From NCBI GenBank assembly GCA_030673845.1, contig JAUTCQ010000012.1:1-64000 (forward strand): DNA of 64,000 bases. The letters are read 5' to 3'. The position numbers and the translations under genes are program-made. This stretch comes from Verrucomicrobiota bacterium JB022. Lineage in GTDB: Bacteria; Verrucomicrobiota; Verrucomicrobiia; Opitutales; Oceanipulchritudinaceae. Each line of letters opens with the position of its first letter. Within the stretch, counting starts at the first letter, position 1. Below, piece after piece: positions 1 through 64,000 of this stretch. The notes beneath the pieces are model-generated. The model searched no databases and was not told the DNA's origin. It was given only the letters and a program-made list of their open reading frames with translations.

Positions 1-84
1 GCGGATCGGATGCTTCGCCGGAATCAACGACTCCAGGTTGATCAACGCCACCGCATCCAACTGTCTCGACACCTTACCGCGCAT
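1..84 (-). CDS. Transposase, N-terminal 28 residues (runs off window)
   Basis: Reading the minus strand from an ATG at 84 gives a 28-residue open frame that begins MRGKVSRQLDAVALINLESL and continues to a PAKHPIR-like end. An MRG start followed by a hydrophobic stretch, LE-x-LIP, a basic residue and HP-[IL]-R is the usual beginning of IS5/IS1182-type transposases (DUF772 region), which cut and paste their own element. Only the extreme N-terminus is present, so the DDE catalytic residues cannot be checked and activity is unknown. It is divergent from the truncated surface-protein gene that follows. Confidence 0.6.
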   Translation of the reverse strand, partial: MRGKVSRQLDAVALINLESLIPAKHPIR

Positions 85-146
85 ACCCACAGCTTATCTA
101 TGCCGCTGCCCCGGAAAAGGACTTTTTCAGCAGGGTGCTAAAAACC
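1..146 (-). mobile_element. End of an insertion sequence (transposase start side)
   Basis: The first 84 bases hold the start of a transposase gene read on the minus strand. The bases just outside it (about 123-146, plus strand, starting actttttcagcagggtgct) look like the terminal inverted repeat of an IS5/IS1182-like element: a short palindromic core with flanking T/A runs. Coding homology of the neighbouring FN3 protein begins only at about 193, so the element or its flank has removed the 5' part of that gene. The exact IS boundary and any target duplication cannot be set because the other end lies outside the window. Confidence 0.55.
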
Positions 147-148
147 GC

Positions 149-1945
149 ATCTATATTCACGGGCGCATATGCATTAATTACAAATGGTTGAAAATCTTCC
201 TGGATGGCGTGTCGATCGCGACCACCAGCAGCCTGAATATCAACCTCGGCGGGCTCGCTTCCGGCACTTCTTATGCCGTGACGGTTCGTGCGGTCGATAC
301 CGCCGGTAATCTCTCCGCCGCCAGCGCCGCCCTTGGTGTCACCACCTACGGCACGGCAGATGTCACGCCTCCTTCCGTTCCTGCCGGTCTTGCGGCCTCC
401 TCCATCACCACTTCTTCGTTTACGCTGTCGTGGACTGCATCGACCGATGACACCGCAGTCTCCTTCTACGAGATCTTCCTCAACGGCACCGCGGTGGGCA
501 CCTCAACGACTCCTTCGACTACGATCGGCAACCTCAACCCGCTCATCACTTATTCGGTGGCGGTTCGTGCCTTCGACTCCGCTGGAAACGCCTCGGCTCT
601 GAGCAGCCCTCTCTCCGTCACAACCAGTGCACCTTCAGGCAACCAGATCACACTTTATTCTAGTGACGATGCCTTTGTGCAGGCAGGTTCGAATGCCAAT
701 ACCAACTATGGATCTGCGGATAACCTCGCCGTGAAAAACCAGGGACCTACCGACGCACAGACGCGTGCATCTTTCCTCAAGTTCCCCCTGCCCTCCACGA
801 CCACAGGCTATATCCAGACGGCAGTGCTCAAGCTCACCGTCAAGTCCAGCAAAGACAACCAGATCCACCACCTTCGGGCGGTGAACAGCGACGCCTGGAC
901 CGAAAACACCATTACCTGGAATACCCGACCTGCCACCGGCGCCACCCTCGATTCCATATCTGGCTCAGCGTCAGCCGAAAGTGTTGTGGCCTTTGACGTC
1001 TCCGCTCAGGCGATTGCGGAGCAAAGCGGCGACGGCCTGCTCAGTCTCTCCATCGATGCCAACAACAACGATTTCTCCAGCTATTACTCAAAGGAAGCTG
1101 CAAATCCCGCTTCGCATCCTGTGCTGGAGATCACCTTGAGTTCTGTGGCTCCGCCTACTGCCCCTTCGAACCTCTCAGCCTCCAACGTCACGAGCACCTC
1201 GTTCAGCCTATCATGGGCTGCCCCCTCCAGCAGCGTAGGAGTAGCGGGCTACGAAATCTTCCTCGACGGCGGCTCGGCCGGCACAACCACCGGCACCAGC
1301 GCAACTATCTCCGCGCTCGCGGCCAATACCACCTATGCCGTCACCGTCGTTGCGGTTGACACCAACGGCACACCGTCTGCCGCCAGTACCAGCCTTTCGG
1401 TAACTACGGCAGGCTCTTCGGGAGGAAGCACCTTCTACCTTACACCCAGCCACGATGCCTTTGTGCAGGCAGGCGGATACGGCAACAACAACTACGGGTC
1501 CGCCGATAACCTGGCGGTAAAGTATCAGGGGCCCACCGATGAACAGACACGTGAGTCTTATTTGCGCTTCGACCTGTCGTCCTTGGGAACGGGGACTGTA
1601 GTCAGCGCGGCACTTCGGCTCACCGTCAAAAACAGCAAAGACAATCAGACTCACACGCTCCGATACGTCTCCGACGATAGCTGGACGGAAAATGCGCTGA
1701 CCTGGAACAACCGGCCAATTGCCAGCACAGTGCTGGATTCGGTCCCTGGTTCTACCGCAGCCGGTTCAGTGGTCTCGTTTGACGTCACTTCCCAAGTAGC
1801 AGCCGAACTAAACGGTGATGGTTCTCTCAGCTTCGCGATTGCAGCCAACAACAGCGACTTCTCGAACTACTACTCGAAGGAAGCATCTGACCCTGCCCTC
1901 ATCCCCAGCCTTGAGGTCGTGTTCGCCACATCGCCAACCCCATAA
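149..1945 (+). pseudogene. 5'-truncated FN3 / CBM96-like (DNRLRE) surface protein
   Basis: The frame is open from base 38, but recognisable sequence starts near 193 in the middle of a fibronectin type III domain (KIFLDG, matching YEIFLNG and YEIFLDG in the next two copies). The order is partial FN3, FN3, a CBM96-like domain with the DAFVQAG, NYGSADNLAVK and WTENTITWNTRP signatures, a third FN3, and a second CBM96-like domain ending at the stop. The two CBM96-like copies are close to each other in sequence. Such tails follow polysaccharide lyases or other secreted glycan-active enzymes and bind glycans or anchor the enzyme. The catalytic part and signal peptide are missing, displaced by the IS end at 1-146. 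No plausible start site precedes the FN3, so expression is doubtful. Confidence 0.65.
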
Positions 1946-2026
1946 GAAGAGGCTGAGCGCAGAGTTCTTCTTTTGAGTTAAGGAAAGAGGTGCGCCCTCT
2001 GGCCTTAACTCCGGAAACTACGTACC

Positions 2027-2071
2027 ACGTAAGCTGCCAAAGCCAAGAAATTGGCCTTCGGCAGCTTACGT
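2027..2071. repeat. Long stem-loop after the truncated surface gene
   Basis: Bases 2027-2046 and 2051-2071 form an inverted repeat (ACGTAAGCTGCC on one arm, GGCAGCTTACGT on the other, with mostly matching inner bases) around a GAAA loop. It lies about 80 bases after the stop at 1945. Only three T follow on the plus strand, so it is not a textbook intrinsic terminator. It could be a terminator remnant or a mobile-element palindrome. The GTAAGCTGC core recurs once at the boundary of the IS3 remnant near 2690-2698. Confidence 0.5.
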
Positions 2072-2108
2072 TTCACCTCCCGGGGATAATCGGGACGTAG
2101 CAAAACAA

Positions 2109-2135
2109 AGTCAGCTGCCCTGACTGGCTCTTTTT
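2109..2135 (+). terminator. Possible intrinsic terminator
   Basis: AGTCAG (2109-2114) and CTGACT (2120-2125) form a six-base stem around CTGCC, followed by GGCTC and TTTTT. Short but followed by a U-tract, it could end transcription of the truncated surface gene 160 bases upstream. Weak stem, moderate-to-low confidence. Confidence 0.35.
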
Positions 2136-2204
2136 ATGTGCCACGTTGACCAGTGGCCGTTGCCCACCACCCGTAGCAGTGCGCTGCACATCGCGTGCCA
2201 CCGC

Positions 2205-2703
2205 CTAGCGCCCGTACACCGACGAAGAGGCAAGAATATCTCCGTGTGGGAGGAGAAATTGAGCGCCCTCTATTGCACCCGCAAATTCAGTCCAAGTCAT
2301 CCCAGCCTGAACAGCGGTCTTTTGCCGTTGGACCTTCTCCCAAAAAACTGGCCCGGCCCAGTGAGAGTGTCCTCGGTCGGGGTCCATTGTCCATCGTGAT
2401 AGCTTGAGGCAATGATCCGTTGCGGATCGCCGCAGTTCCAGTGCCTCGATGACTTTGGCGGCACCGATGGAATGATTGACCCATAGAACCGGGCAGCTGC
2501 GGTCATACTGATCAATCACCGTCAGCACGCGGGAAGCCCGCCCATTGACCACTCGGTCCGTCACGAAGTCCATCGACCAACGCTGACTCGGTTTGGTCGC
2601 GCTCTCCAAAGACAGGCGGGACGCGGCACAGCGCTTCTTGCCTCGTCTGCGCGTCAGATCCAACCCGGCGGCCTTGTAGAGGCGATGGACGCAGCTTACC
2701 AGG
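2205..2703 (-). pseudogene. Decayed IS3-family transposase (OrfB integrase core) remnant
   Basis: On the minus strand a frame reads HRLYKAAGLDLTRRRGKKR, then RWSMDFVTDRVVNGRASRVL and VIDQYDRSC, the typical OrfB run up to the first and second regions of the rve/DDE core. After ALELR the frame is lost: ITMDNGP, which should carry the second catalytic Asp, appears in another frame at about 2385-2405, and the RG-x-QF segment is again displaced. There is no start codon before HRLYK, no OrfA, and no C-terminal third. The left part stops exactly where the glycosidase-like gene ends (its stop is 2696-2698), so the element was inserted at or truncated against that gene's 3' end. Not functional. Confidence 0.75.
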
Positions 2704-5032
2704 GGGCTAATCTTACTCGGTAAAATCGGAGCGTTGGATCAACCTGCCGCTCAATAAACGAGCTTGATGGGGACGTACCCTCCAGCGTCTGCTCAGTCTG
2801 CCACGGGCGGGATAAATCGGAGGTCGACTCCAAACGATAGCTAACACCGAGCCGCGAACCAAAGCGGAGCAGTAGGCGTTCATTATTTATAGAAGGCTCA
2901 AGGAGCAGGGAATGATCCATCTCGAATGGATCCGTGCCCATCCAGGCTTCTTCGAGATCAAGCCAGCCATCGCCATCGGAATCGACCGAGATGGGGCGCG
3001 GGGAGGCTTCTATATTATAGGCCAGCAACTGGCTTTCCTGAGAGGCTTCGGCAGGCAATGCTGCACGGAGGTAGCGCGTGCCAACTGGCAGGTCGACCGG
3101 GTGGCATGTGACTGTGGCCAAGCCGTCCAGGGAAGCGGCGGCGCTGGTGTAGGCCGTCTCGAGCTCGGTCCATTGCCGCCCATCGTAAGACGAGGCGTAG
3201 CGCAGCGGCACAATAGCGCCACTGGGTTGCAGCAGGGTATGCTCCACCATCGCCAGGGCATTGTGGCGGTGCACGATCCAGGCGGGTGCGGCATCCGTGC
3301 GTTGAAGCGCAGGCTGGGTGTCGAGTGCCGAAGGCACGATTTGCCAGTTGCCCGAACCTTCGTCGAGGCCCACGAAACCGGCGGTGCGTGAGTCGAGGGT
3401 GGCGTGGTCGCCCGTCTGCAACGCCACCGCGCCGATCTGCGGAAAGCCTGCGGCGGTATCGCTCCAGGCGATGCCAAAGTAGCGCATCCCCGTGGGAACC
3501 GACCCGCTGGGGCGCAAATAGGAGCGTGCGATCTCACCGTTCTCACGGGTATGCTCGACCTGAAAGGGCAAGGGGCTCCAGTCGATACCGTCGGCGGAGA
3601 CAGAGAGGGCGAGCGGAATCTCTTCGGCCACAGGAGCAAAGACCGAAACGTGGACCTCGCGGATTTCCTCACGCGTGCGGTAGACAAGGTATGCGCCCAC
3701 ACTGCCTTCTACTGGGCCGACCCGACTGTCGTCCCCCAGAGCCCAGGCGGGTGCATCCCGGTGCCAGGCGATCGCTTCGCTGGTATCATACAGCCCTTCG
3801 GCGTCTTCCAGGTCGTCAAAGAGGCGATGGGTCGTCATCAGTTCGGCCAAGCTCCCCCAGGTAGAGGTGTAGGAATATGGCAGGCCCAGCACGTTGCTTG
3901 GGGGCCGGATGAGCCAGACGCCTTTGAGCTGCTCCTCCAACGCGTTTTGCCCAAGCGGCACGCTGACGCCGTTGCGCAGGCCGTTGCCGTATACTTGCCA
4001 GTAAAGGGCGTAAGGCACGCCCCAGCGCAGGGCCAGATCGAGATTGCGCATCACCACCTGGCGCTGCATAGCATCGCTTTCCGCGTCGTGCACGCGCGTA
4101 TCGTCTGGGCTGTCGGGGTCGAGGGCCTGCATAAACGAGACTTCGTAGGCGCCCCACTCGCCCAGGTAGACGTTGCGTTCGCCAAAATAGGCGCTGGACG
4201 GAGCTTTGGACGCGATGTAGTCGAGATTGTCGATGATCTGCCATTCCTCGCCGGGGACTTTGGTGCCCCAATTGGAATAGGAGTAGAGGTCGCAACTGGT
4301 ATGGGGGACGACGGTGTCGACCGTCACCGGCCAATCGAACGTACGGTGCACGGGGATCTGATTGACCTCGAAGGCTCCGAAGACCGCGACGCCGTCCATG
4401 CCGACTGCCGCCCTCCCCTGCTCGATCCCGGCCTGGCGCGCATTGACCCAGTCGATCATACCTTGGATCTGGACGGGCCACTGCTCGGAGGGCACCAGAT
4501 CGAGCCCGATGTGGTTATCGCTTTCCCAGTTGGAGAGGATGAAGGTGCGCCCCGTGCCGCGATATGTTTCCAGAAGGTATTCCGTCAGCTCACGGAACTC
4601 TTGGGTCACGGCGGCGGCCTCGGTGGCGCTCACCCCATCTTTCCAATTCGGCAAGCGATACTCGGTCGTCATCAACACGACGGTCGCAAAAGGCAGGTCG
4701 AGCGCCTGGCGGTAATAGGGCGTCTGGATCAGCTTTGTGATGCTGTCCACCCCCGCCAGCTGGGATGCCCAATCGGAATGAAAGGGGTAGTTGTTGGCCG
4801 CCGAACGGTTGAGCCAGAGTTTGATCGTCCGCGAGCCCATCTCAAGAATTCGACTGGAGCCTTCCAGGAGAAAGGGCTGCGTGGTCAGGGCGTATTTGCC
4901 GCCGACGTGGGTCGCCCCTACCACCTCATCCATCGCTTGTTCAGCCGGCAAAAGGTAACGTTCCTCTGCCGAAGCCCACGAAGCGGCAGTAGTGCCTGCC
5001 AGCAATAGAAAAAATTGACGCCACGTTTTCAT
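2696..5032 (-). CDS. Secreted glycoside-hydrolase-like protein, paralogue A
   Basis: A 778-residue protein with a signal peptide (residues 1-22, ending ASA). It shares its first ~400 residues with the proteins at 17724-19595 and 24143-26251. Shared motifs in order: ATHVGGKY near 40, TIKLWLN, NWESDN near 170, DWVNARQAG, an FEVN segment, a TVVPHTSCDLYS segment, LGEWGAYE near 290, and LRWGVPYALYW. NWE-x-DN and GE[FW]GAYE are placed like the acid/base and nucleophile segments of clan GH-A (beta/alpha)8 hydrolases, so a retaining glycosidase is a fair inference; no named family was recognised. The C-terminal half has discoidin-like beta-sandwich stretches and an Asp-rich DSDGDGWLDLEE loop that may bind calcium. 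The protein ends RFYRVRLAPW against an IS3 remnant, so the last residues may be altered. It is 72 bases downstream of the PEP-CTERM gene at 5105. Confidence 0.6.
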   Translation of the reverse strand: MKTWRQFFLLLAGTTAASWASAEERYLLPAEQAMDEVVGATHVGGKYALTTQPFLLEGSSRILEMGSRTIKLWLNRSAANNYPFHSDWASQLAGVDSITKLIQTPYYRQALDLPFATVVLMTTEYRLPNWKDGVSATEAAAVTQEFRELTEYLLETYRGTGRTFILSNWESDNHIGLDLVPSEQWPVQIQGMIDWVNARQAGIEQGRAAVGMDGVAVFGAFEVNQIPVHRTFDWPVTVDTVVPHTSCDLYSYSNWGTKVPGEEWQIIDNLDYIASKAPSSAYFGERNVYLGEWGAYEVSFMQALDPDSPDDTRVHDAESDAMQRQVVMRNLDLALRWGVPYALYWQVYGNGLRNGVSVPLGQNALEEQLKGVWLIRPPSNVLGLPYSYTSTWGSLAELMTTHRLFDDLEDAEGLYDTSEAIAWHRDAPAWALGDDSRVGPVEGSVGAYLVYRTREEIREVHVSVFAPVAEEIPLALSVSADGIDWSPLPFQVEHTRENGEIARSYLRPSGSVPTGMRYFGIAWSDTAAGFPQIGAVALQTGDHATLDSRTAGFVGLDEGSGNWQIVPSALDTQPALQRTDAAPAWIVHRHNALAMVEHTLLQPSGAIVPLRYASSYDGRQWTELETAYTSAAASLDGLATVTCHPVDLPVGTRYLRAALPAEASQESQLLAYNIEASPRPISVDSDGDGWLDLEEAWMGTDPFEMDHSLLLEPSINNERLLLRFGSRLGVSYRLESTSDLSRPWQTEQTLEGTSPSSSFIERQVDPTLRFYRVRLAPW

Positions 5033-5041
5033 GATAAACGG

Positions 5042-5076
5042 AAGCGAGCCCCGGTCCTGGGACTGGTGACTCGCTT
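5042..5076 (-). terminator. Hairpin between the PEP-CTERM gene and glycosidase-like gene A
   Basis: AAGCGAG (5042-5048) pairs with CTCGCTT (5070-5076), with a second nested stem CCGGTCC/GGACTGG inside. It fills the 72-base gap between two minus-strand genes and lies 10 bases before the start of the downstream gene. No proper U-tract follows on the minus strand, so it may be an attenuator or mRNA-processing stem rather than a full terminator. Confidence 0.4.
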
Positions 5077-5104
5077 GTCGGCTTGGGTTAAGTTGAACGT
5101 GAAC

Positions 5105-5806
5105 CTACGCCTTGCGTTGGCGGTAAAAGGCGAAGAACAGACTGCTGGCTCCCGCGAGGAAGGCCAAAGTGGCTGGCTCTGGCACCGCCGCAGCCGGGGC
5201 GGCACTGAGGGCGAGATTGTCCAGGCGGACCATGGCTTCGCTGCTCGAAATCCCTGCTGTATCGTAATAATAGAGGCGGAATGTGATCGTATCTTCTGCC
5301 TCGCGTAACGCTTCGAAACCTGTGAGGTCGACCGAAATATTGGTGTAGGTAATGCCCGAACCTGCGCTGGCATCAAAAGTACCGCCTCCCAGCGAAGCTT
5401 CAATGCTGTCGAAACCCGTAGCACTGGAGAACAGGAACGCCCCCACCGAGTAAGCCGATCCGGTGTAGTTGTAGATCCCGAGGTCGAAGGTGAACGAGGT
5501 GAAGTCGAGCGCCTCCGCCGGTGTGAAATCGAACGTTACATAGCGTGGAGCCGCCAGCGCGCCGGCCAGAGAATCGGGCAAGGGACTGTTGGACCGATCG
5601 TAGTAATCGAAGGTGGAATTGGAGACGCTGCCGGCAAAATTGACGCCGAAGCTTTTGGCCATGTCGCTGGCGGTGCCGAGTGCGCTTTCCACGCTGCTGG
5701 CGGCCGAGCGACTGGTGAAGTCGTAGAGTGCCACGATCTGCGCCTGGAGCGCAGTAGCGCCAAGCATCAGTGAAGCCACGAGGGAGGTAGTCTTATTGAG
5801 GTACAT
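5105..5806 (-). CDS. PEP-CTERM sorting-domain protein (233 aa)
   Basis: The protein has a signal peptide (residues 1-22, ending LQA), a beta-rich middle with YDFTSRSAAS and FRLYYYDTAGISSSEAMVRLD segments, and a C-terminal sorting tail: VPEPATLAFLAGASSLFFAF followed by the basic end YRQRKA. In the PEP-CTERM/exosortase system this tail is recognised in the inner membrane during export of surface and biofilm-matrix proteins. The body resembles lectin/choice-of-anchor-type beta-sandwiches; no catalytic motif is visible. It is a paralogue of the next gene (5858-6805), which has a different tail. The genes are 51 bases apart on the same strand and probably co-transcribed. Confidence 0.8.
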   Translation of the reverse strand: MYLNKTTSLVASLMLGATALQAQIVALYDFTSRSAASSVESALGTASDMAKSFGVNFAGSVSNSTFDYYDRSNSPLPDSLAGALAAPRYVTFDFTPAEALDFTSFTFDLGIYNYTGSAYSVGAFLFSSATGFDSIEASLGGGTFDASAGSGITYTNISVDLTGFEALREAEDTITFRLYYYDTAGISSSEAMVRLDNLALSAAPAAAVPEPATLAFLAGASSLFFAFYRQRKA

Positions 5807-5857
5807 AGGGGGTTAACAAGGTAGTGAGTCGTGAATAGATAAGGAGACCGCGGGCGA

Positions 5858-6805
5858 TTATTCGGCGATGTAGATCCAGTCTCCACCATCTCCGATGTAA
5901 AACCAGTTGCCGCTTTCCCCCAGGTTCCAATTCCAAACCCAGGGGTAGATAGCGGGCGTCGTCCAGCACCAGCCGCCCACCTGCTCATCGTCGAAATTAT
6001 AGAGATAGAGACTGGTCAGTTGAGCATCAGGCTGAACGTATACCCAATCGAGCCCATCGAAGTGAAAGTAGTTGTGGCTGCCGTCCATATGGTAATAGCT
6101 ACCAAACCAACCGAGTTGAAAGGTATCGCTGGTGCCGGCAATCGTTTGACCCTTGAGGGCGCCTGCCGCGGGTGCAACTTCTTCCGCCAAGGCCGTCACG
6201 CTGATGTTATCCAGGCGGATCATCGCGTTGCTATTGGAGATCCCGGCGATGTCATAATAATAGATGCGAAACGTTACCGGAGAAGATATGCCTTGCAGCG
6301 CCGGAACGGCGCTAAGGTCAACCGACACCGTTTTATACGAAGTCGGGATCGTCATGGGCGGTGCCGAATGCGTGTCGCCACCCAACGACAAATCGGCAGA
6401 CTCAAAGCCCGTAGCACTGGTGAAGACCGCTGCACCTACCTCATACACTCCGCCTTCGAGGCCGCTATAAGCACCCAGGTCGAAGCTGATGCAGCAGGTA
6501 TCGAGAGCTACCGCAGGCGAGACCGTGATTTCGACATAGCGGCCATTAGCAACAGCCTCTTCCAGCGAATCCGGGATGGCGTTGTTGGAGCGGTCGAAGT
6601 AATCCAGCGTGGAAGAGGATACGCTGCCTGCGAAATTGACGCCCCAACTCTTGGTCATCGCAGAGGCCAGTGCGAGCTCGGTCGAGGCCGAACTTTCAGC
6701 GGATCGACCGGTAAAATCGTATCCAGCGACAACTTCGGCGTAAGCGGGCGCGGCAGAAACGGCAGCCAGTGCAACGCAGGAAAGGCGGGCGATGTGGTGG
6801 TTCAT
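5858..6805 (-). CDS. Secreted beta-sandwich protein with W/Y-rich C-terminal tail (315 aa)
   Basis: The chosen start at 6805 gives MNHHIARLSC and a signal peptide ending AYA; the frame is open 26 codons further upstream but without a signal-like start. Residues ~25-215 match the neighbouring PEP-CTERM protein closely (YDFTGRSAESS, GVNFAGSVSSS, DYFDRSNN, RIYYYDIAGISNSNAMIRLD). Instead of a PEP-CTERM tail, the last ~75 residues form an aromatic repeat: LGWFGSYY, YFHFDGLDWVYV, LYLYNFDD, GWCWTT, YPWVWNWN, NWFYIGDGGDWIYI. This resembles the W/Y-rich tails of other Opitutales surface proteins; its role is not known to me. The two Cys near residue 110 are unlike the sister protein. Confidence 0.65.
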   Translation of the reverse strand: MNHHIARLSCVALAAVSAAPAYAEVVAGYDFTGRSAESSASTELALASAMTKSWGVNFAGSVSSSTLDYFDRSNNAIPDSLEEAVANGRYVEITVSPAVALDTCCISFDLGAYSGLEGGVYEVGAAVFTSATGFESADLSLGGDTHSAPPMTIPTSYKTVSVDLSAVPALQGISSPVTFRIYYYDIAGISNSNAMIRLDNISVTALAEEVAPAAGALKGQTIAGTSDTFQLGWFGSYYHMDGSHNYFHFDGLDWVYVQPDAQLTSLYLYNFDDEQVGGWCWTTPAIYPWVWNWNLGESGNWFYIGDGGDWIYIAE

Positions 6806-6853
6806 AAAATGGGTAATTTGGGAGTAGTGTGAAGGGTTTTGAACGATGCCCAC

Positions 6854-6883
6854 ATGATACCGCCTGATTCCTCCCGGCGACAA
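6854..6883 (-). promoter_or_regulatory. Possible sigma-70 promoter for the 5858-6805 gene
   Basis: On the minus strand TTGTCG (6883-6878) and TATCAT (6859-6854) are separated by 18 bases, about 50 bases before the start codon at 6805. This is a reasonable -35/-10 pair for the two secreted-protein genes downstream, judged by eye only. Confidence 0.35.
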
Positions 6884-6970
6884 GGCTCTGCCGTTTCGTT
6901 TGCCGGCCCTAAACTTAGGTAAATTGATCGAATTCGGTTCGTTATAACCCTTGTCTTCAGCGACAAATAG

Positions 6971-7003
6971 GAAAGGCGCTCAAGCCTGCAGGCCCGAGCG
7001 CCT
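6971..7003 (-). terminator. Terminator-like hairpin after the TonB receptor gene
   Basis: AGGCGCTC (6974-6981 complement) and GAGCGCCT pair around a 14-base loop that itself contains CCTGCAGG. On the minus strand the stem is followed by TTCCTATTT. It lies about 80 bases after the TonB receptor stop codon, so it probably ends that transcript. Confidence 0.5.
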
Positions 7004-7079
7004 CTGTGTTACGAACCATCGAATATACCCGGCGCCAACAAACTCCCCACCACGGCACCGGGCTGGCCGCCTGACGTCT

Positions 7080-9227
7080 TTAGAAGGTCATCGAGATCGT
7101 GCCATTGTAGGTCCGTCCCTCTCCCCACCCGGAGGTGCTGAGCAAATAATCCTTGTCGAGGATGTTCTTGACCGAGAAGGCGAAATTCCAGTCCACCTGC
7201 TCCCCTTTGATCCCGTAAATGAACGCTACGTCGAAGCGGCTGTAGGAGGGCAAACGCATCCCTTCGAGGTCGGCAAAAGCATCGTTACCCCGGCGTTCAC
7301 CCACATATACCCAGCCAAACGAGGCCTTCAGGCCCTGGAGCGGGCCGTCGAGGAAGCGGTAGCGGTTCCAGACCGAAAACTGGTGCTCTGGAATGCCGCT
7401 GCGGCGTGTGCCGATATTTTGCGGGCGGGCATCGTCGGAGGTGATCTGGGTTTCGGTATAGGCGTAGCCCAGCATGCTGCTCCAGGCTTCGGTGATCTTG
7501 CCCTGCAGCGAGAACTCCACCCCGGTCGACTCGTCTTCGCCAGACTGGATGCTGTAGCCCGGGTGCTCAGGATCGTCCTGCGGGGTATTGCCGCGCGTGA
7601 TCGAGTAACCGAGGATAGAGCCCGAAACACGGTTGTTCCAAAGCGAATACTTGATCCCGCAGTCCCAACCGGAGCCGGTAATCGGGTCGAACAGGTCGCC
7701 ATCGTAAGTAAAGGTGCGCTGTGGCAGATACGACTCGGCGTAGCTGACAAAGGCGCGCAGCCCGGGGACGATCTCCCCCGAAACGCCGAAATTCCAGACG
7801 GCTTCCGACTTCTCTTCGTAGATGGTCTTCAAGTCGGTATCGAGCCGCACCACATCGTATTCGAAGGTGGCGTAGCGAAAGCCCTGCAGGAACATCAGCT
7901 TGTCGTCGAGGGCCGTCCAGGTGTTGTTGAACGAGATGCCCGTCTGCACCGATTCCAGGCTCTGGTCGAGCCGGATGGCGACGAAGTCTGCCGGTGTGCC
8001 CAGGTCGAAAGGGGCCGGATTGTCGATGTCGAGGCGGGCGAGGCTGCTCGGGCTCTGGCGTTTTTCGAGACGGTCCTGATCGGTGTAGTAATACTCGAAA
8101 CCGAGCATCGAAGTGTGCTTGAGCCCGAAATATTCGAACTCGCCATAGAGGTAGGCCTGCGGATCGAGATCGTAGCTGTAGGAGTCGAGGTAGTCCGGCA
8201 CCATCTGGATGGTGCGGCGCCCATCGGCACCCTGCGTCACGACCGAGGAACCGGCGATCTTCATGTGCTCGAGGTCTTGGGCGCGCCAATAAAAGCCCAG
8301 CTTGAGACTCAGGATTTCATTGAGCTGCGCCTCATAGTCGAGGTTGCCTTGCCACTGCATGACGTCCTGGAAGGCGTCAGGGCCGTTCTTGTTGAACGAG
8401 CGGTCCACATCCCAGAGAATGTGGGTGCGGTCGGCCGAAAAGTAGACTGGGTTGGTGGCAGGCGTGGAAGAGGTGTCCACATACTGCGAATCCAGCGTCA
8501 GGGTCGACTTCTTGGTCGGCTTCCAGCGGTAGTTGCCGCCGAGCACGTAGCGCTCGCGGTCGGCATAGTCGAAGCGGCTGCCATAGTTTTCGTAGACGGC
8601 GCCCAGACGCAGGCCCATCGTCCGGTTCTCGTTCAGGGGGCCACTGTAGAGCGCTTCGGTACGGAAGCGGTCGTAGGAGCCAAAGCGCAGCTTGGTCATC
8701 ACAGTAGGCCTGGCTGCGGGCGTGGGCGTAATGATGTTGATGGTGCCACCCGGCTCGATCGTGCCCGAGAAGACCGACGATGGCCCCTTGATGACTTCGA
8801 TGCGGCTCATGAAGAGCGTATCGGGCACGCCAAAGGAGCGGTATCCGTTGCGGTAGGTGGTGAAGGTGGTGTAGCCGCGGACGGCGAAGCTGCTGCCCGT
8901 GATGTCGTCGGGCGTACCGGAATCCTGCCGGCTGACGGAGGGTGAGTATTCGATCACATCGGCCAGCTCGGTCGAATCCGTATCGCGGATAAACTCGGAG
9001 GTCAGGACGTCCACGGCCTTGGGTAGTTCGAGCATGTTGGTGTTGAAGCGCGTACCGGAAAGCACGTTGGTCGCATACAGCTCGTCTTCGGCTACCGTCA
9101 CGGTAAAGGGGCTCAGTTCGTAGACAGTGCCATCGGTCTCTTCATCCGCCGTATCTTGCGCATAGGCGGGAGTGAGGGTTGCAAGGGAAAGGGCCAGCAA
9201 GCTCAGCCAGCGGTGTGGGTTGCACAT
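7080..9227 (-). CDS. TonB-dependent outer-membrane receptor (715 aa)
   Basis: The chosen start at 9227 (MCNPHRWLSLLALSLATLTPAYA) is a clean signal peptide; the 46 codons open upstream do not resemble coding sequence. The mature N-terminus has ELSPFTVTVAEDE, a TonB-box-like stretch typical of Opitutales receptors. The plug follows (residues ~55-180: SGTRFNT, LPKAVDVLT, SSFAVRGYTT, RIEVIKGPSSVFSG, PGGTINI), then a 22-strand-type barrel ending in GRTYNGTISMTF with a terminal Phe, as recognised by the BAM machinery. Such receptors import siderophores or oligosaccharides with TonB-ExbBD energy. The neighbouring secreted glycan-related proteins favour an oligosaccharide, but the SVSRQD plug and barrel also resemble siderophore receptors, so the ligand is open. 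A large hairpin region precedes the gene. Confidence 0.85.
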   Translation of the reverse strand: MCNPHRWLSLLALSLATLTPAYAQDTADEETDGTVYELSPFTVTVAEDELYATNVLSGTRFNTNMLELPKAVDVLTSEFIRDTDSTELADVIEYSPSVSRQDSGTPDDITGSSFAVRGYTTFTTYRNGYRSFGVPDTLFMSRIEVIKGPSSVFSGTIEPGGTINIITPTPAARPTVMTKLRFGSYDRFRTEALYSGPLNENRTMGLRLGAVYENYGSRFDYADRERYVLGGNYRWKPTKKSTLTLDSQYVDTSSTPATNPVYFSADRTHILWDVDRSFNKNGPDAFQDVMQWQGNLDYEAQLNEILSLKLGFYWRAQDLEHMKIAGSSVVTQGADGRRTIQMVPDYLDSYSYDLDPQAYLYGEFEYFGLKHTSMLGFEYYYTDQDRLEKRQSPSSLARLDIDNPAPFDLGTPADFVAIRLDQSLESVQTGISFNNTWTALDDKLMFLQGFRYATFEYDVVRLDTDLKTIYEEKSEAVWNFGVSGEIVPGLRAFVSYAESYLPQRTFTYDGDLFDPITGSGWDCGIKYSLWNNRVSGSILGYSITRGNTPQDDPEHPGYSIQSGEDESTGVEFSLQGKITEAWSSMLGYAYTETQITSDDARPQNIGTRRSGIPEHQFSVWNRYRFLDGPLQGLKASFGWVYVGERRGNDAFADLEGMRLPSYSRFDVAFIYGIKGEQVDWNFAFSVKNILDKDYLLSTSGWGEGRTYNGTISMTF

Positions 9228-9306
9228 GGGAGTAATGGGGGTATTGGGGTTGGGAGAATCGTGAATCTCTGAAGGAAGCCTAAACGGGAGCCTCCAGGGA
9301 GCCAAT

Positions 9307-9385
9307 GATGCCCCATGCGGAAACTTGGGCATTAAGTTTGCGCATGGAGGCATCGCCGGGAGCAAGGCGGGGCAGGCCTCCCGGC
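9307..9385. repeat. Two tandem long hairpins before the TonB receptor gene
   Basis: Bases 9307-9354 form an imperfect stem of about 20 pairs (GATGCC, CCATGCG, AAACTT on one arm; AAGTTT, CGCATGG, GGCATC on the other) with one bulge and one mismatch around a short loop. Directly beside it, GCCGGGAG (9355-9362) pairs with CTCCCGGC (9378-9385). They fill the gap between the oxidoreductase stop (9394) and the receptor start (9227) on the minus strand. No U-tract follows, so they may be a 5'-leader structure of the receptor mRNA or a processing element between the genes. Confidence 0.6.
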
Positions 9386-9393
9386 ATGGAAGA

Positions 9394-10923
9394 TCAATCG
9401 GTGATATTACCGATGGCTTCGCCGTTGAACTCGACCGGGTCGAGGCGTTGGCCGCCCTCTTCGAGCAAGCGAGCGAGCTGCGGATAATCCAGATCCAGCA
9501 AGTCTTTTTGCGAGCGCACGGCCAATGCCGCAGCCGCCCCAGCCGACTGGCCGAGGATCATGAAGACCGGCTCCATCCGCACCGAGCCGTAGGCGGCGTG
9601 CGTGGCGGAGACACAGACGGGCACCTGCAGGTTGAGGCACTCGGCTCGCTTGGGCAAGGTGGCCCGCAGGCTGATGCAATACGGGCTGTCGAGCGTGATG
9701 TAAAAGCCGCCCTCGGTCCGGACATGCCCGTTTTCGTCGACGCAGTATTGGATATGGTGCGAATCCATCGCGTAAGAGCCCAGGCCCACGCAGTCGCGCA
9801 CCTCCACCTTGCGCCGGACCACCGGCTCGGTAATCAGAAACTCGCCGAGCATGCGACGGGCTTCGCGCACGTAGAGTTGCGACGGCCAGTGCGCGTTGTC
9901 GAGAAACTCATCCTGCGGCAGCCCCCAGGGGCTGTAGAATTCGCGCACGGCCTGCGGAACCCGCGGGTGATTCTGCAAGGTCCAGACAAGGCCGCGCTGG
10001 TAGCGCTCGTGGGCCAGACGTACCTGATCGCGCTGCGCGTAATCGAGGAACGGGTAGCGGCGGTTCATACCGATGTAGTCAGTAGAGATGCCGCTGTCGT
10101 TGTTCGAATCCGTCTTGCCGCCAGGCACGCGGGCGAGCTTGAAGAAGCGACGCGTCTGGCCTTTCTCGATCGCGCGGAAGAGGATCTCGTAATCGGCCTC
10201 CCGATAGCCTTCCGGTTGCGCAATCGCGACCCGGTTGCCCGGCACGTCCGTCAGGCACATGCGGAAGTTATAGGCCTGGATGCGGTCGTCGCCGTCGCCC
10301 GCTTGCCCTGCCGCATCGGGGAAGACGCGCTCGAGCAAGCCGCTGGAAGGGTCGCCGGGCACGACATAAGGGTCGATGCCTACCGGCAATTCGTTGCCCG
10401 CATGGATGCCGTTGAGCGTCTCGCCGTGCAGCGCATTGGGCTCGCGACCGTAAGTGAAGGACACGCCGGCCTGTGCCATCAAGTCGCCCTCGTAAGTTGC
10501 GTCGATGAATTGGCGGGCGGAGAAGGCCTTGCCGGATTCGAGGCGGATCCGCTCGATCCGCCCGCCGTTCTTTTCCACTCCTCCATCCCAGACCAGGCGC
10601 TCCCCCTTCAACACAGGGAAGCCGGCCTCGGCGATCATGTCTTCAAAAACTTCGAGGGCCACCCTGGGCTCGAAGCGCCAGCAGGGGCCTTCGGGCTGGC
10701 CGTATTTGCGGGCCACCCGCTCGTAGAAGTGGCGCGAAAGGCCGCCGATCGCACGCTCGATGCCGATGTCGGTATCGCCAAGGCCACCAGTCGTGAGGCC
10801 GCCGAGGCGATTCTCCGGAGAAACGAGCAGCACATCGAGTCCTTGGCGGCTGCCTTCATAGGCTGCGATTACCGCTGCCGAGGTGCCACCGTAGACGATG
10901 AGGTCAAATGAGGTTTTGGTCAT
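9394..10923 (-). CDS. FAD-dependent oxidoreductase (FAD_oxidored family, 509 aa)
   Basis: The start at 10923 gives MTKTSFDLIVYGGTSAAVIA, placing the dinucleotide-binding G-x-G-x-x-[GA] loop at the very N-terminus; upstream codons in frame overlap the permease gene and lack homology. Further motifs are RLGGLTTGGLGDTDIG, IDATYEGDLMAQAG (the YEGDLM signature of the PF12831 family), MDSHH and the C-terminal ATHAAYGSVRMEPVFMILGQ segment that closes the FAD site. Members of this family are common in Planctomycetes and Verrucomicrobia glycan loci; substrates are mostly unknown. There is no signal peptide. It is the last gene of the permease operon, 34 bases after the 10958-11809 stop, and is a paralogue of 15100-16725. 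Confidence 0.8.
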   Translation of the reverse strand: MTKTSFDLIVYGGTSAAVIAAYEGSRQGLDVLLVSPENRLGGLTTGGLGDTDIGIERAIGGLSRHFYERVARKYGQPEGPCWRFEPRVALEVFEDMIAEAGFPVLKGERLVWDGGVEKNGGRIERIRLESGKAFSARQFIDATYEGDLMAQAGVSFTYGREPNALHGETLNGIHAGNELPVGIDPYVVPGDPSSGLLERVFPDAAGQAGDGDDRIQAYNFRMCLTDVPGNRVAIAQPEGYREADYEILFRAIEKGQTRRFFKLARVPGGKTDSNNDSGISTDYIGMNRRYPFLDYAQRDQVRLAHERYQRGLVWTLQNHPRVPQAVREFYSPWGLPQDEFLDNAHWPSQLYVREARRMLGEFLITEPVVRRKVEVRDCVGLGSYAMDSHHIQYCVDENGHVRTEGGFYITLDSPYCISLRATLPKRAECLNLQVPVCVSATHAAYGSVRMEPVFMILGQSAGAAAALAVRSQKDLLDLDYPQLARLLEEGGQRLDPVEFNGEAIGNITD

Positions 10924-10957
10924 AAAAAAGGAGTTGCTTGAAGATTGGGGAAGCAGA

Positions 10958-11809
10958 TCAGCCTTTGACGCCGCCCAGCTGGATGCCACGGATGAGCTGC
11001 TTCTGGAGGAAGATGAACGCCACGATCATCGGCAGCACCGCCATGGTGACGGCCGCCATCAAGAGGTGCGTCGACTGGCCTCGGGAGGAATCGAAATAGA
11101 GCAGGCCGATGGGCAAGGTGTAACGCTCCATCGTCCGCACCATGATGAGTGGCCAGAAGAAGCTGTTGTAGTTGCCGATAAACGAGAAAATGGTGAGGGT
11201 GACGATGCCTGGCCGAGTCAACGGCAGGATGACGTTCCAGAAGATCTGCCAGTGGTTGGCGCCGTCGATCTCTGCCGCCTCGTCGAGCGAGCGCGGGATG
11301 CCGAGCATGAACTGGCGAAGCAGGAAGGTGCCAAAGGCGGTAAACGCAGCCGGCAGGATGAGCCCGGGCAGGGTGTCGACCAGGCCGAGCCGAATCATGA
11401 TGCTGTAGTTGGGCACAATCATCACGATCCCCGGCAGCATCATCGTGCCCAGGTAGAGCAGGAAGACGGCGTCGCGGCCCTTCCACTGCAGGCGGGCAAA
11501 ACCGTAGGCGGCCAGCGAACTGGTCAACACCTGCAGGAAGGTGACCCAGCTCGCGACGAAGATGCTGTTCCAGTAAAAGCGCCCGAACTCGATCACGTTG
11601 AACACCTCACGGTAGTTCTGCCACTGGGGCGCACTCGGGATCCAGTGCTCGGCATCGACTTCCGAGACGGATTTGAGGCTCGTCAGCACCATCCAGACGA
11701 AGGGGATCAGCATCAACATGCTGAGGGCGGAGAGGGCGAGGTAGCGCCCCATGGCACCGGCCAGCCATGAGCCGGTCTGAGGGCGGGAGCTTGAATCAGT
11801 CGGCGACAT
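10958..11809 (-). CDS. Sugar ABC transporter permease, MalG type
   Basis: A 283-residue inner-membrane protein with about six helices. The first follows MGRYLALSALSMLMLIPFVW and the last is near MAVLPMIVAFIFLQ. The EAA loop that docks the ATPase is clear: EAAEIDGANHWQIFWNVILP near residue 190. The end QLIRGIQLGGVKG is typical of MalG/LacG/UgpE-type permeases of the CUT1 (carbohydrate uptake) class. Its first 14 bases overlap the end of the MalF-type gene, so the two are translationally coupled. No ATPase lies in this operon; the gene at 22743-23873 is the likely energy source. Confidence 0.88.
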   Translation of the reverse strand: MSPTDSSSRPQTGSWLAGAMGRYLALSALSMLMLIPFVWMVLTSLKSVSEVDAEHWIPSAPQWQNYREVFNVIEFGRFYWNSIFVASWVTFLQVLTSSLAAYGFARLQWKGRDAVFLLYLGTMMLPGIVMIVPNYSIMIRLGLVDTLPGLILPAAFTAFGTFLLRQFMLGIPRSLDEAAEIDGANHWQIFWNVILPLTRPGIVTLTIFSFIGNYNSFFWPLIMVRTMERYTLPIGLLYFDSSRGQSTHLLMAAVTMAVLPMIVAFIFLQKQLIRGIQLGGVKG

Positions 11810-13283
11810 AGCGGTTCCCGAATTTCCAGTTGAAGAGGGTGATGAGGAAGACCATCAGGAAGAGGACCCAGGCTACGGCGGAGGCGTAGCCCAAACGTCC
11901 CGTTTCAAAGCCCTCCGTATAGACGTAGTAGCTGAGCGTGGTGGTAGCGCCGGCCGGTCCGCCTTTAGTCATCGTGCGGGCCATTTCAAAGCCGCCTTGC
12001 AGGCCGTAGATGAAGCTCATGATGACGATGAAAAAGGTCACCGGAGCGAGTTGCGGCCAAGTGATGTGGTGGAACTTCTGCCAGCGCCCCGCCCCATCGA
12101 TGTCGGCCGCTTCATACAGCTCCGGTGAAATATTGGAAAGGCCAGCCAGGTAGAGGATCATGCTGTTGGAGCCGATCGAAGCCCAGAGGCTCATGATCAT
12201 GATCGAGGGCTTGGCCCAATGATAATCCGCCAGCCACAGAGGCGGCTCCAGGCCGCTGCGACTCCAGACAGGCAGGTGCAGCAGCACTTGGCCGATCCCG
12301 ATCAGCGCGAGCAAAAGGGCGACCACCGCCCCGCCTTTCATCAGAGCTGCACCCATGCCATGGGCTTTGGGGGCGGCGTGGCGGAAGGGATAGCGAGCCC
12401 AGACGCGCCGGCCTCGCCATACACCCAGCGCCACGGCAGCGGCCACAAATACGATCCCGGTCGGGCCAGGCAACCAGCGCAAGGCAAAGAAGAGCGGCAC
12501 CAGCAGTGCCACGAGGGCTGCGACCAGAGCGGCGGTCCCTTGCTCCCCTTCGCGCCAGGCCACGAGGCTGCCCCGCAGCGCCGCGCTCCAGACCCAGAGC
12601 ATGAGTGCGGCCACCAGCGCGAGCGCCACGTAACCAGCCTGGGGCGGAAATTGTGCCGCCACCCCGCCCACGGCGTCGAGCACAGGGCTGAGTGTCGAGT
12701 TGATCGGCCCAGAAGTGGGGTTGTAGAGCTTCTTCCAGAGGATGAAGATGGCCACGCCCTGGGTGAAGTGCGGCAGGTAAAACAGCGTGCGGTAGACCGT
12801 CGTGCCGCCGGCCATACCCGAAATCATCACGAGGGCAAAGAGGCCCGCCAGCACGGAAACGATGGCACTGGCCCCGAAGCCGAGCGCCAGGAGCAGCAAG
12901 CCGGAAGAGACCGAAAGCCCTACCGACCAGAAGAGCCAGCCCGGGCCGCGATACCCTTCCTTGGGGTTGCGGAACAGCAGCAGTGCCGCCCCGAGGCTGC
13001 CCGCAATGCTGAAGGGGATCCCCAGCAGCAGGAAGAAGGTGTTGCCGAGGTATTGCCAGAAATTCGTGTCCTGAAACAACTGGATGAAGTTACGCAGGCC
13101 GACGAACTGGATCGGGTTGTCCTGAAACATGTTATGCTGCAGGAGGTCCCAGTTGGTGAAGGCCATCACAAAGCTGAGCACCAGCGGCACCAGCGTAAAA
13201 AGGAGGAAGCCCAGAATGTTGGGCGAAATGAAGGCGAGCCCGCGCAGGACGGCGGCAGAGTCTTTGGAAAGGTGGGGTCTCAT
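11796..13283 (-). CDS. Sugar ABC transporter permease, MalF type, with extra membrane helices
   Basis: At 495 residues this is far longer than the ~290-310 of usual CUT1 permeases. The core is present: GLAFISPNILGFLLFTLVPL (helix 1), NTFFLLLGIPFSIAGSLGAA (helix 2), YRTLFYLPHFTQGVAIFILW (helix 3), LYEAADIDGAGRWQKFHHIT (EAA loop, near residue 410) and GYASAVAWVLFLMVFLI (last helix). Two hydrophobic blocks are inserted: about residues 95-145 between helices 2 and 3, with two possible helices, and about 200-340 between helices 3 and 4, with roughly four more. The inserts are in frame, and flanking core sequence is normal. It starts 4 bases inside the solute-binding-protein gene (ATGA overlap). 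Confidence 0.85.
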   Translation of the reverse strand: MRPHLSKDSAAVLRGLAFISPNILGFLLFTLVPLVLSFVMAFTNWDLLQHNMFQDNPIQFVGLRNFIQLFQDTNFWQYLGNTFFLLLGIPFSIAGSLGAALLLFRNPKEGYRGPGWLFWSVGLSVSSGLLLLALGFGASAIVSVLAGLFALVMISGMAGGTTVYRTLFYLPHFTQGVAIFILWKKLYNPTSGPINSTLSPVLDAVGGVAAQFPPQAGYVALALVAALMLWVWSAALRGSLVAWREGEQGTAALVAALVALLVPLFFALRWLPGPTGIVFVAAAVALGVWRGRRVWARYPFRHAAPKAHGMGAALMKGGAVVALLLALIGIGQVLLHLPVWSRSGLEPPLWLADYHWAKPSIMIMSLWASIGSNSMILYLAGLSNISPELYEAADIDGAGRWQKFHHITWPQLAPVTFFIVIMSFIYGLQGGFEMARTMTKGGPAGATTTLSYYVYTEGFETGRLGYASAVAWVLFLMVFLITLFNWKFGNRYVAD

Positions 13284-14770
13284 TCGGCGCGCGGAGTATC
13301 GGCACGGCGCTGCAGTGCCAGGTGGTAGGGGTTACGGAGCAGCGAAGCGGGCACGGGCTCGCCTGCCTGCTTCAGGGCGTCGATCTCGCGTTGGGCGGCG
13401 AGCAGGCGGGCGTGTTTTTCCGCCAGCTGGGGCCGGTCTCGCAGGTTGCGCTGGATCTCGGCATCGAGGTCGCGCTGCATGCGGTAGGCTGCCGTCGGCG
13501 CATCGATCAAACCGTTCATGAACGCCTCGTAGTGGCTGTCCAGGATGCGCGAGGTGGCAGTCGGCAAAATGAATTCGTTGTAATCGTAGGGGATCGCGAT
13601 TTCTTTGGCCGCGTTGGCAAAGACCTCGTGCACTCCCCATTCGTTGGGATGCTCCGGCGGGCGCAGAAAGGCCTCCGTTTCGGTAAAGCGGGGGTTCGGC
13701 GGCAGGCCGTCGGCATCGCGCACGATCTGCATGTTGTACCCCTCGCTCGCGAGGTAGGCCAGGAAGTAGGCCGCCAGCTCCTTGTTCTCCGCACCGGCAT
13801 AAACGGACGAGATGCCGCCCATGATCAAGGTGTTGCGGTAACGCTCGGCCGGGGGCTCGCTTACCGCGAGCTGCAATGGCTCGTCGAACCGACGGAGCTG
13901 CAACAGCGCGTAGCGCCCCATCATGACCATCCCCACCCGCCCTTCGCGGAAGAGCTGCAGGGCGGGGCCACCGAAGCCACTGGAGGTCGTAAACGAAGCC
14001 CGGTCGGCGGCGGTGGGGAGCAAACGCTCTTCGAAGGTCCAGCGATGGATGGTTTCGAGCACCTCTATCGTGCGGGGGTCATCCAGCGTAGAGGCTGTCA
14101 TCGTCTCGTTGAAGAGACTTTGGCCGAGGCCGCGCATCATGACGACGGGCAGCGCCATCTGGTCGGTCTGGTCGGGCAGGAGGAAAAAGGCCGGTGTGCG
14201 GTTTGCGCCCGCGTTGGCCCGGGCGACAAACTCCTTGCCCACCCGCTCGAACTCCGCCCAGTCCCACACCTGCGGAGGCTGCTTCATCCCCAGGTTGTCG
14301 AACGTCTGACGGTTGACCCAGAACATGAAGGTCGACACGTTGCGCGGGAAACCGAACTGGCGCCCATCCACCGTGATCGCCTCCTCCATCGAGGGGTATG
14401 TCTGGTCGGTTGAAAAACCAAGAGCCTGCGCCTCATCCGTCACGTCCTCCAACATGCCGACACCGTGGAAGACCAGCAGGTCTCGCTTGGCCCGGTTGCA
14501 GTCGACGATTTCGCCGCCGACGCCTGAAACGCCCTGGATCAGCTTTTTAGTGATCTCCGCGTTGGCCGCATCGAGAAACACCTGCATGCGCGGGTAGTCG
14601 TGTCGATCCAGCCACTCATAGTAGGTCGCGATCTGCTCGACTCGCGCCGGGTGAGGGTCGGTCACCCAGTGCAAGACGGGTAAGTCCCCGCCCTGCCCCG
14701 GGATCGAACGCATGGTGGCGATACTGGCGAGCGCCAATACTCCCCCTGTAATCAGAAAGGTGCGCTTCAT
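13280..14770 (-). CDS. Extracellular solute-binding protein of the sugar ABC importer
   Basis: A 496-residue protein starting MKRTFLITGGVLALASIATM, an N-terminal helix serving as signal or anchor; no lipobox Cys is visible, so it is either periplasmic and cleaved or membrane-tethered. The body has family 1 binding-protein features: VLHWVTDPHP, VDGRQFGFPRNVSTFMFWVN, DNLGMKQPP, WDWAEFERVGKEF and GRVGMVMMGRYALLQLRRF. It captures a sugar and delivers it to the two permeases downstream. First gene of the operon SBP-permease-permease-oxidoreductase on the minus strand. The C-terminal ~40 residues (LAAQREIDALKQAGEPVP) are helical and unusual for the family. Confidence 0.82.
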   Translation of the reverse strand: MKRTFLITGGVLALASIATMRSIPGQGGDLPVLHWVTDPHPARVEQIATYYEWLDRHDYPRMQVFLDAANAEITKKLIQGVSGVGGEIVDCNRAKRDLLVFHGVGMLEDVTDEAQALGFSTDQTYPSMEEAITVDGRQFGFPRNVSTFMFWVNRQTFDNLGMKQPPQVWDWAEFERVGKEFVARANAGANRTPAFFLLPDQTDQMALPVVMMRGLGQSLFNETMTASTLDDPRTIEVLETIHRWTFEERLLPTAADRASFTTSSGFGGPALQLFREGRVGMVMMGRYALLQLRRFDEPLQLAVSEPPAERYRNTLIMGGISSVYAGAENKELAAYFLAYLASEGYNMQIVRDADGLPPNPRFTETEAFLRPPEHPNEWGVHEVFANAAKEIAIPYDYNEFILPTATSRILDSHYEAFMNGLIDAPTAAYRMQRDLDAEIQRNLRDRPQLAEKHARLLAAQREIDALKQAGEPVPASLLRNPYHLALQRRADTPRAE

Positions 14771-15099
14771 CGGCAGACCTCGTTACAGGATGAGGAAACG
14801 CTAGCTTTACCAACCAGCCCCACCCTTCGCAACAGGCAAAAGGAGCCGGATCGTATGCCTATACATTTATCGGCAAGGCAACGAGCCCGACCGAAAGCCT
14901 CGGGGCGGAGGCAACAGGAGCAAAGGGGTATCATGTGAAAGATAGATAACACCATGAATTAGAGCTACATCAAACCCAATGAGTTCCAGTGATGGCGGAA
15001 AATTTTGGATTCTTCGGCATTTGCGATTTGAGCCGAGATGACGAACGCCCTCATACAAAGCTCCCGTCATCCTGCGGCCCGCAGCCGACACCATATAAC
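14771..15099. promoter_or_regulatory. Intergenic region before the ABC operon, with an inverted repeat
   Basis: A 329-base gap between the second oxidoreductase gene (stop at 15100) and the solute-binding-protein gene (start 14770). An inverted repeat, GATGACG (15037-15043) and CGTCATC (15065-15071) with a 21-base spacer, is the only clear structure; it may be an operator or part of a weak terminator. No small gene or tRNA was found. The ABC-operon promoter must lie here, but I cannot pick one convincing -35/-10 pair. Confidence 0.35.
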
Positions 15100-16725
15100 T
15101 TATTTTAATGAGACCTGCGGCGCATTCAGCATCGCGCCGAGATCCTCCAACCTTGCCCGCAGGCGCATATAATCAAGATCCTGCAGCGCCGCCGATTCTT
15201 CCAACGCCAGCAAGATGGCCGCTGCGGCCGCTTGGCCGAGCATGATGAAGACAGGCTCCATCCGGATCGAACCATAAGCGGCATGCGTCGCCGAGAGGCA
15301 GACCGGCACGGCCAGATTGGGGCACGAGCCCTTTGGCGGGATGATCGCCCGGTAGCTGATCGCGTAAGGCTGGCAGGACTTCCAGAAACCGCCTTCCATC
15401 CGCAGACGCCCTTCCTGATCGACAAAACGCGACACTTGGTGCGAATCCATGGCGTAGGAGCCCAACGCCACGCTATCGGGCGCAAAGGAGGTGCCACGGC
15501 AGTCGTTTTCGCTCACCACGTAATCGCCCACCATGCGGCGTGCCTCCCGCACATAAAGCTGAGGGGGCCAGTTATCGGTCTCCGCAAATTCATCGCGGGC
15601 GAGGCCCCAGCGCCGGACCTCGGCGCGCTGTGCTTCGGGGATGCGCGGGTCATGGCCCAGCGACCAAAGCAGGCCTAGCATGTAGTCCTTATGCTGTTGC
15701 CAGAGGGCGCAACGCTCTTCGTCCGTCGCCTCCGCCCACGCATGGCTGCCGCCGACAAAATCGGTCGAGAACGCGCCGTGGTTGTTCGAGTCGGTCTTGC
15801 GGTTGGGCATAGGCGTGCGCTTGAAAAACGGGAAGGTCGCGCAATCGCCTTTGGCCAGCAGGTGCCGGATGACCACTTCGTGCCCCGCAGGGTCGAAATC
15901 AGCCGGTGGCTCGATGGCCACAAAGTTGTCGCGCACATCCGTTAAGCACAGGCGGAAATTATAAGCCTGGACGCGAGAATCCCCCTGCCCCGCCGACAGG
16001 TCGGGCGCTTCCTCAATCCCCGGCAGCAGACCGGAAGAGGGGTTGCCGATGACCCTGAAGGGGTCGACGTGAGCGGTGTCTTCCACCGGCTGGGGGCGAA
16101 ACCCATTGAGGCTTTCGCCGAACTGCTGATTGCCCTCACGACCCACGATATAAGGCACGTCGGCCATTGCCATGAGGTCGCCCTCGTAGCTGGCGTCGAC
16201 AAAGAAGCGCCCGCTGACCACCGTCCCACCCTTGAGCGGGATTGCCCGAATCGCCGAACCTTCGAATTGCAACGAGGCGGTGCGGTCCAGCCCCACGCCT
16301 GTGATGACTTCCACGCCTGCCTCTTCCAGCATCTGCGTCACCATCGCAAGGGCCACGGAAGGCTCAAAAAAGAAATGCATTCGGTCGTCATCCTTCACGC
16401 TCAGGGGATGCTTGGGCAGATATTCTTCACGGCTTTCAAACCACCACGAGCCGGGGGCCTCATAATGCTCGAAGATACGTTCGTAAAACTCGCGCGCCAT
16501 ACCGCCAATCGCACGCGGGCTGCCGATGTCGGTGGCACCCAGGCCGTTGGTTGTCATGCCGCCGATCCGCGGGCCCGGCTCGATCAGCAAGACTTTCAGG
16601 CCATCCCGACCAGCCTGGACGGCCGCCGCAAAACCAGCCCCGCAACTGCCATAGACGACAACATCATATAAGGAGGAAAGTGTTCGATTCACGCATTCAT
16701 TAGGGCGCGTGGCGGGGGAAAACAC
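15100..16725 (-). CDS. FAD-dependent oxidoreductase (FAD_oxidored family, 541 aa)
   Basis: A paralogue of 9394-10923. Residues 20-50 have the FAD-binding loop (YDVVVYGSCGAGFAAAVQAG), then RIGGMTTNGLGATDIGSPRA, FVDASYEGDLMAMADVPY near 185, the KTDSNNHGAFSTDFVGG stretch, ALGSYAMDSH and ATHAAYGSIRMEPVFIMLGQ at the C-terminus. The N-terminal 18 residues before YDVVVYG have no homology and the true start may be further in. There is no signal peptide, so it is probably cytoplasmic. It sits between the ABC operon and the AraC-type regulator, suggesting a step in processing the imported sugar, but the substrate cannot be read from sequence. Confidence 0.8.
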   Translation of the reverse strand: MFSPATRPNECVNRTLSSLYDVVVYGSCGAGFAAAVQAGRDGLKVLLIEPGPRIGGMTTNGLGATDIGSPRAIGGMAREFYERIFEHYEAPGSWWFESREEYLPKHPLSVKDDDRMHFFFEPSVALAMVTQMLEEAGVEVITGVGLDRTASLQFEGSAIRAIPLKGGTVVSGRFFVDASYEGDLMAMADVPYIVGREGNQQFGESLNGFRPQPVEDTAHVDPFRVIGNPSSGLLPGIEEAPDLSAGQGDSRVQAYNFRLCLTDVRDNFVAIEPPADFDPAGHEVVIRHLLAKGDCATFPFFKRTPMPNRKTDSNNHGAFSTDFVGGSHAWAEATDEERCALWQQHKDYMLGLLWSLGHDPRIPEAQRAEVRRWGLARDEFAETDNWPPQLYVREARRMVGDYVVSENDCRGTSFAPDSVALGSYAMDSHQVSRFVDQEGRLRMEGGFWKSCQPYAISYRAIIPPKGSCPNLAVPVCLSATHAAYGSIRMEPVFIMLGQAAAAAILLALEESAALQDLDYMRLRARLEDLGAMLNAPQVSLK

Positions 16726-16774
16726 GAACCGTCAGGGTTCGGAATAAGCGGAGAAGAATTAGGGAAAAGGAGCA

Positions 16775-17659
16775 TCAATCCGCATCATCTTCCACCTCGT
16801 CGGTATAACGCTTGCGATAGTCGCGAGGAGATGCATCGCAAAACGTTCTGGTCCAGGAAGAAAAGTCGGAAAGCCGCAGAAACCCGAGCTCCAGTGCGAT
16901 TTGCTTGATCGGCACGTTGGTTATGGCCAGCATCCGCCGGGCAAAATCGCGCCGCCTCTCTTCGAAATAGCGTTTCGGGGTAACGCCCATCTCCTTACGA
17001 AAGATGCGCACAAATTGCCCGGAGCTCAACCCTTGGGCCGCACCGAGGTCGACTTCACTGAAACGGGTGTCGAGCGGCAACTCGTCCAACACATGCAGCG
17101 CCTCCGCGACTCGTTCGTCGCTGATGCCCATCCGCGTAGGCTTGATCCCCATCTGCACCAGCACGCGGTAGTATTCCGACATCCACTGGAGCAGCGCAGC
17201 TTTTACTTGCAGAAACTTGTCGAAGGTAAGCTGAGACTTACGGAAGAGAAAGGGATCCTCGCGCGGCAGATCGGCACAAGAGCCGAGGAGATTGCGGGCG
17301 GCCACCTCCAGCTCCGGGTGGAGCTGGGCAGGGAAAGAAACGCTCAGCCCATGGTCGAAGAGAGGGCGCTTGTCTGGCCAGCGAGCCTGGAAGCGAATCG
17401 AAAGGATGCGGGAGCCTTCTTCAAACGACTGAAAACGGCGACCGGGCCAAGGGAACAACCAGTCCCCTGCCCCGGCTTTAACCGTCACATTCTCGGCTTT
17501 CAATTCACAGCCGCCCTCCAGAATCAGCCATGCCGCGAGGTCGCCCGGTGGGAAGGTGCCTTGACGGACGGATTTCAATACATCGCCCTCGTAGATCCAG
17601 ACGAGATTCGTCCGGATGTGCATGCAGTCTTCAAAGGTTACAACCATCGATCCACCCAT
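16775..17659 (-). CDS. AraC-family transcriptional regulator
   Basis: A 294-residue protein with a cupin-like N-terminal sensor (residues ~10-130: GTFPPGDLAAWLILEGG, GAGDWLFPWPGRR) and a C-terminal pair of helix-turn-helices (~190-285: QGLSSGQFVRIFRKEMGVTP, then ARRMLAITNVPIKQIALELG and FLRLSDFSSWTRTF, ending SPRDYRKRY). This is the AraC/XylS architecture, generally a sugar-sensing activator. It lies between the oxidoreductase and the glycosidase-like gene on the same strand and is the best candidate regulator of this locus. Start is either 17659 or the in-frame ATG at 17647; both have short purine tracts upstream. Confidence 0.85.
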   Translation of the reverse strand: MGGSMVVTFEDCMHIRTNLVWIYEGDVLKSVRQGTFPPGDLAAWLILEGGCELKAENVTVKAGAGDWLFPWPGRRFQSFEEGSRILSIRFQARWPDKRPLFDHGLSVSFPAQLHPELEVAARNLLGSCADLPREDPFLFRKSQLTFDKFLQVKAALLQWMSEYYRVLVQMGIKPTRMGISDERVAEALHVLDELPLDTRFSEVDLGAAQGLSSGQFVRIFRKEMGVTPKRYFEERRRDFARRMLAITNVPIKQIALELGFLRLSDFSSWTRTFCDASPRDYRKRYTDEVEDDAD

Positions 17660-17723
17660 ACCTTTCTATTAACGACGACAACCGAGCGGCACCACCCAAA
17701 AATGGAGGGGCCGACCGCGGAAC

Positions 17724-19595
17724 CTATTGCCAGGCAATCTCGTAAACCTTTTTAGCTTCACCGGGATACGAAACCTCGACCCGCGTTCGCTTCCCATGGT
17801 CGGGGTCGGAGGTCACGCGCACCTCCAGGCGCGGATCGGCCAGAATCCACTCCAGCCGAGGCGTGCCTTTACCCGGCCGTTTCACGCGATACTGAGTCAA
17901 CGCAGGGTCGAAGCCCTCGATCGGCTGGCCGTCGACGAGCAGGGCATCCAGTTCGGCAAAGCGGAAGTAACGGCGCTGGGGATCGTCTGCCACATCTTTG
18001 GCCTCCGCCACGACTTTATTGAGCCGCACCCGGTCCGCGCTTTGAGGCGCGAGATCTACCCGCAGGAAGCGGCTGCCAGCCGGAATCGCATCGGGCGAAA
18101 CGGTGCGATACCCATAGCTCCAGCCCGCGCCAGCCAACTCCGGGCCGCCCTGAAACGTCGAGGCCGCCTCCGCCCACTGCTCACCATCGGCAGAGGTGTA
18201 GAAGGTAACGCCCTCCCCTTCGCGGTTCTGGCTGGAGTGCAGCAGACGGACCCCAGCCATGGCCAGCTCGTCGACCTGGTAGATGACGCTCCCGGGTTGA
18301 GCCGACTGATTGGCGACAAAGGGTGCGTTGGCCGGGCGTTGCAGCCGGGCAGAGCGCGCCCAGACGCGGCTCCAGTCCCACAAACCGTCTGCAATGTAGC
18401 CGCCTTCGGTCAGGTTGCGGAAGTAATACCAGGTCGGCACTTTTGTTCCATCGGGGCGGATCATCCAGACGCCGCGCAACTGATCCATGGAGGCCACCAG
18501 CTCGCCGTTCGCATCGCGGCTCAGCTCCCCTGCGGTCGCCCGCAAGCCATTGCAATAGACCTCCCAGTAGAGGGCATATTGAACGCCCCAACGCAGGGCA
18601 TATTCGAGCTGCTTGCGGTTGGCTACCAACTGCCCCATACTCGATGCGCAGTTGAAGACATCCTGCTCTGCGCCCGCCGCCCACTCAGGGTAGTTGTGCC
18701 GAGGGTTGGTGTAAGTCTGCTCATAGGCACCGAATTCGCCCAGCATCACGTTCTTCTCGCCATAGAGGTCGCTGGCTGGGGCTTTGCCGGCAATGTAGTC
18801 GAGCTGGGCCAGCAGCAGCACCTCATCTCCCGGCAGGCGCGTGCCCCAGGTCGAGAGCGAATACAAATCGGCATGGGTATAGGGCACCACCGTATCCACC
18901 ACGAGCGGATGCTCAAAAGGTTCGCGCCCTTTGGGGGTGCGCGTCATCTCGACCGCGCCGACGACCCGCACACCTTCCATCCCTACTGTCTTGCGTGCCC
19001 GGTCGATACCGGCCTGGCGGGCGTTGAGCCAATCGACCATTCCCTGGCGGGCGACTTCGAACGCGGCAGGGTCGTCGATCTCCCAGGCCCGCAAGGCGTT
19101 GTCGCCCTCCCAGTTTTGCAGGATAAAGGTCTTGCCGGTGTTGGCGTAGCGCGTGAGCAGGTAGGCGGCGAGCGCGTAATTCTCGGCTTCGACCCGTTGG
19201 GCGGCCTCGGGGGTCAAGCCCGTCTTCCACCTCGGGTCCTTGAACTCCGAGACGACGAACGAGTAGGTCGTGAAGGGCTTGTCGAGCAACTCCGCGTAGT
19301 GGGGCGTCTGCAGCAGCTCGACCAGCGAGCCCACCTTCTCCGGCCAATCGGAGTTGTATGGGTAAGACCTGCGGAAACCGGGGGTGAGCCAGCCTTTGAA
19401 GACGTGCATGCCCACATTCAGGATCTGATCCGCGCCTTCGTTGAGAAAGTCGTCGTCCGAAAAATAGTAGCGGCCGCTGACGTGGGTGGAGCCGAGCACA
19501 TCGGCGACTGGGCGCGAGTACACGAGCTCAACGGCAGGCTGGGCGGCGCAAGCTACCGCCCAAAGGGTGCACCAGGAAAGGAGGAATTTCATCAA
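17724..19595 (-). CDS. Secreted glycoside-hydrolase-like protein, paralogue B
   Basis: A 623-residue protein with a signal peptide (MKFLLSWCTLWAVACAAQPA) at residues 2-20. It shares the N-terminal ~400-residue module with 2696-5032 and 24143-26251: STHVSGRY, FKGWLTPG, FILQNWEGDN near 165, MVDWLNARQAG, VDTVVPYTHADLYSLSTWG, VMLGEFGAYE near 290 and LRWGVQYALYWEVYCNGL. The invariant Glu in NWEGDN and GEFGAYE are candidate catalytic acids; a (beta/alpha)8 glycosidase is inferred, not shown. The C-terminal part is shorter than in the other two, with one discoidin-like segment (WSYGYRTVSPDAIPAGSRFL) and a short Ig-like end. It lies within the sugar locus, 31 bases downstream of the sialate esterase gene and probably in one transcript with it. 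Confidence 0.6.
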   Translation of the reverse strand: MMKFLLSWCTLWAVACAAQPAVELVYSRPVADVLGSTHVSGRYYFSDDDFLNEGADQILNVGMHVFKGWLTPGFRRSYPYNSDWPEKVGSLVELLQTPHYAELLDKPFTTYSFVVSEFKDPRWKTGLTPEAAQRVEAENYALAAYLLTRYANTGKTFILQNWEGDNALRAWEIDDPAAFEVARQGMVDWLNARQAGIDRARKTVGMEGVRVVGAVEMTRTPKGREPFEHPLVVDTVVPYTHADLYSLSTWGTRLPGDEVLLLAQLDYIAGKAPASDLYGEKNVMLGEFGAYEQTYTNPRHNYPEWAAGAEQDVFNCASSMGQLVANRKQLEYALRWGVQYALYWEVYCNGLRATAGELSRDANGELVASMDQLRGVWMIRPDGTKVPTWYYFRNLTEGGYIADGLWDWSRVWARSARLQRPANAPFVANQSAQPGSVIYQVDELAMAGVRLLHSSQNREGEGVTFYTSADGEQWAEAASTFQGGPELAGAGWSYGYRTVSPDAIPAGSRFLRVDLAPQSADRVRLNKVVAEAKDVADDPQRRYFRFAELDALLVDGQPIEGFDPALTQYRVKRPGKGTPRLEWILADPRLEVRVTSDPDHGKRTRVEVSYPGEAKKVYEIAWQ

Positions 19596-19626
19596 AAAGC
19601 GGGGTATGAAGTGAAAAAAAGAGGCC

Positions 19627-21246
19627 TCAAGGAACAGGCGTCAGGGTCAGGTTGAACGGGGCGGCAGGGAGGCCTTCGCGATTGTAGAGGATCAGACGCG
19701 GGTCGTTGTGGAACGCATAGCGAAGCTGCATGGGCACCGACACATTGGCGCTGGAAATTTCGAGCCGATGGCGGTCGAGCACGGTGGCTTCGGCAGCATG
19801 AAAAACACCGTCGGCCCCCGCGAGCTGGAAGTCGGGCCCATCGCCATTCGCCCGGGTCGAGTCGAGCACCATGCCGCAGGGGCAATGGTCAAACGAGATC
19901 ACCACCTTACCGCCGGCATCGACGCTCGCAGCCAGAGGAGCGGGGCCCTCGTCGAGCACCCAACGGTCTCCATAGGCCAGGCGGCGAGCCAGCAGGCCCA
20001 AGCGCTTTACGACCGTGTGCTTGTCGCGCGGGTGGATATTGAGCGCGTCGCCCACATCCGCCGTCACCACAAAGCCCGCCGCCGGCAACGACTCGACCGT
20101 CTGCTGCTGGACGAGGCGCATCTCGGCCCAGACGTCGGTAAAGAGCGCCGGATCGCTTCCCCGCTCCACCGGGTCGTGATTCTGCAACTGGACGACCAGC
20201 AGCGGCAGGTCTGGATCGTTACGGCGGCCGCGCCAGACTTCGGCCAGCGCGGTCAGATAATCGTCGTAGGTGCCATGGTTGCGCGTATCGGACTCTCCTT
20301 GATACCACACGATCCCTGCGACCGGGAAGCGCTCCAGCGGGCCGATCATCCCATGATAGAGGCCGCCGGGCTGGTAGCGCCAGTTGGGGTAAGGCTCGCT
20401 ATAGGCCGCCGCGTAAGTGGGTGCCCAATGGTTCTGCAAGGAATCCTCGATGTAGGCGGGGAGCTGTTGCTCGTAATAGGCGTCGAGCTCGTCCGCGTAT
20501 TGGGCGCGACGCGTAGCGTGGGTCGAGAGGTTGGCTGCCGCGAGATTGCGCGCCTGAAGCTCGTCGGTCGGCAGCCAGGCCATGATCGAGGTCCCGCCCA
20601 GCGAAGCCACGATCACGCCCACCGGCACATCTTGCTGCGCGCGGATCTCGCGCGCAAAAAGGTAGGGGACGGCAGAAAAATAGGGCGCATACTGCGTCGT
20701 ATCCGGCCGCCACGAGCCATGCACCGCATCCGTCGGCTGCCAGTCGGCAATCGGCACGACGGTATAGACGCTGAGCAATGGATCGCCCGCCGCGGCCACT
20801 TCCCCTTCCCAATCAAGCACCCCTTCGCTCCATGGCAGGTAGGGGCGCATGAGAAAGTTCATGTTGGACTGGCCGGAGCAGAGCCATACGTCGCCAATGT
20901 GAATGGGCGCAATACGCAGCTCATCCGTGCCGGAAGTCACGACCAGGGCGCAGGCCGAGCCCGTATCGGAGGCGCTTTGAGCGGGCAATTCGAGCTCCCA
21001 GCCCCCGGTGCTGCCTGCCGTGGCCGTCGCGCTGGCCAACGTGGCACCACCGGGGGTATCGCGCACCAGCGCAACGCTGATACCGGCCCCGGCTCCAGCC
21101 TCTCCCCAGATGCGAATCGGGGCCTCGCGTTGCAACACGGCGTGGGGAGCAAAAAGATCGGCCACGGTCAGGGCGTGGGCCATGAGCGGACAGAACAGAA
21201 GCGCAAATCCGAGGGGTAGTCGGAGGGTAAAAAGGGGTAGTTTCAT
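19627..21246 (-). CDS. Sialate O-acetylesterase-like SGNH esterase
   Basis: A 539-residue secreted protein (signal peptide residues 1-25, ending AHA). An Ig-like N-terminal domain begins FAPHAVLQREAPIRIWGEAG. The SGNH esterase domain shows block I DVWLCSGQSNMNFLM with the nucleophile Ser near residue 128, GVIVASLGGTSIMAW (Gly block), GIVWYQGESDTRN (Asn/Gln block) and, near residue 410, DVGDALNIHPRDK with the catalytic His. It removes acetyl groups from sialic acid or other acetylated sugars in secreted glycans. An acetylated substrate would fit the GH-like and GH130-like neighbours. About 160 bases separate it from the GH130-like gene upstream. Confidence 0.85.
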   Translation of the reverse strand: MKLPLFTLRLPLGFALLFCPLMAHALTVADLFAPHAVLQREAPIRIWGEAGAGAGISVALVRDTPGGATLASATATAGSTGGWELELPAQSASDTGSACALVVTSGTDELRIAPIHIGDVWLCSGQSNMNFLMRPYLPWSEGVLDWEGEVAAAGDPLLSVYTVVPIADWQPTDAVHGSWRPDTTQYAPYFSAVPYLFAREIRAQQDVPVGVIVASLGGTSIMAWLPTDELQARNLAAANLSTHATRRAQYADELDAYYEQQLPAYIEDSLQNHWAPTYAAAYSEPYPNWRYQPGGLYHGMIGPLERFPVAGIVWYQGESDTRNHGTYDDYLTALAEVWRGRRNDPDLPLLVVQLQNHDPVERGSDPALFTDVWAEMRLVQQQTVESLPAAGFVVTADVGDALNIHPRDKHTVVKRLGLLARRLAYGDRWVLDEGPAPLAASVDAGGKVVISFDHCPCGMVLDSTRANGDGPDFQLAGADGVFHAAEATVLDRHRLEISSANVSVPMQLRYAFHNDPRLILYNREGLPAAPFNLTLTPVP

Positions 21247-21408
21247 GGGGTAAAGGGTGTCGCCGCTGCCGTGGGGCCGCGATCCAATCTACTTGGGAGA
21301 AGTGGGAGAAAAACTTGCCGCATCTGGATACGGCAGAAGGCGCGGGCAGGCGGGCACTACGACACGCCCACCCACCCGGCGCCCGGTCTGGATCTGTCAG
21401 GAAGTCTC

Positions 21409-22455
21409 TTACGCCACGGGGTTGGCCAGCAGGTGGGCGAGGAATTCATCCAACGGGGCCGTGGCCACCGCGCAACTGACGTCGGCCGCGCCGTAGTAAA
21501 GGAAGTAGGTGCCGTCGATCACCACGTGGCCGCAGGGGAAGCAGACGCCGTCGTAGATGCCCTTCTTCTCGTAGTCCGCCTCGGGCTCGTAGATCGGCTC
21601 GGGCGTGCGGTGCGTCACGCGCGAAGGGTCGTCCAGGTCCAGCAACACGGCGCCCAGGCGATACTGCTTGTCTTCGCCCACCCCGTGGTAGATCTGCAGC
21701 CAGCCAGCCTCGGTCTTGAGCGGCGGGTTGTTGGCGCCGACCTTGCGCTCCCAAGCCTTCTCGCCCTTCATCAGCAGGCGCAGCTCCTTCCACTCCAGCA
21801 GATCGTCGCAGCAGGCGATCCAGATGGCAGGGTATGGATTGTCGAAGCCCTTGCCATGCCACTGCATCGGGCGGTGGAGCGTCACCCATTTGCCCCCTAC
21901 CTGCTCGGGGAAGATCACGACATCGCGGTCGTCGACCGAAGGATCGGTCAGGCGCCCGGCGCGGATCCAGGTCTTGAAGTCCTGCGTGAGGTAGAGCTGG
22001 GTGGATGTGAAATTGCGGCGCAGGGCGGCAGGAAATTCGTCCGGAAACTCCGAACCGGCTTTGGCCTGATTATCCTGAAAGGTCCAGTAGCGGCCCGGGG
22101 GCAGCGCGCGCGTGGCTGCGGTCACATAAAACCAGTCACCGATCTTGATCACTCGTGGGTCTTCCACACAACCGCCATCGGGCGTGAGCGCCAAGGGAGA
22201 GAGCACAGGCTGGTCGCTAACTCGTTCGAAGTGGTAGCCGTCTCGACTGCGGGCCAGGCCGAAGAATACGCGGTGCGCTTCTTCGTGCCCGGCAGCGCGG
22301 TAGAGCAGGTAGACGTCGCCCGTGGCTTCGTCGCGAAAGGCGCCTGGATTGGTCGTCACCTCGCCTTCCCATTCCGACCCGGATAGAGGGGCCAGAATGG
22401 GATTGCCGGCAAAACGGTTGAGGCGAAAAGTAGTTGGGGTTGGTGCTTGCATCAT
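21409..22455 (-). CDS. GH130-like glycoside phosphorylase/hydrolase
   Basis: A 348-residue cytoplasmic protein, the usual length for the family, without signal peptide. Five-bladed beta-propeller signatures of GH130 are present: NPILAP near residue 18, ATGDVYLLYRAAG, GGCVEDPRVIKI near 93 (the ED-P-R segment contains the proposed general acid Asp), GANNPPLKT, GWLQIYHGVG, and FPCGHVVIDGTYFLYYGAAD near 320. GH130 enzymes phosphorolyse or hydrolyse beta-mannosidic linkages, so a mannose-containing substrate for the locus is plausible. It is divergent from the ABC ATPase gene, sharing the 22456-22742 control region. Phosphorylase or hydrolase cannot be told by eye. Confidence 0.78.
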   Translation of the reverse strand: MMQAPTPTTFRLNRFAGNPILAPLSGSEWEGEVTTNPGAFRDEATGDVYLLYRAAGHEEAHRVFFGLARSRDGYHFERVSDQPVLSPLALTPDGGCVEDPRVIKIGDWFYVTAATRALPPGRYWTFQDNQAKAGSEFPDEFPAALRRNFTSTQLYLTQDFKTWIRAGRLTDPSVDDRDVVIFPEQVGGKWVTLHRPMQWHGKGFDNPYPAIWIACCDDLLEWKELRLLMKGEKAWERKVGANNPPLKTEAGWLQIYHGVGEDKQYRLGAVLLDLDDPSRVTHRTPEPIYEPEADYEKKGIYDGVCFPCGHVVIDGTYFLYYGAADVSCAVATAPLDEFLAHLLANPVA

Positions 22456-22643
22456 CGAGTATTAATTGAACAGATCCACCCGGCGGTGGAAATCGTGAAG
22501 CGGAAGCATATCTGCGGAAAAACTTAGTGATTTTGAGCAAGCATCCGGCTACTATCAAAACCAGCACACCCTTCTTTATTAATGCACGCACGCGCTTATC
22601 GGGCGATGGTCCAACTCGCCACGTGGGAGCCCTCTACGGTGCA

Positions 22644-22676
22644 TTTCGGAACATGCTTTTGCCTAAAATTCCGAAA
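22644..22676 (+). promoter_or_regulatory. Inverted repeat upstream of the ABC ATPase gene
   Basis: TTTCGGAA (22644-22651) and TTCCGAAA (22669-22676) form a perfect 8-base inverted repeat with a 17-base spacer, in the divergent region between the GH130-like and ATPase genes, about 70 bases before the ATPase start. It may be an operator for a sugar regulator or AraC-type half-sites; no clear core promoter was identified next to it. Confidence 0.4.
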
Positions 22677-22742
22677 CCTTCGCCGTTAATCGCTACTTAC
22701 ATCCGCTCGACAATCTGCCCCTCAAACCGGAAGACTTTCAAG

Positions 22743-23873
22743 ATGGCCAAGGTCCTACTCCAAAACCTCACGAAGATTTACCCCGGAACCCGCAAGACCT
22801 CTGCATTCAATGCAGTCAAAGGCATCGATCTCGAAATTCGCGACCGCGAATTCATGGTGCTTGTCGGCCCTTCCGGTTGCGGCAAATCCACCACTTTGCG
22901 CATGATCGCCGGCCTGGAGGAGATTACCTCTGGCCGCATCGTGATCGACGAACGCCCTGTGAACGATGTAGCGCCCAAGGACCGCGACATCGCCATGGTG
23001 TTCCAGAATTACGCGCTTTACCCGCACATGACTGTCTACGAAAACATGGCGTTTGGCCTCAAGCTGCGTAAACAAAGCCGGCAGGAGATCGACCGCCAGG
23101 TGCGCGAGGCCGCCGCCATGCTCGACCTCGAACCCTTGCTCGAGCGCAAGCCCAAGGCCCTTTCCGGCGGCCAGCGGCAGCGCGTCGCGGTTGGCCGGGC
23201 CATTGTCCGCAAACCGAAGGTGTTTCTCTTCGACGAACCCCTGTCCAACCTCGACGCCAAAATGCGCGCCTCCACCCGCACCGAGCTTTCGCGCCTGCAC
23301 GACCGCCTCGGCGTCACCATGATCTACGTCACGCACGACCAGATCGAAGCCATGACGATGGGCGACCGCATCTGTGTGATGAATGCAGGCGAGATCATGC
23401 AGGTAGCCGACCCTTTGACCCTCTACAACCAGCCCGCAAACCTCTTCGTGGCCGGGTTTATCGGCAGCCCACCCATGAACCTGATCGCAGGCACGCTGCA
23501 GCGCGATGCCCAAGGATCGCTCTTTGTGGAAGACGGGGCCGAGGGTGCTGGAATCCAGGTGCGCCTCGATGACCGGGTCGCGGGCACGGCCAAGGTTACC
23601 CAAGGCCAGAAAGTCGTGCTCGGGATCCGACCGGAGGATGTGCTGGAAAGCGAAAAGGCCCCCGCCGACGCATCGAACCCCTGCATGTTCAAGGTCGATG
23701 TTTCCGAACCCATGGGCTCCGAAACTTACCTCTACCTGAACACGGCCTCGACCCAGATCATCGCCCGCATCCCGCCGACGGATCGCTTCGAGCCCGGGCA
23801 GATCGCCTCGATGTGTTTCGACCTCTCCAAGGCACACCTTTTCGACGCAGAGACCGAAGAACGCATGTCGTAA
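22743..23873 (+). CDS. Sugar ABC transporter ATP-binding protein (MsmK/UgpC-like)
   Basis: The start at 22743 gives [15 protein letters not shown], the standard N-terminus of CUT1 ATPases, and a 376-residue protein; the frame is open 72 codons upstream but that part has no homology. Walker A is GPSGCGKST (residues 42-50), Q-loop [17 protein letters not shown] near 90, signature [14 protein letters not shown] near 140, Walker [14 protein letters not shown] and H-loop [17 protein letters not shown]-terminal TOBE/MOP regulatory domain (residues ~240-370) follows. It should couple ATP hydrolysis to the MalF/MalG-type permeases at 10958-13283, which have no ATPase of their own, and may serve several importers. 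It stands alone on the plus strand. Confidence 0.9.
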
Positions 23874-23948
23874 ACGCCCTCAGCGTTACGCAATCCCTAA
23901 AAATAACCAATCAGAATTCAGACAGATTCCAAAGCCACCAGCGCTCCC

Positions 23949-23989
23949 TATAATATTTTTTCAAAGTTTTCCGCCTGAGCGGGAAACTT
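23949..23989 (+). promoter_or_regulatory. Candidate -10 element followed by an inverted repeat
   Basis: TATAAT at 23949-23954 is followed by AAGTTTTCCGC (23964-23974) and GCGGGAAACTT (23979-23989), an 11-base inverted repeat with one wobble pair around CTGA. It lies ~150 bases before glycosidase-like gene C at 24143. A repressor site over the transcription start is possible; the -35 is poor. A second TATAAT occurs at 24048-24053. The hairpin could instead end the ATPase transcript. Confidence 0.35.
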
Positions 23990-24142
23990 CGCTTCATTGC
24001 CAAACAGCGCCGGGATGGAGAAGCTGCCACGTCGCCCAGCGACTCCTTATAATCAACCCCGTGTTTCGTGCCTGTATGCCCTCGGGATTCCTACGCCCGT
24101 AGCGGCCTGGCCACAAAGCGCTCTACCCCACCCCAGCGACAC

Positions 24143-26251
24143 ATGAAAACCTCCCTTGCCGTCCCCTTCGGCCGATTCGCAGCCCTGACCTCCATCGGGG
24201 CTTTTTCATCCCTGCTGACTGCCCAACTGCCTTCTCAACCGCTGGCCGACATCATCGGCGAAATCCACTCGGGCGGTAAATACAGTATCCCCCTCTACTC
24301 GCCCGCCACCGACTACTTGACGGAGGGCGCCGACCGGATCTCACAACTCGGCTCGCGCACGATCAAGCTCTGGCTCAACAGCTCGCCCAACCGCAATTAC
24401 CCGAACTTCACCGGCCTGCACGCCTTCCCCTCATGCGACGACATGACGGAGCTGCTGCAGACCACCTATTACGCCGACGCGCTCTCGCGACCCGACTTCA
24501 AGACCTATTTCTTTGTCGCGACCGAATTTGCGAAACCCAACTGGAAGGATGGGCTCTCCCCCGCCGAAGAGGCCGCCATCATCGCTGAATTTGCCGAAGC
24601 GACCGAATATTTGCTGGAGACGTATTCCGGCACCGGCAAGACCTTCATTTTCCAAAGCTGGGAAGGCGATAACCACCTCAGCCTCGATCTGCTCGATCCG
24701 GCGGACTGGCCTGTCGCAATCCAGGGCATGATCGACTGGATCAATGCCCGACAGGCCGGGGTCGAAGCCGGCATCGCCGCCGCCAGCGGCTACTCCGACG
24801 TCTACGTCTACAACGCCTGCGAGTTTAACTACAACCCCGGGGCCGCATCGAGCCTCCCCGTCTCTGCCGCCAATTGCGTCATCAATGCCGTGATCCCCTA
24901 CACCGATTGCGACCTCTACTCGTGGTCCAACTGGGCGAGCAAGGGCACCGGGCAGGAGATCAACGTCATCCGGGGGCTCGACTACGCCCGCGCCCGCACC
25001 CCAAGCTCTTCCACCTTTGGGCGCGACAACCTCTACATGGGCGAGTTCGGCGCCTACGAATCAAGCTTCATGGGCAGCTCTGCGCCCTACCATTCCGCCT
25101 CCTCGGATGCGACCCTCAGCAGCGTGATCATGAACCAGGTCGACTACGCTCTGCGCTGGGGCCCGCGTTGGATCGTGCACTGGGCGATTTACGACAACGG
25201 GCTGCGCAGCGGTGAGACCTTCAACTACACCACACCTGTCTCCCTCTTTGAAAACCAACTGGTGGGCACTTGGCTCATTCGCCCGCCCGGTGAGACGATG
25301 AACCCGGACTACAGCTTTATCACGGCTTACGGCGAGCTCGCCCGGCTCAACGCCCGCCGCCTGCATCACGACCCGCTCGACGACTTGAGCCTCGCCAGCG
25401 CCACCGGCTCCTGGACCATTGCCACCACCAACCAGTCGTGGGATGAGGACGACTTTTCACGCTACTACCGCACGACGACCGGTACCACCACTTCGCTGAC
25501 CTATGAGGTAGACGGTGAGATCGTCGATCTAAACCTCAAAGCGTTCATCTACTCCTCCAGCAGCAACTTCAGCCCTGCCGGTCGTATCCGCGGCTACACT
25601 TCGGCGGACGGCGTCACCTGGAGCTCAGCCTTCGACTTCTCCGTTGTCGACAGCATCGCCCCCGATCCCAGTACCCCCGCGTGGGAGCGTGCCCACCTCG
25701 GCTTACCCTCTGGCGGGATCGCTGCCGGTCAGCACTTCCTCAAGATCGAGCTCTACGGCTCCACCGCCAGCTGGGCCACTCAACTCGCCGATGTGCGGAT
25801 CCAGACCCGCCCTGCCGCCACCACGGCAGACGAGCTGGCCGACCTGACCTTGGTCGAAGCCTCGGATAACGTCAGCCTCGTCAGCGGCAGCACCGCCTAC
25901 AGCGAAGGCGATACCGATCGGCTCTACCGCAACACGACCAGCCCAGGTTACATCGCCTACAAACTGCGCGATATCGGAGATTTCAGCGTAAAGCTGATCC
26001 ACTACACCTCCGCGATGGACAGCACCCGCTTCAAGGCCTACGCGTCCTACGATCTCTCCACCTGGCAGGAAGTAAACCTGAGCTTCGACAGCCCCGTCCA
26101 CACCGACGGCAGTTGGTACCGCACCAACGCCCACCTCGCCGATCCCCTCCCCACCGGCACCCGTTACGTGATCTTTGAGCTAATCGACCCCACCTACAAC
26201 TGGAGCCCGCAAATCGCGGATGTCACGATCGAGCACGCGGAAGAGCTGTAA
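24143..26251 (+). CDS. Secreted glycoside-hydrolase-like protein, paralogue C
   Basis: The start at 24143 gives MKTSLAVPFGRFAALTSIGA, a signal peptide; the frame extends 25 codons upstream without signal-like sequence. The 702-residue protein is the third member of the family with 2696-5032 and 17724-19595: IHSGGKY, SRTIKLWLNSSPNRNYP, FIFQSWEGDN near 180, MIDWINARQAG, CEFNYNPG, VIPYTDCDLYSWSNWAS, YMGEFGAYESSF near 310 and LRWGPRWIVHWAIYDNGL. It is closest to paralogue A. Two discoidin-like beta-sandwiches follow (about 420-560 and 570-702, with ADVRIQTRP and ADVTIEHAEEL ends), which may bind glycan. A glycosidase role is inferred only. It is followed by a strong terminator and is probably monocistronic. 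Confidence 0.6.
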   Translation: MKTSLAVPFGRFAALTSIGAFSSLLTAQLPSQPLADIIGEIHSGGKYSIPLYSPATDYLTEGADRISQLGSRTIKLWLNSSPNRNYPNFTGLHAFPSCDDMTELLQTTYYADALSRPDFKTYFFVATEFAKPNWKDGLSPAEEAAIIAEFAEATEYLLETYSGTGKTFIFQSWEGDNHLSLDLLDPADWPVAIQGMIDWINARQAGVEAGIAAASGYSDVYVYNACEFNYNPGAASSLPVSAANCVINAVIPYTDCDLYSWSNWASKGTGQEINVIRGLDYARARTPSSSTFGRDNLYMGEFGAYESSFMGSSAPYHSASSDATLSSVIMNQVDYALRWGPRWIVHWAIYDNGLRSGETFNYTTPVSLFENQLVGTWLIRPPGETMNPDYSFITAYGELARLNARRLHHDPLDDLSLASATGSWTIATTNQSWDEDDFSRYYRTTTGTTTSLTYEVDGEIVDLNLKAFIYSSSSNFSPAGRIRGYTSADGVTWSSAFDFSVVDSIAPDPSTPAWERAHLGLPSGGIAAGQHFLKIELYGSTASWATQLADVRIQTRPAATTADELADLTLVEASDNVSLVSGSTAYSEGDTDRLYRNTTSPGYIAYKLRDIGDFSVKLIHYTSAMDSTRFKAYASYDLSTWQEVNLSFDSPVHTDGSWYRTNAHLADPLPTGTRYVIFELIDPTYNWSPQIADVTIEHAEEL

Positions 26252-26274
26252 AGAACGTCTTCCAGAACTGCCGC

Positions 26275-26309
26275 ATCGCCCAATCGGAAAGATTGGGCGA
26301 TCTTTTTTT
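26275..26309 (+). terminator. Intrinsic terminator after glycosidase-like gene C
   Basis: ATCGCCCAATC (26275-26285) pairs perfectly with GATTGGGCGAT (26291-26301) around a GGAAA loop, followed by CTTTTTTTGG. It is 24 bases after the stop codon and is a textbook rho-independent terminator. Confidence 0.9.
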
Positions 26310-26630
26310 GGACAGGCTACGAAGTGTGCCTGAAAAAATGGGGTGAGCGCGGAACCGCCCATCGTATCGAAGCCTTCGCTCGAAGTTTTCACCGCCGGTG
26401 TCGCCATCAGGGTCCTGACTTGCACCGGCATCTGCGGCAGGCAGCGCCCAGTCGGCGTAAGATTGCACAGCCGCTTCGGTCGCGCAAAAGAGATAATCGA
26501 GGTGGCCGCACCGTAGCCGGTAAGGGCGGTATTGGTCGCCGTCTGGCTACCTGCACCTCCAGTATAGGCCGAGCCGTTGGTCGTGCGAGGATATTGGGCG
26601 TGATGATGCCCCGCTCTTCAATGATGAACC
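26310..26630. other. About 320 bases without a recognisable gene
   Basis: This gap lies between two convergent terminators. On the minus strand one frame (26468 downward) reads YADWALPAADAGASQDPDGD, which vaguely resembles the Asp-rich loop at the end of Opitutales surface proteins, but no start, no family match and no continuation are convincing. It could be the relic of a gene lost between the two loci. Confidence 0.3.
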
Positions 26631-26665
26631 CAAAAAAAGAGCGCCTCCCCGCAAGGGAGACGCTC
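26631..26665 (-). terminator. Intrinsic terminator of the 28-34 kb minus-strand operon
   Basis: Reading the minus strand, GAGCGTCTCCC and GGGGAGGCGCTC pair with one G-T wobble around a TTGC loop and are followed by TTTTTTTGGG. It begins 29 bases after the PEP-CTERM stop codon. Confidence 0.88.
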
Positions 26666-26694
26666 GGGACGAAGCGGGCAAGGCCGCCAGCAGT

Positions 26695-27303
26695 CTAGGC
26701 CTGACGGCGACGAAGGGCGACCAGACCGGCGGCCACGAGGCCAAGGCCGAGGGCCACCGTCGTCGGCTCGGGGATCACCGCCGCGAAGGTGTAATCGGCA
26801 GCGCCGGGGACGAGGCTGCCAAACGGCATCGGGGCAACCGTCACCCCGCCGTCGGTCGGCACGATGAAGTTTTCGTGCGAGACGAGGCCGTAGTGCTGCC
26901 CCACCGCTGCGCCACCCTCGGCAAACCAGATGAGCGAGAAGGCGGTGCCTTCGAGCAGGCCGGTGGTGTCGATGTTCGACACTTGGGCCAGGCTGCCGTG
27001 CCCAAACATGGGGGCGAAGGTGGTAAGCGCAAAGCCCTCGGTGCCAAAGACGAAGAGGTCGTCGGTGGCGACTCCGCCAGAGGTCAGATACTGGCCGCTA
27101 AGCGAGAAGTCGAAGGCATCGTAGCCGCCGAAGCCGTCGCCATTAAGGTCGAACACCACGGCGACTTGCATCCCGTCCTTGGCCTCGCCGAGCGCATCGA
27201 GGAAGCCGCCGGTGTTGACGGAGACGTGCATGTTGGAGGCTTGGAGGGAGGCTGCGCCGAGGACGAGCAGGCTGCCCAGCAGTTTGGTAGTCTTGTGAAT
27301 CAT
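26695..27303 (-). CDS. PEP-CTERM sorting-domain protein (202 aa)
   Basis: The start at 27303 gives MIHKTTKLLGSLLVLGAASL, a signal peptide ending LQA; upstream codons overlap the previous gene. The beta-rich body has FDLNGDGFGGYDAFDFSLSG, which looks like a calcium-binding DxNxDG loop, and SLIWFAEGG. The tail is VIPEPTTVALGLGLVAAGLV with ALRRRQA, a complete PEP-CTERM signal for exosortase-linked sorting. It is the last gene of a three-gene operon (31 bases after the TIGR02597-like stop) ended by the terminator at 26631-26665. Function beyond surface localisation is unknown. Confidence 0.8.
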   Translation of the reverse strand: MIHKTTKLLGSLLVLGAASLQASNMHVSVNTGGFLDALGEAKDGMQVAVVFDLNGDGFGGYDAFDFSLSGQYLTSGGVATDDLFVFGTEGFALTTFAPMFGHGSLAQVSNIDTTGLLEGTAFSLIWFAEGGAAVGQHYGLVSHENFIVPTDGGVTVAPMPFGSLVPGAADYTFAAVIPEPTTVALGLGLVAAGLVALRRRQA

Positions 27304-27334
27304 TGTGACGATACTTTCTAAGGTTTTCACAGCT

Positions 27335-28321
27335 TTACTGGAGGTAGCTGGGCAGCCACGTCCAGGTGTAGACGAGATCCACGCCAGCATCGAAGTGGCG
27401 GAGGATGTAGGACTGGCCGGGCAGCAGGTCGGTGGTGGAACCGGCCTCCTGGAAGCGCTCGTCGTACCAGCCCCAGCCGGGGAAGGCCGACAGCGTTTTC
27501 GCGGGCAGCTTGTTGATGCCGGCGGTCGCATTGTCGTAGACGAACAACTGGGCTTCTACGCGATCGACCAGCCCGGCGGCGTCGAGATTGATGGGCTCGG
27601 TGCTCATGATGCCGAAGCGGAAGTCGCGATACTTCTCACCGGCAGGCATCCTGAAGCGCATGCGCTGCACCGTCATCGGCACCTGGCCAGCCATCACGAG
27701 TTCGGTCGCTTCGCCAGCGGCGGGCAGGCGGAGGATGAAGCCGGCACCCCGGTTAAGCGGAGCGGAATCGGCCTCACCAAACGAGCCATCAAACCAGCCG
27801 TAGTCTACATAGTAGGTGTAAACAGCGGTTTGCATGCTGCCGGTGCCAGGGTTCATGCCCTGCACGATGAGCTGGGTGCCTTCCGGCAGGTCGGCCATCT
27901 CGCTGAGGTCGCTCGGAGTCCAGGCGCGCTGGATCTGCACGAGGTCGCCGGCGGCGAGCTGGGCGCGGTCTTCGAGGCCAAACGCTACCGTCAATGTGCT
28001 GGGGCCGTTGGCGGAGATCGGGAAGGTCGCGCCTTCCAGCTCACCGCTCAGGACGAGCACTTGATACGGGATGCTGCCGGCCCAGTTGTTCGGAGCCCAG
28101 TTGGGGCTGCCGGTGACTTGGAGGCTGGAGCTGGTAGTGGAGGCAATCGCGCCTTGATACACCGCGAGGGTGTCGAGCGGGAAGGCGAGCGCGTAATCGC
28201 TGCCGGGCTGGAGCGAGACCGTCTGGATAAAGGCCGGATCGGTGGCAGCGCTCTGGGCCATGGCCGCGCCGCCGCTCAGGAGGAGGCCGGCCAGCAGGCC
28301 AATGCTTTGGGAGAATTTCAT
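27335..28321 (-). CDS. TIGR02597-like secreted protein (328 aa)
   Basis: The start at 28321 gives MKFSQSIGLLAGLLLSGGAA, a signal peptide ending AMA. The layout (FAFPLDTLAVYQG-type opening, a WAPNNW segment, YVDYGWFDGSFGEADSAPLN, GAGFILRLP, and a repeated GWGWYDERFQEAGSTTDLL with GQSYILRH) matches my memory of the uncharacterised verrucomicrobial family TIGR02597. The two WFD/WYDE segments look like tandem copies of one beta unit. No enzyme motif is seen. It lies 34 bases after the giant phosphodiesterase-like gene and 31 before the PEP-CTERM gene, so a joint surface or matrix role is likely. The family assignment should be confirmed by search. Confidence 0.55.
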   Translation of the reverse strand: MKFSQSIGLLAGLLLSGGAAMAQSAATDPAFIQTVSLQPGSDYALAFPLDTLAVYQGAIASTTSSSLQVTGSPNWAPNNWAGSIPYQVLVLSGELEGATFPISANGPSTLTVAFGLEDRAQLAAGDLVQIQRAWTPSDLSEMADLPEGTQLIVQGMNPGTGSMQTAVYTYYVDYGWFDGSFGEADSAPLNRGAGFILRLPAAGEATELVMAGQVPMTVQRMRFRMPAGEKYRDFRFGIMSTEPINLDAAGLVDRVEAQLFVYDNATAGINKLPAKTLSAFPGWGWYDERFQEAGSTTDLLPGQSYILRHFDAGVDLVYTWTWLPSYLQ

Positions 28322-28355
28322 TTCTGCAATGTGTTGGGCGTGGTGGTCGGTCCGG

Positions 28356-31300
28356 TTACTCTTGGGCACCTTCCCATTGGACGCGGATGTAGGCGGAGTC
28401 GGTCATCTCCTCCACCGGGGTCAGCAGCTGCACGACGATCTCCACCGCGCCGCCGAGGTCGGTCTCGGTCACCTGGTAGGAGCCCGCCGGCAGAGCTTGC
28501 CAATCGAGGGCACCCGACAGGCTGTCGAGGGTCTGCACCGTGTAGTCGAAGCCCTTCAGGTCGCCACTGGGGCGGTAGAAGATGAGGGAGACGTAGCGTT
28601 CGCCGTCGGCTTCGCTGCGGGTGACGGACTGGCCGACCTGCATGTAGTAGCGGTAGTTGCCGTTCGCCGCGGTCGGGTCGAGTTGCCAGATGTATTCGAG
28701 CAGGTTACTGATCCCGTCGCCGTCGGCATCGGCCGTCGGGGCTTGGAGGGCTTCGTCGTAGCCGGCGAGCTCCGTCTCGGCCCATTCGCCGAAGGTGGCT
28801 TCCGGGGCGGCGAAGTCGTCGGTGTTGCGCGGCATCAGCTCATAACCGGAGGTGTAGGGGCGGTTCGGGTCGAACTGCACCACGAAGCCGTTGACGGCAA
28901 ACTCGCCTTGCGGGGCTTCTTCGCCGAAGAGCGGGCTGTTGCGGTGCACGAACAAGTCGAACTGCTGCTCGCCGTCGGTCACCTGCACGGTGAAGCCTGC
29001 GTAACCGTCGTTGGTCCACTGGCTCGGGTCGACGAGGCTCACCTTGCGCAGGCGCACGAGGGCAGATTCGTCCTTGTCTTGCAGCGTGCTCGGGCGGGCC
29101 ATTTGCGGCAGCATGGCGGTCTCATCCACCAGGTTGATCTCGGCCGCGCCGATACGGGTCTGGCCAGCCACCTGGCTGATCGTGCCCACGATTTCGATGC
29201 GGTGGCCGACGACCGGGGCGTAGGCGACTTCTGCGGCTGGCTGGAACACGCGCACGGCGGCGTTGCCATCCTGCAGGAAGAAGTCGAGCGTGCCTTCGTC
29301 GCCGAAGTTGGCGCTGGTGACGACGCCGTAGGTGCGCACGTAGGTGCCTGCGTTGACGGCTTCGCCTTCGGCGTTGGTCGCGACGGCTTCGGCCAGGCTC
29401 ATGGTCGAGGGCTCGGGCACTTCGTTGCCGGTCTTGAGGCTGTATTTGAAGACGCGGCCACTGATGTCGCCCACATAGAAGACTGATTTGTCGCGGCTGA
29501 TGGTGAAGGCGCGGATGTCGGAGGCGAGGTCGCCTTCCAGCGCGAGGCTCCAGGAGAGGTTGCGCTCGAAGTCGCGGAAGATCAGCGTCGGCGGCACCGT
29601 GCTCTTGTTATTGATCAGGTAGACGGTGTCGTTTTCGGTCGCCACCACGGCATTGGAGCCCGTGGGCGCGTTCATCTCGAAGTCGGCCTCGCGGGTCCAG
29701 GTCAGGCCGTCGTCGTCGCTGGTGAAGCGGCTGACACGGCGGCTGGCGGTTGCGTCGGGCAGGTAAACGGCGTCCCCTTCCGGCGAATACGAGGTGGTGC
29801 GCACGACGGACGGTGCTCCCGACATGTCCACGCGGCTGTAGACGCGGTAGCCCTTCGGGTTTTCCGGGTCTTCTTCAAGAATGTAGGCTGCGGTGGAGGT
29901 GAAGACGCCATGGCAGAAGATCCGGCCATTGTCGTCTACGACCGCGTTCACCCCGAAGGAGCCATCGTAGTATGCCAGCGGTTCACCGGTGGTCGCGTCG
30001 AGCTTCCAGATATCGCCGCCTTCGGAGAGGATCATGAAGCCGCGGCTGTCCCAGTCGATCCCGTAGGTCGAGCCGATGCCGTGGCGGGTGCCTTCCCACT
30101 GGATCCACTCGTAGCGGTAAGAGTCGTACTCGATGTTCTCGCTGGAGAGGAAGTATTCCGAACCGTCCGGGTTGTAGACGTTGACACCGCCGTTGTAGTT
30201 GACGGCCCACACGCGACCGCTGACTTCGTCGATCGCGATGTCATAGGCGTGCCAGGGGCTGGTTTGGGCGAAGACGCCGTCGAGCGTGTAGTTCGGGGCG
30301 GCGACTTCCACCGCTTCGTCCGGGATCGAATCGTCTTTCGTGAGGACGAGGGCTTGGGCGGGGCTGGCGACCACATTCTGGCCGTCGCTGGCGATCACAC
30401 GCTGGTAGAAGGTGCGCGTTTCGCCAGCTTCGGTGTCGGCGAGAAACACATACCATTCCGACTCGGTAAGCGCGTTGAAACGCGTGGTGACACCGGTGGG
30501 AGCGTCGATCAGCAGGTTGTTGAAGCTGGCGTCGGTCGCGAGCTGGTAGGTGTAGGTGAGCACGCCTTGCTCAGGGTCTTGCGCCGGCTGCCACGACACC
30601 GGGTAGAGCGCGGGCACGTCGCGGATACCGTAGGTGTCGGTGCTGTTTTGCGAGGTGATGACGGCGGGCTTGGGCGCACCGGACTGCGCATCGTTGAAGA
30701 ACTGGCCGCGCAACTCACCCTCGGGGTGGATGTCGGTCAGGATCTTGATGCCGTAGAGGCCGATGGCGAGGCCGTCGCGGAACTCGGCAAAGAGCGGCAG
30801 GCGGCCTTCAAAGGTGCCGTTCTTGCCGTCCACGGAGTCGATTTCGAGGGCTTCGAGCAGGTTGGCGCTGAAGCTGTTGCGGCCACGGTAGAGGGAGATG
30901 GCGGTGCGGTCGCGCAGGAGCTTGCCTTCGAGGTTAGCGAAGGAGCCGCTGATCACAATTTCGCCGCCCACGATTTCGATCTGGGCCGAAGCCGTCGCCG
31001 CCGTGGAAGAGCTGACACCGTCCACGTTGAGGGCGGAGAGGGTCGCCGCGCCGCGGTCGCTGATCTCGATGTCGTTGCGCATGATGAAGTCGCCATCGTA
31101 GCCGAAGAGGGCCGAGGGCACTTCGCTGTTCTTCACGATCGAGAAGCCGTCGAAGAGGTCGTAGGTCGTCAGCACAATGGCATTCTCGCCATAGTACTCG
31201 TCGTCGAAGAAGATGTCGGCGCGGGTAATGGTCGAGGGGGCCTGCTGGGCCTCACCGACGTAGGCCTTGCCGCCGCCACCCATCTCACCAGTGGAGAGGA

Positions 31301-33983
31301 TGAGGCGACCATAGCGCTGGCCGGGGAAGTAGGCGGCGGAGTGGCCGAAGACGAAGAATTGCACGTCGTGCTCTTCCATCATGTCGAGGATGGGCTGGCG
31401 CGGGCGCGAAAGGCTGCCGATGTCGTTACGCTCGGTGGCCACGGCGTAGAGCGAAAGGTGCGTCGTAATCATGCGGACGCGGGCGCTCTGCGCTTCCGGC
31501 GAGCCGAGGGTCGCATCGAGCCAGTCCAGCTCGCTCTGCGAAAAGGCACCGTTGGCGGAGTCGATCGAGGTAAAGAACACGTCGTTGACGCTGTCGCCAT
31601 CGAGGTCGAGCACGGCCGACCAGTTGAAGGGGTAGCCGCTTTCGTCCACGTATTGCACGTCGGGCTTGTTGTCCGGGATGGCCCAGAATTCTACTGCCGC
31701 CTCCCGGTCGACCGTGATTGCGCCGTCGTGGTTGCCCATGGTGAAGACGAAGGGGATGTCGGCGTTCTTCAGTTTGCCGTAGAGCTCGCCGTTGAAGCCC
31801 TGCCACATGGCCATCACCTGCGCCTTGCTCAGCGCGCTCGACTCGCCGGCGATCATGTCGCCAGCGGAGACGACGGCGTCTACATCCTGATTGACCCAGA
31901 AGTCGAAGGCCTGGCGCACGCGGGCATCGTAGGTGGTCGAGCCGTAGGAGCCATTGAAGTCGGAGACGAAGCCGAGGGTGATGTCGCCCTTGGCCGGCAC
32001 GATCTCGGCCGTGTAGGTGCTCTCGGAGCTGTTGCCATCGCTCGTGCCCACCTCGAACTTGAATTCGACGTTGGAGCCGGCGGCTTCGCGCACAAGATAC
32101 TCGAAGCGCACGGACTCGACGGAGCTGTCGAGCTCCACCGTGTCGATCAGCTCAAACTCGCCGCCATCGACGCGACGGTAGACATACATCACCTGCAGCG
32201 TCGAAGCCGGGTTTTGCGTGTCCATGTTCACATCAAACTCGATCCTGCCGCCCGCGCGGTGTTCGCCTTCCAGCACGTTCGGGTCGAACCCGATGGCGAA
32301 GGGTTTGATCGAAAGCGTCTGCGTGGCCGAGGTCAGCTCGCCACGGTCGTCTTCCAGCTCGAAGCGCAGGGCCACTTCGGCACCGATGGCTTCGCTGCTG
32401 GTGTAGCTGTAGACGTAGGAGTCGGCGGTCGTATCGTTGAGCGAGATCGGACCGGAGATCAGCTCTTCGGTGCCGCCATCGACGCTGCGGTAGACACGCA
32501 GGGCCTGGACCTTCACGCCGCTGTTGGGCGAGCGGAAGTCGACCGGGATTTCGATGGAGTCGTTGTGCACCACATCGGCGCGGCTGCCGTTGGGGAAGCT
32601 GACCTGTGCGGCGCTTTCGCCCACGTAGCGCAGGCGCATGGCGTCGACCGCCACGTAGCTGCCGGGGGCGTTGTTGCCGATCACGATCTGGTCGCCCGGT
32701 GCGAGGTCGAGCGTAGCCACGTAGTTGAAGTCGCCCGAATTGATCGTCTGGTCGACCCGGTAAACGACGTCGTTGAAGCCGGCGCGCTTGACCGTGTAAG
32801 GCGTCGCATTGGAGCGGTTGGAAGCACCCACCCAGTAAGACGAAAGCTCGTAGCGGGCGGGCGGGAGGTCTTCGCCCACCGTGTAGGTCGCCTCAGCGCT
32901 GGGGGCACCAGCCGGGTCGACCGTCGTCACGAGACGGGTCTTCGACTCGCCGTAGTAGCCCGCGTTGCCGCTTTCGATAAAGCCAGCGGTCTCGGCGTAA
33001 AAGCTGTCTTGCGTATCGTAAACCTGAGCCTTGCGGCGAATCACGACAAAGTTCGGTACCGCGCGCGCGCCTTCGAGGTCCGACGGCTGCGTCACCGTCT
33101 CATCGAAGATGGCAAGGGAAGAAGAGCCGCCCCCGTCGAGGTTGAGGGCTTCGACCGCCCCTACCCCAAGCATGATGTCTTGCAGCTCGTAAAGCGAAGC
33201 GCCCGCCGAGTGCTCGGCCTGACGGCCGTCGATCACCATCAGGATGAGCTTGTTGTCGGCCGTCACCCCGATCACGGTGCGCGGATTGCGGTCGGTGAAG
33301 CTGCCGCTGGCCCCCACACCTTCGCGGTCCCATTGGGCCGTGGTGGTCTTGACGCCGTTGTCGATCAACACCGGCCGGGCCGCGATGGCCTCCGTGAAGG
33401 TGCCGACGAAGCCGTTGGAGGGCACGATAGAGAGCACGTTGCCTTCTCCGTCGAGCTCGACGTGGGGCTGCACGCTCAGGTTCTGGTTGGGCTGCGGGAA
33501 TCCGAGCACGAGGTCGTTCTGTGCGGGGTAGCCCCACAGCGTGTCGAGCGCACCGTCTGCATCGCGGACGAACATGCCCCAGGTGCGGGGATCGGTATAG
33601 CCGCCGTCGTTGACCAGCACCCCGTCATCCAGCAGGATGTTGAGGCTGGTGCCGTTGGAGGTATTGAAGAACGAGCCGTTGCTGACGACATAGGTCAGCT
33701 CGTCAGCCGTCGCAGCGAGCTCCGCCGGCGTGCGGTTGGCGCTACCCGCGAATTCTTCAATATCCAGCTCGAGATTCGGGTCGTCGAGGTCGATCAAGGC
33801 ATAGCGCCCGGAAACCAGGTTCCCATTGGGATAGTTTTGGGTCGATTGGTACAACTCAATCGAAGGCGGCAGATCGTCTCGGTCGATCTTCTGCCAACCG
33901 AGGTCGATTTGCGCATGCGCGCCACCCTGGGTCAGGATCGCTAACCCGAGCAGCTGCGCTGGCAGTTTTACATGAAGCGACAT
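28356..33983 (-). CDS. Giant secreted phosphodiester glycosidase + metallophosphoesterase protein
   Basis: A 1875-residue protein with signal peptide (1-24, ending AHA). Order, with approximate residues: NAGPA-type phosphodiester glycosidase (100-310: VVSNGSFFNT, RTVIGVTADNKLILMVIDGR, EALNLDGGGSSSL); a golvesin-like carbohydrate-binding beta-sandwich (335-460: YELSSYWVG, YVAVDAMRLRYVG); two Ig-like segments; a calcineurin-type phosphoesterase (667-930: FVSDFNGS, SAGDMIAGES, TMGNHDGAI, ITTHLS, FVFGHSAAY, supplying the metal-binding Asp, Asn and His); a CHRD-like domain (~1000-1095); an FN3-like domain; a beta-propeller-like region (~1210-1500); an OB-fold-like segment (~1550-1720); and an Asp-rich loop ADADGDGISNLLEY near the end. 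The first enzyme would cleave phosphodiester-linked sugars, the second the released phosphate esters. First metal ligand is SDFNGS rather than the usual DxH, so catalysis by the second domain is uncertain. First gene of a three-gene operon. Confidence 0.72.
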   Translation of the reverse strand: MSLHVKLPAQLLGLAILTQGGAHAQIDLGWQKIDRDDLPPSIELYQSTQNYPNGNLVSGRYALIDLDDPNLELDIEEFAGSANRTPAELAATADELTYVVSNGSFFNTSNGTSLNILLDDGVLVNDGGYTDPRTWGMFVRDADGALDTLWGYPAQNDLVLGFPQPNQNLSVQPHVELDGEGNVLSIVPSNGFVGTFTEAIAARPVLIDNGVKTTTAQWDREGVGASGSFTDRNPRTVIGVTADNKLILMVIDGRQAEHSAGASLYELQDIMLGVGAVEALNLDGGGSSSLAIFDETVTQPSDLEGARAVPNFVVIRRKAQVYDTQDSFYAETAGFIESGNAGYYGESKTRLVTTVDPAGAPSAEATYTVGEDLPPARYELSSYWVGASNRSNATPYTVKRAGFNDVVYRVDQTINSGDFNYVATLDLAPGDQIVIGNNAPGSYVAVDAMRLRYVGESAAQVSFPNGSRADVVHNDSIEIPVDFRSPNSGVKVQALRVYRSVDGGTEELISGPISLNDTTADSYVYSYTSSEAIGAEVALRFELEDDRGELTSATQTLSIKPFAIGFDPNVLEGEHRAGGRIEFDVNMDTQNPASTLQVMYVYRRVDGGEFELIDTVELDSSVESVRFEYLVREAAGSNVEFKFEVGTSDGNSSESTYTAEIVPAKGDITLGFVSDFNGSYGSTTYDARVRQAFDFWVNQDVDAVVSAGDMIAGESSALSKAQVMAMWQGFNGELYGKLKNADIPFVFTMGNHDGAITVDREAAVEFWAIPDNKPDVQYVDESGYPFNWSAVLDLDGDSVNDVFFTSIDSANGAFSQSELDWLDATLGSPEAQSARVRMITTHLSLYAVATERNDIGSLSRPRQPILDMMEEHDVQFFVFGHSAAYFPGQRYGRLILSTGEMGGGGKAYVGEAQQAPSTITRADIFFDDEYYGENAIVLTTYDLFDGFSIVKNSEVPSALFGYDGDFIMRNDIEISDRGAATLSALNVDGVSSSTAATASAQIEIVGGEIVISGSFANLEGKLLRDRTAISLYRGRNSFSANLLEALEIDSVDGKNGTFEGRLPLFAEFRDGLAIGLYGIKILTDIHPEGELRGQFFNDAQSGAPKPAVITSQNSTDTYGIRDVPALYPVSWQPAQDPEQGVLTYTYQLATDASFNNLLIDAPTGVTTRFNALTESEWYVFLADTEAGETRTFYQRVIASDGQNVVASPAQALVLTKDDSIPDEAVEVAAPNYTLDGVFAQTSPWHAYDIAIDEVSGRVWAVNYNGGVNVYNPDGSEYFLSSENIEYDSYRYEWIQWEGTRHGIGSTYGIDWDSRGFMILSEGGDIWKLDATTGEPLAYYDGSFGVNAVVDDNGRIFCHGVFTSTAAYILEEDPENPKGYRVYSRVDMSGAPSVVRTTSYSPEGDAVYLPDATASRRVSRFTSDDDGLTWTREADFEMNAPTGSNAVVATENDTVYLINNKSTVPPTLIFRDFERNLSWSLALEGDLASDIRAFTISRDKSVFYVGDISGRVFKYSLKTGNEVPEPSTMSLAEAVATNAEGEAVNAGTYVRTYGVVTSANFGDEGTLDFFLQDGNAAVRVFQPAAEVAYAPVVGHRIEIVGTISQVAGQTRIGAAEINLVDETAMLPQMARPSTLQDKDESALVRLRKVSLVDPSQWTNDGYAGFTVQVTDGEQQFDLFVHRNSPLFGEEAPQGEFAVNGFVVQFDPNRPYTSGYELMPRNTDDFAAPEATFGEWAETELAGYDEALQAPTADADGDGISNLLEYIWQLDPTAANGNYRYYMQVGQSVTRSEADGERYVSLIFYRPSGDLKGFDYTVQTLDSLSGALDWQALPAGSYQVTETDLGGAVEIVVQLLTPVEEMTDSAYIRVQWEGAQE

Positions 33984-34017
33984 TTTATGAGGCTTAAGCT
34001 AAGTTTATGACAGTAAT

Positions 34018-34062
34018 AAAAAACACCATCGGGTCCCCTTGAGAGAACGAGGACCCGATGGG
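34018..34062 (-). terminator. Bidirectional-looking terminator between the giant genes
   Basis: CCATCGGGTCC (about 34026-34036) pairs with GGACCCGATGG (34051-34061). On the minus strand the stem is followed by TGTTTTTTATT and on the plus strand by GTTTTC. It would end transcription from the DUF11 operon (stop at 34421) just before the 28-34 kb operon, whose first start codon is about 35 bases away, so it may also act as a leader. Confidence 0.75.
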
Positions 34063-34420
34063 TTTTCTGGTGGCCAGGGCACCCTCAGCAAAGGGTGCAA
34101 GGTTGAGAGAATGCAGAGCCTATCACTGTTTTTTTACAATTTGAGTGCCTATTTGTGGCATTCAGGTGAAGCGGCAGAAACGCTACAAAAGCAGCACAAC
34201 AACCGCTAATACCCTGAATTACAAATACATGTGACGCTCACCCGACCACATTTCCGAGGTGCAAACCCTAGGTCGCTGTGGGCACATACTTAACAACTCG
34301 CCTGCGCAATACGCAGTCGCAAGCAGCGTTTTTGCTGAGACCCCTGGTCAAGCTCCGCCCCAAAACGCCATCATAGCTTTTTCAATTGAGGGCTACCAAG
34401 AGCCCTCCTCGTCTGCCGGA
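34063..34420. other. Intergenic stretch after the 3147-residue gene, with a small stem-loop
   Basis: No gene is recognised. GAGGGCT (34388-34394) and AGCCCTC (34401-34407) form a seven-base hairpin 14 bases after the stop of the 3147-residue gene; no U-tract follows on the minus strand, so it may protect the mRNA end rather than terminate. The rest is AT-richer than its surroundings and may hold the promoter of the downstream operon. Confidence 0.35.
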
Positions 34421-37400
34421 TCAGTTTTCGATCTGCACGCGGTAGGTTACACTGCCTTCAACGCCCGGAGCCAAGATGCCATCGAAGGTCCAGATGATCG
34501 AACCAGCCTTGCCCGCGTCGGGGGCGTCGATGGTCGCAGCCGTCAGATCGTTCGGCAGCGGTGCCGTCGCCGCCGCATCGACAAAGGTCGTGTAAGCGGG
34601 TGTGCGGTCGAAGATCACGATATTCTGCAGCGGTCCTTCCCCATTGTTGGTGAAGGTGATCGTGTAGGTGATGATCGCTCCCGGGCTGGCTGTCGAGGCA
34701 TCGACTGCCTTGTGCAGCTCCAGGCCCGCCGTGGTCACGGCCCCGATCCGCGTCAGGTCGTGCCGCGTGAGGACGTTGCTCGGCAAGGCGGGGCTCGCGT
34801 TGCTGTAGGTAAACGTCGCCGTCAACTCGATCTGGTTGAGTGCACCGTAAGGCGCTCCGCTGGGCGAGGCATCCTTGACGATGAGGCAGATTGTTTCGCC
34901 TGCGCTGACCGTGATGAGATTGCCGGGGGTGTCGATGATGGGCTCCCCGGAATCGAGCTGGCCGTTGCAATTGAGGTCGCGGAAGAGCGTCTGCCCCCAC
35001 CCCGGCGTATTCGGGTTGGCGCTCGCGTTGAGACTGAAGCTGACCTGGCCAGCCGTCCCCGCCGTAAAGGTGTGCGCATAGAACGCGACGTTGCCCGGCA
35101 AAATCGTCTGCTCGCCGTCCGTCAGCAGGGCATTGGGCGGCACATCGCAGAAGAGCAGGCCGGTATGCCCGATCGACTGCTGATAGGTGAAGCTGATACG
35201 GTCCGACGAACGATCGTAGCTGCCTCCGGAATCGCCTGCATTACCGCCGGTCGAGAGGTATTCCGACAGGTTGAACTGCTCCACCACCAGCGCCGCACCA
35301 TTGGGCACCGCAGGCGGCACCATGAGCACAAAGCTGCCGTCGCCGAGCGTCGTCGCCTCGTCATAGACCGTGCCGGAGCCGTTGGTTAGGCGGACTATCA
35401 CGCCGCTGATGCCGCGCTCGCCCCCGTTGAGGCTGCCGTCGTTGGCCACACCGCCGCCGTTGCCGTCGTCCTGAATCACGCGACCGCTCAGGCTGCTGCC
35501 GAGGGCGAGGCCCAGCTCAATCCCGTAGATACTGCTGCTGGCGACATTCACGGCCAGACGCCCATCTGACGGGGCCAGCGGCTCGTAAAAGATGAAGCCG
35601 GGCGGTGCCACGGGCGAGGCGTTGGTCGCGCCGTCGCTGATCACCAGGTTGTAGCTGCCCGTTTCGACCAGATCGAAGCGGAAGTAGCCGTTGCCCGGCT
35701 CCACCAACTGGGATTGCACCACCGAAGCGCCGTTGACGAGGTTGACGTAGACGGCAGAGCCATTCGCCCAGTTCTCAATCGATTCGCGGCTGCGGTTGAG
35801 GTTCAGGTCTTCAAAGACGTTACCCTCCAGGGTCATGCGCGTAAAGATCGAGGCGCGCGCCACCGTCACGTTGTCGTAAAGGCGGCGGCCATCCGGGCTC
35901 GCGGAAGGCTGCGAATAATAGGTGGCATCGACCGAATTACGCAGCGTCAGGTTACCGCCCACATCGGCGTCTAGCGCGATGTCGTAGCTGACGACGAGCG
36001 TCTGGCCCGGGTCGATCTGCTGCAGATCAGTCAAGTTGAAGGTAAGCTTACCCGTACCTGCGTCGTAGGTGTGCGCCAGATCGTCGATCACATCGTTGCC
36101 GTTCAGGGTAGCAGCAATGATCGTCGGCTCGGTGTCGCGCATACCGTTGGGCAAGGTGTCGATCACTTCGGCATTGTAGGCTGGCGCGACGGTGGAGCGA
36201 TTCGTCACCGTAAAAGTGAAGCGGCCTTCTCCCGTGGGCGAAAGGCGGCCGTTGCTGGGTGAAACCCGCGACTTGGCCACGGTCAGCTCGGGCTGCTGGA
36301 CGACGATGGTGGCGGTGACGCTCGCGGTCTCCTCCAGCGGTGCGGGGTCCGTATCTCCCGCATGGCGGAAGGCCAGACGCGCGGTGTTGTCGAGGTCGAT
36401 GGCGCGGTCGTCGGTCGTGCCGTTATTGCCATCCGTCGTGGGCAAATCGACATGGTCCACAATGCGCACGCGGTAGACGAGGGTCAGCGTGTCGTTGGTC
36501 GTGTCGCCATCGCCTTCGTTGACGAGGTCGCCGAGCGCAAAGACGAGGTTGCCCGTATCGCCCGCCTCCGGTGCGTTGGTGCCCGCGACCGGCGGGGTGT
36601 AGGTAAAGCCATTGGCCCCGCTGGCCGGAGTTATCGCGTCGAAACCGACGAACGACATCCCGGCGGGAAGCGTGTCGCGGATCTCGAAATCGCGGTGCGT
36701 GCCCTCCATGATGGTGGCCTGCAAGGTGTAGGTGACCACGTCACCGACGCGGAAGCCGGTGCCCGGCGTGGGGCCCGCCAGCGGCAAGGTGTCGCCGCTC
36801 GCGGTTTTCGTGAGAGAGCTGGAGTTGGCGGCGACTACGTCAGCCGTGGCAGTGGCCCGGTTGTCGTTGGCGTTGGCCGTACTGCCATTGCGCTCGCCAT
36901 TGGTGGCACCGGCAGTGCCCACGAGGGGCCCTCCCAGGTCGGGCCCTGGGTCGCCGTCGAGCGAGGTCCAGGTCACGACCACGCTGTTATCGAGTTCCTG
37001 CGTAGGTTCCACACTGTTATCGACCGTGGCGCGGTAGCTGAAGACGAGGCGCCCGTTGGTCCCGAGGTCGAGATTGGTGCCCTGCCCCAGCCCCCAGGTC
37101 AGCGTCTGGCCTGCGGCGGTCGGCTCGCCCAAGGTGCCGGTCAGGTTCTGCGTCTGCCCGGAGCCGCTGAGCAGCGTCGTGCTGCCCGTCTCGTAAGTCA
37201 GCCCGGCGGGTAAGGTGTCGACGATGTCGAGGTCGTAGGCACTGGAGCCACTGGTGGGAGCGTTGACGATCTCAACGGTAAAGGTGACGGTATCGCCCGC
37301 GCGGACCGGGTCGGTCGGGTCTGCGGTCTTCGTCACGCTCATGATGGCCTCCCGGATGGTCAGGTCGACGTCGGCGATGTCGACCGGCGCACCGGTAAAG

Positions 37401-40400
37401 GAATACTGGGCCGAATTGGTGAGCGTGGTGTTGTGCTGGTTGGCAGCGATGTTACGCACCTGCGTCACGTAGGTGATCGTGATGGTGCGGTTGGCCACCG
37501 GGTCGCCCACAGGCGAAGAGACGACCGTGCTGCCAAATTCCCACGTCAGGCTCAGGGGGTTGCCGCTGGCCGGAAGTGCGACGGAAGGAAGGTCGTTGGT
37601 TGTGGTCGTGATGCCTGACCCGATGACGGGGTTGCCGAGCGAAATCAGCTCCAGCCCCTGCGGCAGCTGGTCGGAAACCACAAGGTTCGGGATCGTGCCC
37701 TGGGGCAGGACGAGGCTCACCTGATATTCCACCTGCTCACCGATCAGGACGTTGCCCGAGGCATCGCCGCCCACGGAGGTGCGCGAGACCACTTTGGCCT
37801 GGTCGATCGAGTCGATCTGGATCGTCACACCCGGGTTGTCGGAGGCGCTGATGACCGCCGCGCCGTCCGGGTCTCCCGTCGAGCCGGTGCGCGTGCTCTG
37901 GCTACCGGTCGCGCCGGGCAAGGTATCGGCATATACCGTCACGTCGTCCGTCCATTGCTGGCTGGGATTCACCGCCTGCACCGTTTCGGCGTAGTAGATG
38001 ATGCGGACCGACTGGCCAGGGTCGAGCTGCACAAGGTTGCTGCCCGCGCTGCCAAAGCTGAGATTGGCCGCATTCACCGTGAGGCTGCCCGCAATGCCCG
38101 TGCTGACCCCGCCGACCATGGCGACGTCTACCGTGTCGTCCTCATTGGTGTCGGCACCGGGGGCATAAGAGGGATCGGTGCTGGCATCGAGCAGCGACAG
38201 GCCCGCCGGGAGCGTGTCGACGTAATTCAGATCATAGATGGGCACCGTGACCGCCGTCGCATCGGTATTGGTGATGATGGTACGAAACTGGAAGACGTCG
38301 GTCGCCTCACCCGCCGCGCTTCCGGCAAAAGCCCCGCCGGTGCGCAGGTTGCGGACGGTCTTGTTGACGCTCATGGAGGGGCGCTGCACGCGGACGGATG
38401 ACTGGGCGTGGAGGGAGGCATAACCGATGCCGCCACTGAAGCCATCGAAACTGCTGCTGGAGCGGAACACCTGCCCCTGGTATTCCAGCGAGACGCCAAC
38501 GTGGTTGAACAGCTCCTTGTTGTCGGAGTTGACCGCAGCCAGGGCGGCATCGTTGAGCGTGCGTGTGGTCACACGAGCCGTAAACTCGTTGCTGCTGGCG
38601 TCGATTGGGCCCGTGATTGTGCCCAGGTTGAAATTGATCACCCCATTCTGGACAGGGTCGAGCGTCTCCAGATTGGCCGGGGTGGTCGTGACCGAGGCGG
38701 GCGCAATTTCCGAGCTGCTGGTGTCGATGCTGACGAGGCCGAGGCCCTTGTCGGCCGCCGCCGTGTTGCCGAGCGTATCGCGAACGACCACGTTGCTAAT
38801 GTCGGCCCCACCGTCGGCGCCGAAGAAGCTGACGGACAAGTCGAAGCTCGCCTCTTCGCCGATGAGCGTATGCCCTTCGGTGCCGGTAGCCGTTTCGGTC
38901 GTGGAGCCGTTGACGTAGGTCTTGGCCACACTCACGCCGAGGCAGCGAAAAGCACGGCTGTCGCGGGTATAAAAGCGACCCGTCGAGGAGCCGCCGGTCC
39001 CGATCTGCTCCCCGTCCACGTCGATCTGCACTTGCAGGGAATCCGCCGGCAGTCCGGTCGGCGTGGCGGTGATGCGCAGGTGCACTTCCTCCAACGTGCC
39101 CGTGCGACGGATTTCGCCTACCTGGGCCGGGCTGAAGGTGTAGACGTTCCCGGCCTGTGTCGCCGCCCCGTTGCTGCCGCGCGGGGAGCTGACGAGCACG
39201 ACGCTCGCCGTCGTCCAGCCGCTGCCGAGGGTCACGGCGATCGTATTGTTGTTGGCGGCCGAATTCGTTTCGCCTTCGTTGCGCACGTAGACGTCAAAGG
39301 TCTCCGGCTGGCCGGCAAACACGATGCGGTTGATCACGCTGGTCGATTCGGTCCCCCCGTTGGCGGCAAACTTGATGTCCAGCTCCGGTTGGCGCGGGTC
39401 GATGTTGAGCGTGACGCTACGGGTAAAATTCGCCCCGCAGGAGGTCTCGTAAGCCGCCTGAATCGTGCGGTTGTTACCGCCGGGGTTGACGGAAGGGTCG
39501 AGGCCGTTGGCGGTTTCTTCCTCTGCCGCAAGAGCCGGGAAGCTGGTGGCGCGCGTCGTATCGTCGATCGAGGTGATCGCGTAAAACTCTACCGTGAAGC
39601 TCTCCGCATTCTCCACCGTACCGGTAAATTCGAGGCGCGGATCGGTGCTGGAAACGCCGTCCCAGGCGACCGCCGTCAGCGAGCTGCTGTTGGTCACGAA
39701 CACCGGGGCGTAGGTGTCGTCGAAAACGGTCTGGTTGGGCAGGTCGGGCGTGATGCTCAGGTTCTCGCCGCGCGCACCGCTGTTGGTCATCGTCACGCGG
39801 ATGCGGACGCGGCCGCTGTTACCGCGGCTGGGCGTTGCGGTGATGCTGGCATCGGCGGTAGCCGTCATCGTGCCCCCGCTCGTAGTGAAGTCGGGCAGCA
39901 TGACGAGCGTCGCCGTGTCGTCGTTGTCGGTAGGTTGCGTGACGAGGTTGGGCTGACCGGCACCCGGATCGCTACAGCCCCAGGTGACTTCCGCCGTCTG
40001 GGTAATGTCGAGGCAGTTCGCGCCAAGCGTTTCGCGCACCGTGACCGTGATGCTGCCGCCGGGCGGCACGTCATCGACCGCCACCCAACCGCCAGTGTAG
40101 GCCGCGCCGGGGCTGGGAACGTCGCCATTCAGCACCGCCGAGCCGCCGCTGCCGGAGAGGGGGATGCGCACGCGCACGTGCTCTGCCCATGCATCGCCGG
40201 CGTTGGTGATCACAAACTGCCAATCCACTTGCTGGCCGGGCAGCGCGATCTGCTTGTCGCTGAAGCCGTCGGGATTCGTGGCGCTGTCGATGCGCAGGTT
40301 GGTGCTGATGTCGGGCTTTTCGGAGGGCAGGATAAACGGCACGCCGGGGGAAGGGACGTTGCTGCCGCAGAAAAGCTCGGCACTGCCCGAGGCCGTCAAC

Positions 40401-43400
40401 GTAGGCCCGGGCTGGTTGCCGGCAAAAGTGTCCGGATCGCTGGCCACGATCTGGAAGCGGATCGTGAGAGAATTGACCGTCGAGCCCGTGTCGGTATGGA
40501 CGTTGACGAGGTGCGCGAGGGCGGGAATCAGCGTGCTGTCGAACCGGTAAGGGCTGCCGGAGCTGCCGGCACCGGCGGGCATACCGGCCACGCTCACAAA
40601 GGAGCTGGGCGCGTTGTCGGTCGCGTAGCTGATGGAGCCGGGCACGATGCTCAAGCCGGTGAGGCTCGGATCCATGACTTCGAGCACTTCCACATTGTAG
40701 ATCGCCCCATCGCCGGTGTTGCGGACGAGGATTTCCACTTCACCGTTGCCACACAGGCGGGCAAGGCTGTCGGTCGTGTCGTGCACGACTTGCAGGCTGC
40801 CGGCACCGAGGCGGAAGTTGGGGGCTATGCTCACAATGCTCTGGGCCACGTCCACCCCACAGCCCCAGCGGGTCAAAACCGTATTTTCGCCATCGGGGAT
40901 CAGGCAATCGGCCCCCGGCAGCAGGTCGGCCACGACCGTCAGGGTGCGCTGGGCACCACCGGCGAAGTCGCCAAGGTCAAAAGTGATCGTCTGCCCCGTC
41001 ATCGTGCTGCCCGAGACGGTGAAAGCAGTGGTGTTGGCCGCCGCGGTCGCGGTGGTATCGATCTGGAAATTCTCCGGGAGGGTATTGGCAACAGTCGCCC
41101 CGTAGGCCGTGCCGGGCTTGAGGTTTTGCACGATGAGCGACCATTGCGTGCGGGTGTCCTGCAGCTGCAGGCGGGTATTGGGCGTCACCACGATCGCAAG
41201 CTCGGCAGTGAAGACAAACGACGGGTTGGCCGAAGCCGTGGTGGAGAAATCGCGCGTGGTCGTGGGCGAAGTCTGGTAGTCGTCGTAATCCACCCGGGCC
41301 GAGATCCCCGTGGTGTCGGTGCCGGAATCGGCGGCGCGGCGCATGCGCACTGTGATGGTGCCCTGCCCCGTCAGCTCGCTGCCCGTATAGCGAAAGGTCG
41401 GGTTATTGCCCCCGTTTTCCGCATAGACGATGTTGCCGGAGGTGAAGACGCCGCCGTAAACCGGCGTCTGCCCGGTCACGTATTCGTAATCGGCATTGGA
41501 GGTCAGGAGCGTCAGCAAGACGCGGGAAATTTCTTGTGCGTTGGCGTTGCCGAGGGTGATGACCGCGTCGAACTCCTCACAGATATCGAGCTGGGCGGGC
41601 ATGCTGAGCGAGAGGCTGGCTGCCGCCCGCTGCACGGTATAGCTTGCCACTTGGGTAAAGACCTGATCACCCGCAAGGTCGCAAGCGCCCGGGCCGCTCG
41701 AAGAGCCAGTCAGGCGCAGCACGGAAGTATTCTGGTAGCTGCGGGAATCGCCGCCGAGCGAGCCGTCGGGCACGGTAGTTTGGTAGTCGAAGGTGACCAT
41801 CGTGCCGCTGACGTAATCGGTATCGAGGTAGCCCGCCCCAGCGAGGAAGTCGAGGTTGAGGCGCAAGGCGCCGGTCGACTGGACGATGGCACCGGCCGGG
41901 ACCGCAACCGGCCCGACCGAGCCGCTGCCGTTATCGTAGGTGACGGTCAGGGAGCCGGGGACGAGGGTCTGGCTGGCATCGCCGTCGAAGTTGTCGACGT
42001 AGGTCGAGCCGGCCCAGGCGCCGGGGTAGCCGGGGTCGAACTGGTAAATAGCGATGTAGGGGATGAATTCACCTTCGCCGGCATCGCGCGTGAGATTGGC
42101 GGAGGGCGAGCCAGCCTCGAAGACCGAACCAGTAACGTTGTAATACTGAGTGGTGGTCGCACCCGGGCTGTTGGTAATCGTCAGCGAGTCGGAAGCATTG
42201 GCCGTCAACGGGCAGGAAGCGCCGTCGGCCGCCGTGATGGTCGTGGCGTTGGCACTGGCGGTGATGCCAGCCTGCGTGCCCCCGTTACAGGGGTCGCCGT
42301 TAACCTGGAAATCCAGCTCCCAGGTGGGGTTGCCAGCCAGGCTCGCCCGGGGCAGGTTCCAGGTGTAGGTGCCGTCACCGTTATCGACGACGGAGCCGGC
42401 GGAGGGCATCTGAACGGTGGTGATCGCCACTTCGCCGGTAATGGCCACATCCACGGAGATCGGATCTTCGGCGATGCTGGTCAGCTCGGTCGCGCTCGCT
42501 TCCACCGTAAAGGTACCGGTGCCGTTGATGCTCAAGCGGCTGATGCCGCCATCGCTCACGCCGACGTTCAGCGAAGGCCGGTTGTTGGGCGCGGTGATGC
42601 TGCTGAGCTGGAACGGCACCGAATAGGGGTCGCCGCACTCGTTCTGGTAAAACGTCTGCCAGACGATGGTGCCGCCGCCGGTACCTGCGCATACGTCGCT
42701 GGAGCGCACATCGAAGGTCAGCGTGGCGGTGGTACCTTCCGCGATGCTGCCGCCGTTGGAAGTGTAGGTAAAGTTACCGTTGGCTGGGTTGTAGGCAAAG
42801 CCGCCGCCTACGTTCACGATCGCAACCCCAAGCGTGTTGAGGTTGGACTCGAGTGTGAAGTTGGTTGCTGGGCCCGCCCCGGCCACGTTGCTGATCGGGA
42901 TCGAGACGCTGGTAGGCGTCAGAAAGTCGAGCTGGATCGGGTTGGTTGTCAACTGTACCAGCGGCAGGTCGAAGTCGAGCGCAACGGCCCCTTCGCGGCT
43001 GGTGTCGATCTCTCCCGTGCGGTCGGAAATCTGGACGGTATTGCCGAGATTGTCGCAACCGGCCACCGTCGCACTCACCGCAAAGGTAAAGTCTTCTCCC
43101 GCCGCCAGGTAGGGCAGCCGATAGCGCCCGGCGGGCGACTGAATGGCGCTCCGAGCTGGCGAAGTCTGAGTAATGGTGACGTTGGTAAAGGACGCGTTGC
43201 CCAGCAGGGCCGTTTCATCGACCACCACATCGAAAAGGCCGCCGAAACCGGAATTGGTGACCGTCACCGTCCAGGTTGCATCTTCCCCTACCCCCACCGT
43301 CTGCGTGACCGGCAGCTTCTGGACGACGGCAGCCCCGGCCAGCACGAGCACGTTTTGGCTGAGGGTGCTGGTCGTGCGGCTCACGGCCCCGTCGGTATCG

Positions 43401-43864
43401 CCAAAGCTCCATTCGTAGGCCAGCGAATACGTCCCGGCCACGACCGATGATTCGACGCGCAGCCCGTAGTCGATCGAAAGGGTGCTGCCGTTCGCGAGGT
43501 CGTAGCCGCCTCCGCCGAGCGTAAAGGTAATCACGTTACCCGACTGGCTGGCGCTGACCGTGGTGCCGGTAGCCTGTGCCGTGCCCGGCACGTAGGTAAA
43601 TCCGGCGGGGACGGTGACCTGCGCAGCCAGATCGTACGCAGTCGTGCCGGTATTCGGCAGCGAGAGGCGGAACGTATCGCCCTCGCTCGCGCGCACGTCG
43701 GCGCTCCCGTCCCACACGCCCGCGCGGTCCATGTAGGGGGTGGAGACCGCGGGCGTATCCCGGCTCGGATCGGCGGGAGTAAAGTCGGTCGTGGGCGTGA
43801 TCGTGGCAGCCTGGAGCCCCATGGCCCCCAGCACGAAAACTAGCAGGTGCAGCCAGCGGTTCAT
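34421..43864 (-). CDS. Giant secreted DUF11-repeat surface protein (3147 aa)
   Basis: The signal peptide is MNRWLHLLVFVLGAMGLQAA. The protein is mostly tandem DUF11/conserved-repeat beta-sandwiches marked by VDTLPAGL, GEQVEYQVSL, DTLPAGLTYETGST and similar. There are two zones: residues 1-1640 contain many repeats with spaced Cys pairs (for example ADCLIPDGENTVLTRWGC and ANCLDITQTAEVTWGC), and residues ~1640-2900 hold regular DUF11 repeats without any Cys. Near 2680 and 2790 are two SdrD B/CnaB-like modules (LEGNVFEDLNLNRSRES, LSGRVIQDDGNGG), and a final DUF11 ends FDGILAPGVEGSVTYRVQIEN. There is no sorting tail, membrane anchor or barrel. A long extracellular stalk or adhesin is inferred. 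Its ATG shares one base with the stop of the barrel-bearing gene, so the two are translationally coupled. Confidence 0.75.
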   Translation of the reverse strand: MNRWLHLLVFVLGAMGLQAATITPTTDFTPADPSRDTPAVSTPYMDRAGVWDGSADVRASEGDTFRLSLPNTGTTAYDLAAQVTVPAGFTYVPGTAQATGTTVSASQSGNVITFTLGGGGYDLANGSTLSIDYGLRVESSVVAGTYSLAYEWSFGDTDGAVSRTTSTLSQNVLVLAGAAVVQKLPVTQTVGVGEDATWTVTVTNSGFGGLFDVVVDETALLGNASFTNVTITQTSPARSAIQSPAGRYRLPYLAAGEDFTFAVSATVAGCDNLGNTVQISDRTGEIDTSREGAVALDFDLPLVQLTTNPIQLDFLTPTSVSIPISNVAGAGPATNFTLESNLNTLGVAIVNVGGGFAYNPANGNFTYTSNGGSIAEGTTATLTFDVRSSDVCAGTGGGTIVWQTFYQNECGDPYSVPFQLSSITAPNNRPSLNVGVSDGGISRLSINGTGTFTVEASATELTSIAEDPISVDVAITGEVAITTVQMPSAGSVVDNGDGTYTWNLPRASLAGNPTWELDFQVNGDPCNGGTQAGITASANATTITAADGASCPLTANASDSLTITNSPGATTTQYYNVTGSVFEAGSPSANLTRDAGEGEFIPYIAIYQFDPGYPGAWAGSTYVDNFDGDASQTLVPGSLTVTYDNGSGSVGPVAVPAGAIVQSTGALRLNLDFLAGAGYLDTDYVSGTMVTFDYQTTVPDGSLGGDSRSYQNTSVLRLTGSSSGPGACDLAGDQVFTQVASYTVQRAAASLSLSMPAQLDICEEFDAVITLGNANAQEISRVLLTLLTSNADYEYVTGQTPVYGGVFTSGNIVYAENGGNNPTFRYTGSELTGQGTITVRMRRAADSGTDTTGISARVDYDDYQTSPTTTRDFSTTASANPSFVFTAELAIVVTPNTRLQLQDTRTQWSLIVQNLKPGTAYGATVANTLPENFQIDTTATAAANTTAFTVSGSTMTGQTITFDLGDFAGGAQRTLTVVADLLPGADCLIPDGENTVLTRWGCGVDVAQSIVSIAPNFRLGAGSLQVVHDTTDSLARLCGNGEVEILVRNTGDGAIYNVEVLEVMDPSLTGLSIVPGSISYATDNAPSSFVSVAGMPAGAGSSGSPYRFDSTLIPALAHLVNVHTDTGSTVNSLTIRFQIVASDPDTFAGNQPGPTLTASGSAELFCGSNVPSPGVPFILPSEKPDISTNLRIDSATNPDGFSDKQIALPGQQVDWQFVITNAGDAWAEHVRVRIPLSGSGGSAVLNGDVPSPGAAYTGGWVAVDDVPPGGSITVTVRETLGANCLDITQTAEVTWGCSDPGAGQPNLVTQPTDNDDTATLVMLPDFTTSGGTMTATADASITATPSRGNSGRVRIRVTMTNSGARGENLSITPDLPNQTVFDDTYAPVFVTNSSSLTAVAWDGVSSTDPRLEFTGTVENAESFTVEFYAITSIDDTTRATSFPALAAEEETANGLDPSVNPGGNNRTIQAAYETSCGANFTRSVTLNIDPRQPELDIKFAANGGTESTSVINRIVFAGQPETFDVYVRNEGETNSAANNNTIAVTLGSGWTTASVVLVSSPRGSNGAATQAGNVYTFSPAQVGEIRRTGTLEEVHLRITATPTGLPADSLQVQIDVDGEQIGTGGSSTGRFYTRDSRAFRCLGVSVAKTYVNGSTTETATGTEGHTLIGEEASFDLSVSFFGADGGADISNVVVRDTLGNTAAADKGLGLVSIDTSSSEIAPASVTTTPANLETLDPVQNGVINFNLGTITGPIDASSNEFTARVTTRTLNDAALAAVNSDNKELFNHVGVSLEYQGQVFRSSSSFDGFSGGIGYASLHAQSSVRVQRPSMSVNKTVRNLRTGGAFAGSAAGEATDVFQFRTIITNTDATAVTVPIYDLNYVDTLPAGLSLLDASTDPSYAPGADTNEDDTVDVAMVGGVSTGIAGSLTVNAANLSFGSAGSNLVQLDPGQSVRIIYYAETVQAVNPSQQWTDDVTVYADTLPGATGSQSTRTGSTGDPDGAAVISASDNPGVTIQIDSIDQAKVVSRTSVGGDASGNVLIGEQVEYQVSLVLPQGTIPNLVVSDQLPQGLELISLGNPVIGSGITTTTNDLPSVALPASGNPLSLTWEFGSTVVSSPVGDPVANRTITITYVTQVRNIAANQHNTTLTNSAQYSFTGAPVDIADVDLTIREAIMSVTKTADPTDPVRAGDTVTFTVEIVNAPTSGSSAYDLDIVDTLPAGLTYETGSTTLLSGSGQTQNLTGTLGEPTAAGQTLTWGLGQGTNLDLGTNGRLVFSYRATVDNSVEPTQELDNSVVVTWTSLDGDPGPDLGGPLVGTAGATNGERNGSTANANDNRATATADVVAANSSSLTKTASGDTLPLAGPTPGTGFRVGDVVTYTLQATIMEGTHRDFEIRDTLPAGMSFVGFDAITPASGANGFTYTPPVAGTNAPEAGDTGNLVFALGDLVNEGDGDTTNDTLTLVYRVRIVDHVDLPTTDGNNGTTDDRAIDLDNTARLAFRHAGDTDPAPLEETASVTATIVVQQPELTVAKSRVSPSNGRLSPTGEGRFTFTVTNRSTVAPAYNAEVIDTLPNGMRDTEPTIIAATLNGNDVIDDLAHTYDAGTGKLTFNLTDLQQIDPGQTLVVSYDIALDADVGGNLTLRNSVDATYYSQPSASPDGRRLYDNVTVARASIFTRMTLEGNVFEDLNLNRSRESIENWANGSAVYVNLVNGASVVQSQLVEPGNGYFRFDLVETGSYNLVISDGATNASPVAPPGFIFYEPLAPSDGRLAVNVASSSIYGIELGLALGSSLSGRVIQDDGNGGGVANDGSLNGGERGISGVIVRLTNGSGTVYDEATTLGDGSFVLMVPPAVPNGAALVVEQFNLSEYLSTGGNAGDSGGSYDRSSDRISFTYQQSIGHTGLLFCDVPPNALLTDGEQTILPGNVAFYAHTFTAGTAGQVSFSLNASANPNTPGWGQTLFRDLNCNGQLDSGEPIIDTPGNLITVSAGETICLIVKDASPSGAPYGALNQIELTATFTYSNASPALPSNVLTRHDLTRIGAVTTAGLELHKAVDASTASPGAIITYTITFTNNGEGPLQNIVIFDRTPAYTTFVDAAATAPLPNDLTAATIDAPDAGKAGSIIWTFDGILAPGVEGSVTYRVQIEN

Positions 43865-46800
43865 CAGTAAGTCTCCTCTTCCTTGCGGCGGAATGGCAGG
43901 TCGTCTTCGTCGAATTTCATGCTCAGCGAGAGGAAAAACCCGCGCTGCGTTTCGCCCGAGGTATCAAAATCGCGGTCGACATAGCCCCAGAAGTTGTAGC
44001 CGAGGCCGATCCGAATCTGGTGGCGCGCCCAGAAGCCGATTTCCGGCCCGAAACCGTAGGAGACCTCGTCCTTGTCGCCCGTCCACATGGCGGCGTAGTT
44101 CAGGCCGATGTCCCAGCGCTGGTCGAACTTGCGGATGATGCGGCCATTGTCCTGAAAGGCCGAATAGCGGTCTTCGAAGGGTGCGAGCGACTCGCTGACC
44201 CATTTGCCCGCGATGCGATTCGTCCAGATCCAGTCTTCGTTGGGCTGATAGTTGAGGGTGTTGGAAAAGATGTGAACCTGACGGCTGGTGCCCAGGTCGT
44301 CGCGGTAGGAGATGCCCTCCTCCGTCCGATATTCGTAGAGGAAGAGCGCGTTCCACACGTCTTCATCGGTCTGGCGCCACGCGAGGCCGCCCTGGTAGCG
44401 GGTCTGCTTGAGGTTGACGGTGTCTTCGTTCTTGTCGTCCTGCGTGTGGTAAAGGGTGCGGCCGAGGAAGGTCCAGTTGCGGTTGAGCTTGGCCGCATAA
44501 CCGATGGTGCCCAGGAAGGTGTCCTGATCGGTGCTGGTGCGGTATTCCGCGCGCGTGGTCGCTTTCCAGGTGTCGGCGCCGGTATATTCGATGGCTTCGG
44601 TCACGGAGGTGGAGACCTTTTTGTCGACACCGTCGAAGGGCGTGATGCGCTCGAAAGTGGTGTTGAGCCGCAGCCCGTCGGCCACTTGCCACTGGTTGCG
44701 CAAGCCGGTGCTGGCTTCGGCCTGGCGACCCTCCATGGCGTCGCGCATGCGGTATTCGTTGAACGACTGGGTGTCGCGCATCACCTCGGTTTCGACCCCG
44801 GCGAGCGTACGGTAATTGCGCTGCGACTCGTTGATTTCGAATTCGCCGCCCAACGAGTTGATGATCTCGTGCGTGGCGTAAACGCGGGTGCGCGTGCTGA
44901 CCTGGTAGTCGCCCCCGAGGGCAAAACGCTGCTTGTCCATCTCGACCACATCCTGCTCCAGCTCGGTAAAGAAGCGGGCGTCGGGCAGATAAGGCACCGG
45001 GGCGGTAAACTTGCCGCGCAGGCTGCGGACCTCATTGGGTGCGATGTCGCGCGTCAAGGGGCTGGCCGCGAGCTCGGTTTCTTCGGAGACGCGCACGCCG
45101 CCTTCCAGCTCGACCTGGTTGTCGAAGCGGTGGATCACATCGGCACGCGCGCCCCGGCGGAAGCCACCCGTAACGGCGTCTTCGGTATAGACGGCCTGCC
45201 CGCGCAGGGAAGTGCTGCGGTTGAGGCGGTGAAGCGCCTCCGCCCCACCCTCGACGCGACCGGCCGTCAGGAGCGCGCCCGGGTTGACAAAGTCTGCCTC
45301 CGTGCGCCCGTAGAAGATCCGGCCTTCCGTCTCCTCGCCCACCGCGCGCAGCTCGACGCGGCCCGCAGCGCCGGTGCCCTTGAGCATGTCTTCGCTCTGC
45401 GCGACTTCCGCAATCGCAAAGACATTCTGGGTCAGCGCGACGGTGGTGTTTGCGCTGTAGAGCTGGTATTCCTCCAGCGGATTCTCGTCTTTGACGTAGG
45501 AGCCGCCGACCTCGAAACGATCCGTCACCTTCACCTGCCCGTCGACGCCGTAGGTCCAGAAGGCGGGGCCGGCCTGCTCGACTTCGTAAGTGATGCGGAT
45601 GTAACGCGGGTTGAGGTTGGTGTCGAGCGTCGGCACAGGGCGGCGGAAGAGCACACGACCGGTGAAGGGCTCGAACTCGTAGTCCTCGTAGCGCGTCATC
45701 GGCGTGCGCTCGATCACCATCGACAACTGGTTGCGGTCGCGGGTGATGATCTCCACCTGCTCGGAATTGATGAGGCCGTTGGAGGCGCTGAAATTGTAGG
45801 GGCCGGAGGTGCCGTTGGCGGGGATTTCGACCACCACCTGGCGGGAGTTGCCGTGGCTGGCAAAGACGTTGGCGGCGGCGCGGTCGGTCTCGTAGTGGCC
45901 CTTGAAGCCGTTGAGGCTTCGGTTGTAGTTGCCCAGGTCGCGCGCCTCGTTGTTGGTGCGCGTCATGAAGTCGCCCCAGAGGAGGTAGGAGCGGCGGTTG
46001 TCGACCCGCACATACAGGTTGCCGGAAGACTGGGCTTCGAAGCCTTTGACCGAAGAGTCGCCGTAGACGGGGTAATACTTGTCCGGGTCGATGTCGCGAA
46101 ACAGTTCGACATCGCTTCGCTTGTCGGAGTCGTAAGCCGTCGTGAGCAGCCACTCGCCCTTGATCTGGCCTTTGAGGAAGAAGGCGGCGCGACCCTCGGT
46201 CAGGTCGCCGTCGCTGGAGCGTGAAAGGGCGCGCAGCTCTTCCTCGAAGCCGTGATTGCCATAGGCGGGCACGATGGAGGCGCCCCGGTCGTTGAGGTTG
46301 ATGCGGCCCGTGAGGATACCGGAAGCGATCAGCGGGCGCAGGTCGGGCAGGAACGGCAGGATCTGGCGCTTTTCGATCACACCGCTGCTCACCACGATCT
46401 CGGCCAGGCCCGGCTCACCCGGGGGCAGCAGCGTGTAGGTGCCTTCGCCGCCAGTGAGGAAGACCTGGATGCCTTCTTCCTGCGGGTTCACGTCTTGCAC
46501 TTGCCATTCGCCCAGCGTGGTGGAGAGCGTCAGCGGCGTAGGGGCCGAAACGAGCGTGCCGTGGCGGTCTTCGAGGCGCACGCTCACCTGCACCGGCGTT
46601 GTGCCGTCGGCAGCGGGCTCGGGGTTGGAAAAAGCGATGTTGAGCTGGGCCAGCCCATCGGGAGCGCGGATCGTCACGGCGTCGGAGCCCCGCTCGTTGC
46701 CGTAAAAGTCGTATTGGGTCAGCTCGATCGAGTTGTCGCCGGGCGCCAACTGCACCGCGATGTATTCAGCGGCCTGCAGGTCGCGGGCAGTGTCTTCGAT

Positions 46801-49800
46801 GTATTTGCCACGGCGCTCTTCGGGCACCACTTCGCCGTTTACCTTTACCTCCAGCCGCGTCGCAGCCCGGCCTTTGACGCGGAGGCGCACTTGCGGCACG
46901 GCCACGGTATCGCCGTCGCGCAAGTCGAGGATCTCCGGCTCGTTGGTGCTGACGTTGGCCAGGTCGTCTTCGAGCGACACGTGGGGCACGACGGCCACCG
47001 GGCGGGCCGGGAGGTTGGAATTGGCTGCGGTCAGGGTGTTCTCCGGCAAAACGGGCTGGAAGAAAGACGGGGTCGACGAGGCTTGGTCGACGGTGCCGCT
47101 GGCCGGGCCGCTGGTGGGGTCGGCCAAGAGCAGGCGGTCTTCGTAGGTGAAGCGGCGGTCGAGCGTGCGGTCGATCTCGGCCGTGTTGGGATCGCCGGCA
47201 GCCCGGCGTTGCTCGATCAAGGCGAGCAACGCGTCGCTGGGCTCCACGATGCGGAAGTTGGCCTTGTGCAGCTCGCCCTTGCGCAGGTCTGCAAAGCGGC
47301 TGTCGGGGTCGCCCGCATTGAGGCTGTCGATGACGGCCAGCTTCGCGCCGGTCGGCAGTGTGTAGCGGTCGAGCTTCACCACGTGGTGGATCGCACGCTG
47401 GCCGTAGATGCTGTATTTGCCCTCGCTGTCGGTAATCGCGTAGGTGCCGTCTTCGAGGAAGATGCGGACACCGGGCACGACGGGCTCCGCGCGCTCTTCG
47501 CCCGTCTCGGGGTCGATATAGCCGTCGTGGATGCGGTTGTCGTTGAGGTCGACAAAGACCTTACCGAAAATGACGCCCCGGTCGGTAAAGACGCCTTGGT
47601 CGATCTCGATTTCGGCCAGCGCGAGGTTGCTGCTGGTGGCGGGCGGCCCGAGGCTGGTGGCACGCGCGCGGTTGACCCCGTCGCCCCGGTCGGCGCCCAT
47701 ACCCACGCGTGCGCGATAGGTCACAGTGTAGGTCGTCTGGTCGGGGAGATTGCCGAGGCGGAACCGGAGGTTGGGGCCTTTGCCGCCCGTCGGATCGGCC
47801 ATGGGCTGGCTATTGAGCCGGGCGCTACCGGTGATATAGCTGACGCCGGCGGGCAAAACGTCGTCGATGAAGGTGCCCGGCAGGTTGGAGCCGGTGGTAT
47901 TCTTGAGCTCAAGGGTATACTGGACCGACTCGCCGATCTCGACTTCGCGTTGGTTGACGCTCTTTTCGAGGACGAAGCCTTCGGGCGATTCTGTGTCGAC
48001 CGGCACGTCGAGGAACACGGCGCCCGTCATTTCGTTGACTTCAAAGACGTCGCCATAGGAGCCGCCTTCCAGAATACGCGCTTCGGCCGACGGGTTGAGG
48101 ATCGTCGGCATCAGTTGCATCGGCACTTGGCTGGGGAAGGCGTGTTGCGCTGGGGGCGTCACGAGGAGCTGGTAGGTGCTCGCCCCGACACGCGGAAATT
48201 CGAAGGCGCCGTCGCCGCTGGTGACGATGGTGCTGGGCGAAGGCGTGAGGCCGTCGGCCTTGAAGACGACGGCGGGGCCGCCAGCGTTACCGCCATTGCC
48301 GCGCCCGGTCACGTCGATCAGCGTAACGGTGGCACCGGCCACACGCTCACCGGTACGGCTGTCGAAGACGATGCCTGCCGGGTCGATCAAGATCTGGATC
48401 TGGGTAACGCCGTCGAGGCAGCCGTTGCGAATGATCGCGGTCAAGACGTCGCGGGGGGCGGTCTGCAGGATCATGTCGCCCGGACGCGCTTCCAGGCTCG
48501 TTTCGGTGGGGAAGCCGTAGCTGTCGCCTTCGTTGGCCAGTTTGCGGCGGAAGACGCCGGTGTTGGGGCCGGTCTCGATAAAGATCGCGTCCAGCACGTC
48601 GCCTGTCTGGCGGGAGGTGATGTGGATGGGCAGCTCGTCGCGTACGGTCGGCAGCACATTCAGGAAGCCTGCCTCGATCTCGACGAAGACCGGGGAGCCG
48701 ACGGAGACGATTTCGGTCGGGAGGGTAAAAGTCTCGTCGGTATAGACCGTGATGACGGGGCATTCGATGGGGATTTCGACCGCGACTTCGTTGGAAGGCA
48801 CGTCGGTCGTCGGCGATTCCGGGCGGCGGTGGAACAAGTGGGCCTGATTCGTAATCCCACCGCTGCCGAGGGGCTTGACGATCACGGCGAAGCTGGCTTC
48901 GAGGCGTTGGCCGGCAAAGACTTGGCTGGTGGCAAACGCGATGGCTTCGACGTTGTCGAGATCGGCCGGGGCCGAGGTGACGTATTCGTGGTCGCTGGCG
49001 GCCGAGCGCAGGTGATACAGTTGCTGCAGGCCGGGGCTGGCGAGCACGCGCTGGAAAGTGGTGTTGCGAGGGATTTCGTCGCGAATGACGACGCGGGATC
49101 GCACTTGGCCGTCGATTGTGATGTTGATCGGCGTCAGGGCGGTGCTGCCGTTCTGCGCGGTCAGCGTAAAGTGAATGGGTTCACCGATACTGGCGGTGGT
49201 GCGGTCGACGCCTTTGAAGAGGCGGACCTCGTCGTCACCGACCACCACTTCGTCGGTAACGGTGGCAGAGATGGCAGTGCCATCAATCTGCGCGGTGACG
49301 TTGACGCGAGAGAGATCACCCGCGCGGAGCTGCGGGGGCACGCGCCCGCTGAGGATGACATCGGCATGGCTGCCGGCGGCGAGCGTGAGCTTTGCCCCAC
49401 CCTCGGCCAGCAAGTCGGGCTCGCCTTGGTCGATGAGGCCGTTGCCGTTGGCGTCGAGGAAGAGCTGGGTCAGCCCCAGGTCATAGGTGTCACCTTCGGG
49501 GTGCGAAACCTGAAAAGTGTAAGTACCGGACACGTTGCCCGTGTTGGTAATACGGTGGCTGAAGGTAGCCTGCGCGCCAGGGAAAAGATAAGCGCGGCGG
49601 TCGGGCTCCAGCGTCAGCCCTTGGTTGGAAATGATCGTAACGACGACCTGATTCGACAAGAGGTTGACCTCCAGCGCCTCATCGGGCCGGAAGCCGAACG
49701 CCTCCGCCTGATTGGTGATGCGCGTGCCTGGCTGCAGGGGCGCGCCCACTGCCGAGGGGCTTGCGCCGAAGAGCAAGCACAGCGGAAGCAGCACGGGGTG

Positions 49801-49833
49801 CCAATAGCGCAGGAGATGGAGAATGCGACTCAC
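43864..49833 (-). CDS. DUF11 protein with C-terminal outer-membrane beta-barrel (1989 aa)
   Basis: It starts with GTG at 49833; the signal peptide ends near residue 31 (AVGAP). The N-terminal block (30-160: GTRITNQAEAFG, LFPGAQATFSHRITNTGNVS) matches the start of the 896-residue protein next to it. Then follow DUF11 repeats, a carboxypeptidase-regulatory/CnaB-like domain (~470-560), another DUF11 (VEIGESVQYTLELKN, LPAGVSYITGS), an SdrD B-like module (~750: GVIFGKVFVDLNDNRIHDGY), and invasin-like Ig segments (~950-1150). From ~1170 to the end are alternating aromatic/polar strands (YYPVYGDSS, GRVELRAVGEETEGRIFYGR, IGLGYNFWGYVDRDF, RGFFLSLSMKF): a predicted outer-membrane barrel, though its last ~15 residues after the final strand are charged. 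It could be the anchor or secretion pore for its neighbours; this is inference. Confidence 0.72.
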   Translation of the reverse strand: MSRILHLLRYWHPVLLPLCLLFGASPSAVGAPLQPGTRITNQAEAFGFRPDEALEVNLLSNQVVVTIISNQGLTLEPDRRAYLFPGAQATFSHRITNTGNVSGTYTFQVSHPEGDTYDLGLTQLFLDANGNGLIDQGEPDLLAEGGAKLTLAAGSHADVILSGRVPPQLRAGDLSRVNVTAQIDGTAISATVTDEVVVGDDEVRLFKGVDRTTASIGEPIHFTLTAQNGSTALTPINITIDGQVRSRVVIRDEIPRNTTFQRVLASPGLQQLYHLRSAASDHEYVTSAPADLDNVEAIAFATSQVFAGQRLEASFAVIVKPLGSGGITNQAHLFHRRPESPTTDVPSNEVAVEIPIECPVITVYTDETFTLPTEIVSVGSPVFVEIEAGFLNVLPTVRDELPIHITSRQTGDVLDAIFIETGPNTGVFRRKLANEGDSYGFPTETSLEARPGDMILQTAPRDVLTAIIRNGCLDGVTQIQILIDPAGIVFDSRTGERVAGATVTLIDVTGRGNGGNAGGPAVVFKADGLTPSPSTIVTSGDGAFEFPRVGASTYQLLVTPPAQHAFPSQVPMQLMPTILNPSAEARILEGGSYGDVFEVNEMTGAVFLDVPVDTESPEGFVLEKSVNQREVEIGESVQYTLELKNTTGSNLPGTFIDDVLPAGVSYITGSARLNSQPMADPTGGKGPNLRFRLGNLPDQTTYTVTYRARVGMGADRGDGVNRARATSLGPPATSSNLALAEIEIDQGVFTDRGVIFGKVFVDLNDNRIHDGYIDPETGEERAEPVVPGVRIFLEDGTYAITDSEGKYSIYGQRAIHHVVKLDRYTLPTGAKLAVIDSLNAGDPDSRFADLRKGELHKANFRIVEPSDALLALIEQRRAAGDPNTAEIDRTLDRRFTYEDRLLLADPTSGPASGTVDQASSTPSFFQPVLPENTLTAANSNLPARPVAVVPHVSLEDDLANVSTNEPEILDLRDGDTVAVPQVRLRVKGRAATRLEVKVNGEVVPEERRGKYIEDTARDLQAAEYIAVQLAPGDNSIELTQYDFYGNERGSDAVTIRAPDGLAQLNIAFSNPEPAADGTTPVQVSVRLEDRHGTLVSAPTPLTLSTTLGEWQVQDVNPQEEGIQVFLTGGEGTYTLLPPGEPGLAEIVVSSGVIEKRQILPFLPDLRPLIASGILTGRINLNDRGASIVPAYGNHGFEEELRALSRSSDGDLTEGRAAFFLKGQIKGEWLLTTAYDSDKRSDVELFRDIDPDKYYPVYGDSSVKGFEAQSSGNLYVRVDNRRSYLLWGDFMTRTNNEARDLGNYNRSLNGFKGHYETDRAAANVFASHGNSRQVVVEIPANGTSGPYNFSASNGLINSEQVEIITRDRNQLSMVIERTPMTRYEDYEFEPFTGRVLFRRPVPTLDTNLNPRYIRITYEVEQAGPAFWTYGVDGQVKVTDRFEVGGSYVKDENPLEEYQLYSANTTVALTQNVFAIAEVAQSEDMLKGTGAAGRVELRAVGEETEGRIFYGRTEADFVNPGALLTAGRVEGGAEALHRLNRSTSLRGQAVYTEDAVTGGFRRGARADVIHRFDNQVELEGGVRVSEETELAASPLTRDIAPNEVRSLRGKFTAPVPYLPDARFFTELEQDVVEMDKQRFALGGDYQVSTRTRVYATHEIINSLGGEFEINESQRNYRTLAGVETEVMRDTQSFNEYRMRDAMEGRQAEASTGLRNQWQVADGLRLNTTFERITPFDGVDKKVSTSVTEAIEYTGADTWKATTRAEYRTSTDQDTFLGTIGYAAKLNRNWTFLGRTLYHTQDDKNEDTVNLKQTRYQGGLAWRQTDEDVWNALFLYEYRTEEGISYRDDLGTSRQVHIFSNTLNYQPNEDWIWTNRIAGKWVSESLAPFEDRYSAFQDNGRIIRKFDQRWDIGLNYAAMWTGDKDEVSYGFGPEIGFWARHQIRIGLGYNFWGYVDRDFDTSGETQRGFFLSLSMKFDEDDLPFRRKEEETY

Positions 49834-49930
49834 AAGTAAAGGTCGTTACGTAAAAGCAGGAAAAGCGTTCCGGGCCGCAGGATGGCAGGGACCATCCTTG
49901 GCCGGCGAAATGAGGGCTGCGGGCTTAGGC

Positions 49931-49959
49931 CTCCGGAAGGGGTTCGGACCCTTCCGGAG
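49931..49959 (-). repeat. Perfect stem-loop between two DUF11 genes
   Basis: CTCCGGAAGGG (49931-49941) and CCCTTCCGGAG (49949-49959) form an 11-base perfect stem with a 7-base loop in the 159-base gap between the 896- and 1989-residue genes. No U-tract follows on the minus strand. It may stabilise or process the operon mRNA so that the upstream small proteins are made in larger amounts. Confidence 0.6.
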
Positions 49960-49992
49960 ACGGAGAATTCCAACAACCCGAGTGACGGGAGT

Positions 49993-52683
49993 TTACTGGT
50001 CGATCGTGACGCCGAAGCTGACGATGGCCGAAGTGCCGGGAGCGAGCGTGCCCACCTCGAATTCGAGGGAGCCCTTCGCGCCGTCGGCCGGGCTGAGGCC
50101 GACCGAGCCGACGTCCGTCTGGGCGACGGCCGCACCGCCAAGGCCACCGGCATAGCTGGTGCCGACCGGCGTGGTGTCGTAGATCACGATGTTCGTCGCA
50201 TCGGCCGAGCCCGTGTTGGTCACGGTTATGCGGTAGATGATCGACTGACCCGGCAGGGCCTGCAGGTCGAGCTGCGTGTAGGCGCCATCGGCAACCCCGT
50301 TGTTGTCGGCATCGAGGGCTTGCTCCTTCACGATCGCCAAGTCACCCACGACCACGGTGGTGGTGTCGCCGTTGGAGACGACGGCGGGCGCGACGATGCT
50401 GTTGACCGTGCCCGAGGGCGTGGCGGTGATCGTCGTAATGTTCATCGCGTTGTTCGGCACGCCGAGAGGCGCGAACACCTTCACAAACAGGCGGACCTGG
50501 CTGGTGGCCGAGCCGACCTTGCCAAGCGAGGTAAACGTCGCAGCGTCGACGCTGGGCAGGCTGGAGATGATCGGGTCGCTCGCGTCGGCGATACCGTTGT
50601 TATTGGCGTCGTAGATCACGACGGAGGTCCAGCCCTTGCCGGCTTCCGTGTCGGAGAGGCCCAGCGTGATGTCGCTGGTGCCGCCGACTGCCTCGGGCAC
50701 GTTGCCGAGGTTGGTGAGCAGGTGAGAGTAGACGACCGAGCCGCCCGGGAAGACCTGGCCGGAATTGTCGCTCACGAGCGAGATTTCGCGGTAGGTGTTG
50801 ACCGTCACGGTGTTGATCAGCGTGTCGGAGGCAGCCGAAACCGGCGAGGACGCGCGGAAGGTGATGTTGTAATCACCCGGCGACTGGCCGGCAGGGACGG
50901 TCACTTCGGCCACATACTGGAAGAACTCGCCGTCGTCGACGGTCGGGGGCTGCAGCGTGCCGGAGTTGCTCACGATAGCGCCACCGGCGGAGCGGCGGAG
51001 CGCCACCGTCCAGCCAGCCGGGATGGTGCCGGCGTCGACGCTCAGGTCGTAGGTGTCCACGATCGAGCCTTCATTCTCCACCGTCAGCGGGATCACGACG
51101 GTGCGGCCCGGGTTGGTGGTAAAGTCGTCACCATCGGTCACGCCCACGCCGTCGCCGGCGCCATCGTCGGGGTCTTGACCCACGGCGGCATTGGTCAAGT
51201 CGACGGAGGGGGGGATGATCGCGGTCAGCGTGTCGGTCGCAACCGCAGTGGCGGTCGTGCCGGTATCGGAGTCGATCACGGAGCCGGTGGCACGCTTCTG
51301 GATGGAGAACGGGCCGGAGCTGGCGACGCTGGTGGGCAAGGTGGCCTGCACCACGACGGTGTAGGTGTTGCCACCGGCGAGGCGACTGTTCACGGGGCCC
51401 GTGTCCGGGATACCGTTGTTATTGCTGTCCACCATCGGCGTGTTGCCGTCTTGCTGGAAGAACTTGAACGTCGTGCCGGCCGGGAAGGTGCTGGAGGCGG
51501 TCACGAACGTCATGTCGAAGGTGTCGGTCGTGGTGCCGTTGTTGGTCAGCACGTTGCTGAACTTGACGGTGTCGCCGGGGCGCGCGTTGGCCACGGTGTC
51601 GCCCAGGAGGGCGACGGCCGGCTCGGGCAACACGTCGAAGGGCGGGCGGTTCGTATTGAACGGGCCTTCCACCGTGCCGGTGCCAGGGTTGTATTGATAC
51701 GTCGCCGTGTTGAAAATGCGCTGGGGAGCGATGTCGGTGTCGACGGAGACCTGGAAGCTGATGCTGCCGGAGAGGCCCGGGCGGATCGATTCGAGACGCA
51801 CCGTGATGGTGTCGGTCGCGAGGTCGTAGCCGTAGTCCACGCCGTTCGGGCTGGTGCCTTGGGCGCCGTCGGTATCGTCGTCGGTCAAGACGGTGGAGCC
51901 GGTGAGGCTGGAGCGACCGGTGCCCGCCACGTAGGTAAGGCCGGCCGGCAGGATGTCGATGATTTCGACGTCGGTCGCGGTCGTGTTACCGGTGTTGGTG
52001 TAAGTCAGCGTATAGGTGATGGGCGTGGTGCCCGGCTTGCCTTGGGCCGTGTCGATCGACTTGACCACGGTGACGACGGCGTCGCCCGACACGCGGATGG
52101 TGTCGGTATTGGTCGCGTTGATCGTCCCGGTGTAGGTCGAGGTGGCCGTGATCTGGAGGCTGGCGGTGTCGCCGCTGTCGGCGGTGCCGGGGACGGTGAC
52201 GCCGATGACGAGGTAGAACGACTCGCCGGCGGTCATGTCGCCCGTGCTGGTGATCGGCGAGCCGAGATCGTCCGGCTGGCCGTCCTGATTGCGGTCGGCA
52301 TAGATGCGGACGTTGGCCAGATTACCGTCGAGGTTGGTGACGTCGATGTTACCGGTCGTCAGCGTGTAGGTGTCGTTGCCGTTACCGGTGTTGGTCACCG
52401 TGTGCGGGAAGAACAACGTGCCACCGGGCGAGACGGAGCGGGTGTTGTCTTGCGTGAGCACCAAACCAGCCTGCTGGAGCACCACGGTCGTAACCGTATT
52501 GGAGGTCGCCGTGCGGGTAGTATTCGATTGGTCCGTATAGGTGGCGGAGGCCTGGTTACCAATCCGCGTCCCGACCAGCGGAGCAGCTGCCGACACCATT
52601 CCGGGTGCCAACAGGCCGAGAAGACCAAAACCGGCGAGACGAGCCCGGCTTCGGTAGAGCGAGAGAAGAATCATTTTGCTCAT
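49993..52683 (-). CDS. Secreted DUF11-repeat protein (896 aa)
   Basis: The signal peptide occupies residues 1-32 (ending VSAAAP). The first mature module (GTRIGNQASATYTDQSNTTR, LFFPHTVTNTGNGNDTYTL) is the same type that opens the 1989-residue barrel protein. About five more DUF11-type repeats follow, with INIDILPAGLTYVAGT-, TFVTASSTFPAGTTF- and NIVIYDTTPVGTSYAG-like edges; several carry Asp-rich DxNxDGQPDD or DANNNGIADASDP loops, probably calcium sites. There is no Cys in the mature part that I can see, no anchor and no sorting tail, so it is released or held by partners. Second gene of the DUF11 operon, ~100 bases after the 156-residue gene. A surface or matrix structural role is inferred. 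Confidence 0.75.
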   Translation of the reverse strand: MSKMILLSLYRSRARLAGFGLLGLLAPGMVSAAAPLVGTRIGNQASATYTDQSNTTRTATSNTVTTVVLQQAGLVLTQDNTRSVSPGGTLFFPHTVTNTGNGNDTYTLTTGNIDVTNLDGNLANVRIYADRNQDGQPDDLGSPITSTGDMTAGESFYLVIGVTVPGTADSGDTASLQITATSTYTGTINATNTDTIRVSGDAVVTVVKSIDTAQGKPGTTPITYTLTYTNTGNTTATDVEIIDILPAGLTYVAGTGRSSLTGSTVLTDDDTDGAQGTSPNGVDYGYDLATDTITVRLESIRPGLSGSISFQVSVDTDIAPQRIFNTATYQYNPGTGTVEGPFNTNRPPFDVLPEPAVALLGDTVANARPGDTVKFSNVLTNNGTTTDTFDMTFVTASSTFPAGTTFKFFQQDGNTPMVDSNNNGIPDTGPVNSRLAGGNTYTVVVQATLPTSVASSGPFSIQKRATGSVIDSDTGTTATAVATDTLTAIIPPSVDLTNAAVGQDPDDGAGDGVGVTDGDDFTTNPGRTVVIPLTVENEGSIVDTYDLSVDAGTIPAGWTVALRRSAGGAIVSNSGTLQPPTVDDGEFFQYVAEVTVPAGQSPGDYNITFRASSPVSAASDTLINTVTVNTYREISLVSDNSGQVFPGGSVVYSHLLTNLGNVPEAVGGTSDITLGLSDTEAGKGWTSVVIYDANNNGIADASDPIISSLPSVDAATFTSLGKVGSATSQVRLFVKVFAPLGVPNNAMNITTITATPSGTVNSIVAPAVVSNGDTTTVVVGDLAIVKEQALDADNNGVADGAYTQLDLQALPGQSIIYRITVTNTGSADATNIVIYDTTPVGTSYAGGLGGAAVAQTDVGSVGLSPADGAKGSLEFEVGTLAPGTSAIVSFGVTIDQ

Positions 52684-52779
52684 TGGGTTGTTGGATAAGT
52701 AATAATAAACGGTTATAATAAACCGAAGACCCCATTCGAATTAACTAAATGGGTCCATTGCAGCGTGAGAAGATCGTTA

Positions 52780-53250
52780 TTATTCAGCCGGCACGCGCAC
52801 CTTCAGCTCTGCCTGGAAGGTGGCGCCAGCCTTGAGGACGGATACCTGCCAACGGAAGGCACGGTAGGCTTCCGGCGAAGGAGAGGTGCCGTCTGCCGCT
52901 TGCACCGGGAAGGCCACGAAGCCCTGCCCGGCAATGGCTACGGCTTCAGGAGCCGGCGTCACCGAGCCGGCGACATACTCGAAGCCAGCCGGCACGGGGA
53001 TCTGGGGTTGCAGGCCGGCCAGATCGGCCTCGCCTGCGTTGGTGAACGTCGCCCGGTAGAGGATCAGATCGCCAGGAGAGGCCTCTTCGGCTTCGACTTC
53101 CTGAGTCGTCCCATCAGGAGCATCGACGAGGCGAAATGCCTTCATGACGATCTCCAACGGGTCGCCAGCCCCCTGCCCGCGCAGAGGACTGGCGGACAAA
53201 AGAGCGAGCAATAACGTGAAAGTGACAATGCAGCAGCGGAGTTTCAGCAT
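52780..53250 (-). CDS. Small secreted DUF11-like protein (156 aa)
   Basis: The signal peptide is residues 1-26 (ending LRGQG). It holds one DUF11-like beta-sandwich: ASPGDLILYRATFTNAGEAD, QIPVPAGFEYVAGSVTPAPE and a FRWQVSVLKAGATFQAELKV end strand. This is a single repeat of the kind found many times in the three larger proteins. First gene of the operon; it could be a minor subunit, a cap or a chaperone-like strand donor. It has one Cys pair only in the signal region. Confidence 0.65.
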   Translation of the reverse strand: MLKLRCCIVTFTLLLALLSASPLRGQGAGDPLEIVMKAFRLVDAPDGTTQEVEAEEASPGDLILYRATFTNAGEADLAGLQPQIPVPAGFEYVAGSVTPAPEAVAIAGQGFVAFPVQAADGTSPSPEAYRAFRWQVSVLKAGATFQAELKVRVPAE

Positions 53251-53803
53251 GACAGTAAATATTTCCCTGTGCCCTGAGTAGGGTTTTTACCATACTCCAA
53301 CGATGAACCCTATCGTCCAATGTTTTTCCCTCCATCCACTCAATCATAAGAACTCCTTATCAAAATTCCGCACGATAGTAGAGCAAACGTTTTGAATTTG
53401 GCGCGGATCTAACCTCCACTGTGCTGCTCGACTACGGATCCTCGACGCCTGGCAGCCGCAGCCAAAAGAAAAGTAACCCGTCTTCAGCGCGGCCCGCCGA
53501 AATCCAGCTTATACCAAGGGCCTAACTGTTCTAACAGCAAGCACTGCAAGTCCCAACCACTAGCGGTTTGTCAACCGATCTACGGCACTCCCAAATCTGC
53601 TGTGTGATCGTTTGCGTGCACTGCGCAGTAGACTATGCGCAGCCCTGTCGCGATCAACCTTCCGGATATACCGAAGTTTTCACCCTAGATCATCGTCTGG
53701 GGGTGAGGTTGTGCACCAAGCTATACCAAATGCTTGCCCGACTGCCGAATTGCGATCTGTACCGTGCCAAAGAGCTACCCGGACACATCCAATCGCCAAG
53801 GCG
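53251..53803. other. Intergenic region between the nifA-like gene and the DUF11 operon
   Basis: 553 bases with no recognisable gene; short open frames here lack homology and good starts. CTGCGCA and TGCGCAG at about 53620-53641 make a seven-base hairpin without a U-tract. On the minus strand TTGGAC (near 53321) followed after 17 bases by GAGTAT is a weak promoter candidate for the DUF11 operon. No clear terminator was found for the upstream activator gene. Confidence 0.3.
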
Positions 53804-55426
53804 TTACTTGTAGCGGGTCAGGTCGATGTCGTATTTCTTGACCCGCAGGCCCATTTTGCGCTCAGTCAAGCCGAGGCGGCGGGCGGCTTCGGCCATGTTG
53901 CTCTTGGTGTCCTTGAGGGCGTCGATAATCATCTCGCGCTCAACCGCCTGGATGGCTTCCTCGATTGTGGCGTGGTCGTTGGATTCGGTGGCAGACTTCT
54001 TTTGCAGGGTCGGCGGCAGGTGGTGCGCCTTGATCGACTGGCCTTTGGAGAGGAGGACGGCGCGCTCGATGCAGTTCTCCAGCTCGCGCACGTTGCCGGG
54101 CCAGAAGTAGCTGGTCAGCAGGTCGATGGCAGCCGAAGAGATGCGCATGGGGGCCACGCCCTGCCGCTCGGCGTAGCGCTCGATGAAGTGATCGGCGAGC
54201 AGCAGGATGTCGCACTTGCGCTCCCGCAGCGGGGGCACGTAAATGGGAAAGACGTTGAGCCGGTAATACAAGTCTTCCCGAAACTGGCCCTTGGCCATCA
54301 TGTCTTCGAGGTTGCGGGAGGTAGCAGCAATTACGCGCACATCGACCCGGCGGGTCTCCTGGCTGCCGACACGCTCGAATTCCTTTTCCTGGAGCACGCG
54401 CAGGAGCTTGACTTGGGTCGTGGGAGAGATGTCGCCGATTTCGTCGAGGAAGATGGTACCGCCGTCGGCCGTCTCGAAGCGCCCTTTGCGCATGGCGAGG
54501 GCTCCCGTAAAGGCTCCTTTTTCGTGGCCGAAGAGTTCGCTCTCGATAATCGAATCCGGCAGGGCCGCGCAGTTGAACTTCACGAAGGGTCTGCGGGCCC
54601 GCTTGCTCTTCTCGTGCAGGGCCTTGGCCACCAGCTCCTTACCCGTGCCGCTCTCGCCGCGGATGAGCACCGTGGTGACGCTGTGGGCAACTTGGTCGAT
54701 GTGGTAGTAGACCGTGCGCATAAGGCTCGACGATCCGATCATGCCCTTGGGCCGGAAGTCGTTGGCGATGGCTTCCTGCAGGCGCGAATTTTCCTGGCGC
54801 AGGCTTTGAATTTGCTCCGCCGTGTCCTGGCGGAGATGGGCGGCCTGGGCCACCATGGAGGCGATCATCGTCATCAGGCGCAGGTCGGCTTCCCACCCGA
54901 TGTCGGGGCTATGGCGCCGCTCGATGCTGAGCGTGCCGACGGCCTTCTCCTGATATTTGAGGGGCACGCAGAGCAGGCCCGTCTGCTGATCGAGCTGCAG
55001 AGCCTCGACCACCTTGGGCTTGTCCGTCACCTCCATCGCCCATTGGTGAAACTTGGGAATGACGACCGGCTCAAGCTTTTCGACCGCACGCTCAAGCTGG
55101 GGCTTGATCAGCCCGAGGTAGTCCTGCGGCGCGAGGTTGCGCGGCAGCCCTACTGCTTCGGCCAGGAGGAGGCCGCCGGTGTCGCGGTTGAGGAGGGCAA
55201 TCGTCCCGCGCTCCAGCCCCATAAAGTCTTGCATGCGGCGAAGGGCGGGCCGGACGATTTCGGCGAGGTCGAAGCTGTTTTCAAGCGACTGGCTGACGGC
55301 GAAGAGCAGGCCGAGCTCGAGCACTGAGCGACAGCTGACGCCCATCGAGCGATTGAGCATTTCGAGCGAAGGCCCTTCGCGGGCAAGTCTGCATCCTTCG
55401 GACTGGCAGGTATGAGCAACTGGCAT
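53804..55426 (-). CDS. nifA: NifA-like sigma-54 activator of nitrogen fixation
   Basis: A 540-residue protein with an N-terminal GAF domain (~45-195), an AAA+ sigma-54 interaction domain (~228-460: Walker A GESGTGKE at 257-264, the GAFTGA loop at 304-309 that contacts sigma-54, Walker B FLDEIGD at 326-332, and FWPGNVRELENC) and a Fis-type helix-turn-helix at the C-terminus (NMAEAARRLGLTERKMGLRV). This is the NifA layout, and it is divergent from nifH with the shared 452-base control region. The Cys-rich linker of oxygen-sensitive NifA is absent: only C452 remains of that motif. No nifL is adjacent. It should activate the nif operon with sigma-54; another nitrogen-linked enhancer-binding protein is possible but less likely. 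Confidence 0.85.
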   Translation of the reverse strand: MPVAHTCQSEGCRLAREGPSLEMLNRSMGVSCRSVLELGLLFAVSQSLENSFDLAEIVRPALRRMQDFMGLERGTIALLNRDTGGLLLAEAVGLPRNLAPQDYLGLIKPQLERAVEKLEPVVIPKFHQWAMEVTDKPKVVEALQLDQQTGLLCVPLKYQEKAVGTLSIERRHSPDIGWEADLRLMTMIASMVAQAAHLRQDTAEQIQSLRQENSRLQEAIANDFRPKGMIGSSSLMRTVYYHIDQVAHSVTTVLIRGESGTGKELVAKALHEKSKRARRPFVKFNCAALPDSIIESELFGHEKGAFTGALAMRKGRFETADGGTIFLDEIGDISPTTQVKLLRVLQEKEFERVGSQETRRVDVRVIAATSRNLEDMMAKGQFREDLYYRLNVFPIYVPPLRERKCDILLLADHFIERYAERQGVAPMRISSAAIDLLTSYFWPGNVRELENCIERAVLLSKGQSIKAHHLPPTLQKKSATESNDHATIEEAIQAVEREMIIDALKDTKSNMAEAARRLGLTERKMGLRVKKYDIDLTRYK

Positions 55427-55564
55427 TTTTGATCAGGAAAATGACTACATCTTTCCTAGCTTATCCAATGCCCAGCGCCTCACCGGCGGCGCAATAGTTG
55501 GAGACTTTCTGATGTCTATTAAGGGTGCTTGGGCGGTCGCGTTTCCTATGTCGCTCATTTTGCC

Positions 55565-55702
55565 GATCCTACGGCACAAAGACGTTACTCCCCAATCTAT
55601 AAAACCGGAGCCAACTTTTACTTTACATAAGACAATCTAATCCACCGGCATCCTACGGAAATGTAGGATTATGGACTACGCTTAACAAAAATGTAGGGAT
55701 TT
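55565..55702 (+). promoter_or_regulatory. Candidate activator-binding sites upstream of nifH
   Basis: ATCCTAC (55650-55656) and GTAGGAT (55663-55669) form a perfect 7-base dyad with a 6-base spacer. The half-site recurs as GATCCTACGGCAC near 55565 and, inverted, as ATGTAGGGAT near 55691. Overlapping the dyad is TGT-N10-ACT (55662-55677), one base from the classical NifA upstream site TGT-N10-ACA. The dyad is about 150 bases before the proposed sigma-54 promoter, a normal distance for an enhancer. It may serve both divergent genes. Confidence 0.5.
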
Positions 55703-55782
55703 GAGGCCGACAGGATGATCTCTCAGGACGTGTCAAAACGGCCTAAATTCGAAATTATCACCTTTAAACCCCTTACATATAG

Positions 55783-56754
<972 letters not shown>

Positions 56755-56782
56755 GCCTCTCCACCCCCCGGTTACTCAGTTG

Positions 56783-56810
56783 AGCGTCTCCTGCCACCGG
56801 CAGGAGCGCT
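56783..56810 (+). repeat. Stem-loop between nifH and nifD
   Basis: AGCG-T-CTCCTGCC (56783-56795) and GGCAGGAG-CGCT (56799-56810) form a 12-pair stem with one bulged T and a three-base loop. It is not followed by a U-tract. Similar stems after nifH in other diazotrophs stabilise nifH mRNA so that more Fe protein than MoFe protein is made; the same use is inferred here. Confidence 0.7.
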
Positions 56811-56843
56811 GCCCTTATCCATACTCAATCAGGAGCCTTTACC

Positions 56844-58511
56844 ATGTCAGAGCCATCGGAAGCATCTGCTGGACCTCTCGGGATCCCCGGACCGCCCGCC
56901 GCCGTCGCACGGGAGAAGATGCTGGAAATCTACCCGAAGAAGACTCAGCGCAAACGCGGCAAGCAATTGCTCGTCAACGAAACGCCTGCCACCCCGGCCG
57001 AGATCGGGGCCAACAGCCGCACTGTGCCCGGCATCGTCACCCAGCGCGGGTGTTCTTACGCCGGTTGCAAAGGGGTGGTGATTGGGCCGATCTACGACAT
57101 CCTTCACATCACCCACGGGCCCATCGGCTGCGGGTTTTACAGCTGGCTGTCGCGCCGTAACAAGACGCGGATCCGCAAGCCGGGCGAGACGGACTACCTC
57201 CAGTACTCCATGTCGACCGACATGCAGGAAAACCATATCGTCTTCGGCGGGGAAAAGCTGCTGAAGCAGGCGATCCAGGAGGCTTACGACGAGTTCAAGC
57301 CCAAGGCGATCTCCGTTTACGCCACCTGCCCGGTCGGCCTGATCGGGGACGACATCCACACGGTGTGTCGCCAGATGAAGGAGGAACTCGGCATCAACGT
57401 CTTCGGCTTCTCCTGCGAGGGCTACAAGGGCGTAAGCCAGTCCGCCGGCCACCACATTGCCAACAACGGGGTGTTCAAGCACATGATCGGTCTGGACGAC
57501 ACGCCGATCGAGGCCAAATACAAGATCAACATCCTCGGTGAATACAACATCGGCGGGGATGCCTGGGAGATCGAGCGAATCTTCGCCCTCTGCGGGATCG
57601 ACATCATCGGCACGCTCTCCGGCGGCGTCAGCTACGACGACATCTGCAACTGCCACATGGCAGACCTGAATGTCGTCATGTGCCACCGGTCGATCAACTA
57701 CATGGCCGAGATGATGGAAACGAAGTTCGGCATCCCGTGGTTCAAGGTCAACTTCATCGGCCTGGAAGGCACCAAGAAGTCGCTCCGCAAGATCGCTCAA
57801 TACTTTGGCGACAAGGAGTTGATCGACCGGGTGGAAGAAGTGATCGCCGCCGAGATGATGGAGGTGCGCCCGGTGCTGGACGATGTGCGCAAGCGCACGA
57901 CCGGCAAGAAGGCGGCCCTCTTCGTGGGTGGCAGCCGCGCCCACCACTATCAGGACCTCTTTGAAGACATGCACATGAAGGTGTTCGCCGCCGGCTACGA
58001 GTTTGCCCACCGCGACGACTACGAGGGCCGGGATGTGCTGCCCAACATCAAGATCGACGCCGATACGCGCAACATCGAAGAGATCCACGTGGAGGCCGAC
58101 CCGGAGCGCTACAACCTTCGCCAGACACAGGACCGCAAGAAGTCCCTCGAAGAGAGCGGTTTCAACTTCTCCGACTACGAGGGCATGATGCGCCAGATGA
58201 AGAAGGACACCCTGGTGATCGACGACATCTCTCACCACGAGCTGGAGCAGCTGATCGAGATGTATCACCCCGATGTCATCGGCTCGGGCATTAAGGACAA
58301 ATACGTGATCGAAAAGATGGGCGTGCCCTGCAAGCAGCTCCACTCCTACGACTACGGCGGCCCCTACGCGGGCTTCAAGGGCGCGATCAACTTCTACAAG
58401 GAGATCGATCGCATGACATCCACCAAGGTCTGGCAGCTCGCACGCGCCCCGTGGCACGTGGCCGACGATGCAGCCGCCCCCGAGGCCGCCACGGCTTCGG
58501 CCACTGCCTGA
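56844..58511 (+). CDS. nifD: Nitrogenase MoFe protein alpha chain
   Basis: The alpha subunit holds the FeMo-cofactor where N2 is reduced. In this 555-residue protein the P-cluster ligands are C70 (RGCSYAGC), C96 (HGPIGCG) and C162 (ATCPVGLIGDD); the cofactor ligands are C280 (VMCHRSINY) and H500 (LHSYDYGGPYAGF), with SQSAGHH near 200. Between DDYEGR (390-396) and TLVIDD (456-460) is an insertion of about 50 residues (NIKIDADTRNIEEI onward) typical of clostridial-type NifD. No delta-subunit gene (anfG/vnfG) lies between nifD and nifK, so this is the Mo enzyme. RBS AGGAG at 56831-56835, eight bases before the ATG. The C-terminal ~25 residues are Ala-rich and variable. Confidence 0.96.
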   Translation: MSEPSEASAGPLGIPGPPAAVAREKMLEIYPKKTQRKRGKQLLVNETPATPAEIGANSRTVPGIVTQRGCSYAGCKGVVIGPIYDILHITHGPIGCGFYSWLSRRNKTRIRKPGETDYLQYSMSTDMQENHIVFGGEKLLKQAIQEAYDEFKPKAISVYATCPVGLIGDDIHTVCRQMKEELGINVFGFSCEGYKGVSQSAGHHIANNGVFKHMIGLDDTPIEAKYKINILGEYNIGGDAWEIERIFALCGIDIIGTLSGGVSYDDICNCHMADLNVVMCHRSINYMAEMMETKFGIPWFKVNFIGLEGTKKSLRKIAQYFGDKELIDRVEEVIAAEMMEVRPVLDDVRKRTTGKKAALFVGGSRAHHYQDLFEDMHMKVFAAGYEFAHRDDYEGRDVLPNIKIDADTRNIEEIHVEADPERYNLRQTQDRKKSLEESGFNFSDYEGMMRQMKKDTLVIDDISHHELEQLIEMYHPDVIGSGIKDKYVIEKMGVPCKQLHSYDYGGPYAGFKGAINFYKEIDRMTSTKVWQLARAPWHVADDAAAPEAATASATA

Positions 58512-58537
58512 CATTTAACCGAGAGGAGCACACTCCC

Positions 58538-59899
58538 ATGTTAAACGGAACCACCGCCGAGATCCGCGAGCGCGAAGCCCTGCGGATCAACCCGGCCAAG
58601 ACTTGCCAGCCGATCGGGGCCATGTATGCCGCCCTCGGCGTCCACGGGTGCATGCCGCACTCCCACGGGTCGCAAGGCTGCTGCGCCTACCACCGCAGCC
58701 ACCTGACCCGCCAGTACAAGGAGCCCGTCGTCGCCACCACCAGCTCCTTCACCGAAGGCGCCTCGGTCTTCGGCGGCCTCGCCAACCTGACGACCGCCCT
58801 GGAGAACATCTTCACGATCTACGACCCGGAGATCGTAGCCGTCCACACCACCTGCCTTTCCGAGGTCATCGGCGACGACATCCCGCTGATCATCAAGAAG
58901 GCACGGGAAGGCGGCAAGATCCCCGAAGGCAAGACCGTCATCCACTGCAACACCCCCAGCTTTGTCGGCAGCCACGTCTCCGGCTTTGCCGCCCAATGCG
59001 CCGCTTTCGTCAGCTACCTGGCGGAATCGAGCGGGCAGACCCGGAATGTGGTCAACATCTTCCCCGGCTTTGTCGACCCTTCCGACATGCGGGAGATCAA
59101 GCGCCTCGCGCAGATGGTCGGCGTCGAATACATCATGGCGCCCGACGCCTCCGACGTGCTCGACTCGCCCTACGATGGCAAATACCACATGTATCCCGAT
59201 GGCGGCACAAAGGTGGCCGACCTGAAGGCGATGGGCGACAGCTTCCTGACGGTGGGCCTTGGGCCCCTCGCCAGCACCCCCGCCGCGGAGCTGCTGGAAA
59301 AGAAGTGCCAGGTGCCGTCCAAGGTCCTCGAATTGCCCATCGGGGTGGGCGCGACCGACGCCTACGTCGATGCCCTGCGCCTGGCCGGTGATACCGCCGT
59401 GCCGCAGGAGCTGGAGCGTGAGCGTGGCCGCCTGATCGACATGATCAGCGACATGTCGCAATACTTCCACCAGAAGAAGGTAGCCATCTTCGGCGACCCG
59501 GACCACTTGACGAGCCTCGTCGGGTTTCTGGTCGAGATCGGCATGGAGCCGACCGTGGTGATCACCGGCACGCCCGGGAAGAAGTGGGAACGCAAAATGA
59601 AGGAGATCGTCCCGAACGCCGAAGTGCGTGCCTTCAGCGACATCCACTTCCTCCACCAGTACATCAAGGCGAACCCGGTCGACCTGCTGATGGGCAATAC
59701 CTACGGCAAGCTCGTCGCCCGCGCCGAAAATGTGCCCTTCGTCCGGTTCGGTTTCCCGATCCTGGATCGCGTGGGGCACCGTGCGTTCCCCCTCGTGGGC
59801 TACGCCGGGGCCATGCGCCTGGTGGAACAGATTACGAACGCAATGTTCGACAAAAGAGACCGCGAAGACGCCGAGGAAGACCTCGAGCTGGTCCTCTGA
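58538..59899 (+). CDS. nifK: Nitrogenase MoFe protein beta chain
   Basis: The beta subunit completes the P-cluster. Start 58538 is set by GAGAGGAG at about 58521-58528; the frame is open upstream into nifD but without homology. The protein is 453 residues, about 70 fewer than Azotobacter NifK, and lacks the ~50-residue N-terminal extension, as in clostridial NifK. P-cluster ligands: C23 (KTCQPIGAM), C48 (HGSQGCCAY) and the Cys of TTCLSEVIGDD near 107. SSFTEGASVFGG and the C-terminal GFPILDRVGHRAFPLVGYAG are typical. It follows nifD by 26 bases. An unusual feature is the doubled Cys at 48-49. Confidence 0.95.
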   Translation: MLNGTTAEIREREALRINPAKTCQPIGAMYAALGVHGCMPHSHGSQGCCAYHRSHLTRQYKEPVVATTSSFTEGASVFGGLANLTTALENIFTIYDPEIVAVHTTCLSEVIGDDIPLIIKKAREGGKIPEGKTVIHCNTPSFVGSHVSGFAAQCAAFVSYLAESSGQTRNVVNIFPGFVDPSDMREIKRLAQMVGVEYIMAPDASDVLDSPYDGKYHMYPDGGTKVADLKAMGDSFLTVGLGPLASTPAAELLEKKCQVPSKVLELPIGVGATDAYVDALRLAGDTAVPQELERERGRLIDMISDMSQYFHQKKVAIFGDPDHLTSLVGFLVEIGMEPTVVITGTPGKKWERKMKEIVPNAEVRAFSDIHFLHQYIKANPVDLLMGNTYGKLVARAENVPFVRFGFPILDRVGHRAFPLVGYAGAMRLVEQITNAMFDKRDREDAEEDLELVL

Positions 59900-59917
59900 T
59901 TGCACAAGCACCGCAAC

Positions 59918-59950
59918 GCCCGGGCGTGGGATGCGTAACTGCGCCCGGGC
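59918..59950 (+). repeat. GC-rich stem-loop between nifK and the ferritin gene
   Basis: GCCCGGGCG (59918-59926) and CGCCCGGGC (59942-59950) form a nine-base perfect stem, followed by ACCTTTCTTCT. It resembles a weak terminator or attenuator and may lower transcription of the ferritin-nifENB part relative to nifHDK. Confidence 0.6.
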
Positions 59951-59983
59951 ACCTTTCTTCTCGATCTACGCAACTCTATCCCT

Positions 59984-60487
59984 TTGCCCGACATGAATCC
60001 ACGGATCCAAGCCGCGCTGCTGGAGCAAGCCAACCACGAGCTCTTTGCCGCCCATTCCTACCAAGCCCTGGCCCTTTGGTGCGCCGAAAATGCCTTTGGC
60101 GGTTTCGCCGAATTTTTCCGCAACCAGGCCGCCGAAGAGCGGGAACACGCCGACAAGTTCCTCGACCACCTGCTCGACCGCGGCATCTACCCCGAGCTGG
60201 GCGCGATTGAAAAGCCGCGCACGGCTTACGCCTCGTTGATCGAGGTGGCCGAGCAAGCCCAGACGCTCGAGCGCATCAACTCCGAAAACATCCGCCGCTG
60301 CTACGAAGTGGCGCTGGAGGTCAAGGACTACGACTCCCACAGCATGCTGCTCTGGTTCATCAGCGAGCAAGTCGAGGAAGAAGCCTGGGCCGGCACCATG
60401 GTGACGCTCACGAAGCGCTGCGAGTGCCCCGGAGCTCAGTTGAACCTCGACCGCCATATCGTCAAGACGCTCGCCAGCCACGACTGA
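59984..60487 (+). CDS. Ferritin-like iron-storage protein in the nif operon
   Basis: A 167-residue four-helix protein of non-haem ferritin type. Counted from the second ATG (59993), the ferroxidase ligands of FtnA are all matched: E16 (ANHELFAAHSY), E49 and H52 (AAEEREHADKF), E93 (LERINSEN) and Q126 (ISEQVEEEAW). It oxidises and stores iron as a mineral core. Within nifHDK-ftn-ENB it may buffer iron for the Fe-S and FeMo-cofactor load, or remove Fe2+ and oxygen by-products. Start is 59984 or 59993; neither has a clear ribosome-binding site. The C-terminus has two extra Cys (KRCECPGAQ) not found in most ferritins. Confidence 0.88.
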   Translation: MPDMNPRIQAALLEQANHELFAAHSYQALALWCAENAFGGFAEFFRNQAAEEREHADKFLDHLLDRGIYPELGAIEKPRTAYASLIEVAEQAQTLERINSENIRRCYEVALEVKDYDSHSMLLWFISEQVEEEAWAGTMVTLTKRCECPGAQLNLDRHIVKTLASHD

Positions 60488-60513
60488 TTCTCCACCTTCC
60501 ACCCACCACCCGC

Positions 60514-61914
60514 ATGCCTACCGTCGACCAGTCGCCCGCCTCGATCCAAGTCCTGACCGATCGTGAAGATCAGGTCTGGACCAAAGGCTCCGGCAAGCAG
60601 TTTGCCTGCGACCGGAAGAGCACCGCCGGCTCCGTGACCCAACGGGCCTGCGCGTTTTGCGGCTCGCGGGTGGTCCTCTACCCCATTGCGGATGCCTTGC
60701 ACATCGTGCATGGGCCCATCGGCTGCGCCGTCTACAACTGGGATATCCGGGGCGCGCAGTCGTCCGGCCCGCAACTGCACCGCAACAGTTTCTCGACCGA
60801 CCTGGCGGAGAAGGAAGTGGTCTTCGGGGGCGAAAAGAAGCTGCAGGCCTCTTTGCTGGAGCTGATCCGCTATTACCGCCCCAAGGCCGCCTTCGTCTAC
60901 TCCACCTGTATCGTGGGCCTGATCGGAGACGATGTCGAAGCGGTCTGCAAGACCGTCTCGCGCGAGACGGGGATCGACGTGATCCCGGTCGACTCGCCCG
61001 GCTTCAAGGGTACCAAGAAGACGGGTTACGAAGCCGCCTGCAAGGCTGCCTACCGGCTGGTGGGTACGGGCGATACCAGCGGCATCTCGCGCTACAGCAT
61101 CAACCTGCTGGGCGAGTTCAACATCGCGGGCGAGGCCTGGCTGATCCGCCGCTACTTCGAGCAGATCGGCATCCAGGTGGTCTCGACCATCACGGGCGAC
61201 GGCCGCGTCGACGACTTGCGTCGCTGCCATGGCGCCTCGCTCAATCTCGTGCAGTGCTCGGGCTCGATGACCCACCTCGCGCAGCTGCTGGAGCGCGACC
61301 ACCAGATCCCGTCGCACCGGGTATCGTTCTTCGGCTTCGAAGACACCGCCCGCGCGCTGTATGCGGCGGCAGAATTTTTCGGCGACCCCGAGATCATGCG
61401 CAAGGCCCAGGAGCTGGTGCGCTCAGAGATCGCCACCTACGCCCCGCAGCTCAAGGCCTACAAGCAGCGCTTGAAGGGCAAGAAGGCCGCACTCTACGTC
61501 GGCGGCGCCTTCAAGGCCTTTTCGCTGGTGCTCGCCCTGCGCTCGCTGGGGATGCAGACGGTACTTGCTGGCACGCAGACGGGCAATGCGGAGGATTACG
61601 AACAGCTAAAGGCGATTTGCGACCCGGGCACGGTGATCGTGGACGACTCCAACCCGCTGGAGCTGGCCAAGTTCGTCCTCGAAAAGGATGTCGACCTCTT
61701 TATCGGCGGCGTCAAGGAGCGCCCCATCGCCTACAAGCTGGGGGTCGCCTTCTGCGATCACAACCACGAGCGCAAGATCCCGCTGGCGGGCTTCGAAGGC
61801 ATGCTCCACTTCGCCCGCGAGGTGGCCGAGAGCGCCTTGAGCCCCGTCTGGCAATTCGCGCCGCGCCGGGCCATGCGCCACCACCAACTTTCGACGAACG
61901 GAGGCGAGGCATGA
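60514..61914 (+). CDS. nifE: FeMo-cofactor scaffold protein NifE
   Basis: NifE with NifN forms the scaffold on which the NifB cofactor is turned into FeMo-cofactor. Start 60514 (MPTVDQSPAS) gives 466 residues; the frame is open upstream but overlaps the ferritin gene. Motifs are QRACAFCGSRVVLYPIADAL with C46 and C49, HIVHGPIGCAVYNWD with C71, FVYSTCIVGLIGDDVEAVC with C132, and FSTDLAEKEVVFGGEKKL. The Cys at the FeMo-cofactor position is present in the VQCSGSM segment. It follows ferritin by 26 bases, and its stop overlaps the nifN start (ATGA), so NifE and NifN are made together. Confidence 0.94.
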   Translation: MPTVDQSPASIQVLTDREDQVWTKGSGKQFACDRKSTAGSVTQRACAFCGSRVVLYPIADALHIVHGPIGCAVYNWDIRGAQSSGPQLHRNSFSTDLAEKEVVFGGEKKLQASLLELIRYYRPKAAFVYSTCIVGLIGDDVEAVCKTVSRETGIDVIPVDSPGFKGTKKTGYEAACKAAYRLVGTGDTSGISRYSINLLGEFNIAGEAWLIRRYFEQIGIQVVSTITGDGRVDDLRRCHGASLNLVQCSGSMTHLAQLLERDHQIPSHRVSFFGFEDTARALYAAAEFFGDPEIMRKAQELVRSEIATYAPQLKAYKQRLKGKKAALYVGGAFKAFSLVLALRSLGMQTVLAGTQTGNAEDYEQLKAICDPGTVIVDDSNPLELAKFVLEKDVDLFIGGVKERPIAYKLGVAFCDHNHERKIPLAGFEGMLHFAREVAESALSPVWQFAPRRAMRHHQLSTNGGEA

Positions 61915-63320
61915 ACACCGTCCACCTGAGCCCAGACCTGCGCACCGCTTCGGGCGAGCTACCCGAGGGTGATGTGCCCGAAATCGCCACCCGCAACGCC
62001 TGCAAGCTGTGCAGCCCGTTGGGCGCCGCCCTGGTCTTCAAAGGCATCCGGGGTTGCCTCCCCTTCCTCCACGGTAGCCAAGGCTGCGCCACGTATATCC
62101 GCCGCTACCTGATCAGCCACTTCCGCGAACCCGTCGATATCGCCTCCTCCAGCTTCACCGAAGACGACGCCATTTTTGGCGGGGCCCGCAACTTTGCCGC
62201 CGGGGTCGACAACGTGATCCGCCAGTATCAGCCCGAGCTGATCGGCGTCGCCACCACCTGCCTCTCCGAGACGATCGGCGACCACATGCTGGGGATGATC
62301 AAGACTTATCAGGACAAACACGCGGGCGACGGCCCTCCCCTCGTCCACGTCTCCACCCCGGCCTACACCGGCACCCACAGCGACGGTTATTACGCCACCC
62401 TGCTGGCGGTCGTGCGGCAGTTTGCCCAGCGGACAAGTCTGCGCCTGCCGCACCGGGTCAACGTCTTGCCCGCCATAATGTCGTGCGAAGACCTGCGCCA
62501 CCTGCGCGAGTGCTGCGAAGCCTACGGCCTCAGCGCGACCATGCTGCCCGACTATAACAGCACGCTGGAGGGCGGCAGCTGGGATGCTTACCACTGGATC
62601 CCGCCCGGCGGCACCTCGCTGGATGAAATCGGCGAAATGGGTGCCGCCTGCGCCACGTTGGAGATCGGCCATACCCAGGCGGCCAACAGCCAGTCTGCGG
62701 CGGCGTGGTTGCAGCAAACGACGGGGGTCCAGCGCCTCGCCCTGGGCTGGCCGCTGGGTATCTGCCTGGCCGACCATTTCTTCACCGCCCTTTCGATCGC
62801 CTCCGGGCGCACGATGCCGCGCCGCTTTGCCGAAGAGCGGGCCCGGCTGGTGGATGCCTACGTCGACGCCCACAAATACGTGGCCGGCAAGACGGCAGCC
62901 GTCTTTGGCGAGCCGGACCTGGTCGTCGCCGTCGCCTCCTTCCTCAGCGAGATCGGCATCAAGCCTGTGATCTGCGCCACCGGCTCCAAGCAGAAGCAAT
63001 GGAAGGAGCTGATCCGGGAAGCCCTTGCCAGCGACATCGGCGAATTCACCGCCCTCAGCGGCGCAGACCACGCCAAGATCGCCACGGCGGCCCGTGAATT
63101 GAAGCCGGATCTGCTGATCGGCTCCAGCAAGGGCTACCCGCTGGCTCGCGAGCTCGACATCCCGCTGGTGCGCCTCGGCTTTCCCATCCACGACCGGATC
63201 GGCAGTCAACGCCTGTTGACGGTCGGCTACCGGGGCACGCTCGAACTTTTCGACCGAGTCGTCAACGCCCTGCTGGAGGTCAAGCAAAGCACCTCCACCA
63301 GCGGCTACAGCTACCTGTAA
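61911..63320 (+). CDS. nifN: FeMo-cofactor scaffold protein NifN
   Basis: A 469-residue partner of NifE, homologous to NifK. N-terminal Cys are C31, C34 (NACKLCSPLGAAL), C49 (IRGCLPFLHG) and C59 (GSQGCATYIRRYL). Further typical segments are SSSFTEDDAIFGGARNF, ATTCLSETIGDHM, DVLP-type NVLPAIMSCEDLRHL, and GFPIHDRIGSQRLLTVGYRG near the end. Starts inside the nifE stop (ATGA, 61911-61914), with GGAGG at about 61899. No nifX domain is fused to its C-terminus. It is 27 bases before nifB. Confidence 0.93.
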   Translation: MNTVHLSPDLRTASGELPEGDVPEIATRNACKLCSPLGAALVFKGIRGCLPFLHGSQGCATYIRRYLISHFREPVDIASSSFTEDDAIFGGARNFAAGVDNVIRQYQPELIGVATTCLSETIGDHMLGMIKTYQDKHAGDGPPLVHVSTPAYTGTHSDGYYATLLAVVRQFAQRTSLRLPHRVNVLPAIMSCEDLRHLRECCEAYGLSATMLPDYNSTLEGGSWDAYHWIPPGGTSLDEIGEMGAACATLEIGHTQAANSQSAAAWLQQTTGVQRLALGWPLGICLADHFFTALSIASGRTMPRRFAEERARLVDAYVDAHKYVAGKTAAVFGEPDLVVAVASFLSEIGIKPVICATGSKQKQWKELIREALASDIGEFTALSGADHAKIATAARELKPDLLIGSSKGYPLARELDIPLVRLGFPIHDRIGSQRLLTVGYRGTLELFDRVVNALLEVKQSTSTSGYSYL

Positions 63321-63347
63321 ACGTCTTCACCCTCGGAATCACTTGCC

Positions 63348-64000
63348 ATGAGCCTTTCATCCGCCACTGCCACCGCACCTACCCCCGAGACGATCAACCT
63401 CGAAAACCACCCGTGTTTCAACCGCGATGCGTGCGCCACCTTCGGGCGGATCCACCTGCCCGTCGCGCCGAAGTGCAACATCCAGTGCAACTACTGCAAC
63501 CGGGACTTCGATTGCGTGAACGAGAGCCGCCCGGGCGTAACCTCCACCGTGCTCTCCCCGGGGCAGGCACTGGCCTACCTCGAAAAGATCATGGAGCGGC
63601 GCGACGACATTGCGGTGGTGGGCATTGCGGGCCCGGGCGATCCCTTCGCCAACCCGGAGGCCACCATGGAGACCTTCCGCCTCGTGCGTCAGCGCTTTCC
63701 GCAGATGATCCTCTGCCTCTCCACCAACGGGCTGGGGCTGACGGAGGATTACGTGCGCGAGCTGGCCGACCTGAAGGTGAGCCACGTAACGATCACGATG
63801 AACGGCATCGATCCAGTCGTGGCAGGCCGAATCTATGCCTGGGCCCGTCACGAGAAGCGCATCTACCGCAACGAGCAGGCGGGCCGGATCATGATCGAGC
63901 ATCAACTGCAGGCCATCAAATGGATCAAGCAGTATGGGATGATCGCCAAGATCAACTCGATCATCGTACCCGGCATCAATGCCGACCACCTGGAGGCGAT
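63348..64000 (+). CDS. nifB: NifB radical SAM cofactor-synthesis protein (3' end outside window)
   Basis: NifB fuses two 4Fe-4S clusters with a carbide to make the cofactor precursor. From the ATG at 63348 the frame stays open to the end of the window (217 complete codons). After a 17-residue leader comes NLENHPCFNRDACATFGRIH, LPVAPKCNIQCNYCNRDFDC with the radical SAM CxxxCxxC, then NESRPGVTSTVLSPGQALAY, VVGIAGPGDPFANPEATMET, ILCLSTNGLGLTEDYVREL, THVTITMNGIDP-like VSHVTITMNGIDPVVAGRIY, and KINSIIVPGIN. Whether a NifX-like domain follows cannot be seen. Last visible gene of the operon. Confidence 0.94.
   Translation, partial: MSLSSATATAPTPETINLENHPCFNRDACATFGRIHLPVAPKCNIQCNYCNRDFDCVNESRPGVTSTVLSPGQALAYLEKIMERRDDIAVVGIAGPGDPFANPEATMETFRLVRQRFPQMILCLSTNGLGLTEDYVRELADLKVSHVTITMNGIDPVVAGRIYAWARHEKRIYRNEQAGRIMIEHQLQAIKWIKQYGMIAKINSIIVPGINADHLEA

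Follow-up and report, generated by a model that had tools for sequence, protein, structure and literature searches.

Three paralogues of an unnamed sequence family, probable clan GH-A glycosidases, around a sugar importer of Verrucomicrobiota bacterium JB022

Three related genes and their neighborhood

The window, that is, the whole stretch of 64,000 nucleotides of contig JAUTCQ010000012.1 that was analyzed here, harbors three genes coding for related proteins, referred to as members 1, 2, and 3 (Table 1). They share a module of about 370 residues in which each of four motifs (H-x-x-G-[KR]-Y, NWE-x-DN or SWEGDN, W-x-NARQAG, and [LM]GE[FW]GAYE) occurs once per protein; a shared module with these motifs had been proposed by the first-pass annotation of this DNA. 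Over this module, the other two paralogues are 49% and 39% identical to the copy of member 1. A search of the bacterium's own genome (an assembly that is 97.34% complete) with the member 1 protein matched, besides itself, only the other two, with E values of 1.9e-112 and 2.9e-71 and 39–40% identity, so their kinship is far beyond chance. The open frame of member 2 begins with a TTG at 19595; as its second codon is an ATG, translation more likely starts there, at 19592. All three N-termini look by eye like signal peptides, and the proteins would accordingly be secreted.

Table 1 Features of the locus, in window coordinates
Feature	Position	Strand	Details
Member 1 (P0002), 702 aa: signal-peptide-like N-terminus, catalytic module, two beta-sandwich modules	24143..26251	+	
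Predicted catalytic (beta/alpha)8 module of member 1, residues 32-402	24236..25348	+	AlphaFold2, residues 25-412
E174 codon, predicted acid/base, after strand 4	24662..24664	+	
E301 codon, predicted nucleophile, strand 7	25043..25045	+	
First C-terminal beta-sandwich module of member 1, residues 405-556	25355..25810	+	Related modules in the other two paralogues
Second C-terminal beta-sandwich module of member 1, residues 566-702	25838..26248	+	
Member 2 (P0004), 623 aa	17724-19595	-	
Predicted catalytic module of member 2	18378-19514	-	Glu codons 19107-19109 and 18735-18737
Member 3 (P0003), 778 aa	2696-5032	-	
Predicted catalytic module of member 3	3839-4939	-	Glu codons 4523-4525 and 4157-4159
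GH130 mannoside phosphorylase/hydrolase-like, possible intracellular partner	21409..22455	-	PF04041, E 2.2e-42
SASA-type carbohydrate acetylesterase, possible partner	19627..21246	-	PF03629, E 1.8e-19
AraC-type regulator	16775..17659	-	PF12833, E 5.9e-17
FAD-dependent oxidoreductase PF12831	15100..16725	-	E 8e-98
Sugar ABC importer: two permeases and solute-binding protein	10958..14770	-	PF00528 twice, PF13416, PF01547
Second FAD-dependent oxidoreductase PF12831	9394..10989	-	E 3.5e-96
TonB-dependent outer-membrane receptor	7080..9365	-	PF00593, PF07715
MalK-type ATPase of sugar importer	22758..23873	+	PF00005, PF17912, PF08402; start chosen within ORF 22527-23873

The last 308 residues of member 1 were modeled as two beta-sandwiches (pLDDT 83.1, pTM 0.56). 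When a profile of the module was made from relatives, leaving out the window proteins, it found two copies in member 1 (residues 405-557 and 559-700), one copy (403-540) and a weak partial one (610-668) in member 3, and one copy (401-522) in member 2, the latter with an E value of 7.4e-13 in a search of the three proteins. The C-terminal parts had been thought to differ; they do so in copy number, but the module itself is common to all three. Foldseek placed a tandem CBM51 on top for this part (E 2.3e-7), with a poor superposition. VIA-align returned many jelly rolls, adhesin, MAM, CBM32-, and CBM6-type domains among them, the best at Z 11.0 (129 residues, rmsd 2.8) and most at Z 8-9, a little above what the tool itself rates as common. 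The modules may bind sugar, and they probably hold the polymer.

The surroundings are as first described, with a sugar importer, an esterase, and a GH130-like gene between the three paralogues: permeases, a sugar-binding protein, a SASA-type esterase, a GH130 protein, and a MalK-type ATPase are all present. With descending coordinates, the minus strand presents GH130, then the SASA esterase, member 2, the AraC-type regulator, an FAD oxidoreductase, the binding protein, two permeases, the second FAD oxidoreductase, the TonB receptor, two secreted-looking proteins, and member 3; the plus strand carries the MalK-type ATPase and then member 1. The TonB receptor scores 220.7 bits, just below the 223.5-bit cut-off of the NCBIfam siderophore-receptor model TIGR01783. 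The two secreted-looking proteins (5105-5806 and 5858-6883) are related to each other and have no Pfam match, and the first of them ends, by eye, in a PEP-CTERM-like sorting signal. Elsewhere in the window, three very long minus-strand ORFs follow one another (28356-33983, 34421-43864, and 43864-49833, with 1875, 3147, and 1989 aa), of which the one at 28356-33983 matches phosphodiester glycosidase (NAGPA), Golvesin_C, and metallophosphatase profiles.

A sequence family and its distribution

The proteins had been described as not placeable in any named family, and HMM searches of Pfam and NCBIfam agree. With E values up to 10, Pfam gave for the three proteins only a weak TSP3 repeat (residues 684-702 of member 3), and NCBIfam matched nothing. 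Sixty family members yielded scattered matches only (best E 0.0021 in Pfam and 0.022 in NCBIfam), and neither the three proteins nor the family had a significant match among PDB sequences. In Pfam, NCBIfam, and the PDB sequences, no known family without enzymatic function thus gave a significant match. TatD_DNase, which matched 4 of the 60 members (best E 0.0021), was put down to chance because of the structural matches of the model described below. Among the papers listed by literature searches, in which an exact-name query was impossible, none named the family; the motif NWEGD was not found among the matches listed, and no paper treating PF12831 together with polysaccharide was found. Judged by these searches, this is a real sequence family that has no name in Pfam, NCBIfam, or the PDB sequences.

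Membership in GH5 or GH39 was rejected at the sequence level by the Pfam, hhalign, and profile-versus-PDB searches. The GH5 profile (PF00150) matched none of the three proteins (E up to 10) and was absent among the families listed for the sixty members (E up to 0.1). The same holds for the GH39 profile (PF01229), which also had no match in the bacterium's own genome at E up to 0.001. In an hhalign comparison with rough sets of both families, the probability reached 2.5% for GH5 and 0.7% for GH39, a crude test since 4 of the 16 GH5 rows and 3 of the 8 GH39 rows are shorter than 160 residues. The family profile had four GH5 glucanases on top among PDB sequences (E 0.13-0.24, not significant). 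All four align the Glu of a GEFG motif, which is the nucleophile in GH5, with E301 of member 1, and two also put a YW on the strand-8 Trp. Haem monooxygenases occur in the same list at E 0.47-0.76, which places it near noise.

The family is found well beyond this genome. A five-row profile detected members in 20 of the 387 genomes searched in the phylum, and a 60-row profile matched 22, two of them weakly (E 9.4e-4 and 1.5e-5); the other searched genome of the same genus (G016) contained no member. A pattern scan of genome contigs gave 126 pattern matches and at least 80 confirmed loci. The 70 scan rows placed in the tree bear 12 bacterial phylum labels, including Verrucomicrobiota, Bacteroidota, Bacillota, Pseudomonadota, Planctomycetota, and Acidobacteriota, but these labels are the submitters' titles, many of them of bins, and the phyla are intermixed in the tree. 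Relatives are also carried by three haloarchaeal plasmid records, all annotated as hypothetical protein, and in the plasmid members L167 and L168 an integrase gene lies no more than 10 kb away. One branch (support 100/99) unites members from five Legionellaceae records with that of a Protochlamydia bin (L090, L103, L104, L106, L109, and L113), even though the hosts come from different phyla; Legionellaceae and Protochlamydia alike are inhabitants of amoebae. Two copies from a bin titled Akkermansia muciniphila (L101 and L102) are very close to those of Opitutaceae bins, and that title may be wrong.

Two or more family members are present in 15 of the 80 scan loci, a count that leaves out the split-frame loci L065 and L089 and includes some near-duplicate loci. 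In 46 of the 80, the open frame spans just 340-500 aa, with room for little beyond the barrel. A recent tandem duplication as the source of the three copies of JB022 is ruled out by their split placement in the tree: member 2 groups with Paenibacillus L041 (support 100/99), apart from members 1 and 3, which fall in a verrucomicrobial clade (support 98/97).

Fold, conserved residues, and predicted catalytic pair

Structure prediction had been proposed as a check for a TIM barrel. AlphaFold2, given residues 25-412 of member 1 and an alignment of 60 rows, returned a confident model (mean pLDDT 94.0, pTM 0.93) whose strands, assigned with DSSP and numbered by us, are ordered as a (beta/alpha)8 barrel. 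Strand 4 covers model residues 143-147, and the predicted acid/base E174 (model 150) lies three residues beyond it. The predicted nucleophile E301 (model 277) is in strand 7 (273-278), and another glutamate, E227 (model 203), is near the end of strand 5 (197-205). Two traits of clan GH-A are therefore present, the barrel itself, both in the model and in its PDB matches, and, by position along the strands, a Glu at the end of strand 4 with a Glu at strand 7. This is where the first-pass annotation had located the acid/base and the nucleophile. From their strand positions in the model, E174 and E301 would share one pocket.

Among the best 50 of 1381 Foldseek matches (E up to 10), which span E 1.2e-8 to 1.1e-5 and include GH5_18, GH1, PslG, and GH157 entries, the top one is the GH5 exo-beta-mannosidase Op5Man5 of Opitutaceae TAV5 (7bob, E 1.2e-8). 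The superpositions are loose, with TM scores by query of 0.40-0.55 and rmsd of 7-10. The 50 matches listed by VIA-align are GH1-type glucosidases, GH5_18 proteins, and beta-glucuronidases (Z 20.2-22.3, rmsd 3.5-4.6 over 273-321 residues, 8-15% identity). The GH1 beta-glucosidase 9l0q has the top Z among them (Z 22.3, rmsd 3.8, 300 residues), with rows within Z 1 of the best counted as tied. The families matched by the two programs are of clan GH-A type. A search of viral structures returned several glycosidases from phages and giant viruses, interspersed with unrelated and unnamed proteins.

None of the families compared here accounts for the sequence. GH5 has the same barrel, but is 11-15% identical, gives no Pfam match, and differs in the residue before the strand-4 Glu, which is Trp rather than Asn in the family. 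GH1 enzymes are 8-15% identical and also without a Pfam match. PslG, a GH39 enzyme, is among the best 50 Foldseek matches (E 2.5e-6), and the strand-6 DLYSWS of the family aligns, in a weak profile alignment, with a DFVSTH-like GH39 sequence; however, GH39 has neither a Pfam match nor, in the crude hhalign set, an appreciable probability (see above). An Asn before the acid/base is common in clan GH-A but not universal, and for this reason we do not treat it as a defining trait; its absence here, the residue being Trp in 73 of 73 rows, nevertheless speaks against the assignment. GH164 combines a clan GH-A barrel and Glu residues on strands 4 and 7 with Asn-159 before the acid/base Glu-160 and a homotrimeric assembly (PMC7105311). 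It differs from our family in this Asn, and it provides a precedent for assigning a new sequence family to clan GH-A by barrel and Glu positions. GH173 is a recent addition to the clan made by a modeled barrel and clan residues (PMC8810776), a precedent that we liken to our case by description only. It was absent among the matches listed by Foldseek (best 50) and VIA-align (50), which has no excluding weight. The family described here is probably a new one inside a known clan.

Nine residues, W173, E174, D176, R203, E227, D257, S262, E301, and W347, are invariant in all 73 aligned rows, which comprise 70 of the 80 scan loci and the three window modules. The loci left out are fragments (L074, L110, L112, and L114), a locus whose open frame covers just part of the match (L115), a split frame (L065), a short sequence (L095), and rows taken as near-duplicates (L052, L070, and L072). 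The scan peptides themselves hold W173-D176 and R203, so conservation at these positions is biased by selection, and profile-found members were therefore scored as a second set. This set of 54 rows, made up of members from further genomes and of second copies that share a locus with a scan row, was reduced to 38 by removing 9 copies of scan or window members and mutual near copies. Among its rows with a letter at the position, W173 and D176 are kept in 37/37, R203, E227, and D257 in 36/37, E174 and S262 in 35/37, and E301 and W347 in 36/36. Gln replaces E174 in two members (L025 and L168), both of which retain E301, and Ser replaces E227 in Halomontanus L167, which retains E174 and E301. When 78 scan rows were aligned to the profile, E174 was found in 76/76 and E301 in 74/74, whereas W173 and W347 were each replaced by Arg in a single row.

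Taken with the fold, these data make it very probable that the three proteins are retaining glycosidases of clan GH-A. The mechanism is assigned by analogy with GH164, for which the stated criterion is a (beta/alpha)8 barrel with Glu residues on its strands 4 and 7. Because the strand-5 residue E227 equals E174 and E301 in conservation, the catalytic assignment is not unique. A barrel of clan GH-A type could pair E227 with E301 or with E174, possibly outside the usual retaining mechanism, and the location of E227 near the strand end as well as the two members with Gln for E174 are in keeping with such a pair. We nevertheless regard it as improbable, as L167 has lost E227 and kept the other two, and the model resembles enzymes of clan GH-A type, in which strands 4 and 7 carry the catalytic pair, as stated for GH164 (PMC7105311). 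The same E174Q members, the binding-like modules attached to the barrel, and the several copies per locus would also fit non-catalytic, glycan-binding barrels that aid sugar capture at the surface. However, the presumed catalytic Glu residues, for which a binding protein would have no use, rank with the most conserved positions of the family, and in more than half of the scan loci the open frame has room for little beyond the barrel, so pseudo-enzymes appear the least credible of the readings considered.

A different question is novelty. The family may correspond to a recent CAZy family that is already named but lies outside Pfam, NCBIfam, and the PDB, which would be compatible with the clan GH-A reading. 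Recent clan GH-A families with few characterized members do exist, GH173 being one (PMC8810776). We consider such a correspondence somewhat unlikely, given that the three plasmid-borne relatives are annotated as hypothetical protein and that sixty members lack a convincing Pfam or NCBIfam match.

Recurring neighbors, possible substrate, and proposed pathway

Relatives of the window's neighbor genes were searched in the 80 scan loci (E up to 1e-10), giving raw counts without a background from loci that differ in length. Both FAD oxidoreductases have relatives in the same 7 loci, the SASA esterase and GH130 in 8 each, the permeases in 8 and 4, the TonB receptor in 5, MalK in 4, the 5105 protein in 2, and the AraC-type regulator in 1; none were found for the binding protein or for the genes at 38, 26695, 27335, and 28356. 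Pseudobacter L042 and Flavobacteriaceae L063 encode, as does the window, two separate FAD oxidoreductases, a SASA esterase, and two family members, and GH130 was not found in either of these loci. PF12831 oxidoreductases near the family occur in L038-L042, L046, and L063, from records titled Verrucomicrobiota, Bacteroidota, and Paenibacillus, and they are paired in the window, L042, and L063. Among hand-picked neighbors of other members (221 ORFs chosen, 141 scanned as sets of 62 and 79), we found sulfatases (3/62 and 3/79 proteins), GH2 (5/62), and an alginate lyase (1/79), and SusD and TonB proteins are also neighbors of family members elsewhere. Neighbors of the SusD, TonB, sulfatase, and GH2 kinds, like the importer, esterase, and GH130 of the window, favor a glycosidase role.

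By sequence, the solved structures nearest to the window GH130 are a 1,2-beta-oligomannan phosphorylase (E 2.1e-48) and a 1,2-beta-mannobiose phosphorylase (E 1.3e-47). However, it scores far under the NCBIfam cut-offs (at best 203 of 450 bits), and the nearest structures therefore do not fix its specificity. Similar GH130 genes (67-71% identity) share a locus with family members in five cases, titled Opitutaceae, Opitutales, Opitutia, or Puniceicoccaceae. The GH130 likeness together with the SASA esterase suggests an acetylated beta-mannosidic glycan as the substrate, a weak guess that may be right for this locus, and the sulfatases, GH2, and alginate lyase near other members argue against a single substrate for the whole family.

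If the three proteins are indeed clan GH-A glycosidases, the secreted family members would cut the glycan by double displacement on an equatorial beta-glycosidic bond, with E174 as the acid/base, E301 as the nucleophile, and W347 at strand 8 as the floor of subsite -1, while the beta-sandwich modules would hold the polymer. The SASA esterase would strip acetyl groups, the importer would take up the oligosaccharides, and GH130 and the FAD oxidoreductases would act in the cytoplasm. In its widest form, the proposal is that this unnamed family of many bacterial phyla and haloarchaea constitutes the extracellular part of an undescribed system for the utilization of acetylated glycans, one that would attack a beta-mannosidic, perhaps 1,2-beta-mannan, glycan. 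The system would consist of several members, SASA esterases, and paired PF12831 proteins, as they occur in the window, L042, and L063, with GH130 added in some loci, that of JB022 included, and with Paenibacillus L041 having it in part. We can only speculate here, and the proposal is unlikely to hold in all its parts.

If confirmed, the family would close a gap within a known clan without introducing a new mechanism. The alignment and its nine conserved residues provide a profile and exact mutants, and the recurring neighbors give a short list of substrates. A glycosidase family of many phyla, now a hypothetical protein in the three annotated records, would then become readable in genomes.
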